From: an uncultured Bacteroides sp.
Lineage (GTDB): Bacteria; Bacteroidota; Bacteroidia; Bacteroidales; Bacteroidaceae
Reading direction: 5' to 3'
DNA length: 35,610 nucleotides
NCBI GenBank assembly: GCA_945607605.1
Contig: CALYZE010000025.1
Location: forward strand, 1 to 35,610
The position numbers and the translations under genes are program-made. Positions 1 to 35,610 of the stretch are shown piece after piece. Position 1 is the stretch's first letter; each line of letters opens with the position of its first letter. The notes below the pieces were generated by a model. That model had not been told where the DNA came from. It made no database searches and saw nothing but the letters and a program-made list of their open reading frames with translations.

Positions 1-2145
1 TTATTTTGGACTTGAATATCCAGGAAGCTGTGTCAAATTCGGATTATCTACTAATGGATGACCCGTTGTTTTGTCAGCTAACGGTAATAATTCAGAGAAA
101 TTCTCTTTGTATCCGTAATAAATACCATCACTTCCATCAGAAGTAGCAATCCAGCTAGGATACTGACCTCCATTTTCAAAAGAGCCAGTGGGATTTTGAT
201 AAAGAATTTTACCAATCTGCAAAGCATTAAAGCCAGCACCAAATCCAGCTACTTTACGCCCCTTCCCATTAAACGTACTGGTGTAAGCTTGGAACATATT
301 GCAAGGATACCACTTATCATCTTCAGTTACCTTTACATCATGATTGCGCAGAATCTCAAGTAATTTAATCTGATAGGCGTCATATAATAATTGAGTAGCT
401 TTTTTATCTACTACTTCCTTCCCTTTATCATCCTTTATCTTCACTTCGTTCGGAATGTCGGTTGCGATGGCAATTTCCTGTGCATCGGTTAATTCAAGGT
501 AATCGAGAGCCAGGAATTTATCACCATACTTTTGAGAATCTTTTTGGAACTTATACAGACGGTAAATAGGAACATTAGCATATTCGCCTGTACGGTCTGA
601 AAGATCTTTCATCGCATTTTGGGTTGCTTTGATCTCTTTGGAGATACGCCCCATACGGATTAAATCAGTACGGAGGAATAACTGACCACCTAGCTCCCAT
701 TTACGCTCTTGAGCCAAAGCATCGTCAAATGCTTCTTTTGAAGAAGGTATATCTAGAGAACCCACACCCGCACGATCACGAATTTGCTTCAAAGCATTGG
801 TTGCTTCTCCTGTAGGACCACCATTCAAATAATTTTGTGATTCAGCATACATCAAAAGTACATCAGGATAGCTTATAATAGGAATATTCAGATTACGTTT
901 GGTAGCATCAGGTGCCGGAGCTACGCACCAAGAAGTACGGAATTTACCAGACATAATGCAAGAGTAAGTAGTACCTACATCTACCCATGTATCATCTGCT
1001 TTTCCACCTTCCAAGAAATAAATACTATACGAAGTACAAGTTACATCCCGACGGGTATCACCCGGTTTGAAAGACAAATAATAAGTAGGTAAGATAGAAA
1101 TCATAGCCTTACGAGATCCGTACAAACCACCACGAGTACCAGGATGAGCATATAACCCCCATTTAGAATTCGTAGTAGAACCATATTGAGCCAAACTGAA
1201 AATCATTTCATTATTGACAGAAGAAAAATTACGTTGACAGAAGTTATACCACATATATTGGAAACCATCCATATCGTCTTTTGCTTGTATCAACGAATTC
1301 TCACCTTGGCTTATAATCTCTTTACAAGCATTACTCGCAATCTCGTAAAATTTGCGAACTCGTGCCTCATCATTGTGACGTTCAACTTTCAAGGTAGCCG
1401 GATCATTCGTTTCAAGATTCCAACGCAATGAATAACCACCTGCGTAAAGAGCAGTACGAGCCAACAAAGCCAATGCTCCTTGTTTAGTAAGACGTTCAGT
1501 CGTTGCATAGCCACTCTTACTGAACCAAGGCAGATAGCCTACGGCCTCTTGCAAATCAGCAACAATCTGATCGTAAATAACATCACGAGATGCACGTTTG
1601 GGATAGAATGTATTCTCATTGCTTGCATCCATGTCTTCAAGAGGTTCCCAAATAGCAGGAACATCACCGTAAATACTTATCAAGTTGAGGTATGCAAATG
1701 CACGAAGCCCCAGTACCTCACCCAACATAGAATTACGTTTTGTTGTTTCGGGCATTGCTTTTAAGCGCTTGATACCAATATTAGCTGTTTCTATCGCACC
1801 ATATGCTTCATTGAAAAGTGTCGTAGTTGTCCAATCGGGCGAATTAGTGCCATAAAACCAATTCGCAAGATTATACTTTGAGTTATTCGTTGTTCCATCT
1901 TCACTAGGATGACTGACAGTCTCGCCTTCAGCCAATTGATAAATCATATCAGTCGGTATAATGCCGCGATAGCATCCCAGCACATAAGCATCAGCCGTTG
2001 CCTCATTAGCAAAAACAGTTTCTGTATCAGCAGAAGTATAAGAAGGCATTTCGAGCCAGTCAGAACAGGAGGTTATTCCCAAAGATAACACTGCTGCAGG
2101 CAGCAATATCAATTGTTTTTTAATATTGATTTTTAATATATTCAT
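1..2145 (-). CDS. SusD/RagB-family outer-membrane glycan-binding lipoprotein
   Basis: This is the surface lipoprotein partner of the SusC porin; it binds oligosaccharide and closes over the transporter as a lid. The 714-residue product starts with a lipoprotein signal whose lipobox ends at Cys27 (GITSC), followed by the SDWLEMPS-type N-terminus usual for SusD proteins. The central part has the TPR-like helical pattern of the family, and the C-terminal half carries the PDVLLMYAESQNYL and RKWELGGQLFLRTDLIRMG blocks typical of RagB/SusD. It is longer than most SusD proteins (about 500-650 aa); a charged, lysine-rich stretch around residues 540-620 may account for part of this. It lies 13 bp downstream of susC, so the two are almost certainly co-transcribed. 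The stop codon is at the window edge, so any surface glycan-binding protein further downstream is not visible. Ligand specificity for RG-I fragments is inferred from the neighbours only. Confidence 0.95.
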   Translation of the reverse strand: MNILKINIKKQLILLPAAVLSLGITSCSDWLEMPSYTSADTETVFANEATADAYVLGCYRGIIPTDMIYQLAEGETVSHPSEDGTTNNSKYNLANWFYGTNSPDWTTTTLFNEAYGAIETANIGIKRLKAMPETTKRNSMLGEVLGLRAFAYLNLISIYGDVPAIWEPLEDMDASNENTFYPKRASRDVIYDQIVADLQEAVGYLPWFSKSGYATTERLTKQGALALLARTALYAGGYSLRWNLETNDPATLKVERHNDEARVRKFYEIASNACKEIISQGENSLIQAKDDMDGFQYMWYNFCQRNFSSVNNEMIFSLAQYGSTTNSKWGLYAHPGTRGGLYGSRKAMISILPTYYLSFKPGDTRRDVTCTSYSIYFLEGGKADDTWVDVGTTYSCIMSGKFRTSWCVAPAPDATKRNLNIPIISYPDVLLMYAESQNYLNGGPTGEATNALKQIRDRAGVGSLDIPSSKEAFDDALAQERKWELGGQLFLRTDLIRMGRISKEIKATQNAMKDLSDRTGEYANVPIYRLYKFQKDSQKYGDKFLALDYLELTDAQEIAIATDIPNEVKIKDDKGKEVVDKKATQLLYDAYQIKLLEILRNHDVKVTEDDKWYPCNMFQAYTSTFNGKGRKVAGFGAGFNALQIGKILYQNPTGSFENGGQYPSWIATSDGSDGIYYGYKENFSELLPLADKTTGHPLVDNPNLTQLPGYSSPK

Positions 2146-2158
2146 GACAATGTAAAAT

Positions 2159-5100
2159 TTAGAAAGTTAAGTTAAGGCCAACTACATAGCTTCTAGAACG
2201 TGGATAAGTAGAATTATCGTATCCTGGAGTACAAACAACTTGATCGCTACCAGCAGATACCTCCGGATCATAGCCGGAATAACCAGTTAAAGTAGCCAAG
2301 TTATTGGCTGTAAAATACAGGCGTGCGCTAGAAATAAAATATTTCTTCAACCAAACTTTCGGTAAAGTATATCCCAAAGTCACTTGTGCAATACGCAGAT
2401 AAGAACCATCTTCTACATAATAAGAAGAAGGGTAAGTGATATAACTTGAATTTGTTTTATTCAAACTCCAATTACGTGCATTTTCGTTCGGATTCAAAGA
2501 TTTGATAACTTCCAAAGAAGTAGCTTTCTGGCCAGTAATAGGGTCTATTAGACGATAGTAGTGGTCACCAAACTCAGTAGGCACATTCTGAAAAGCAGCA
2601 TATGGACTCATACTGTGCTTTGTTGCGTTATATACATCATTACCAATGGAAAATTTCATAAACACGCTCAAATCAAATCCTTTATACTGGAAGGTATTAT
2701 TGAAACCGCCAATACAATCCGGAGTACCATTACCTATTTTCACTTTCTGTTGAGTAAACTGAGGATTTCCATTTTTATCTACTCCATCAGCTGCAAACTT
2801 GATATCACCCGGTTGCGGAGTACCACTATTAGGCCTAACCACTCCTTCTTTCAAAGTCAGCTTACCATCAGCTCCTTGAACGAAATCATCGGTAGTATAA
2901 ATTCCGTCATAAATATAGCCATACATTTCACCTAACCCCTGTCCTACTACTGCATAGTAATTTACTTGACCAGAGCGGTTACCACCTACACTGAAAGTCT
3001 TTGTGTCAAGGCCATCTTCCAAAGAAATAACTTTAGATTTATTAAACGCCAAATTCAGATCACTTGTCCAACGGAAGTTTTTAGTTTGGACATTAACTGT
3101 GTTGATTGAAATTTCCCAACCACGGTTACGAATCTTACCTACATTTTGGAATTGGTTTTTATAACCCGTTGTAGATGGAATGACGCTCTTTAGCAACAAG
3201 TCATTCACCTGGTTATTGTACCATTCAGCAGAAACGTTTACACGGCTGTTGAAAAGGGCAAAATCAAGACCAATATTGGTGGAGTGCATTGTTTCCCATT
3301 TTAAGTCTCTATTACCAAGAGTTTCATCCAATGCATAAGCTAAATTGCCTTCCGTGTTATTCAACGGATAATCTGTTTGCTTAAAAGACGTAGTGTACAT
3401 ATAGTCACTGATGTTACAGTTACCAGTTGTACCATAGCCCACACGCAACTTCAAATTATTAACCGTATTTGAGAGGGCGTTTTCTTTCCAGAAATTTTCT
3501 TCTGAAATACGCCATGCGCCCGAAACAGAAGGGAAAATGCCCCATTTATTGCCTTTGGCAAACTTGGAAGAACCGTCACCACGAACAGTAGCCGTCAGTA
3601 AATAACGTTCATCAAAAGTATAATTTACACGGGCAAAAGCAGAAACAATACCATTACGGGAGTGGCTTACAGATTTATCTTTCACCGTAGCTTGATCAAT
3701 ATTATCCAAACCGAAATTAGGATATGGGAATTTCACCAAAGAAAGCTTATTACCCTCCGATTCAGAATAAGTAACCTCATGTCCCAAAAGAACTCCTAAC
3801 TTATGCTTATTTGCAAATGTTTGATTATAATTCAAAGTGTTGGTAATTTGCCACTTGAAAGATTCTCCATTGTTAATAGTACCATTGATGCCGGTATTTG
3901 CAGCATCCATAATATAGGCAGTTGAATTTTCATCTGCAAAGGACGTATCTTTACTATTAGACCAAGTGTAGCTACCTGCCGTACGCCAAGTAAGGTTTTT
4001 TAATAAATCTAATTCAACACCTGCATTAATAGTATACAAACGAGAACGCTTTTGAGAGGTGGTAGCATTGTTAGCTATAATTGGATTAGCCGTGTCGTAA
4101 CTGGTATCCAATCCGGATAAATCCGGATAGGTCTGAGTGTTTAACAATTCATCCAAAGTGTATTTTGTACCGCCAATGATCGGCTGCAAAAGCACACTTT
4201 TCATTCCGGAGTAAGCACCGCCTCCCAAGGTCTTTTTGTAAGAGAACATTGTATTTACATCCAAACGAACACCTTTCCAAAGCTCTGAATTGACCTTCGC
4301 ACGGAAAGAGCTCTTGTTTACACCATGATTAGCCAAAAGTCCATCTTGACCACTATAGTTGTAGCTTAACATTACCTGTGTTTTATCTGTTCCGGTAGAT
4401 ACATTCACATTATGGTTTTGAGTCAAAGCTGAGCTACCAAATACTTCATCCTGCCAGTCGAGTGTTTGCGCACCTGCATATCGATCTGACATACGAGCAT
4501 AAGCCCCTGTATAGAAGTCTGATGCGTCAGAAGCAACGTTATCAAATACAGTACTAAAGTTTGTTGTTCCACCTTGTAATACAGCCATTTCATATTGATA
4601 TTTCACAAAATCTTCCGCATTAGACATTACATCTAATTTTTTGCTAAGCACATCAAAAGAGAAAAAAGTATTATAATTAACTTGTGTTTTACCTTTCTTT
4701 CCTGATTTTGTAGTAATCAGAACAATACCATTGGAACCACGAGCACCATAAATAGCTGTAGAGGAAGCATCTTTCAATATATCAATACTTTCAATATCAG
4801 CAACATCAATATTGCTAAGAGCATCACTCATTTCAAAGCCGTCAACAATGTAAAGAGGTTCCGTGCTCTGTGTAATTGATGTACCTCCACGAACTGTGAT
4901 ATTAGCACCAGCACCTGGAGCACCACTTTTAGTCACAATATTTACACCGGCAGCCTTACCCTGCAAAGCTTGTGCAGCAGTCATAGCTGGTACAGCAGCT
5001 AACTCACCCGAAGATACCGAAGAAGTAGCTCCCGTCAAGTCTTTACGTTTAACTTTTGCATAACCAATTGCAACTACTTCTTCCAACATTACTGAAGATT

Positions 5101-5398
5101 CTTTCAGCGTAACGTCAAAATGAGTCTTGTTACCAATGGCTATAGTCTGATTATCATACCCAATAAATGAAATCTCCAACTCCTTGGCAGAAGTCGGTAC
5201 AGAAAGAGTGAAATTGCCGTCGATATCGGTAATAGTACCGACAGAAGTATTACCTTTCATCGTAACAGAAGCACCGATCACCACGTCAATTGCATCACGG
5301 ACTGTACCAGTAACCATTTTATCCTGAGCAAGAATACTGAGAGGACAACCTATTAATAGGAGCATTAATAGGCAGAGATTTTTGTGTAAAATTCTCAT
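2159..5398 (-). CDS. SusC/RagA-family TonB-dependent oligosaccharide transporter
   Basis: This is the outer-membrane TonB-dependent porin that imports glycan fragments with its SusD partner. The 1079-residue protein begins with a signal peptide (about residues 1-25, ending ILAQ). A carboxypeptidase-regulatory-like beta-sandwich follows (about 28-110, with the IDGNFTLSV block), then a TonB plug (about 115-235, with the SusC hallmarks VRGGTSI, PLYIVDG and DILKDASSTAIYGARGSNGIVLITTK). The remainder is the beta-barrel, ending in the aromatic residue of GLNLTF. There is no N-terminal STN domain, so signalling through an anti-sigma factor is unlikely. The gene has its own upstream region of 263 bp with an exact -7 box and an operator-like direct repeat shared with the rhaB promoter, which suggests control by the adjacent AraC-type regulator. 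Substrate assignment (RG-I oligosaccharides) is from context. Confidence 0.96.
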   Translation of the reverse strand: MRILHKNLCLLMLLLIGCPLSILAQDKMVTGTVRDAIDVVIGASVTMKGNTSVGTITDIDGNFTLSVPTSAKELEISFIGYDNQTIAIGNKTHFDVTLKESSVMLEEVVAIGYAKVKRKDLTGATSSVSSGELAAVPAMTAAQALQGKAAGVNIVTKSGAPGAGANITVRGGTSITQSTEPLYIVDGFEMSDALSNIDVADIESIDILKDASSTAIYGARGSNGIVLITTKSGKKGKTQVNYNTFFSFDVLSKKLDVMSNAEDFVKYQYEMAVLQGGTTNFSTVFDNVASDASDFYTGAYARMSDRYAGAQTLDWQDEVFGSSALTQNHNVNVSTGTDKTQVMLSYNYSGQDGLLANHGVNKSSFRAKVNSELWKGVRLDVNTMFSYKKTLGGGAYSGMKSVLLQPIIGGTKYTLDELLNTQTYPDLSGLDTSYDTANPIIANNATTSQKRSRLYTINAGVELDLLKNLTWRTAGSYTWSNSKDTSFADENSTAYIMDAANTGINGTINNGESFKWQITNTLNYNQTFANKHKLGVLLGHEVTYSESEGNKLSLVKFPYPNFGLDNIDQATVKDKSVSHSRNGIVSAFARVNYTFDERYLLTATVRGDGSSKFAKGNKWGIFPSVSGAWRISEENFWKENALSNTVNNLKLRVGYGTTGNCNISDYMYTTSFKQTDYPLNNTEGNLAYALDETLGNRDLKWETMHSTNIGLDFALFNSRVNVSAEWYNNQVNDLLLKSVIPSTTGYKNQFQNVGKIRNRGWEISINTVNVQTKNFRWTSDLNLAFNKSKVISLEDGLDTKTFSVGGNRSGQVNYYAVVGQGLGEMYGYIYDGIYTTDDFVQGADGKLTLKEGVVRPNSGTPQPGDIKFAADGVDKNGNPQFTQQKVKIGNGTPDCIGGFNNTFQYKGFDLSVFMKFSIGNDVYNATKHSMSPYAAFQNVPTEFGDHYYRLIDPITGQKATSLEVIKSLNPNENARNWSLNKTNSSYITYPSSYYVEDGSYLRIAQVTLGYTLPKVWLKKYFISSARLYFTANNLATLTGYSGYDPEVSAGSDQVVCTPGYDNSTYPRSRSYVVGLNLTF

Positions 5399-5472
5399 AG
5401 ATTATTAAATATATATTTGATTAATAAATAAATTCAAGTCTAGCTGTTATCGAACACAGAACTTATGGGATG

Positions 5473-5480
5473 CAAATGTA
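5473..5480 (-). promoter_or_regulatory. Predicted -7 box of the susC promoter
   Basis: The minus strand reads TACATTTG here, an exact match to the Bacteroidetes -7 element TAnnTTTG. It would start transcription about 67 nt upstream of the susC start codon. No TTTG-like -33 box is visible 19-21 bp further upstream, so the promoter may depend on an activator. Confidence 0.6.
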
Positions 5481-5510
5481 GACAGTCTTTCAACGAGGCA
5501 TTATACCTCT

Positions 5511-5542
5511 TTTGACCGAAATACTATTTTTTTTGATTTTCC
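5511..5542 (-). promoter_or_regulatory. Predicted activator site of susC: tandem TTTG half-sites 21 bp apart
   Basis: Read on the plus strand, TTTGACCGAAA starts at 5511 and a second half-site, TTTGATTTTC, starts at 5532, exactly 21 bp on, with TATT between them at 5525-5528. The block lies 30 bp upstream of the -7 box. Elements of the same architecture and spacing precede rhaB (14245-14276) and the GH105 of operon B (22048-22079). Two half-sites repeated at 21 bp in the same orientation are typical of AraC-family proteins. The regulator is inferred to be the AraC-type protein encoded next door. Confidence 0.6.
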
Positions 5543-5581
5543 TTCAGATTTTAAAGAATCTTTTCACTACAGAAGAATATC

Positions 5582-5626
5582 CAAAGAAATAGCTAATAAA
5601 CCTTTCGTTCATTAGCTATCTCTTTG
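5582..5626. terminator. Strong hairpin after the AraC-type regulator gene
   Basis: CAAAGAAATAGCTAAT (5582-5597) and ATTAGCTATCTCTTTG (5611-5626) form a 16-bp stem with one mismatch and a 13-nt loop. It lies 36 bp beyond the stop codon of the AraC gene and upstream of the susC promoter. It therefore probably insulates susC from the regulator's transcript. The downstream U-run is poor, so it may act as an RNA 3-prime stabiliser or a weak terminator. Confidence 0.5.
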
Positions 5627-5661
5627 AACAGTGTATTAACATAGTTATCTAGTGTTATATA

Positions 5662-6585
5662 TCAATCAAACTTTTCTTCAATATTAGTTTCTCTACCAAA
5701 AGAACGATATTCCAAGGGAGTAAAGCCTGTGCGTTTTTTAAATAAGGAAAAGAAATGTTCGGTAGATTTATAGTCAAGCATAAAAGAGATTTCCTTTACT
5801 GATTGTGAAGTTCCTACTAGCAATTGTTTTGCTTTGCGCAACTTCAATTCTTGAAAATATTTTGCAGGAGCATAACCGGTATAATCTTTAAAGACTTTAC
5901 GAAACCAAGAGTAGCTGATATTCAATTTCATGGCCAATTCTTCCGGATCAATATCTTTAAAAACATTTTCATTCATAATGATTTTGGCCTGTTCTATTTT
6001 TTGATCAACATCACCTACTTCAAATATTTTATTTTTAGATATAGAAAGAACCATACCTACCATGTGCAATACGATGCCTGCAAGATATTGTTGCGAGGAG
6101 ATTTTGTCAGCTTCTGCAATCTCTAAAGCACGGGAGAAGAGAGAAACAAGTTCTTCATTCAGGCCTACTTCAAGTATTTGATTCTCCTTTGACAGGAAAC
6201 CGTTTTTTACTAAACCATCAATTACAGACCCCTCAAAACCTATGTAATATTCATTCCATCCGGTCTGCTGATAGGGATGATATGTATGCCATTGCCCGGG
6301 AAAAAGAACCATCAATCGCCCTTTGCACACCTGCTTTTCAGGAGTCGTCTCCGAAGTAAATAACCCTCTACCTTTGGTAATATAGACAAGTTGATATTCA
6401 CGTAAGATGCGCCCTTTCTGAGCATTAAAGAAATAACCGGAAGGATGGTCCTTTAAGGGATAGGGAGTATTTGGTTGAATAGATTGATAACCTACAGTGT
6501 TCACCCACAGACCATATTTCTGGTCTTTGTCATTCACAATAAGATACTTAAATTCCACTCCCAAATCATTATAATCCTTAGTCAT
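5662..6585 (-). CDS. AraC-family transcriptional regulator, probable rhamnose activator (RhaR-like)
   Basis: The 307-residue cytoplasmic protein has an N-terminal cupin-type sensor domain (about residues 25-150, with the GRLMVLFPGQWHTYHP block) and a C-terminal double helix-turn-helix AraC domain (about 200-296). The latter contains LAMKLNISYSWFRKVFKDYTG and the second-helix signature ISFMLDYKSTEHFFSLFKKRTGFTP. It sits directly downstream of the rhamnose operon, the position held in B. thetaiotaomicron by rhaR, the positive regulator of rhamnose catabolism. It is therefore the best candidate for a rhamnose-responsive activator of the rha genes. Because susC follows it, and susC and rhaB share an operator-like direct repeat, it probably also controls the transporter pair. 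No hybrid two-component sensor or sigma/anti-sigma pair is present in the window. Family assignment is firm; the inducer and the targets are inferred. Confidence 0.9.
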   Translation of the reverse strand: MTKDYNDLGVEFKYLIVNDKDQKYGLWVNTVGYQSIQPNTPYPLKDHPSGYFFNAQKGRILREYQLVYITKGRGLFTSETTPEKQVCKGRLMVLFPGQWHTYHPYQQTGWNEYYIGFEGSVIDGLVKNGFLSKENQILEVGLNEELVSLFSRALEIAEADKISSQQYLAGIVLHMVGMVLSISKNKIFEVGDVDQKIEQAKIIMNENVFKDIDPEELAMKLNISYSWFRKVFKDYTGYAPAKYFQELKLRKAKQLLVGTSQSVKEISFMLDYKSTEHFFSLFKKRTGFTPLEYRSFGRETNIEEKFD

Positions 6586-6613
6586 AACACTCGTCCTTCA
6601 TGATGTTCCGGGA

Positions 6614-6621
6614 CAAAAATA
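6614..6621 (-). promoter_or_regulatory. Predicted -7 box of the AraC-type regulator gene
   Basis: The minus strand reads TATTTTTG, an exact TAnnTTTG match, placing the start about 20 nt upstream of the ATG at 6585. The tandem TTTG site seen at the three shared promoters is absent here, so the regulator is probably not controlled through that element. Confidence 0.45.
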
Positions 6622-6686
6622 AGAATTATTTATGAATAATAAGGAAAGAAAGAAACTAAAGATGTTGGTCTACCCGTCACAAGAAC

Positions 6687-6757
6687 ATCCGCTCTGCCAT
6701 TTCTCCCTCTCCTTCTCCCTTATGAGAAACAGTAGATAGGCGAATCGCAGAGCGGAT
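6687..6757. repeat. Long-range inverted repeat, 11-bp perfect arms, between GH105 and the AraC gene
   Basis: ATCCGCTCTGC (6687-6697) pairs perfectly with GCAGAGCGGAT (6747-6757). Within the 49-nt interior, TTCTC (6713-6717) and GAGAA (6724-6728) can form a second short stem. The element stands between the 3-prime end of the rhamnose operon and the promoter of the regulator gene. No clear U-run follows on either strand, so a simple intrinsic terminator is not assured. It could be an mRNA-stabilising structure or a mobile palindromic repeat. Confidence 0.45.
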
Positions 6758-6778
6758 AAATTTTAGAAAAACCCAGAT

Positions 6779-6827
6779 TAAATAAGGATGTTAATTTATT
6801 CTCCTCAAAAGTATATATCCTTATTTA
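6779..6827 (-). terminator. Inverted repeat overlapping the GH105 stop codon, possible operon terminator
   Basis: TAAATAAGGAT (6779-6789) is the exact reverse complement of ATCCTTATTTA (6817-6827), giving an 11-bp stem with a 27-nt loop. On the minus strand a GGGTTTTTCT stretch follows about 7 nt after the stem. The right arm includes the stop codon of the GH105 gene. The long loop and AT-rich stem make this a weak candidate for the end of the rhamnose operon. Confidence 0.35.
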
Positions 6828-8150
6828 TTTCTTGGAAAAGACAATTTTATCATATTGTTCTTCTGCTTTAATCTCCGTATATTTCGGTGCATCCATCATC
6901 TCAATCAAAGCACGAAGCACAGGACCTTCACCCATCGGATCATTCACCTGAGTAGGACGATTGTAATAATAAGCAGTAGAAGGCATAATACCTGTACCCA
7001 CACAAATAGTGGTAACATCACCATTTTCTGAAACCTTGCTCAGCATACCTTTCAACCCTTGTTCTGCCACGTAGATAAAGTCAGGATGCAACCATCCATG
7101 TTTTACGCCACGAGCGATGCCAAAGACAAACATAGAGGTACCAGTGATTTCTTCATAAGAATCTTCTTTATCAAGTAGTTGGTGCCAAAGGCCATTTTTA
7201 CCCTGATACCGTGCTACACCACTACATTGGCGTTTGAAGCACTCTAACACTTCTGCACGTAAAGGATGATTTTCAGGCATCACATCTAACAGATCAGCAG
7301 TAGCCATGAAAACCCAACCATTCGCACGACTCCAATAAGCAACGCCATGTTCCTTGTTGTCCGTATGATAACAGTGATAAAAAATATTCTTTTCAGGACA
7401 CCAAAGATATTTGTGATAATTAATGACCTGATTGGCAGCATCGTCTATATACTTGGTATCACCCGTCATCTTGCCCATACGTGCTAAGAAAGAAATTGCC
7501 ATGAATGCATCATCAGCCCAGATAGTATTAACGTGAGGCCATATACGAGCAATCGTCCCATCTTCTAGACGAGGCTCTGCATACTTCAGATGATCCGCTG
7601 TTTCATTGATATAATTCAAAAAAGCTTTTTTAGGCTGTTTCATTTGCAAATCAATCAGAGAAGCACCCATTGGACCATTATCATCCAAGCGCTTACCACG
7701 GAAAATCATATGCCAACTCAGTTTACGAACTCCATGCCATCCTTCTTCTTTCATAGACTGGTCATACTGTTTCTTGAAAAAATCTAGATTGCCTTCATTA
7801 AATACAAAGTTCATATTTTTAAGAACATAATCATCGTATTTCTTTTCGCCAGTCTTATTTGCCAGTTCCATTAAAGCAATATGAGTCACACCATTGGTAT
7901 AATGCCAGTTGTTGTATTTGCAAGCTACCCGTACATTCATATCCAAGGGTAGATTCTTCACTGATTTGTAAATTTCGCCTGTCTTTGTATTCTCGAATTC
8001 GTATGTAGTAGTACCCAAAATACGATCAGCTATTTTTGTCGCAACCTTTGCAGCAGAGAGGTTCGCCTGAGCAGCCGTTTTCAATTCAACTTGTGCAGAA
8101 AGGGTAGCAGTAGCCAACAACAACATACAAAAACTAACTATTTTTTTCAT
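6825..8150 (-). CDS. GH105 unsaturated rhamnogalacturonyl/uronyl hydrolase, last gene of the rhamnose operon
   Basis: The 441-residue protein has a signal peptide (about 1-20, ending LSAQ) and is probably periplasmic. It has the (alpha/alpha)6-barrel pattern of family 105, which hydrates and removes the 4,5-unsaturated uronic acid left at the non-reducing end by polysaccharide lyases. Candidate acidic active-site blocks are RLDDNGPMGASL (about 154-165) and IWADDAFMA (about 210-218); the second corresponds to the DxxxM block of characterised GH105 enzymes. The YWSRANGWVFMA and EITGTSMFVFGIARG blocks are also family-typical. It is 21 bp downstream of fucO and so belongs to the rhamnose operon, although it is an extracytoplasmic glycosidase. 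It differs clearly from the other GH105 at 20740-21942, so the two probably act on different unsaturated oligosaccharides. The exact uronic acid is not determinable from sequence. Confidence 0.88.
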   Translation of the reverse strand: MKKIVSFCMLLLATATLSAQVELKTAAQANLSAAKVATKIADRILGTTTYEFENTKTGEIYKSVKNLPLDMNVRVACKYNNWHYTNGVTHIALMELANKTGEKKYDDYVLKNMNFVFNEGNLDFFKKQYDQSMKEEGWHGVRKLSWHMIFRGKRLDDNGPMGASLIDLQMKQPKKAFLNYINETADHLKYAEPRLEDGTIARIWPHVNTIWADDAFMAISFLARMGKMTGDTKYIDDAANQVINYHKYLWCPEKNIFYHCYHTDNKEHGVAYWSRANGWVFMATADLLDVMPENHPLRAEVLECFKRQCSGVARYQGKNGLWHQLLDKEDSYEEITGTSMFVFGIARGVKHGWLHPDFIYVAEQGLKGMLSKVSENGDVTTICVGTGIMPSTAYYYNRPTQVNDPMGEGPVLRALIEMMDAPKYTEIKAEEQYDKIVFSKK

Positions 8151-8171
8151 GATAACGTTTTAAATGATGAA

Positions 8172-9326
8172 TTAAAATGCTTTACGATACAATGCTTCAA
8201 TATCTTCGACAGAAGTGGAGCGAGGATTTCCACCGGTACATACATCATTGAAAGCATCTATAGCAAGCTGGTGCAAATCTTCTTCCCTAACATTGATTTC
8301 ATGTAATTTCTGAGGAATGCCAATACTCAATGAAAGTTGTTTCACTGCCTCAACGGCGGCACGCACACCTTCATTTTCGCTCATACCATCCGTATTTACT
8401 CCCATAGCCTTAGCTATAGACATATATTTGGGAGCGGCTAGAGATTTTGCATTATATTCCATAACATAAGGTAGAAGCAAGGCATTCGCGACGCCATGTG
8501 GAGTGTCATAATGAGCTCCCAAAGGATGAGCCATAGAGTGTACAATGCCTAAACCTACATTACTAAATCCCATACCTGCAATGTACTGAGCTTGAGACAT
8601 TGCTTCACGTGCTACAGTATCATTACCATTATCGACAGCTGCTTTCAGATTGGCCGCAATCATTTCGATAGCTTTTAATTCAAACATATCAGACATCGCC
8701 CATGCACCCGGAGTAATATAACTTTCAATAGCATGTGTCAAAGCGTCCATACCAGTTGCGGCAGTCAACCCTTTTGGCATCGAATACATTAATTCAGGAT
8801 CTACAATTGCCACTGCTGGAATATCGTTTGGATCCACACATACCATTTTTTTCTTGGCATCCTCGTCGATGATAACATAATTGATCGTTACTTCAGCTGC
8901 AGTCCCTGCAGTAGTAGGCAAAGCAAAGGTAGGAACTGCCTTGTTACGGGTATTCGCTACTCCTTCCAATGATTTTATATCTGCAAAATCAGGATTATTG
9001 ACAACAATACCGATACCTTTAGCCGTATCAATAGAAGAGCCACCACCCAATGCCACAATAAAGTCGGCGCCAGAAGCCTTAAAAGCTTCAACACCATGTT
9101 GAACATTAGCAATGGTAGGGTTTGCTTTTACATCACTGAAGAGTTCATAAGGAATTTTATTTTTCTCAAAGACTTCAATTACTTTATCCGCTACTTTAAA
9201 ACGTAGCAAGTCTTGGTCTGTTACAAAGAAAGCTTTTTTAAAACCTCTACGAGCAGCTTCTACAGCTATAGTCTCACGACACCCTGCCCCGAAGTAAGAG
9301 GTCTCATTCAATATCATTCTATACAT
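8172..9326 (-). CDS. fucO: Lactaldehyde reductase / 1,2-propanediol oxidoreductase (iron-type alcohol dehydrogenase)
   Basis: This cytoplasmic NADH-dependent enzyme reduces the L-lactaldehyde released by RhaD to L-1,2-propanediol, recycling NADH during anaerobic growth on rhamnose. The 384-residue protein is full length for the group-III iron-dependent alcohol dehydrogenases. The N-terminal RMILNETSYFG matches the FucO N-terminus. The nucleotide-binding block GGGSSIDTAKGIG is at 94-106. The iron ligands expected for FucO are in place: Asp194 and His198 in GMDALTH, His263 in IVHSMAHPLG, and His277 in DTPHG. It starts 13 bp after rhaD. The equivalent gene in the B. thetaiotaomicron rhamnose operon is called rhaO. 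No aldehyde dehydrogenase for the oxidative branch is present in the window, so fermentation to propanediol is the encoded route. Confidence 0.94.
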   Translation of the reverse strand: MYRMILNETSYFGAGCRETIAVEAARRGFKKAFFVTDQDLLRFKVADKVIEVFEKNKIPYELFSDVKANPTIANVQHGVEAFKASGADFIVALGGGSSIDTAKGIGIVVNNPDFADIKSLEGVANTRNKAVPTFALPTTAGTAAEVTINYVIIDEDAKKKMVCVDPNDIPAVAIVDPELMYSMPKGLTAATGMDALTHAIESYITPGAWAMSDMFELKAIEMIAANLKAAVDNGNDTVAREAMSQAQYIAGMGFSNVGLGIVHSMAHPLGAHYDTPHGVANALLLPYVMEYNAKSLAAPKYMSIAKAMGVNTDGMSENEGVRAAVEAVKQLSLSIGIPQKLHEINVREEDLHQLAIDAFNDVCTGGNPRSTSVEDIEALYRKAF

Positions 9327-9339
9327 ATTATACGTTCGC

Positions 9340-10149
9340 TTATTTAGGTAAATTAAAGGCTACAGACATTTCATTCATCTGAACCTGACTCATTCCATCT
9401 GGTTCAAAACCCATGTTTCGGGCAGCAATGTAAATCAATGCCGATTTATTGAGGACATCCACTTGGTCAAAGGCAGTCATCGCATCCGTGTCAACGGCAA
9501 ATACGCCATGTTTCTCCCACATTACGACATCGTACTCAGCTAGTTCATGAATCGTAGCTTCAGCCAGCTCTACAGAGCTTGGGAGTTTATATGGAATGAT
9601 TCCCAAACCACGTGGACAAAATGCCTTTGTCTCAGGTATCATACTCCAAAGCAGATTGGATGCTACGTCTTTTTCCAAAAACTTTTTGTTGTGAGTCATA
9701 GCAATCAGTTCGATAGGATGTGTATGTACAGATGCTTTATAAGGAGACCCTTGTTCAATAAGACGATTGTGTACACTGAGATGGGAAGGAAGTTCAGAAG
9801 TTGGTAATACCGGTTGATCAGCTATAATGACGTAACTTGCACAATCATCAAGAATACGAATAACTGAACCGTTTTCCATCGGCCAACGAGCAAGGTCACG
9901 CATACGTTTATTGGTCCCTTTGCAATAAAAATAACAACCCTTCAAATAAGGTAAAGTAGTACCAATAGGTTTTACTTCACTAATAGCAGGCATACCCTTG
10001 ATAGCGTCGTCTACATATTCAGTCACATTCACGGTGATGTTTCCACCGTTACGCTCGGCCCAGCCTTTCTGCCAAAGATAACCTGCAACTTCGGCCACCT
10101 TATTTACTTCAGTAGCCAATGCTGGACGATTGTTTAATATTGATTCCAT
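9340..10149 (-). CDS. rhaD: Rhamnulose-1-phosphate aldolase
   Basis: This zinc-dependent class II aldolase cleaves L-rhamnulose 1-phosphate to dihydroxyacetone phosphate and L-lactaldehyde in the cytoplasm. The 269-residue product is the usual length for RhaD. The N-terminal block GWAERNGGNITVNVT is characteristic. The zinc ligands appear as His142 and His144 in SVHTHPIELIA and His214 in WEKHGVFA. The catalytic acid/base is Glu119 in TSELPSHL. Each position is within two residues of its E. coli counterpart. It is separated from rhaT by 112 bp that contain a small hairpin and an exact -7 box, so part of its transcription may start internally. It is followed after 13 bp by fucO, which uses its product. 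Confidence 0.96.
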   Translation of the reverse strand: MESILNNRPALATEVNKVAEVAGYLWQKGWAERNGGNITVNVTEYVDDAIKGMPAISEVKPIGTTLPYLKGCYFYCKGTNKRMRDLARWPMENGSVIRILDDCASYVIIADQPVLPTSELPSHLSVHNRLIEQGSPYKASVHTHPIELIAMTHNKKFLEKDVASNLLWSMIPETKAFCPRGLGIIPYKLPSSVELAEATIHELAEYDVVMWEKHGVFAVDTDAMTAFDQVDVLNKSALIYIAARNMGFEPDGMSQVQMNEMSVAFNLPK

Positions 10150-10175
10150 ATAAATTAATTTTTCCCATCCTCGCT

Positions 10176-10227
10176 TCCCTAAAGAGGGAGGGGAATAGTT
10201 TTGTTATAATAGCATTTTACAAAAGTA
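10176..10227 (-). promoter_or_regulatory. Possible internal promoter and leader hairpin before rhaD
   Basis: The minus strand reads TACTTTTG at 10220-10227, an exact TAnnTTTG match, about 70 nt upstream of the rhaD start. Between it and the gene, TCCCT-AAAG-AGGGA (10176-10189) can form a small stem-loop about 27 nt from the start codon. This could be a secondary promoter for rhaD, fucO and GH105 with a structured leader. The shared TTTG tandem site is absent here. Confidence 0.35.
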
Positions 10228-10261
10228 TTTTCTTTTAGAGGAACAAGAGGCATGAATTGTG

Positions 10262-11293
10262 TTAATTCTGCGCCATCGCAACTACAATAATTGAAGCAAT
10301 CAGCACTGCTAATCCGAGAATCAGTATACTAATAGTTTTTGAACCACAGCCTTTCCACTCTTTCAACAGCATACCCCAGACATTACTGAACGTTACATTT
10401 AACGACATCAGGATACTCCAGGAAAAAGCAATAAGTATAGGACTGTCCGCAAGGAAACTCTTCCCCATTTCAAGACCGAAGAATTGCGAATACCACAATA
10501 CCCCCGCAAGAGCGCAAAACAACAGGTTGTTAACAAATACATTGCCTTTGATAGAAAAATACTCCTTACCTGTCTTATTCTTACTATTTTGCTGAATGCA
10601 ATAAACTGCATTCGTAAAGAAACCACCCAAAGTAACGAGAAAGATAACTGGAAGTCCGGCATACAGCGGAGCGACGCCTCCTGCTAGTGCAGCTTCCTTA
10701 ATTGGCGTACCAGCATCTAATCCGAGAGCGAAGCATGCGCTCATCACACCTGCAAGTAGAGCAACTAACAAACCTTTGGTTAAAGCGAAATCTTTCACAG
10801 CCGCTTTTTTCTCTTCTTCACTCATATTCTTGGAGCGTAAACCACCGGCATAACCGATAACAGCGATACCTGCCAAAGTGATACATACCCCGATGAGCAA
10901 CATCAAGCCGTCACCATGGAACAAATCTTTTCCGGCAAAGAGTGCAGGGAAGAGAGTTCCAAAACCTGCACAAGTACCCAAAGCGATACTTTGTCCGAGA
11001 GCAACACCCAGATAACGCATACTGAGTCCGAATGTTAAACCTCCTACTCCCCAGAGTACACCATAGATCATAGAAGGCATTGCACCGCCCGAGTTCCAAA
11101 GTTCTATCAGATTACTGCCGGCAGGAATAGCAAGCAAAGCTCCTAATAACGGAAAAATTAGCCAAGCAAAAATACCCTGTACGAGCCAAAAGCTTTCCCA
11201 AGACCAATTTTTCACTTTTTTAATTGGCACATATGAACTGCTTTGTCCGAAACTGCCGATGGCTATGATTAATAATCCTATTAGTGTGTTCAC
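10262..11293 (-). CDS. rhaT: L-rhamnose/H+ symporter
   Basis: This inner-membrane permease brings L-rhamnose into the cytoplasm by proton symport. The 343-residue protein matches the size of E. coli RhaT (344 aa) and shows about ten hydrophobic segments. Its N-terminal block (YVPIKKVKNWSWESFWLVQG) is a hallmark of this small family, and the segment GVLWGVGGLTFGLSMRYLGVALG (abbreviated at about residues 78-100) is also conserved. The start codon is GTG (CAC on the plus strand at 11291-11293); no in-frame ATG was seen just upstream. It lies between rhaA and rhaD, the order seen in the B. thetaiotaomicron operon, where the gene is called rhaP. The 114-bp gap to rhaA holds a long inverted repeat that may tune relative expression. 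The role is inferred from family and context, both strong. Confidence 0.95.
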   Translation of the reverse strand: MNTLIGLLIIAIGSFGQSSSYVPIKKVKNWSWESFWLVQGIFAWLIFPLLGALLAIPAGSNLIELWNSGGAMPSMIYGVLWGVGGLTFGLSMRYLGVALGQSIALGTCAGFGTLFPALFAGKDLFHGDGLMLLIGVCITLAGIAVIGYAGGLRSKNMSEEEKKAAVKDFALTKGLLVALLAGVMSACFALGLDAGTPIKEAALAGGVAPLYAGLPVIFLVTLGGFFTNAVYCIQQNSKNKTGKEYFSIKGNVFVNNLLFCALAGVLWYSQFFGLEMGKSFLADSPILIAFSWSILMSLNVTFSNVWGMLLKEWKGCGSKTISILILGLAVLIASIIVVAMAQN

Positions 11294-11326
11294 GGTATCA
11301 ATGATTAATGATTAATATTTAATATC

Positions 11327-11399
11327 TAATGGTTAGTGACTAGTGTTTCGATTATCACAACACGAAGTTACAAACAAATCACTTATCACTAACCATTAA
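11327..11399. repeat. Inverted repeat in the rhaA-rhaT spacer
   Basis: TAATGGTTAGTGA (11327-11339) is the exact reverse complement of TCACTAACCATTA (11387-11399). Pairing continues imperfectly inward to about 19 bp. Short direct repeats of ATTAATG/GATTAAT lie beside it, which recalls intergenic palindromic repeats scattered in Bacteroides genomes. In the mRNA it would form a large hairpin between the isomerase and permease genes and could lower permease expression or protect the upstream transcript. Confidence 0.55.
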
Positions 11400-11407
11400 T
11401 CACTTTT

Positions 11408-12658
11408 TTATCGCTTGGAAGTAACTTCCGCTTCGTACTTCTGAATTTCTGCAATGAATGCTTCGCCTACAGGAACATTATTCTTCAAGCAGAACATATC
11501 CCAAACGGCATTCCAAGGTAGAGATTTTGATTCTTCGAGCAATGCAAGACGTTCGAAACCTTGATTATTTGCCTCATATTGACGCAATTGAGTAAGTGGT
11601 TCGAGTAATGCTTGCATCATACATTTTTGAGTAGCACGGCTACCAATAACGTACGCACCGATACGATTAATACTTGCATCGAAGTAATCCAGACCAATAT
11701 GTACACGATCCAATGCATCGCAACGAACAATCTCCTTACACAAATCCAAAGTATCGTCGTTCATTATAGTTACGTGGTCGCTATCCCAACGTACCGGCCG
11801 GCTAACGTGCAACATAATTTCAGGAATGAAAAGCAGCAGTGAAGATAACTTGTCGGCAACACTTTCAGTTGGATGGAAGTGACCGGTATCCAACGTAACA
11901 ATCTTGTTACGGCTTACTCCATAGCCAATGTAAAAGTCATTAGAACCTACTGTATAACTTTCTAGTCCAATACCAAATACTTTAGACTCTACACAGTCGC
12001 GCATATTCTTGTATTCTTTTTCAAAGATGCGATCAAGAGAATCTTTCAGCAATTCACGATACTTCATGCGATTTACCGTGATGTCCTTGCTACCATCGTG
12101 TACCCAAAGGTTCATGATACAAGGATCACCTTGGCGTTTACCCATTTCTTCGGCAATGGCACGGCAACGAATAGTATGTTCTACCCAAAAGTCACGGATG
12201 CCTTTGTCGGGATTTGATAGAGACAGGTCACCACTCTTTGCATGAGAAAAAGAAGTTGAGTTGAAATCCAACTTCATATTATTTTCGGCAGCCCATTGCA
12301 TCCAGCTTTCAAAGTGTGCAGGCTCTACCTGGTCGCGGTCAACAAATTTTCCTCCAAAGTCACCATAGATCTCATGCAAGTTCAAACGGTGTGTACCGGG
12401 AATGAAAGAAGCAGCTTTCAGTACGTCCTGACGCAGTTCTTCCATATTACGAGCTTTCCCCGGATAGTTACCTGTAGCTTGAATACCTCCGGTCAGAGAA
12501 CCTTGTGCCTCGAAACCAGCTACGTCATCTGCCTGCCAGCAGTGCATGGAGAGAGAAATTTTTTGCAAGGCATCCATTGCCTTATCTACATCAATACCAA
12601 TAGCGGCATAACGCTCTTTAGCAACTTCATAGGCCTTTAAAATCAATTCTTCTTTCAT
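11408..12658 (-). CDS. rhaA: L-rhamnose isomerase
   Basis: This cytoplasmic metal-dependent isomerase converts L-rhamnose to L-rhamnulose, the first step of catabolism. The 416-residue product is close to the 419 aa of E. coli RhaA and is complete. Family blocks are clear: the N-terminal SMHCWQADDVAGFE (37-50); GTHRLNLHEIYGDFGGKFVDRDQ (abbreviated at 88-110); the metal-binding region with GLESYTVGSNDFYIGYG (from 231) and LDTGHFHPTE (256-265); and LLHVSRPVRWDSDHV-like MLHVSRPVRWDSDHV (282-296), whose His and Asp residues bind the catalytic metal in characterised enzymes. It follows rhaB by 49 bp of AT-rich spacer and precedes rhaT. The B. thetaiotaomicron operon names this gene rhaI. Assignment is secure. 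Confidence 0.97.
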   Translation of the reverse strand: MKEELILKAYEVAKERYAAIGIDVDKAMDALQKISLSMHCWQADDVAGFEAQGSLTGGIQATGNYPGKARNMEELRQDVLKAASFIPGTHRLNLHEIYGDFGGKFVDRDQVEPAHFESWMQWAAENNMKLDFNSTSFSHAKSGDLSLSNPDKGIRDFWVEHTIRCRAIAEEMGKRQGDPCIMNLWVHDGSKDITVNRMKYRELLKDSLDRIFEKEYKNMRDCVESKVFGIGLESYTVGSNDFYIGYGVSRNKIVTLDTGHFHPTESVADKLSSLLLFIPEIMLHVSRPVRWDSDHVTIMNDDTLDLCKEIVRCDALDRVHIGLDYFDASINRIGAYVIGSRATQKCMMQALLEPLTQLRQYEANNQGFERLALLEESKSLPWNAVWDMFCLKNNVPVGEAFIAEIQKYEAEVTSKR

Positions 12659-12707
12659 AATAAAAAATTATTAAGTTATAAGATATCAGTTATATATTAT
12701 TTATATA

Positions 12708-14174
12708 TCAATTATTACTTGTCATTTGCTTAAAATGCAAATAAGCTGCATCCCACACTTCCATATCCTGGGGTTGAAAAGTCTTCAACGAGATAGAGCG
12801 GTTGATGAGCTGACGCATTGATGTTACATCTTTGGCTACATCGGCTGCCAGTGCCTGAATCATAACATTGCCGATAGCCGTAGCTTCTGATGGACCCGCA
12901 ACAACAGGAATATTTACTGCATTGGCTGTCCACTGGTTTAACAAATCATTACGGCTTCCACCACCAATAACGTGCAAAGCCTCTACTGGGCGGGGAGACA
13001 GACTACGAAGATTATCCAACACCTGACGGTAACGCAAAGCAAGACTTTCGAAGATACAGCGTACAATCTGGCCACGAGTTACGGGAACAGGCTGGTGATG
13101 AAGCGTGCAATAGGTTTTAATAGATTGCTCCATATTAACAGGATTGGCAAACATAGCATCATCCGGATTAATTAAACTGCGGAAAGCTTCACAAACATTT
13201 GCCTCTGCAATCAGTTCCGAATAAGATGTTTCGCCCCAGTCGGCACGACAGCGTTCCAACAACCACATGCCGCAGATGTTTTTAAGCAAACGGATGGTAC
13301 CTTCCACACCACCTTCGTTGGTAAAGTTCAGGGCCTCGGTCTCTTTATTAATAATGGGAGTATCAGTTTCAACACCCATCAAAGACCAAGTGCCACTGCT
13401 TAGATAAGCAAAGTTGCGATTCATGGCAGGTACAGCAGCTACAGCCGAAGCAGTATCATGTCCAGCCACAGCTATCACAGGGATAGCACCAAGCCCGGTG
13501 ATACGTTGTACTTCTTCTGTCAATACTCCAATACTTTCGCCGGGATAGACAAAACGACCAAAATTAGCTTTCGTCAGTCCGATTTCCTGGAGTAATGCGT
13601 CCTCAAGTTTACGAGTATTTGCATTAACCAACTGGGCCGTAGTAGCAATAGTATATTCTGTAACCTTTTCACCAGTCAGCATGTAACTCAAAGCATCGGG
13701 CATGAAAAGTATTTTATCGGCTGCTGCCAATGCACTGTCGTGATTACGGCGCAACGTATCGAGTTGAAACAAAGAATTAAAGTTCATTACTTGGATTCCA
13801 GTCCATTCGTAAACCTGCCTACGGGGAACACGTGCGAAGAAGGCTTCGGGTGCACCATCAGTATGCGGATCGCGATAAGCATAAGGTTGGCGAAGAAAAG
13901 TACCGTCCTTGCCTACACATATAAAATCCACTCCCCATGTATCGATACCGATAGAGGTAATCAGCACGTCTTCTTTCTGGGCAGCACGTTTCAGCCCCTC
14001 GATGATGTTGCGATAGAGTTCATAAATATCCCAGTAAAAATGTCCTCCTGTTTCAATTAGCTGGTTAGGGAAGCGGTTCACCTCCTCTAATTCCAAACCA
14101 TTCGGAGTAAAAGTTCCCAATATTGTACGACCACTGGTTGCTCCCAGGTCGACTGCAAAAAAGCATTGTTTCAT
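12708..14174 (-). CDS. rhaB: L-rhamnulokinase
   Basis: This FGGY-family sugar kinase phosphorylates L-rhamnulose to L-rhamnulose 1-phosphate using ATP in the cytoplasm. The 488-residue protein has the N-terminal phosphate-binding block VDLGATSGRTILG (8-20), the substrate region GIDTWGVDF with its catalytic-type Asp, VAGHDTASAVAAVP, and the C-terminal GGGSRNDLLNQWTANA block, all characteristic of RhaB. It is the first gene of the rhamnose operon. Its upstream region has an exact -7 box embedded in the terminator of the preceding GH28 gene, with a tandem operator-like repeat 30 bp further upstream. The B. thetaiotaomicron counterpart is called rhaK. Assignment is secure. Confidence 0.96.
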   Translation of the reverse strand: MKQCFFAVDLGATSGRTILGTFTPNGLELEEVNRFPNQLIETGGHFYWDIYELYRNIIEGLKRAAQKEDVLITSIGIDTWGVDFICVGKDGTFLRQPYAYRDPHTDGAPEAFFARVPRRQVYEWTGIQVMNFNSLFQLDTLRRNHDSALAAADKILFMPDALSYMLTGEKVTEYTIATTAQLVNANTRKLEDALLQEIGLTKANFGRFVYPGESIGVLTEEVQRITGLGAIPVIAVAGHDTASAVAAVPAMNRNFAYLSSGTWSLMGVETDTPIINKETEALNFTNEGGVEGTIRLLKNICGMWLLERCRADWGETSYSELIAEANVCEAFRSLINPDDAMFANPVNMEQSIKTYCTLHHQPVPVTRGQIVRCIFESLALRYRQVLDNLRSLSPRPVEALHVIGGGSRNDLLNQWTANAVNIPVVAGPSEATAIGNVMIQALAADVAKDVTSMRQLINRSISLKTFQPQDMEVWDAAYLHFKQMTSNN

Positions 14175-14206
14175 GGTAATTAGTTTTTAGTCACTATTCG
14201 ACGATA

Positions 14207-14214
14207 CAAAAATA
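14207..14214 (-). promoter_or_regulatory. Predicted -7 box of the rhaB (rhamnose operon) promoter
   Basis: The minus strand reads TATTTTTG, an exact TAnnTTTG match, giving a leader of about 26 nt to the rhaB ATG at 14174. The same bases form the U-run side of the terminator hairpin that ends the upstream GH28 transcript. No -33 box is apparent. Confidence 0.55.
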
Positions 14215-14236
14215 GGGGATTACTCCCCTATTTTTG
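14207..14236. terminator. Bidirectional intrinsic terminator between GH28 and rhaB
   Basis: CAAAAATAGGGGA (14207-14219) and TCCCCTATTTTTG (14224-14236) are perfect 13-bp inverted arms around a 4-nt TTAC loop. The GC-rich inner stem flanked by A-run and T-run gives a good intrinsic terminator on either strand. It lies 70 bp past the stop codon of the lipoprotein GH28 gene and would end operon B. Its distal arm contains the -7 box of rhaB. Confidence 0.8.
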
Positions 14237-14244
14237 GTAACTAA

Positions 14245-14276
14245 TTTGACTGAAAGTGTATTATATTTGATAATCT
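14245..14276 (-). promoter_or_regulatory. Predicted activator site of rhaB: tandem TTTG half-sites 21 bp apart
   Basis: Read on the plus strand, TTTGACTGAAA begins at 14245 and TTTGATAATC begins at 14266, with TATT at 14259-14262. Over 32 positions, 23 agree with the element before susC at 5511-5542, and both lie exactly 30 bp from their -7 boxes. A RhaR-type AraC protein is the expected binder, since this is the promoter of the rhamnose operon. Confidence 0.65.
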
Positions 14277-14306
14277 GTCTCAACAATTCAATCAACAACA
14301 TCCAGT

Positions 14307-15830
14307 TTACTCCACCCCTTCACAGAATCGAGTTACTATCTTCTCTCCTTCCGAATTACGGATATTCACATTCTTCATGCTGATGTTCTTACTATAGATA
14401 AATTCAGCTCCCAACTTAGAAGTGATATCAATGTCTTCCAGCACAATGCCATCAATTGGCATTTCGGGAATACCATTAAAGAATAGCGCACGACGAGCAC
14501 CGGCACATACCATTTTTGTCACATGGATATTGCGGAAACAAGGAGTAGTTTCGTCAACAGGCATAGGCTCTACTTCTGCCGGAACCGTCTCTCCACTTTC
14601 AAGAACTTCTACAGCAGATTTTCCACCATAATAAAGATTGAAAGTGATTGGTTCCGTTGGGATATCCATCATGGAAATATTGGTGATCCAAATATTTTCT
14701 ACAATCCCCCCGCGCCCACGTTTACTTTTAAAACGTAAACCGACGTCGGTACCTAAAAACTGACAGTTACTGACTGAGACGTTGCGTACGCCACCACTCA
14801 TTTCGCTCCCTACTACAAATCCTCCATGCCCTTTGAATACAGTGCAACCATCTACTACGATATTTTCACATCTACGCCCGCGGCGGCGACCATCTTCATC
14901 CTTTCCACTCTTTAGACAGATACCATCATCGCCTACATCGAAAGTCGAATTTACAATCAGTGCATTTTTGCAAGACTCTAAATCTAGCCCGTCACCATTT
15001 TGGGCGTAGCTTGGATTTCGTACTTGTACTCCTTCAATCAGCACATTTTCGCACATCAGCGGATGCAGATTCCATGCTGGAGAGTTTTGAAAGATAACAC
15101 CCTGCAACCAAACGTTCTTACACTCAATGAGGCTCACCATCACTGGACGAAGAAAATGACGGACGCTTCTCCATTCTTCTTCTGTTTCCAATGTTTGAGG
15201 CACATTCATATTACTAATGGTATCTCCTTTCAGCGTTTCGGGATAAGGGAACCAGTAAGTAGGACGTTTATAAACTCCACCACGAGCTATAGATTTATTC
15301 CACTCACTTTCCGTCACCTTTTCACGTTTCAGAGGACGCCAGTAATGGCCGTTTCCATCAATAACACCGTCCCCAGTGATGGCCACATTCTCCAGATTAC
15401 GGCCGGATATAGGAGATTGGCAACGACGAGTATCAAGTCCTTCAAAAACTGTTTCAACTAAAGGATAGAGATCAACATTCGGAGAAAAGAGAATAATGGA
15501 ACCTTTCTTCAAATGCAGATCAATATTGCTTTTCAGAACGATTGGTCCAGTAAACCAAACTCCGGCAGGGACAATCAAATGTCCCCCACCCTGCTCCGAT
15601 AGAGAATTGATAGCTTTAGCAAAAGCCTCAGTACAAAGTTCTTCTCCATTACCGATAGCTCCGAAATCTTTCAAATTCACACTACGGTTCGGAAATACAG
15701 GAGCTTCTACCCGAGGCATCTCAAAAGGCAGATTACTGTATAGCTCTTCATATTTATACTCCGTTGCAGGCTGGCAAGCACTAAGCAACCACAAGCAAAT
15801 GGCTGCAATTACATACAATTGTTTAGTCAT
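14307..15830 (-). CDS. GH28 family lipoprotein, polygalacturonase or rhamnogalacturonan hydrolase/galacturonidase
   Basis: This 507-residue right-handed beta-helix glycosidase hydrolyses alpha-linked galacturonate in pectic backbones. A lipoprotein signal ends at Cys19 (LLSAC), so it is membrane-anchored, unlike the other CAZymes here. The start of the catalytic domain is NLKDFGAIGNGEELCTEAF (52-70). The GH28 active-site motifs are complete: NGDGLD (278-283, Asp280), DD at 301-302 in VGDDGICLKSG, GHGGFVVGSE (334-343) and RFKSKRGRGG (366-375). It lies 256 bp after PL11, and no promoter-like box was found in that gap, so it is probably the last gene of operon B; the strong hairpin 70 bp downstream would terminate it. 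Enzymes of this kind in RG-I loci act as exo-galacturonidases or endo-hydrolases. Which applies here cannot be read from the sequence. Confidence 0.9.
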   Translation of the reverse strand: MTKQLYVIAAICLWLLSACQPATEYKYEELYSNLPFEMPRVEAPVFPNRSVNLKDFGAIGNGEELCTEAFAKAINSLSEQGGGHLIVPAGVWFTGPIVLKSNIDLHLKKGSIILFSPNVDLYPLVETVFEGLDTRRCQSPISGRNLENVAITGDGVIDGNGHYWRPLKREKVTESEWNKSIARGGVYKRPTYWFPYPETLKGDTISNMNVPQTLETEEEWRSVRHFLRPVMVSLIECKNVWLQGVIFQNSPAWNLHPLMCENVLIEGVQVRNPSYAQNGDGLDLESCKNALIVNSTFDVGDDGICLKSGKDEDGRRRGRRCENIVVDGCTVFKGHGGFVVGSEMSGGVRNVSVSNCQFLGTDVGLRFKSKRGRGGIVENIWITNISMMDIPTEPITFNLYYGGKSAVEVLESGETVPAEVEPMPVDETTPCFRNIHVTKMVCAGARRALFFNGIPEMPIDGIVLEDIDITSKLGAEFIYSKNISMKNVNIRNSEGEKIVTRFCEGVE

Positions 15831-15959
15831 TTCAAATTTTCTTATAGAATTTATATATTCGATGCTGCATTACTATCTTAAATTAGCTACTCCAATAATC
15901 ATTCCAGTTATTCACCTCGAAAACTCTTCTGCCACTATATGAGCACCAAGCACAGGTCG

Positions 15960-16013
15960 TATCAGAAGATACCTAATGAGAGAAGCGAGCAGTAACTTCG
16001 CCCTCTTCTGATA
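15960..16013. repeat. Inverted repeat in the PL11-GH28 spacer
   Basis: TATCAGAAGA (15960-15969) is the exact reverse complement of TCTTCTGATA (16004-16013). Inside, GAAG and CTTC can extend the structure. The 256-bp spacer (15831-16086) holds no gene and no exact -7 box for the downstream GH28. An AT-rich TTTTTAC/GTAAAAA stem (16063-16082) lies just after the PL11 stop. The hairpin may partly end or stabilise the PL11 transcript. Confidence 0.45.
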
Positions 16014-16086
16014 TCAGCAGAGTAACCTTGTAAGTTTAATCTTAATCTTTTATTTTGGTACCTTTTTACATCAAGGTAAAAACAAA

Positions 16087-17919
16087 TTACTCGCCTAAAT
16101 AATACGATGGCACCGGTGCCTGCGGATATCCCATACTACGATGAGCTACATAGCTACGATATAATGGATCTTGCATCAACGTTACACGACGGTCACGAGC
16201 AGGACTATTAGTACGATATATACGTAATTCTCCCGGTAAAGCAGTGATCAATTCTTCGCGCCAATCACCTTCCATGTCTGCTATCATGAGAATATCTCCT
16301 TCTATACCTTCAGTCAAAACTTCACCCCTCCATTTCCAAACACTTTGTTGGCGACCGTTGGAAGAAGAACTTGCGCCCCAACGATTATCATCTCCTTTGA
16401 AAGTTTCACGTAATAGGTCGGCATCCCACCAAATCCAGTTACGACAACCGGGAACTTCTTCATTGGCGACGTTCAGTTTCTTTCCATCAGATGTCAGAAG
16501 ATATTTATCAGTACTACCACCTTTGCGATCCTCGCTGGCAAAACATTCCAAACCGGGGTGAGCAGAATCAAAATCAGCAACCATACCATCGCCTACATGG
16601 AAGGTGGTTTGTCCGATGCCCCAAATTAGTTTTCCGGTTTTGGCATCTACTACAGAAACACCACGACCATCTTCATTCTTGGGCTCACTAACCATAAAAA
16701 CTTGCATGCCTTCCATATCGGGACGCAATTTGCAAAGGTAGGACTTATCGCTATGTCCTAAACCGGAAGACCACAGCAGAGTACCATTATCATCGAGGGT
16801 ACAAGAGCCTAACATGACTTCGTCGCGTCCGTCACCATCGACATCTGCCGCCACCATGCTATGAGCACCCATGCTGCGGACAAGCGGATTCTCTTCGTCA
16901 CCGTCCCAACGCCAGGCCCGTTGCAGTTTGCCATCTTTCAGCATCCAGGCATCTACAACCATTAGTTTGTATGTGCCGCGTGCCGACAGAATATAAGGAG
17001 TCTTTCCATCCAAATAGGCAACACCCATCTGATTACGATTCTGACGTATAAGGTTACCGTAACGGTCGTTACGTTCGGGCCAGTCCACACGGTCTATCTG
17101 CTTCCCGGTCATGCCATCAAGTACGGAGAGATATTCACTGCCGCCACAAACACGACCTTTATCATTTTTTATATAATCATCCCCAGCTGTCTTGATAGCT
17201 ACTTCCGCTTTCCCGTCACCGTCAAAATCGTAAACAATAAAAGGAGAATACCAGATGCCAGGTTCAATGCCGGGACCCATATCGTAAGTCCACAGATAAG
17301 TGCCATCACTCAGATAAGCAGAGATTTTGAACGTTTTTCCGGTAGTGTCGCCCGGCATACCGGGGTCTACATTGCTTTCGGGAGTACGGATGATATAGTC
17401 ATAAGTACCGTCACCATTCAAATCGGCAAGAGCTATCTTACCGGCTTTTACTCCGTCGTGCAGACGAATGGATGTATATTGTTTTAAATCGGGAAGTATC
17501 ACTTCCTTTTTGTCCGAAGCAGTAGGTTTCTGTCCTTTCACAATTGCTTCCACCCAATAAGAAGCTTGCTCAGCAGGAGTAGCATCTACAAAATCACAAG
17601 TCCGGGAAATGGGTTTGGAGGAGAGGCGACGAACTTTACCGTCCGCTTTCCGATACACATGAAAACCTGTTGTTGGAGCATCAGAGGCAAGCAAGCGCCA
17701 ACTTAAATAAACGGATTTTCCATCTTGTGAGGGAACAACCGTAAGCCCGCGATTTAATTTTTCTACGACTCGTTCTTGGGCAAATCCTTCAACCGGCGGT
17801 TTAGATTCATGCTTGGGATTTAGAATTTCCCAATAATAATGTCTTTCTAGCGGATCTTGAGCATACAATGCATAAACAGAAAGACAGAGCATTACCAACG
17901 TATAAATGTATTTTTTCAT
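16087..17919 (-). CDS. PL11 rhamnogalacturonan lyase
   Basis: This enzyme cleaves the alpha-1,4 bond between rhamnose and galacturonate in the RG-I backbone by beta-elimination, leaving unsaturated galacturonate for the GH105 enzymes. The start chosen here (MKKYIYTLVM, 610 aa) gives a clean signal peptide ending LYAQ. The longer open frame back to 18024 would overlap the preceding gene and place the signal internally. The domain order is that of family 11: an N-terminal beta-sandwich (about 40-140), then an eight-bladed propeller rich in calcium-type DxDxDG loops (ADLNGDGTYDYI, YDFDGDGKAEVAIKT, AADVDGDGRDEVMLG). The conserved C-terminal region has WWDADLLRE and ADMEGDWREELITALPGELRIY-type segments. 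It lacks a lipobox, so it is probably periplasmic. It sits 38 bp after GH106 in operon B. Confidence 0.94.
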   Translation of the reverse strand: MKKYIYTLVMLCLSVYALYAQDPLERHYYWEILNPKHESKPPVEGFAQERVVEKLNRGLTVVPSQDGKSVYLSWRLLASDAPTTGFHVYRKADGKVRRLSSKPISRTCDFVDATPAEQASYWVEAIVKGQKPTASDKKEVILPDLKQYTSIRLHDGVKAGKIALADLNGDGTYDYIIRTPESNVDPGMPGDTTGKTFKISAYLSDGTYLWTYDMGPGIEPGIWYSPFIVYDFDGDGKAEVAIKTAGDDYIKNDKGRVCGGSEYLSVLDGMTGKQIDRVDWPERNDRYGNLIRQNRNQMGVAYLDGKTPYILSARGTYKLMVVDAWMLKDGKLQRAWRWDGDEENPLVRSMGAHSMVAADVDGDGRDEVMLGSCTLDDNGTLLWSSGLGHSDKSYLCKLRPDMEGMQVFMVSEPKNEDGRGVSVVDAKTGKLIWGIGQTTFHVGDGMVADFDSAHPGLECFASEDRKGGSTDKYLLTSDGKKLNVANEEVPGCRNWIWWDADLLRETFKGDDNRWGASSSSNGRQQSVWKWRGEVLTEGIEGDILMIADMEGDWREELITALPGELRIYRTNSPARDRRVTLMQDPLYRSYVAHRSMGYPQAPVPSYYLGE

Positions 17920-17957
17920 TATAGTTATATCTAGAACTCTGATATATAATAACTTTC

Positions 17958-20738
17958 TTACTTCAAACTCTTCATCGGCATCATTTTCACCGGACCAAGT
18001 AATCCACTTGACATGGGACCCCAACCAGCATAGGTACCATTTGTGTTACTCGAACCCAATGCTGCAATATTGACATTCTTGAAAATACGCCATACTTCGC
18101 CACGACGATCCATATCGGCAATGCGATTAGCAGGCAGATTGGTTACCTCCACTTCTAAAATATTTTTGCCGGGACGCAGGTATTGACCGACCATACACTG
18201 GTAAGGAACAGCCCAAAGCGTGGCAACTTCCTTACCATTGATACGAACACGTGCACTTTCACGAACATCACCCAAAGAAAGCATCCAGTTTTCTGCGGAA
18301 GCAGAATCCTCTACATGGAAGGTCGTTGTATAGCAAGCCGTTCCCATCGTAGTGGTAGCTCCATCGAAAGACAAATCAGTCCATGAACCAAGAGAGACGG
18401 ATTCGGGAACATTTTTTACAGCCGGAGCACTTTCTATAAAACGGAAATCCCATTTTTGTGCAAATGTTTCGCATAAGGTACCTGATTTGCCCTCACAAAT
18501 CGGCGAATAGTATTTCCAATCTTCAGCTTGTACATTTGCCTCCGTATATGTTTTCAGAATTATTGATTCTCCCGAAGTTAGTTGCAAGAATACTTCCGTT
18601 TTACCATCCTTCTGACGCAAACGAGCCTTACCTGATGTTCCGTTCATCGGATTGAAAAGCATAGCCGAACGGGCAGATACAGCCAGAGGCACCCACCCCT
18701 CAGTATCTTTGTCCGTCAATGCCGAAATGAAGTAATGATATCCATCAGTATTTGAGCGGCGGATGCAGCTTAAGTCAAAAGTCGTTTTCATCGCTTCGGG
18801 AGTAGCAGGAGTTTGTGCCAATGTGGTAGCATAGTTTGTTCCGAAAAGAATGCGTTCCTTTTGATTCTTAATCTGCACCAGTGTCTTTTGGAATGCAGCA
18901 CGGCGTTCCATCAATGAAGCACCACCCGGCACATCTTCGGGGTATTGGTCAAGAAATACAATCGTTGCACCTTGTTCCGCCAAAGTTTGCAGTTTAGCAA
19001 GCACATCCTCCGGCATCAATCTTGCCCCGGGAATAACCATTGCTTTATAAGCGACACCTCCCGAAGTCACAATCTTCCCGTTGCGACATTGAGCTGTACG
19101 AATAAAGTTATCAGAAATATAGTCCATATCATAGCCGGCATCATTAATGCGATGTACTACCTCTATAAAACCTGGAGCACGTTTTGCCATACTATGAATA
19201 TCAAACATCAGCAGACGACCATTCTGTTCATGCCACATATCATAAACCGGCAAATAAACCAAAAAATCATTATCAGGCTGTCCCATTTGCAAGAAACTTT
19301 GGCAGCGAGTAATGTAATTAAAGAAAGCAGGCGCATCTCTCCAGATACTGTTTGTCGGACTCATATCTACAGTTGCATAAAATTTCCACCCCGGCCAGGC
19401 AGCTTCAACAGGAGAATAGGTAATACCATGAAAATACGTATGATTGACACCCGACACGAACAAGAGGTCGATATCCGGTTTGCATTGTGACAAAGAAGTA
19501 CGGAAATGTTCCGTCAACCAGGTAAATGTCTCCGAAGAAGTATAAGGTTTTCCAGCAATATGTGCTCCGGAAGATGCATACTTCAACATGGAAAGATCTG
19601 AGTCATTAGGACGTGTGATAGAGTCCTTTCGCAGGCCACGAATGTCAAAATTCGACAAACCGTATCCTTCACATTCGGGTACATCTACAGAAGCATAAAT
19701 ATCTATCAAGTTACCAGGTGATCCATGCCCTTGGTTGCGCGTCCTCGAACCATGTTTATTAGCCCAGCCTGTCCATTGGCTAGTAAAGTTTTCCTGAAGT
19801 AGTTCGGCAAGAGTTTCACGGTAATCACTGATTAGACGACGAGTAGCATCAGTGCGTTCACCTTCATCCAGAAATTCGGGTAAACATTCTTCCAATTTAT
19901 AACCACGACGGACAGCGAATTGGTCGAACAAATCGTCTGTCCAGTCACCACCGTAGACTTCGTAAGAATCATTAAAGAAGTTATTGGGATAGGGAGTATC
20001 AGTGGAAAATGCACGTTCAAAGCGTCCCAAGTAATTAGCCACAGCTTCTTTTGAAAAATGATTCATCACATAACCTTCACCCCCAGGAGCAGCACGTTTC
20101 ACTTGTTGAAAGGTTTTCCCAACAAAAGCAGCAATAATACGCCACTTGCCTTTTGGAGCTTTCCATTGCAACATATCATCTTTTACCAGTGAAGTCAAGT
20201 CGATACAACGCAGTTCTTTCTTCCCCCCCGCTGATAAGATATTGTAAGCCATCAAACGGCTCAGTCGGGCATAAGGGCGCTGTTTTTCATCCGGTACCAG
20301 AATCTTCTCTTTGAGTCTCTCTCCACCTTTCAATGTATATTCGCTGATTAAGAGTTTGCAGGCAGCATCTTTTATTGACACTTCGGGACCGCCAAAAGGC
20401 CAACCCGTTCCGGCATTCATATCGATTTTCATACCGAGGCGTGCAGCTTCACTTTCTGTGTGGCGAAGCATTTCCATCCACTGCGGAGAAAGAAACGAGA
20501 TATCATTAGCATCATTACCTTGTACTCCATAAATGGGAGTGATTTCCATAGTCCCCATACCAGCCTTAGCATATTCTTGCAGATTGTGGGTAAGATTAGC
20601 TTTATCTACTGCACTTCCCATCCACCACCAACGAGCGGCGGGCTTTGCATCAATCTTCACTTCCGGCCATGATGTACTTTGAGCAAACACCATTCCAGTA
20701 GCCAAAGAAGCGATCAAAAGAAGAATTTGTTTTTTCAT
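17958..20738 (-). CDS. GH106 alpha-L-rhamnosidase
   Basis: This enzyme removes terminal L-rhamnose from pectic oligosaccharides, here most likely from RG-I backbone fragments after GH105 has removed the unsaturated galacturonate. The 926-residue protein has a signal peptide (about 1-19, ending VFAQ). The N-terminal family block PAARWWWMGSAVDKANLTHNL is abbreviated at about 33-53, and the catalytic domain includes NDSYEVYGGDWT and KPYTSSETFTWL, the latter holding a probable catalytic Glu. A C-terminal beta-sandwich resembling a GH2 sugar-binding domain (about 790-915) has RVRINGKEVATLWAVPY and ILEVEVTNLPANRIADMDRRG-type features. Its start is one base from the stop of the upstream GH105, so the two are probably translationally coupled. 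This fits consecutive steps, since GH105 exposes rhamnose and GH106 releases it. Confidence 0.93.
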   Translation of the reverse strand: MKKQILLLIASLATGMVFAQSTSWPEVKIDAKPAARWWWMGSAVDKANLTHNLQEYAKAGMGTMEITPIYGVQGNDANDISFLSPQWMEMLRHTESEAARLGMKIDMNAGTGWPFGGPEVSIKDAACKLLISEYTLKGGERLKEKILVPDEKQRPYARLSRLMAYNILSAGGKKELRCIDLTSLVKDDMLQWKAPKGKWRIIAAFVGKTFQQVKRAAPGGEGYVMNHFSKEAVANYLGRFERAFSTDTPYPNNFFNDSYEVYGGDWTDDLFDQFAVRRGYKLEECLPEFLDEGERTDATRRLISDYRETLAELLQENFTSQWTGWANKHGSRTRNQGHGSPGNLIDIYASVDVPECEGYGLSNFDIRGLRKDSITRPNDSDLSMLKYASSGAHIAGKPYTSSETFTWLTEHFRTSLSQCKPDIDLLFVSGVNHTYFHGITYSPVEAAWPGWKFYATVDMSPTNSIWRDAPAFFNYITRCQSFLQMGQPDNDFLVYLPVYDMWHEQNGRLLMFDIHSMAKRAPGFIEVVHRINDAGYDMDYISDNFIRTAQCRNGKIVTSGGVAYKAMVIPGARLMPEDVLAKLQTLAEQGATIVFLDQYPEDVPGGASLMERRAAFQKTLVQIKNQKERILFGTNYATTLAQTPATPEAMKTTFDLSCIRRSNTDGYHYFISALTDKDTEGWVPLAVSARSAMLFNPMNGTSGKARLRQKDGKTEVFLQLTSGESIILKTYTEANVQAEDWKYYSPICEGKSGTLCETFAQKWDFRFIESAPAVKNVPESVSLGSWTDLSFDGATTTMGTACYTTTFHVEDSASAENWMLSLGDVRESARVRINGKEVATLWAVPYQCMVGQYLRPGKNILEVEVTNLPANRIADMDRRGEVWRIFKNVNIAALGSSNTNGTYAGWGPMSSGLLGPVKMMPMKSLK

Positions 20739-20739
20739 A

Positions 20740-21942
20740 TTATTCTTTGTTAGATTTTTCCAGTTCTAAACATCCCATAATGAGTGGGCCTGTTGCTTTT
20801 GCGTCGTTATCCCGCATCTTTTCACCTATATAATATTCAAAACTACCGTCGCGATACGGATTCCCACCTAAACCTCCTACCTGACAGCAACGGGTCAAAG
20901 TCAGGGTACCATCCGAATTCTCAATGAGTAGTTTATCTTTCAAACCTTGCAATGCTTTTTCCGCCACTGCACGATATTTAGCATCAATGTATCCTTTGTT
21001 TACCGCTTTGGCATAACCGTACATACATTGTGTAGTTACTGACGCCTCGGGAAAGTTTCCTTTACGTGTTGGTTGATCAATTACTTGATACCACAAACCA
21101 TCTTTATCCTGATATTTCGGCAATGCGTCTGCCAATCCTTTGATATAACCAACCATTTCAGTACGTCCCGGATGATTCTCCGGAATATAATCCAGTGCAT
21201 CTACCAAAGCCATAAACCACCAGCCGATACTACGTCCCCAAAAATTGGGCGAATGCCCTGTCTTCGGATTAGCCCAACGCTGACTTTTGCTTTCGTCCCA
21301 AGCATGATGATACAAACCAGTTTTTGCATCATAAGTATGCTTGTGGCAAAGGAGAAATTGTTTCACGGCTTCGTCTATCCATTCCGTTTGATTGAATTCA
21401 GCACCATATTGTGCCATAAACGGAGATGCCATGTACAAACCATCCAGCCACATCTGATGCTGATAGATCAATTTGTGCCAGAAACCGCCTTCCAATGTAC
21501 GAGGTTGGTTTTTCAGCTGACGGACAAGCATGTCCATCGCTTTCTTATATCGCGGGTCACTCGTCTCCCGATACAGGTCAAATAAAACTTTACCTGAATT
21601 GATGTAATCCAAGTTATAAGTTGCCATATCGTACAGATGTATTTCTCCCTGTTCATTAATCAATGAATCAGCCCATTGCTTTACGTAATCATAGTAACGG
21701 CGATCGCCTGTGGTTTTCCAGACTTGCAACATGGCGCAACATCCCACGCCTTGTGCATAACCAAAGAATAAGCGCTTGCCATGATCCAATTGATAAGCTT
21801 GCGGAAAGCGTACCATTTCAGAGTCAGCAAAGCGGCATGCATAAGAAGAGGAAGAGTTTTTTGCATGCAGAGATTCGTTCGCCGTTATCGTACACAAGAC
21901 AAAAAATAAAAGAATGATTGATTGAGCAAAGAATTTTTTCAT
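20740..21942 (-). CDS. GH105 unsaturated rhamnogalacturonyl hydrolase (YteR/YesR type)
   Basis: This enzyme removes the 4,5-unsaturated galacturonate that PL11 leaves on rhamnogalacturonan oligosaccharides. The preferred start (MKKFFAQSII, 400 aa) begins with a signal peptide. The open frame reaches 22032, but the extra 30 residues are not signal-like and would run over the predicted promoter at 22010-22017. The active-site blocks match characterised YteR-type enzymes: NLDYINSGK with Asp112 and QMWLDGLYMASPF with Asp167 correspond to the two catalytic-site aspartates of Bacillus YteR. GRSIGWWFMALVDALDYIPENHP is a further family block (given here in part). It is the first gene of operon B, one base ahead of GH106, and PL11 follows. 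Its sequence is much closer to the YteR group than the GH105 in the rhamnose operon is. Confidence 0.93.
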   Translation of the reverse strand: MKKFFAQSIILLFFVLCTITANESLHAKNSSSSYACRFADSEMVRFPQAYQLDHGKRLFFGYAQGVGCCAMLQVWKTTGDRRYYDYVKQWADSLINEQGEIHLYDMATYNLDYINSGKVLFDLYRETSDPRYKKAMDMLVRQLKNQPRTLEGGFWHKLIYQHQMWLDGLYMASPFMAQYGAEFNQTEWIDEAVKQFLLCHKHTYDAKTGLYHHAWDESKSQRWANPKTGHSPNFWGRSIGWWFMALVDALDYIPENHPGRTEMVGYIKGLADALPKYQDKDGLWYQVIDQPTRKGNFPEASVTTQCMYGYAKAVNKGYIDAKYRAVAEKALQGLKDKLLIENSDGTLTLTRCCQVGGLGGNPYRDGSFEYYIGEKMRDNDAKATGPLIMGCLELEKSNKE

Positions 21943-22009
21943 GTGCTTTAAATAGTTTGATTTTAAAATAAAATACCCAGAATGATGAAGTTGCCAATGA
22001 CTGACGCTG

Positions 22010-22017
22010 CAAAAGTA
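22010..22017 (-). promoter_or_regulatory. Predicted -7 box of the operon B promoter (GH105-GH106-PL11)
   Basis: The minus strand reads TACTTTTG, an exact TAnnTTTG match, about 68 nt upstream of the GH105 ATG at 21942. The surrounding ACGCTGCAAAAGTA (plus strand, 22004-22017) recurs with one change before the operon A GH2 gene at 28504-28517. No -33 box is visible at 19-21 bp. Confidence 0.6.
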
Positions 22018-22047
22018 AGAAGATTCTCCCAAACTACCTCTTGTTGT

Positions 22048-22079
22048 TTTGGCAGTTCTATTATTGTTTTTGCCTTTAT
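22048..22079 (-). promoter_or_regulatory. Predicted activator site of operon B: tandem TTTG half-sites 21 bp apart
   Basis: On the plus strand, TTTGGCAG begins at 22048 and TTTGCC begins at 22069, with TATT at 22062-22065. The start is 30 bp from the -7 box. This reproduces the arrangement at susC and rhaB, although bases outside the TTTG, C, G and TATT positions have diverged. Confidence 0.45.
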
Positions 22080-22237
22080 ATGCCTTCTAATACTAGCATG
22101 CTACCGGACAAAAGTTGGTTTCCTTATGATCCATAAGTTTCTTTCTACCTATCAATTCTTAAAACAAAGGTTATATTCCAAGTCTTTCTTATATTGCAGG
22201 TAACATCTTATTACAGAGAGAACTACAAAAACATGAG

Positions 22238-22275
22238 TAAAAATAACCTATCGAAAGCCAGAGGCTAATAGGTTA
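22238..22275 (-). terminator. Intrinsic terminator of operon A (after GH28)
   Basis: On the minus strand, TAACCTAT (22275-22268) and ATAGGTTA (22251-22244) form an 8-bp stem with an inner AGCC/GGCT stem around a 3-nt loop, followed by a T-rich ATTTTTAC run. It lies about 48 bp beyond the upstream GH28 stop codon and would separate operon A from operon B. Confidence 0.65.
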
Positions 22276-22322
22276 GTCATTTAAATTTAGGAACAGCATC
22301 GTTTGGGGTTGATTTGTGCGTC

Positions 22323-23726
22323 TTATTCTTTCAGCGTATTTACAAACTCCACTCCCTCTGCATCCTCCATCACAAAAAGCGGTCGTCCGTCCGGCTGTTC
22401 GTAATGGAAACGAACGCCGTCTAAAGTGATGTTCTTTGCATGGCGAATATAAAAACCTTTAGCAGGAATGGTACCGAACATCCACGGTTCGGGATAGGCT
22501 TTTTCCTGTTCGGGTACTGTACGTTTGCCGTCTTCTTCACTAAATCCTCCTTTATAGTAGAGGTGAATATTACTCAAGGTCACATCTTCAATACAAGCCC
22601 CGGGCACGCCGCTAATGATGGAAGCATAGCGACTATCTGCATTCCACACATTGACATTGTTGATTAAAATGCGCTTCATTGTGCCTACAGGAGTACCTTC
22701 GGGACTACGCATACGGGCTCCCAGTCGAAGGAATATAGGTGCATTCACAATGTTGCGCATCGTGATGTTGCTGATAACAATATCTTCCAACTGTCCGCCA
22801 TCTACGGTTTCCAAAGCCAATCCGCGGCAATGCTCGAAGATGCAGTTAGTGATAGCTATATTACGGAAACCACCGCTACTTTCAGTACCAAATTTGATTC
22901 GTCCGGTACGTCCACCGTGGTCGGGAGCTTGGGGTTCGTCTAGTTGCCAGGTGGCGGCAAGTACACTGCCTTTGTCGTAACCACTCACAAGACAATCACT
23001 GATAGTAACATTCTCAGTATCTTGAAAATGACCCAGAGCGTAAGACGCCTTCAGCACAATAGCATCATCCCAAGGTGCATTGACCGTGCATTGACTGATA
23101 CGTACGTTGCGGCAACAATCTATATCAAAACCATCACGGTTGGTATCTACTTTCAAATTCAGCAGAGAGAGGTGATCTATGCCTGTAGCAAGCAGAGCAA
23201 AGTGTCCACAATGAAGCATAGAGATATCTTTGATGGTCACATTCTTGCACTCTTTTAAAGCGATAGCTTTATTACCTACACCGGGCAAACGACTTTCCTC
23301 CCTTGTCAATCCTTTGCCATAAATCAACCCAAAACCACTGATGGTAATATTTTCGAGCCCTATGCCCCAAATAAGGGAATTTTGCCAATGACTATGACCA
23401 AAATCCTGATAGGAGTTATGTAGATTGGTTTCTGCAGCATCATATCCACCCTTTTCTCCGGGGAAGGCAGCTACCAAACGGGCACCCTGTTCCAGATAAA
23501 GATGGATGTGACTTTTCAATCGAATGGAATAACAAGCATATTCTCCGGCAGGTATATATACGGTACCACCACCTGATTGGGAAGCAGCTTCAATAGCACG
23601 GTTGATGGCGGGAGAGTCTATAGCACTCCCATCAGCTTTAGCACCGAAATCCTTTACATTATAGATAGTAGCTTGCAAGCCAAAGCTAACCATGGATAAA
23701 CTGATTAAAAAGAAGAATCGCTTCAT
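22323..23726 (-). CDS. GH28 family glycosidase, exo-galacturonidase-like
   Basis: This 467-residue right-handed beta-helix enzyme has a signal peptide (about 1-19, ending GLQA) and no lipobox, so it is probably periplasmic. The N-terminal block is [20 protein letters not shown] (22-41). Active-site equivalents are NRDGFDID (196-203), [11 protein letters not shown] (218-228) and [15 protein letters not shown] (272-286). The usual GHG motif is not present in its standard form. This variant pattern sets it apart from the lipoprotein GH28 at 14307-15830 and suggests an exo-acting enzyme on rhamnogalacturonan oligosaccharides. Its ATG overlaps the end of the upstream 192-aa gene by 4 bp, so translation is probably coupled. 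It is the last gene of operon A. Family assignment is firm; exact linkage specificity is inferred. Confidence 0.88.
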
Positions 23727-24301
23727 TTCGTTGAAATTTGATAAAAAAGAGATGGTAACATATAGTAATTATAGTCAGCTTTGACATTCTGCTGGTAAAA
23801 GCAAAAATACAGGGTGTTGTTTGATGTAAGAGGGTATCGCCCTACAAGCAAAGGACGCTCGGTACGTTTGCCGGAGTGGTAGAGCATCTGTGGATCATCG
23901 CTTTTATTTCCGTTACTTAGACGGATATCATCACCGGGAAGGATACCATGTACCGTGCGAAGTTTCATACTTTCACCATAATAGCAAGTGAAAGCCTGAC
24001 CTTCTATACTGAATACATTGACGGCGACATCGGGCTGACAATCACCAAAACTCCAATACAATGTATCGGCTTTGCATTTTTCGGTGACATTGACTTCAAG
24101 AATGAAGCCACGAGTATCGGGTAAGGCCTTCCAGTGGAAAGTAATGCCAGGGATGTCCTTATTAGCAGAAAGCCAGCGACTCGTCCTCCCCTCTCCTATG
24201 CCAAGGCGGAAAATGCCGGCAGGAGGAGTTAGGGATTGAGCTTGCAGCGTGATCAAACAGAACGTCAACAGGAAACAGGAAAGAAGTCGATGTTGTTGCA
24301 T
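23723..24301 (-). CDS. Secreted protein of unknown function (192 aa)
   Basis: I do not recognise a characterised family. The 192-residue product starts with a signal peptide (about 1-22, ending LQAQS). The mature part is a compact soluble domain with the feature blocks [16 protein letters not shown] (about 29-44), [22 protein letters not shown], a central [26 protein letters not shown] stretch (given in part) and a C-terminal [23 protein letters not shown] block. Its look is mostly beta-strand, and no catalytic motif can be named. From memory it recalls part of larger Bacteroides proteins with a DUF4450-type region; this is unverified, and if true the gene would be a stand-alone domain or a fragment. 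It is encoded between a CE12-type esterase (14 bp upstream) and a GH28 (4-bp overlap), so it is expressed with RG-I enzymes and may be an accessory or binding protein. Confidence 0.8.
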
Positions 24302-24315
24302 GGTTTAAACATTTT

Positions 24316-25557
24316 TTAATTACCATCCGGTTTCTCAATCTCTGTAAACGGGCAGTCGTTCCAATGGAAAGCATTCACATCATCGGGCTGTGCAGGATTG
24401 AATGTTGGAGTAGCTTTCAGATGTGCAGCAAGTGCGGGAACGTTTTTCTTCATCCCTTCGATGACGCACTTGGCAATTTCATAAGCACCATAAGGGTTGA
24501 AGTGAGTATTGTCTGCCAATTCACGATTTTGCCCGGGGTATGTACCCGATGGGTAATGAACAAAGGCATGCTTGGAGTTATCTACTCCCAAAGCTTCATA
24601 CAACGTACGGGTCATTTCGTTGAGGTCAATCAAAGGAACATTTTCTTTGGCGGAGAGCCAGCGCATGGCTTCGGGAAAGTCCTCGTGCGTATCACGAATG
24701 CGACCGTTATCGTCGAAGCTACGACGCTGGGTCGGAGTCACCAACACAGGATATGCACCACGGGCACGAGCCTCATCAATGAAGGTTTTCAGACTAGTCA
24801 TGAAGGAATAATAAGCTCCTTTGCCGGGACCTTTCTGCTTCTGGTCGTTGTGACCGAACTCCATAAACACATAATCTCCGGCTTTCATTTGTGACAGAGC
24901 TTTCTTCAGACGACCGGCAGCTAGAAAAGAATTGGCACTCTCACCACTCTCAGCATAATTGGCGATGCTTACTTCGGAGTTGAAAAAACGGGGAATCATC
25001 TGTCCCCAGCTTGCCCAAGGTTCATTATCTTGGTCGACCACAGTACTGTTGCCACACAGGAAGACAGTGACAACAGAATCATCTGCAGGTTCTATAGTAA
25101 TCCTTTCGCATACCGGAGCATCACCATTGAATTCGAGTGTCAGTTTGTCGTCCCAATTCAGTTTTTTGGCTTCGCGGGGTTTGATACGAACAGATTCTGT
25201 ATCAGTAATGCGTGGGCTACGTTTATTAATAATGAATGTTTCATCAAGAAATTGTCCTTTCTTGGTAGGTTGATTTTCAATAAAAAGACGCCGTGATTCT
25301 CCACGAACAGTGGTTATTCCGGCATGTTTCTTGCTGCCAAGACGGACAGTTACTTTATAATTACCATCAGGCACACGGACAGAAAAGAAGTAAGGCGCTT
25401 TGCTACCTTTAATCGGTGTGGTGGCAAAGTCATAGCCGTATCCGTTTTCATCACTATAGCATGGCGCATCTGCCAGCTGATATGTCTGTATCGTATTCTG
25501 GGCACCAATCATAGTGGCAACAGTAGAAAGTAAAAGAGATAAAAAAAGAGTTCTCAT
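24316..25557 (-). CDS. CE12-type rhamnogalacturonan acetylesterase (SGNH hydrolase) with N-terminal beta-sandwich
   Basis: This enzyme removes O-acetyl groups from RG-I so that lyases and hydrolases can proceed. The start at MRTLFLSLLL (413 aa) gives a signal peptide ending IGAQ; the longer frame back to 25602 adds 15 non-signal residues and reaches the preceding stop codon. A beta-sandwich domain (about 22-160, with YFFSVRVPDGNYKVTVRLG) precedes the SGNH domain. The esterase blocks are complete: GNSTVVDQ with Ser171, ESGESANSF (block II Gly), GHND (235-238) and DNTH (349-352) with the catalytic Asp and His. The block order and the GNST form are typical of family CE12. It lies 44 bp after GH2 and 14 bp before the 192-aa unknown gene in operon A. 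Confidence 0.91.
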   Translation of the reverse strand: MRTLFLSLLLSTVATMIGAQNTIQTYQLADAPCYSDENGYGYDFATTPIKGSKAPYFFSVRVPDGNYKVTVRLGSKKHAGITTVRGESRRLFIENQPTKKGQFLDETFIINKRSPRITDTESVRIKPREAKKLNWDDKLTLEFNGDAPVCERITIEPADDSVVTVFLCGNSTVVDQDNEPWASWGQMIPRFFNSEVSIANYAESGESANSFLAAGRLKKALSQMKAGDYVFMEFGHNDQKQKGPGKGAYYSFMTSLKTFIDEARARGAYPVLVTPTQRRSFDDNGRIRDTHEDFPEAMRWLSAKENVPLIDLNEMTRTLYEALGVDNSKHAFVHYPSGTYPGQNRELADNTHFNPYGAYEIAKCVIEGMKKNVPALAAHLKATPTFNPAQPDDVNAFHWNDCPFTEIEKPDGN

Positions 25558-25601
25558 TTTAATATTATTAAGTTCAGTTGAATAATGATTGAAAAGAATC
25601 A

Positions 25602-28481
25602 TTAAAATATTTTATTTGTTTTCAGCTCGTCCGGTGTATCTTTTGTATAGGTTTTTACATCTCCCGCCACTTTTGTAAATAACTCCTGTACTTGCTGTGG
25701 AGCTACAACTATCGTCGGGCGAAAAGCATCCGAATTCATATAATCCAAAATTGTTTTGCGCATCTGACGGGCCACTACTCGCTTGTCAGGTTGAGAAGTA
25801 ATATCCATAGTAGTCATTATCAGCTTACCGCTTAATACTTTGGCCTCAAACAGCACACCTATCTTGCGACTGATAAACCAAGTATCTATGCTCTGAATCG
25901 TAGGTTGGAAATCGGCAGGAAAACTGGTAAACTGCATCACTTGCGTTCTATTGAGTAGTTCCCACCATTGCAGATTACTGTGGAACTCCGTCGGGAATTC
26001 ACGAAAGAGCGGATGATATTCATTCAGATAGATACCTGTGGTGTGCGGAGGGCGCATTTTGAACCAAGAAGTGTTCCAGAATACAGGAGTAAAATACTGC
26101 ACTACTTCCTTGCCATATTGAATTTTTCCGGCAGCAGTAATCAATACGTTTCCTCCTTCTTTCAATACGGACATCGCTTTTTCGTCCAGACTGTCGGTAG
26201 TATATACATTGCCTTCGACTATTTCCACTTTGGCAGGATATACCCAAAAGTCCCAATCGTTCGCGGCATCGGTCCCTTCAATGCTCACTTCCAGATTCAG
26301 CTTTACAGGCGCGTCGATACCTGCCAAGTTGAGTTCTACATTGCCCAATGCACAAAGGTTGCCGACAGGGATATTTTGAACACTTATCACACCGCGGACA
26401 TATACTTTGCCATAATGGTCGCGAATAACATACGTCGATTTAACCTTCTGCAACGGAGCCTTTCCAAAATGAGAAACCTCTATATTCGCATGAAAAGTCT
26501 CGTCACTGGTATATACAAACTTAGGAATACGGGCCAACGGAACGGTAGGGCTGCAAAAACGGCGAAATGCCGGAGCATCTATATATCCTTTCTCTTCAAA
26601 AAAGACATCGAGTACGCCTACCAAAGCCGTACCTTGCCCGGAATAGTCGTTGAGCGCCAATAACTGGAAACCTGCATAGTCAGGAGTACGTAGCGTTTTC
26701 TCTATCTCGTGTTTGTAACAAAGAGCTTGTAGCTTGCCCGAAGCCATCATAAACTCATGACTCAACCCGCTCATCTGATTATCGTTCAATATATCGCGGA
26801 AGATTTCAAAGTTTTTAGCTTTGTTTACACCGGTATATTTACGAATTTCATTGAAATTAGGGAAAACGCACCACTGACCGGTTTCGTGCGAAACAAAAGG
26901 TTGACTTACTGTATCTATTTTAGCCCGAAAGTCAGTCATACTTTCGGGTGCTTCGCCTGTCCAAGTGAGCCCGCGTGCTCCGGCTTTTACATGAAATTCG
27001 TTTTTGGGCTGCCATGCCCAACTTCCACCGACCGATGCTCCAGTATACACACGACGAGAATCGGTGGCTTTCCAATAGTCAACAAAGTCACTAACCCAAG
27101 GAACCCAACGCCCTGCAGGCTCATTGCCACACGCCAGCATGCAATAAGAGGCATAATTACCATATTCCTTGGTCAGTGCAATCGTTTCATCCATCAAATA
27201 TTTATCAATCGGCTGCCCTTGACCCAAACGTGGGCCATGATTCGGCCAGCTTGGTCCTTCGGGTTGCAGATAGAAACCCACGAGGTCGGCGGCAATAAAT
27301 GCAGCCTCTGGCGGGCAGAAAGAGTGAAAACGCATGTGATTCAACCCGTAATTGCGGCAGATGCGAAAGACACGTTCCCAAGAGGCTACATCCATCGGCG
27401 CATAGCCAGTCAACGGGAAGTCACAGTTTTCAACGGTACCACGCAACATAGTCTTGCGACCGTTCACATAAAACCACTTGCCTTCTATCTTGAAATCCCG
27501 CATACCGAATTGCACTTCTTTAGTCTCGGTTTCCTTGCCATTACTGAGAACTACAGCCAGTTTATAAAGAGCAGGATCAAACTCATCCCAAGTCAGAAAA
27601 TTTCCACCCATCGGTAGTTCCATCTCAATCTTATTTTCGCCCGATTTTACCGTGAAGTTCTGTTTGACAGGAGTTACCGTATGTTTTTTCTCAGAATTAA
27701 AGCTATTTGCAACAAGGGCTACATCAACTTTTGCAGCAGAGGAAGCATGCAGATTCATCTTTACTACAGCTTTTTGTCCTGCCAGGTCAGGATATACTTG
27801 TATATCTTTGAGGTAGGTTTTGGGGGTGCTTTGCAATTCCATACGACCTACGATACCATTCCAGTTGCCTTGCGTCTGGTCGGTGACGCTATGGGAGTCG
27901 GGTCCTACGTTAATATCCTTGATGCGGTTATCCACTCTGATCGTGATAAGGCAGGTCTTGCCAGAGGTAGCAACGGAAGTCAAGTCGAAGACATGCGGTA
28001 CACAAAGGCTGTTCCTCATACCGAGTTCCTGCTGATTGACCCACACCGTAGTTTCGATATGCGGACGTTCGAGGAAGAGGGTAATGCGTTCACCTTTCCA
28101 GTTAGAAGGAATGGCTACCTTCTTCTGATACCAAGCTACACCAACGTAATGTTTGTCGGGAGTCAGGAAGAAGGGGAATTTCATATTGCCTTCTACTTGA
28201 TACTTCTTCATATAAGGATTGAAATAGTAGGAACTGTCGTAAAGACTACCCGTCCACTGGGTACGGATGGTTACTTCATCACCTTTCAGTTTTTCGGGCA
28301 TGGAGCCGGGCAGATTGATACAATCGTCCAGTTGTTTGTTGAACCACCGTTGCTTCACGCCTGCATCTTCGCGATCTATCTGGAACTTCCATTGACCGGA
28401 GAGATTCAAAGAGCGAGTCTGCCCCACAGCAAACACGGTAGAAAGGAATACAAAGAAAATAATCGACACTAATTGCTTCAT
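25602..28481 (-). CDS. GH2 family glycosidase (beta-galactosidase or beta-glucuronidase type)
   Basis: This large secreted enzyme probably removes beta-linked side-chain sugars from RG-I in the periplasm. The chosen start (MKQLVSIIFF, 959 aa) begins a signal peptide ending AVGQ; eight extra N-terminal residues are possible in the open frame but not needed. Domain order is an N-terminal sugar-binding jelly roll (about 25-220, with ERPHIETTVWVNQQELG), an immunoglobulin-like domain (about 222-335), and a TIM barrel (about 336-660) with acid/base Glu454 in ACGNEPAGRW and nucleophile Glu533 in FVSHETGQW. The C-terminal extension of about 290 residues has a GGNVLITA-type fold and is unassigned. It is the first gene of operon A and is divergent from the GH43 gene. 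Substrate cannot be set from sequence: the family includes beta-galactosidases, beta-glucuronidases and arabinosidases. Confidence 0.88.
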   Translation of the reverse strand: MKQLVSIIFFVFLSTVFAVGQTRSLNLSGQWKFQIDREDAGVKQRWFNKQLDDCINLPGSMPEKLKGDEVTIRTQWTGSLYDSSYYFNPYMKKYQVEGNMKFPFFLTPDKHYVGVAWYQKKVAIPSNWKGERITLFLERPHIETTVWVNQQELGMRNSLCVPHVFDLTSVATSGKTCLITIRVDNRIKDINVGPDSHSVTDQTQGNWNGIVGRMELQSTPKTYLKDIQVYPDLAGQKAVVKMNLHASSAAKVDVALVANSFNSEKKHTVTPVKQNFTVKSGENKIEMELPMGGNFLTWDEFDPALYKLAVVLSNGKETETKEVQFGMRDFKIEGKWFYVNGRKTMLRGTVENCDFPLTGYAPMDVASWERVFRICRNYGLNHMRFHSFCPPEAAFIAADLVGFYLQPEGPSWPNHGPRLGQGQPIDKYLMDETIALTKEYGNYASYCMLACGNEPAGRWVPWVSDFVDYWKATDSRRVYTGASVGGSWAWQPKNEFHVKAGARGLTWTGEAPESMTDFRAKIDTVSQPFVSHETGQWCVFPNFNEIRKYTGVNKAKNFEIFRDILNDNQMSGLSHEFMMASGKLQALCYKHEIEKTLRTPDYAGFQLLALNDYSGQGTALVGVLDVFFEEKGYIDAPAFRRFCSPTVPLARIPKFVYTSDETFHANIEVSHFGKAPLQKVKSTYVIRDHYGKVYVRGVISVQNIPVGNLCALGNVELNLAGIDAPVKLNLEVSIEGTDAANDWDFWVYPAKVEIVEGNVYTTDSLDEKAMSVLKEGGNVLITAAGKIQYGKEVVQYFTPVFWNTSWFKMRPPHTTGIYLNEYHPLFREFPTEFHSNLQWWELLNRTQVMQFTSFPADFQPTIQSIDTWFISRKIGVLFEAKVLSGKLIMTTMDITSQPDKRVVARQMRKTILDYMNSDAFRPTIVVAPQQVQELFTKVAGDVKTYTKDTPDELKTNKIF

Positions 28482-28503
28482 GGTATAAATAAGATTAATT
28501 ATC

Positions 28504-28517
28504 ACGCTGCTAAAGTA
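28504..28517 (-). promoter_or_regulatory. Predicted promoter block of operon A (GH2)
   Basis: On the plus strand, ACGCTGCTAAAGTA matches 13 of 14 bases of the block at the operon B promoter (22004-22017). The minus strand gives TACTTTAG, one mismatch from TAnnTTTG. It lies about 30 nt upstream of the GH2 start codon at 28481. The shared tandem TTTG element is not found at 30 bp from it. Confidence 0.45.
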
Positions 28518-28587
28518 CGGTTTTCCTACATACCGATAAATAGAAATGTGTACATAGACATAGAAATTTGTCTCAATCTGCGGGAGA

Positions 28588-28676
28588 GGTCGGTCAAACG
28601 TGTACTGTATTACATGTTTTTGCCTGTTATTCCATTATTTTACACTTCGACATATCCGAAAGAAATCATATATTTG
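28588..28676 (+). promoter_or_regulatory. Predicted GH43 promoter with a possible operator half-site upstream
   Basis: TATATTTG at 28669-28676 is an exact -7 match, with TTCG at 28646-28649 as a possible -33 box 19 bp upstream; the ATG is at 28708. Further upstream, GGTCGGTCAAA (28588-28598) is, on the opposite strand, TTTGACCG, the same first eight bases as the susC site; a weaker CAAT lies 21 bp before it. Its spacing from the -7 box is 70 bp, not 30, so control by the same regulator is less certain here. Confidence 0.4.
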
Positions 28677-28707
28677 TAACATAAATTATTAATCTTAAAA
28701 ACGACCC

Positions 28708-29658
28708 ATGAAAACAGTACTCATCTGGTTGGCTTTTAGCTTAGGAGCCATACTGACAACCTTTGCTGGTGAAAAAGCTTATCTTTTTTCCTACTTCGTC
28801 AATGACAGTAAAGACGGGTTGCACCTTGCTTACAGTTATGACGGGCTAACTTGGACCGCCCTTAACGACGGGAATTCATTTCTCCCTCCCGCTGTAGGTA
28901 AAGACAAGCTGATGCGCGATCCAAGTATCTGCCAGTCGCCTGATGGAACTTTTCACATGGTTTGGACCTCTAGTTGGACTGACCGAATTATCGGATATGC
29001 CTCCTCCAAGGACTTAGTACATTGGAGTAAACAGAAATCCATCCCCGTCATGATGCACGAAGAAACTGCTCATAACTGCTGGGCACCCGAACTATTCTAT
29101 GACGAACCGTCGAAGACGTATTACATCTTCTGGGCTACCACCATCCCCGGTCGCCACAAAGAAATACCTACCAGCGAAAGCGAAAAGGGACTGAATCACC
29201 GGATGTACTATGTTACCACTCAAGACTTCAAGACATTCTCGGAAACCAAGATGTTCTTTAACCCGGATTTCAGTGTGATTGATGCTGCTATCGTAAAAGA
29301 CCCGAAGTTACAGGATTTAATTATGGTAGTGAAGAATGAAAATTCCAATCCACCGGAAAAGAATATCCGCATTACCCGCACAAAGAATATCCAAGACGGT
29401 TTCCCCATTGAGGTTTCAGCACCCATCACAGGAAGCTACTGGGCAGAGGGACCTGCGCCTCTATACGTAAATAATGTACTCTACGTGTATTTCGATAAAT
29501 ACCGCGACCATCGCTACGGAGCAGTTCGTTCTACAGACCACGGAAAGACTTGGGAAGATATTTCGGAGCAGATTTCATTCCCCAAAGGTACACGCCACGG
29601 AACTGCTTTTGCCGTAGATGCGAATGTAGTGCAAAGACTGATAACACTTACCAAGTAA
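28708..29658 (+). CDS. GH43-like five-bladed propeller glycosidase
   Basis: The 316-residue protein has a signal peptide (about 1-20, ending TTFA) and a five-bladed propeller of the GH43/GH62 clan type. Visible features are DGLHLAYSYDGLTWTAL (about 36-52), MRDPSICQSPDGTFHMVWTS (abbreviated, with Asp71), NCWAPELFYDE with Glu128, and WAEGPAPLYV, which carries the probable catalytic Glu. Family 43 enzymes remove arabinofuranose, xylose or galactose-type residues; in an RG-I locus a role on arabinan or galactan side chains is likely. No subfamily is assigned. It opens the plus-strand group and is followed by GH42 after 51 bp. The mature protein is short for a GH43 and has no extra binding domain. 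Confidence 0.8.
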   Translation: MKTVLIWLAFSLGAILTTFAGEKAYLFSYFVNDSKDGLHLAYSYDGLTWTALNDGNSFLPPAVGKDKLMRDPSICQSPDGTFHMVWTSSWTDRIIGYASSKDLVHWSKQKSIPVMMHEETAHNCWAPELFYDEPSKTYYIFWATTIPGRHKEIPTSESEKGLNHRMYYVTTQDFKTFSETKMFFNPDFSVIDAAIVKDPKLQDLIMVVKNENSNPPEKNIRITRTKNIQDGFPIEVSAPITGSYWAEGPAPLYVNNVLYVYFDKYRDHRYGAVRSTDHGKTWEDISEQISFPKGTRHGTAFAVDANVVQRLITLTK

Positions 29659-29709
29659 CAAACATAACTATCCCCCCTGTTGGAAACAAAGGGATTAAAA
29701 CTCAAGATC

Positions 29710-31800
29710 ATGATCAGAAACAAACTATTCACAACATTACTTACCGGTCTGCTGATACTTTTAGCCTCATCGACACAGGCACAAACCCCAACGCAATGGT
29801 TTAACGACAAAGACCTCACCTTGACCGGAGCCTACTACTATCCCGAGCATTGGGACGAAAGTCAATGGGAACGTGACTTCAAGAAAATGCACGAACTGGG
29901 TTTTGAGTTCACCCACTTCGCCGAATTTGCTTGGGCACAACTGGAACCCGAGGAAGGGCGTTATGATTTCGCATGGTTGGATCAGGCTATTACCCTCGCC
30001 GCCAAATATGATCTAAAAGTAGTGATGTGTACCTCTACCGCCACTCCACCTGTGTGGTTGAGCCGCAAATATCCCGAAATATTGGTGAAGGCAGAAGACG
30101 GTACCGTACTAGATCATGGTGCTCGCCAACATGCTTCCTTCACTTCGTCTCTGTATCGCGAACTGTCTTATAAGATGATAGAGAAGTTGGCACAGCATTA
30201 CGGAAACGATCCCCGCATTATAGGATGGCAACTAGATAACGAACCTGCCGTACAGTTCGACTATAACCTAGAAGCAGAGCTTGCTTTCCGCAATTTCCTC
30301 CGCAAGAAGTACAATGATAATATTAAGTCTTTGAATAATGCCTGGGGAACGGCTTTTTGGAGTGAAGTTTATTCTGATTTTGATGAGATAACCTTGCCCA
30401 AGCATGCGCAGATGTTCATGAATCATCATCAGATTCTAGACTACCGCCGTTTTGCCGCCTCACAAACGAATGATTTTCTCAACAAGCAATGCCTCCTTAT
30501 CAAGAAATATGCTAAAAACCAATGGGTAACAACCAATTACATTCCAAACTATGACGAAGGACACATTGGCGGAAGTCTCGCCCTTGATTTCCAATGCTAC
30601 ACTCGCTACATGGTCTATGGAGACAACGAAGGCATCGGTCGCCGGGGCTATCGGGTAGGTAATCCGCTACGCATCGCCTGGGCAAACGATTTCTTCCGTC
30701 CAATACAAGGTACTTATGGTGTAATGGAGTTACAACCGGGACAAGTAAACTGGGGTGGCATCAACCCTCAACCTCTCCCCGGTGCTGTACGCTTGTGGTT
30801 ATGGAGTGTGTTTGCAGGAGGTAGTGACTTTACCTGCACATATCGCTATCGTCAGCCTTTGTATGGCACAGAGCAATATCACTACGGAATTGTAGGCACC
30901 GATGGAGTTACAGTAACTCCCGGTGGACACGAATTTGCAACTTTTATCAGCGAGATTAAGGAACTGCGCAAGCATTACGCCCCTCGCGATACGAAGCCTG
31001 CCGATTTTCAGGCACGTCGCACCGCCATTCTTTTCAATCATGAAAATTCCTGGAGTATAGAGCGTCAAAAACAGAACCGTACTTGGGATACCTTTGCTCA
31101 CATCGAAAAGTATTACCGCACACTGAAATCCTTCGGTGCCCCGGTCGACTTCATCTCTGAAGCAAAAGATATGAATAACTACCCAGTAGTGATTGCCCCT
31201 GCTTATCAGCTGGCCGACAAAGAGTTAGTAGACCGATGGACAGCTTATGTAAAAAATGGTGGTAATCTCGTACTTACTTGTCGTACCGCACAGAAAGACC
31301 GTTATGGACGCCTACCCGAAGCTCCTTTCGGCTCTCTGATTACCCCATTGACAGAAAATAAATTGGATTTTTATGACCTACTGTTGCCCGAAGATCCGGG
31401 AACGATTGTGATGGACGGCAAGAAGTACGCTTGGAATACTTGGGGAGAAGTCCTCATCCCCGCAGCCGATGCACAAGTATGGACTACCTACACCAACGAA
31501 TTTTACGAAGGGAAACCCGCCGTTACCTTCCGAAAACTTGGTAAGGGAACCATTACTTATGTAGGAGTGGACAGTCGTGACGGAACTTTTGAAAAGGATT
31601 TATTGAAAAAACTGTATGCCCAACTAAACATCCCCGTAATGGATTTACCTTATGGCGTAACCCTCGAATACCGTAACGGAATGGGTATTGTGCTAAACTA
31701 TGGAGACAAACCTTATACGTTCAACCTACCTAAAGGTAGCAAGGTGCTGATAGGAAACAATGAAATTCCAACTGCAGGGGTATTAATATTCAGTCTATAA
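29710..31800 (+). CDS. GH42 family beta-galactosidase
   Basis: This enzyme hydrolyses beta-linked galactose, probably from the galactan or arabinogalactan side chains of RG-I. The start at MIRNKLFTTL (696 aa) gives a signal peptide ending STQAQ; the frame is open from an ATG at 29680, but those ten residues are not signal-like. The TIM barrel begins with GAYYYPEHWDESQWERD (40-56). The acid/base is Glu178 in QLDNEPAVQFD, and the nucleophile is Glu340 in GVMELQPGQVNW. The trimerisation-type Rossmann domain (about 425-610) with the VVIAPAYQLADKELVDRWTAYVKNGG-type region and a small C-terminal beta domain complete the family architecture. It is 51 bp after GH43 and probably shares its transcript. 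A secreted GH42 fits periplasmic processing of imported oligosaccharides. Confidence 0.93.
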   Translation: MIRNKLFTTLLTGLLILLASSTQAQTPTQWFNDKDLTLTGAYYYPEHWDESQWERDFKKMHELGFEFTHFAEFAWAQLEPEEGRYDFAWLDQAITLAAKYDLKVVMCTSTATPPVWLSRKYPEILVKAEDGTVLDHGARQHASFTSSLYRELSYKMIEKLAQHYGNDPRIIGWQLDNEPAVQFDYNLEAELAFRNFLRKKYNDNIKSLNNAWGTAFWSEVYSDFDEITLPKHAQMFMNHHQILDYRRFAASQTNDFLNKQCLLIKKYAKNQWVTTNYIPNYDEGHIGGSLALDFQCYTRYMVYGDNEGIGRRGYRVGNPLRIAWANDFFRPIQGTYGVMELQPGQVNWGGINPQPLPGAVRLWLWSVFAGGSDFTCTYRYRQPLYGTEQYHYGIVGTDGVTVTPGGHEFATFISEIKELRKHYAPRDTKPADFQARRTAILFNHENSWSIERQKQNRTWDTFAHIEKYYRTLKSFGAPVDFISEAKDMNNYPVVIAPAYQLADKELVDRWTAYVKNGGNLVLTCRTAQKDRYGRLPEAPFGSLITPLTENKLDFYDLLLPEDPGTIVMDGKKYAWNTWGEVLIPAADAQVWTTYTNEFYEGKPAVTFRKLGKGTITYVGVDSRDGTFEKDLLKKLYAQLNIPVMDLPYGVTLEYRNGMGIVLNYGDKPYTFNLPKGSKVLIGNNEIPTAGVLIFSL

Positions 31801-31907
31801 CAACTAATTCTTGCCTACTTATTAACAAGAATCTTCATTTGATAGCGGTTGTATAAAACTACATAAGATGTGAACAATTAGAATAGATAGTCTTGACAGG
31901 AAGTACC

Positions 31908-31915
31908 TACATTTG
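31908..31915 (+). promoter_or_regulatory. Predicted -7 box upstream of the plus-strand GH2
   Basis: TACATTTG is an exact TAnnTTTG match about 40 nt before the ATG at 31955. A weak hairpin (ATTCTTG 31807-31813 with CAAGAAT 31826-31832) follows the GH42 stop codon, so this gene may be transcribed separately. No tandem TTTG element is found at 30 bp. Confidence 0.5.
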
Positions 31916-31954
31916 CCATGAAACATGTAGAACCATCAAAAACACATTGTAGTT

Positions 31955-34933
31955 ATGAACATCAGGATTTATTTTCTTCTATTCTTTTTATCAGGCATCT
32001 TTGCGATGAACACATCTGCTTCAGAACGCGAAAAGTATAACTTCAACCCCGGATGGCTACTCCACGTGGGTGACATCCGAGGTGCCGAAAAAGCAAACTT
32101 CTCAGATAGCGATTGGAAACAAATTTCTCTACCCCGGGCTTTCAACGAAGACGAAGCCTTTAAAGTCGCCATCAAAGAAATGACTGACTCTGTTGCCTGG
32201 TATCGCAAACACTTCCGTCTACCTCGAACAGCCAAAGGCAAGAAAATATTCATTGAATTTGAAGGTGTACGCCAAGGTGCTGACTTTTATATAAATGGCA
32301 AGCATATTGGTCTACACGAAAATGGTGTAATGGCAGTAGGCTTCGACCTGACTCCTTACCTAAACTTTAACGGAGAAAATATCATTGCCGTCAGAGTAGA
32401 CAGCGACTGGAGATATAAAGAACGCGCTACAGGAAGCGGATTTCAATGGAACGACAGTAACTTCAACGCTAACTACGGTGGCATACCCAAAAATGTCTGG
32501 CTGCACATTACCAGCAAACTTTATCAGACACTGCCTTTATACAGCAATCTAAAAACGACAGGCGTTTATATATACGCCTCTGACATTCAGGTAAAGAGTC
32601 GCAAAGCTGTCATCAATGCCGAATCAGAAGTGCGCAATGAGAACAGTAAACCTATCAAGGTTCATTATGAAGTCGACATCTATGACTACGACGGCAAACT
32701 GGTAAGTACTTTTCAAGGAGCACCCGCAGCCGTAAATCCTACAGAAACCATCACTCTGAAAGCATCGGCACCCCTTGCCGATATTCACTTCTGGAGCTGG
32801 GGATATGGTTATCTTTATAATGTAAAAACCAAACTGGTTGTCAACAACAAGGTAGTGGACGAAGTCGTGACTCGCACTGGCTTCCGCAAGACACGTTTCG
32901 GTGAGGGCAAAGTATGGTTAAATGATCGCGTGATACAATTGAAAGGTTACGCCCAGCGCTCAAGCAATGAATGGCCGGGTGTAGGCACATCTGTACCTGC
33001 TTGGATGAGCGACTATTCCAACGGGCTGATGATTGAGCACAACGCTAATCTTTTCCGCTGGATGCACATCACCCCTCGGATACAAGATATAGAGTCGTGC
33101 GACCGCACCGGCGTCATTCAGATGCTTCCTTGCGGAGATGCCGAAAGAGACGTAACCGACCGCCGTTGGGGACAACGCACAGAACTAATGAGGGATGTTA
33201 TCATTTATACACGTAACAATCCCAGTATTCTATTCTACGAATGTGGTAACGAATCTATCAGCCGTGAGCACATGATTGAAATGCGTGCTATCCGCGATCT
33301 CTATGATCCTCATGGAGGACGTGCCATTGGTTCGCGTGAAATGCTCGATATCCGTGAAGCCGAATATGGCGGCGAAATGCTTTATGTCAACAAGAGCGAA
33401 CACCATCCGATGATTCAGACTGAATATTGTCGTGACGAAGGCTTACGCAAATATTGGGATGAATACAGCTATCCTTTTCACAAACAAGGCGACGGACCAC
33501 TTTATAAGAATCAAGATGCCACCGCCTACAACCAAAATCAAGATATGCTGACGGTAGAGTTTATCCGTCGTTGGTACGATTTGTGGCGCGAACGTCCCGG
33601 AACAGGCCGTCGGGTGAATTCGGGAGGTGCAAAAATCATCTTCTCCGACACACAAACCCACGGTCGCGGTGCCGAAAATTATCGCCGAAGTGGAGTTGTT
33701 GATCCCTTGCGCATTCCTAAAGACGGTTATTACGCGCATAAAGTAATGTGGGATGGCTGGGTAGACGTAGAAAACTACCACACTCACATTATCGGACATT
33801 GGAACTATACACCCGAAGTGGTGAAACCCATCTACATTGTTTCCTCAGGAGACAAAGTAGAACTCTTTGTCAACGGAAAATCCAAAGGCTTCGGCAAGCA
33901 AGATTACCGCTTCCTGTTTACCTTCGACTCCATCCAATGGGAAAAAGGTACAATCGAAGCCGTATCTTATAACGAAGAGAATAAAGAGCTTAGTCGCCAC
34001 TCTATCCGAACCGTAGGTGAGCCTCGACGATTGAAAATGACCCTAATGCATGGTCCGAAAGGTGTATACGCTGATGGAGCCGATATCGCTTTAGTACAAA
34101 TAGAAGTAGTGGACGAGAATGGAGTAAGATGTCCGCTTGCCAACGATATGGTAAAGTTCGACCTTCAAGGTCCTGCTGAGTGGAGAGGTGGTATTGCACA
34201 AGCTAAAGACAACTATGTACTGGCACGTGAGCTTCCTGTAGAGTGTGGTATCACACGAGTTTTGCTCCGATCAATGCCTCAAGCAGGAAAAATTGTCTTA
34301 AAAGCTGAAGCCAAAGGTTTGGTATCCGATGAAGTTACTTTCACTACCAAACCTATAGAAGTGAAAGATGGTTTAAGCACCTACTTCCCCAACGAGAGTC
34401 TGCCAAGTCGTTTCGACCGTGGAGAAACACCACTCACTCCTTCCTATAAAGACACCAAGGTAGATGTCAAAGTAGAAAGTGCTACCGCAGGCATAAACGG
34501 TGCATCTGTCGCAAAGAGCTTTGACGACAACGAACTGAGTGAGTGGAAGAATGACGGCAAGCTGAACACTGCTTGGATTACTTACAAACTGGAGCGTCGT
34601 GCCGACATTGATGATATCTGCATCAAGCTCACAGGATGGAGACAACGTTCTTATCCACTGGAAGTATATGCCGGGAATACCCTTATTTGGAGTGGAAATA
34701 CCGAAAGAAGTTTAGGATATGTTCACCTGACGATTGATAAACCCATACGCACTGATCAAATAACAATCCGCTTGAAAGGGTCTACCCATGACTCGGATGC
34801 CTTCGGACAAATCATTGAAGTGGTGGAACCGAAAGCCGGTGAGCTTGATCTTTTCAAAGCAGAAGGTGGTGAAAAGACAAACAACGAGTTAAGAATTGTA
34901 GAAGTCGAATTTCTGGAAACGTTGAATCAGTGA
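31955..34933 (+). CDS. GH2 family glycosidase with DUF4982-like and C-terminal discoidin-like domains
   Basis: This 992-residue secreted glycosidase, probably a beta-galactosidase-type enzyme for RG-I side chains, has a signal peptide (about 1-23, ending TSAS). The GH2 sugar-binding domain covers about 28-190 (DSVAWYRKHFRLP and GADFYINGKHIGLHENG). An immunoglobulin-like domain follows (about 200-310), then the TIM barrel (about 312-615) with acid/base Glu433 in YECGNESISREH and nucleophile Glu490 in MIQTEYCRDEG. After the barrel there is a DUF4982-like segment (about 620-690, VELFVNGKSKGFG), another beta domain (about 690-830) and a discoidin or F5/8-type carbohydrate-binding region (about 855-990, KSFDDNELSEWKNDGKLNTAWI in part). 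It stands apart from the minus-strand GH2 in sequence and architecture. A strong terminator follows 128 bp later. Exact substrate is unknown. Confidence 0.9.
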   Translation: MNIRIYFLLFFLSGIFAMNTSASEREKYNFNPGWLLHVGDIRGAEKANFSDSDWKQISLPRAFNEDEAFKVAIKEMTDSVAWYRKHFRLPRTAKGKKIFIEFEGVRQGADFYINGKHIGLHENGVMAVGFDLTPYLNFNGENIIAVRVDSDWRYKERATGSGFQWNDSNFNANYGGIPKNVWLHITSKLYQTLPLYSNLKTTGVYIYASDIQVKSRKAVINAESEVRNENSKPIKVHYEVDIYDYDGKLVSTFQGAPAAVNPTETITLKASAPLADIHFWSWGYGYLYNVKTKLVVNNKVVDEVVTRTGFRKTRFGEGKVWLNDRVIQLKGYAQRSSNEWPGVGTSVPAWMSDYSNGLMIEHNANLFRWMHITPRIQDIESCDRTGVIQMLPCGDAERDVTDRRWGQRTELMRDVIIYTRNNPSILFYECGNESISREHMIEMRAIRDLYDPHGGRAIGSREMLDIREAEYGGEMLYVNKSEHHPMIQTEYCRDEGLRKYWDEYSYPFHKQGDGPLYKNQDATAYNQNQDMLTVEFIRRWYDLWRERPGTGRRVNSGGAKIIFSDTQTHGRGAENYRRSGVVDPLRIPKDGYYAHKVMWDGWVDVENYHTHIIGHWNYTPEVVKPIYIVSSGDKVELFVNGKSKGFGKQDYRFLFTFDSIQWEKGTIEAVSYNEENKELSRHSIRTVGEPRRLKMTLMHGPKGVYADGADIALVQIEVVDENGVRCPLANDMVKFDLQGPAEWRGGIAQAKDNYVLARELPVECGITRVLLRSMPQAGKIVLKAEAKGLVSDEVTFTTKPIEVKDGLSTYFPNESLPSRFDRGETPLTPSYKDTKVDVKVESATAGINGASVAKSFDDNELSEWKNDGKLNTAWITYKLERRADIDDICIKLTGWRQRSYPLEVYAGNTLIWSGNTERSLGYVHLTIDKPIRTDQITIRLKGSTHDSDAFGQIIEVVEPKAGELDLFKAEGGEKTNNELRIVEVEFLETLNQ

Positions 34934-35060
34934 TGGAGTACTAGGAATATTTGCTCATACTTTCCTATGTATACAAGCAAATTGCTAGCCATTGATCATT
35001 ATTTTCGTTAGACAAGGAATTAAAACCTTACTACTTAGTTGACCCTTAAAAAGTATATTT

Positions 35061-35100
35061 CAGCGAAACGTTTCTTTGACAGAGCGTTTCGCTGTTTTTT
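35061..35100 (+). terminator. Strong intrinsic terminator after the plus-strand GH2
   Basis: CAGCGAAACG (35061-35070) pairs perfectly with CGTTTCGCTG (35085-35094) around a 14-nt loop and is followed directly by six T residues (35095-35100). It is the clearest terminator in the window and closes the plus-strand group. Confidence 0.88.
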
Positions 35101-35122
35101 CTAACACGGAAATTTATAGTTC

Positions 35123-35275
35123 CTAATGATTCGAACAGACTCCGCCGAAGCGATGCTGCAAATAACCTTCTGCCAAATCACGCTCAAGAAAATTAAACAA
35201 TCCATTCAAAACAGTTTCTAAGGCTATACGTGAATCTTCATAATCTTTCTTTTCGCAGAACTCTTTCAATTTATC
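35123..35275 (-). pseudogene. C-terminal remnant of a small unknown protein
   Basis: On the minus strand, 50 codons are open from 35275 to a TAG at 35123-35125, reading DKLKEFCEKKDYEDSRIALE and ending HRFGGVCSNH. The amphipathic helical character and coding-like composition suggest a real protein end. However, an in-frame TAA stands immediately upstream and there is no ATG in the open part; the only alternative start is a TTG two codons in. It could be a decayed gene or, less likely, a 48-aa protein from a TTG start. No function can be assigned. Confidence 0.45.
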
Positions 35276-35403
35276 TTATGTGATACAAGTCTCAGATCTC
35301 TTTTGTTTGATACAAAAATGCCCATTAATCCTGAAAAAGAGAAAAGTGGTCAACTAGTAGGAAACAACTTATTGAAGACAAGAAGAAAACGTATTCTCTG
35401 TTA

Positions 35404-35508
35404 GGAGAGATCTCTGTTCCAAGGCTGGGAATACATATCCGCAACCTTGGAATACGCATTCCCAACCTTGGAATATGCGTTCGTAAGCTATGAATAAACT
35501 TTCCATTA
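35404..35508. repeat. Degenerate 21-bp tandem repeat (minisatellite)
   Basis: Units of 21 bp follow head to tail at 35425-35445, 35446-35466 and 35467-35487, sharing the form CTTGGAATAnGCnTTCnnAA, with decayed half-copies on each side (35404-35424 and 35488-35508). The period equals seven codons, and both strands read as short Leu-Gly-Ile or Pro-Arg-Leu-Gly repeats, but no start codon or full gene surrounds it. Confidence 0.6.
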
Positions 35509-35610
35509 AACTGATCTTGAAATTGAATAATGGGAAGGGTATTAATACACGTACATAGGGTTCACTGAATAATGTTTATTCTTTGATATACAGTAAATTA
35601 AGCCGTGTTT

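Follow-up and report, generated by a model that had tools for sequence, protein, structure and literature searches.

The AraC-family regulator RhaR very probably switches on rhamnose catabolism, SusCD-type import and hydrolysis of the RG-I backbone through three copies of one promoter element in the 35,610-nucleotide stretch of Bacteroides DNA analysed here (hereafter the window). Each element is a predicted binding site for the RhaR encoded locally at 5662-6585, a dimer of which would occupy two head-to-tail half-sites, TCAAAAnnn(A)nA, placed 21 bp, or two helix turns, apart. The near half-site would end beside the position of a would-be -33 box, with the far half-site further upstream, and L-rhamnose-bound RhaR would recruit RNA polymerase to promoters with a good -7 box and without a -33 box; rhamnose is proposed as the signal by analogy with RhaR of B. 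thetaiotaomicron. A single RhaR would in this way serve the rhaB operon (catabolism), susCD (import, presumably of pectin-derived sugar) and the GH105-GH106-PL11 operon (RG-I backbone), and elsewhere in the genome a GH28 gene, another susC, a gene with DUF4861 and one for a 715-aa protein that matches no Pfam family. The genes concerned are as follows:

1..2145, minus strand: susD-like gene, probably in the same operon as susC, judging from the 13-bp gap
2159..5398, minus strand: susC-like TonB-dependent transporter, predicted target
5662..6585, minus strand: rhaR, AraC-family regulator (AraC_binding and HTH_18), proposed activator
6825..8150, minus strand: GH88/GH105-type hydrolase (Pfam GH88), between the rha genes and rhaR
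8172..9326, minus strand: fucO-type lactaldehyde reductase
9340..10149, minus strand: rhaD, rhamnulose-1-phosphate aldolase (NF002963 over cut-off)
10262..11293, minus strand: rhaT, rhamnose symporter
11408..12658, minus strand: rhaA, rhamnose isomerase
12708..14174, minus strand: rhaB, rhamnulokinase (TIGR02627 over cut-off), predicted target
14307..15830, minus strand: GH28, downstream of PL11
16087..18024, minus strand: PL11 rhamnogalacturonan lyase, ORF start uncertain
17958..20738, minus strand: GH106 alpha-L-rhamnosidase, BT4145 equivalogue (NF049897, 1478 bits vs. a cut-off of 1300)
20740..21942, minus strand: GH105 (by Pfam GH88; ATG start probably at 21942), predicted target

An earlier note on this DNA had placed the elements at 5511-5542, 14245-14276 and 22048-22079, before susC, rhaB and GH105, and they are found there: the TTTG half-sites lie 21 bp apart in all three, the gap to TAnnTTTG is exactly 30 bases at each promoter, and the susC and rhaB copies are identical at 23 of 32 positions (21/32 for susC/GH105 and 17/32 for rhaB/GH105). 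Its letters are also correct but were written on the plus strand, whereas the genes and promoters read on the minus strand, where the element in transcription direction becomes CAAA-N3-AATA-N6-CnGnCAAA-N30-TAnnTTTG. Refined, it consists of two copies of TCAAAAnnn(A)nA with a 21-bp period, followed after 30 bp by TAnnTTTG. At E. coli araI1-I2 the AraC half-sites likewise stand in direct repeat, 21 bp, next to the promoter; the window element shares this arrangement and differs in half-site sequence. Assigned from sequence, and with conservation where it bears on the assignment, the promoter parts are:

5473..5480, minus strand: susC promoter, -7 box TACATTTG, 30 bases from the element, conserved spacing
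5504..5515, minus strand: susC promoter, proximal half-site TCAAAAGAGGTA, conserved in 13/14 susC loci
5525..5536, minus strand: susC promoter, distal half-site TCAAAAAAAATA, 21 bp away from its proximal partner
14207..14214, minus strand: rhaB promoter, -7 box TATTTTTG
14213..14230, no strand: perfect palindrome TAGGGGA-N4-TCCCCTA between the rhaB element and -7 box, possibly a second operator
14238..14249, minus strand: rhaB promoter, proximal half-site, conserved in 49/54 rhaB loci
14259..14270, minus strand: rhaB promoter, distal half-site
22010..22017, minus strand: GH105 promoter, -7 box TACTTTTG
22041..22052, minus strand: GH105 promoter, proximal half-site, divergent CCAAA, geometry kept in 17/17 relatives
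22062..22073, minus strand: GH105 promoter, distal half-site, divergent GCAAA, geometry kept in relatives

Among 48 non-redundant sites, several of whose kept positions were fixed beforehand by the search pattern, the conserved bases are (T)CAAAA and an A ten bases past its C in both half-sites, together with a TTTC ahead of the second half-site. At positions free of that pattern, the first T is kept in 72%, the final A of the two TCAAAA copies in 70% and 88%, the second A-at-ten in 92%, and the TC of TTTC in 84% and 80%. The TATT core and CnG emphasized previously do occur in all three window copies but are not the best-kept part of this larger set. No -33 box is visible, as had been claimed: TTG, TTTG and TTGA all stay below 12% at every spacer offset of the 48 sites. 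The GH105 copy scores far lower on the rhaB-trained matrix (5.5 vs. 27).

The element geometry is conserved before orthologous genes. It is present upstream of rhaB in 49 of 54 loci (80 loci around relatives were used, some of them cut by contig ends, and rhaB passed filters in 54) and upstream of susC in 13 of 14; with rhaB sites as the training set of the matrix, the rhaB count is circular and the susC count is not. GH105 orthologues have it in 17/17 loci. A reading in which most relatives were without the GH105 site was rejected: the GH105 ORF is N-terminally much longer in 15 of these 17 (by 458-516 aa; the one extension scanned is an acetylesterase, SASA), and the site precedes the whole ORF. 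Scores on the rhaB matrix are low in a GH105 subclass (loci L131, L137 and L139, between 1.0 and 2.8). In the upstream regions of rhaA, rhaT, rhaD, fucO, the GH88-type gene GH88b, rhaR and susD the geometry is found in 0 of 293, and reversed and shuffled matrices gave 0 throughout. The in-cluster GH28 has a site in 0/14 loci and GH106 is without one in 6/8, both genes usually lying inside an operon; no site was found for the second RG-I-type gene block at 22323-28505 (BT4146/BT4151 equivalogues).

The pattern exactly as first written occurs three times in the 2.65-Mb genome of origin, each time at one of the window's three promoters; a search of the opposite strand and one with the pattern reversed both give 0. 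It is also absent from 300 Markov-random windows, a weak test; conservation is the better one because the pattern was derived from these same sequences. Exact TCAAA-N16-TCAAA-N30-TAnnTTTG likewise has three matches in this genome, the third preceding a GH28 gene on contig C3, and 39 of 58 upstream regions of its orthologues (22/30 and 17/28 in two sets) have a score of at least 9 with the box at 29-31; of nine further orthologues, eight have the strict site and one meets a contig edge. Allowing two mismatches yields 17 matches in the own genome vs. 7 in the control. An open frame of >270 aa surrounds 8 of 11 two-mismatch matches, the GH105 site included, and the one-mismatch DUF4861 site likewise lies inside such a frame; a surrounding frame is no guide to noise vs. 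site. Across the genus, sites occur in 80 of 158 genomes, our own included, with a single site for the reversed control. Rather than preceding many unrelated genes, 75 of 78 strict sites (those fetched that have an ORF downstream) lead to rhaB/rhaA, susC, GH28, GH105, GH106 or DUF4861. The earlier proposal of a single regulon is supported: of its refuting outcomes, neither occurrence before many unrelated genes nor lack of conservation before orthologous susC and rhaB genes came about. With further sites beyond the window, the predicted regulon exceeds three promoters.

The AraC protein at 5662-6585 is best read as RhaR. Its 307 aa comprise a ligand-binding (cupin) domain and a helix-turn-helix domain only (Pfam PF02311 and PF12833, over cut-off), suggesting a cytoplasmic location; it is encoded with rhaB-A-T-D and is 81-82% identical to proteins likewise encoded among rha genes in B. 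faecis, B. xylanisolvens and B. finegoldii, in a set of 80 loci of which none is named B. thetaiotaomicron. The window operator is a direct repeat with a 21-bp period, as stated for Bacteroides RhaR in excerpted text of a 2013 study (PMC3870299). NCBIfam equivalogue cut-offs for the E. coli proteins are not reached (AraC 58/208, RhaS 49/288, RhaR 35/363 bits). The naming of this protein as the probable regulator gains from co-occurrence, sites and the AraC gene tending to be found together: of 54 genomes with RhaR (called at E<=1e-90), 46 have a site, vs. 1 of 45 without it (Fisher p 2e-18, which overstates independence, the genomes being related). The strict site is missing from 8/54 RhaR genomes; G095 (74% complete) has one site and no RhaR in its assembly, and G129, without RhaR, keeps the GH28 site (score 14.1). 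In B. thetaiotaomicron, excerpts report experimental evidence that RhaR (BT_3768) drives the BT_3763 (rhaK) promoter (PMC6692515) and that the rha operon is raised by rhamnose and by rhaR overexpression (PMC11669328); counting against the proposal, the rhaR deletion there still grows on rhamnose (PMC11669328).

Three alternative readings stand against this one. That the elements merely resemble one another by chance, as A+T-rich promoters picked by eye might, we consider next to impossible and have rejected: the pattern does derive from the same three sequences and its third copy is weak, but fixed-spacing conservation across loci, the controlled genus scan and the extra GH28 match contradict it. 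It is improbable, too, that the element is bound by an HTCS, a hybrid two-component sensor, with an AraC-type domain favouring a comparable 21-bp direct repeat, and that RhaR controls rhaB only. The motifs reported for HTCS of Bacteroides are direct repeats spaced 21 bp on average (excerpts of PMC3878776), and the own genome has two-component-propeller (Reg_prop) genes on ten other contigs; on C25, the contig of the window, there are none, nor does a gene combining propeller, kinase, receiver and AraC-type helix-turn-helix domains stand beside the polysaccharide utilization locus there, as far as the contig reaches: it stops at susD and leaves the far side unseen. Against this, rhaB carries the same element and the RhaR-rhaK promoter link of B. 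thetaiotaomicron is experimental (PMC6692515), site presence follows RhaR across genomes, B. fluxus and B. stercorirosoris are without any ORF >1106 aa in the ~40 kb past rhaR, and G155 has a 1445-aa HTCS ~11 kb from its GH28 orthologue, yet the element is missing.

Unlikely, but deserving more weight than either, is an arrangement in which RhaR binds the susC and GH105 elements but also needs an HTCS or an orthologue of the Crp-like BT4338, rhamnose alone being insufficient. For arabinan, B. thetaiotaomicron relies on an HTCS together with a monosaccharide sensor, and BT4338 is required for many carbohydrates (both from excerpts of PMC5061871); the extra palindrome in the rhaB promoter would fit as well, as would a candidate site (score 17.0) before a propeller-sensor gene of the own genome (G000:C15), unproven as a RhaR site. 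However, spacer columns 32-54 of the 48 sites all have an information content of <=0.48, and no site comparable to that of the sensor gene appears in 29 relatives' loci (best with a box 5.1, L332).

Several known systems come close to the proposed control by RhaR. Like the activator RhaR of B. thetaiotaomicron (BT_3768, rhaKIPAO operon), the window protein, a proposed activator, belongs to the AraC family and adjoins rha genes, and use of a 21-bp direct repeat by Bacteroides RhaR has been in print since 2013 (PMC3870299). The BT_3768 regulon is a single operon in the excerpted account (PMC3878776), whereas window-type sites stand before susC, GH105-GH106-PL11 and unlinked genes as well. The same excerpts assign the BT4145-83 RG-I locus to hybrid two-component sensors. 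The window resembles that locus (HTCS_Rgu-2, BT4178/BT4182) in holding equivalogues of BT4145 (GH106), BT4146 and BT4151, but unlike with HTCS_Rgu-2, a membrane sensor, the site here goes with a separate AraC-family protein. Control of rhamnose catabolism and of the uptake of oligosaccharides containing rhamnose by one regulator is described for Erwinia RhaS with rhiTN and for RhaR of Actinomycetales and Thermotogales (PMC3870299), whose regulators and transporters are non-orthologous and whose motifs differ. Polymer and monomer also share a regulator in the BT1754 fructose sensor for levan (excerpts of PMC5061871); BT1754 senses fructose in the periplasm, whereas the window regulator is a 307-aa AraC-type protein, presumably cytoplasmic. 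Within the literature searched, the extension of the RhaR regulon to RG-I genes is new.

Fetched loci of the B. finegoldii/faecis/xylanisolvens clade show the rhaB site only, in a comparison on a quick tree with many open forks, for which no direction of gain or loss is claimed and where the label for sites beyond rhaB is loose (any site of at least 5 with a box before an ORF of at least 250 aa other than rhaB). B. thetaiotaomicron is presumably a member of this clade. It is conceivable, if somewhat doubtful, that direct control of RG-I degradation by a rhamnose sensor is older in this lineage, with traces in Paludibacter, that this clade lost it and placed the same enzymes under membrane HTCS, making the wiring of the model species derived, and that the tag picks out DUF4861 and a ~700-aa family without a Pfam match as RG-I proteins not recognised so far.

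In the usual account, membrane sensors of oligosaccharide fragments switch on Bacteroides glycan loci. In a number of species, import and backbone cleavage of a dietary pectin appear to be under a monosaccharide regulator, a wiring that the clade around the model organism does not show. Short and specific as it is, the element lends itself to genome-wide target prediction, and it already singles out the conserved ~700-aa protein family and DUF4861 as new candidates for a part in pectin use. With one DNA tag placed alike before both sets of genes, a single rhamnose sensor seems, in many gut Bacteroides, to switch on the genes that burn rhamnose together with those that import and cut the pectin from which this sugar comes.

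The three elements that the earlier note placed before susC, rhaB and the GH105 gene are exact as described, each reading CAAA-N3-AATA-N6-CnGnCAAA in the direction of transcription and followed after 30 bases by the -7 box TAnnTTTG. A scan of the whole own genome (a 2.65-Mb draft with Bacteroides as its named near matches and the window as its contig C25) with that note's motif plus box returns three matches, all in the window, and the reversed control pattern returns none. The minus-strand gene order is GH105, GH106, PL11, GH28, rhaB, rhaA, rhaT, rhaD, fucO, GH88/105, the AraC-family gene (best read as rhaR), susC and, at the contig end, susD, with further RG-I genes elsewhere in the window:

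22323-23726, second GH28, over the NCBIfam cut-off for BT4146
25602-28505, GH2, over the NCBIfam cut-off for BT4151

The products of rhaB, rhaA, rhaD and fucO exceed their NCBIfam cut-offs, and since the cut-off for BT4145 of Bacteroides thetaiotaomicron is likewise exceeded by GH106, as are those for BT4146 and BT4151, relatives of that species' RG-I locus stand beside the rhamnose operon. The 22323-28505 block also holds GDSL and DUF4450 genes belonging to the RG-I set; no RhaR-type site was found upstream of it in the window.

In the -7/-33 promoter nomenclature, with TAnnTTTG assumed to span -11 to -4, the half-sites start at around -67 and around -46, the latter extending to about -35. 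AraC-type activators, such as E. coli AraC at araI, contact polymerase from that position; from these positions rhamnose-dependent activation is predicted, with both half-sites on one helix face. Between the RhaR element and the rhaB -7 box, and overlapping the latter, lies a perfect palindrome (TAGGGGA-N4-TCCCCTA, 14213-14230), a possible operator of a second regulator; its AGGGGA-N4-TCCCCT core adjoins a box in 11 distinct relatives' loci.

Conservation was assessed in named loci surrounding the AraC gene's relatives (best 80 of 161, genes mapped), with a matrix trained on 44 distinct rhaB-upstream sites after removal of 2 outliers out of 46, and a site called at a score of at least 9 with a box at 29-31 bases. 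Among these loci the site precedes rhaB, itself the training set, in 49/54 and, as the note's regulon would have it, susC orthologues (at least 45% identity) in 13/14; it lies upstream of GH106 in 2/8, of the in-cluster GH28 in 0/14, and of rhaA, rhaT, rhaD, fucO, the GH88/105 gene, rhaR and susD in 0/293 regions combined. The susC, GH28 and GH105 results are independent of the training data, and reversed or column-shuffled control matrices gave no site upstream of any gene. Spacing to the box was 30 in 45 and 29 in 6 of 51 rhaB loci selected for a full box at 29-31; a separate spacing scan sought the box 20 to 45 bases away.

In the window the rhaB and susC copies score 27 on this matrix, whereas the GH105 copy reaches only 5.5 and needs two mismatches in the own-genome scan, a level giving 17 matches versus 7 in the control; by itself this copy would have failed to convince. 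GH105 is contained in 17 of 20 stretches fetched for comparison, and all 17 carry both CAAA half-sites and the box before it, the spacing being 30 bases in 16 of them and 29 in the other. Three of these sites score only between 1.0 and 2.8 with the rhaB-trained matrix: the GH105 sites are a diverged yet maintained subclass. The GH105 ORF extends 458 to 516 aa N-terminally of its aligned part in 15/17, 14 aa in L133 and 223 aa in L143; in L185, the single stretch given a Pfam scan, this extension is an acetylesterase (SASA).

Elsewhere in the own genome, the exact form TCAAA-N16-TCAAA-N30-TAnnTTTG occurs three times, before susC, before rhaB and on contig C3; there a GH28 gene starts 38 bases after the end of the box, and its nearest model is the BT4155 galacturonidase (341 of 800 bits, below cut-off). 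One mismatch adds three sites, on C90, C24 and C15, and two mismatches 11 further matches, GH105 included. Genes behind the additional sites are:

C90, second susC (63% to the window susC), truncated where the contig stops; one-mismatch site
C24:22440 (L118), DUF4861 gene; one-mismatch site, matrix score 0.0, aligned with the relatives' site
C15:2216-2279 (L117; site), propeller-sensor gene that runs off the contig; one mismatch, score 17.0, box at 30
C94:3603-5747 (L330), 715-aa protein; site score 12.1, box at 30

No site comparable to that on C15 precedes the propeller-sensor gene in 29 relatives' loci; the protein of the gene divergent from it begins like asnA. The 715-aa protein has no Pfam match at E<=0.001.

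Across the genus, the pattern CAAA-N6-A-N3-TT-N4-TCAAA-N29/30-TAnnTTTG is present in 80/158 genomes (own counted; one site for the reversed control), and in a family sample in 35/399, 12 of these 35 being among the 365 outside the genus. Eighty stretches behind sites were inspected; for 78 the longest of the ORFs beginning within 900 bases was used, and its family came from BLAST comparison with window proteins or with the other ORFs, with Pfam on representatives. The motif does not stand before many unrelated genes, the outcome that would have told against the note's proposal: 75/78 ORFs are rhaB/rhaA (20 and 1), GH28 (20, plus 2 GH28-like), susC (13; 10 at 48-77% identity to the window susC and 3 at 32%), DUF4861 (8), GH105 (7) or GH106 (2, plus 2 more distant). 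The other three are an ORF of 102 aa at the edge of a contig, one of 1150 aa that includes N, and a protein with a WbsX domain; outside the 78, L209 begins with a GH106 gene and L230 is truncated by the contig end. Orthologues of the C3 GH28 have the site in 39/58 upstream regions, or 47/66 with eight further strict genus-scan sites. DUF4861 genes follow RhaR-type sites in L118, L181, L190, L200, L213, L221 and L249, a hint from the proposed regulon that they may take part in using RG-I or rhamnose.

Most members of a conserved ~700-aa family, shared at 62-95% identity by Bacteroides and a single Paludibacter locus, were found through their own RhaR-type sites. The family comprises the 715-aa protein (L330) and these relatives:

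L039:17687-19861
L322:665-2812
L049:7655-9766
L089:11242-13347, Paludibacter
L319:12505-14616, B. xylanisolvens

Among the members identified by another route, a site precedes the own-genome copy and none is seen for L319. Members scanned gave no Pfam family over cut-off (best, a sub-cut-off GH65N in L049), and by eye the N-terminus looks lipoprotein-like. In Paludibacter L086, L087 and L098 a site after rhaR leads into ~630-646-aa proteins, a second, distinct family with a weak secretion-tail match in L087 and L098.

A quick tree built from 80 RhaR rows groups B. finegoldii, B. faecis, B. xylanisolvens and B. acidifaciens in a clade of 15 rows (support 97). The rhaB site is present in 14/15 of these rows, and their fetched loci show no other labelled site (score at least 5 with box, before an ORF of at least 250 aa other than rhaB). 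Such sites occur in 29 rows outside this clade, Paludibacter among them, where they lead into proteins of unknown family, only L089 belonging to the Bacteroides ~700-aa family; two other environmental genomes (L083, L112) have a site and then GH28. The B. xylanisolvens GH28 orthologue (G155) lacks the element upstream, adjoins a 1087-aa ORF and has a 1445-aa HTCS at a distance of about 11 kb. Past rhaR, B. fluxus and B. stercorirosoris (G016, G151) carry a second susC (54% to the window susC) that also has a site, and all ORFs within about 40 kb are 1106 aa or shorter. The distribution fits either gain outside the model clade or loss within it of an old arrangement.

The window AraC protein (AraC_binding plus AraC HTH) is conserved in 17 relatives at 61-95% identity and does not reach the NCBIfam cut-offs for AraC, RhaS and RhaR of the E. 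coli kind. Among 99 genomes the site is found in 46/54 with this protein at E<=1e-90 against 1/45 without (p 2e-18, kinship ignored); three of the 45 have a 43-44% identical relative only, and no site. Five genomes have the GH28 orthologue and, in the same search, no RhaR, the GH28 site being absent in four and present in G129.

Rodionova et al. (2013, PMC3870299) describe the Bacteroides RhaR operator as a 21-bp direct repeat, and other papers report that RhaR drives the BT_3763 promoter (PMC6692515) and that the rha operon is induced by rhamnose and by rhaR overexpression, growth on rhamnose being retained in a rhaR deletion (PMC11669328). In Ravcheev et al. (2013, PMC3878776), B. thetaiotaomicron RhaR (BT3768) has a single target operon and the BT4145-83 RG-I locus is associated with the HTCS pair BT4178/BT4182, whereas in the window sites also precede susC and GH105. 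Among the titles and abstract openings listed in a literature search, no paper placed RhaR sites in front of susC or of RG-I enzyme genes; an earlier mention may stand in a supplement, a figure, RegPrecise or a subscription journal. Together, site conservation, downstream genes and RhaR co-occurrence support the single regulon proposed in the earlier note, joining rhamnose catabolism, import and RG-I cleavage; the regulator and motif type are already known, and the joining of RG-I genes to RhaR is, within the literature listed, the new part.
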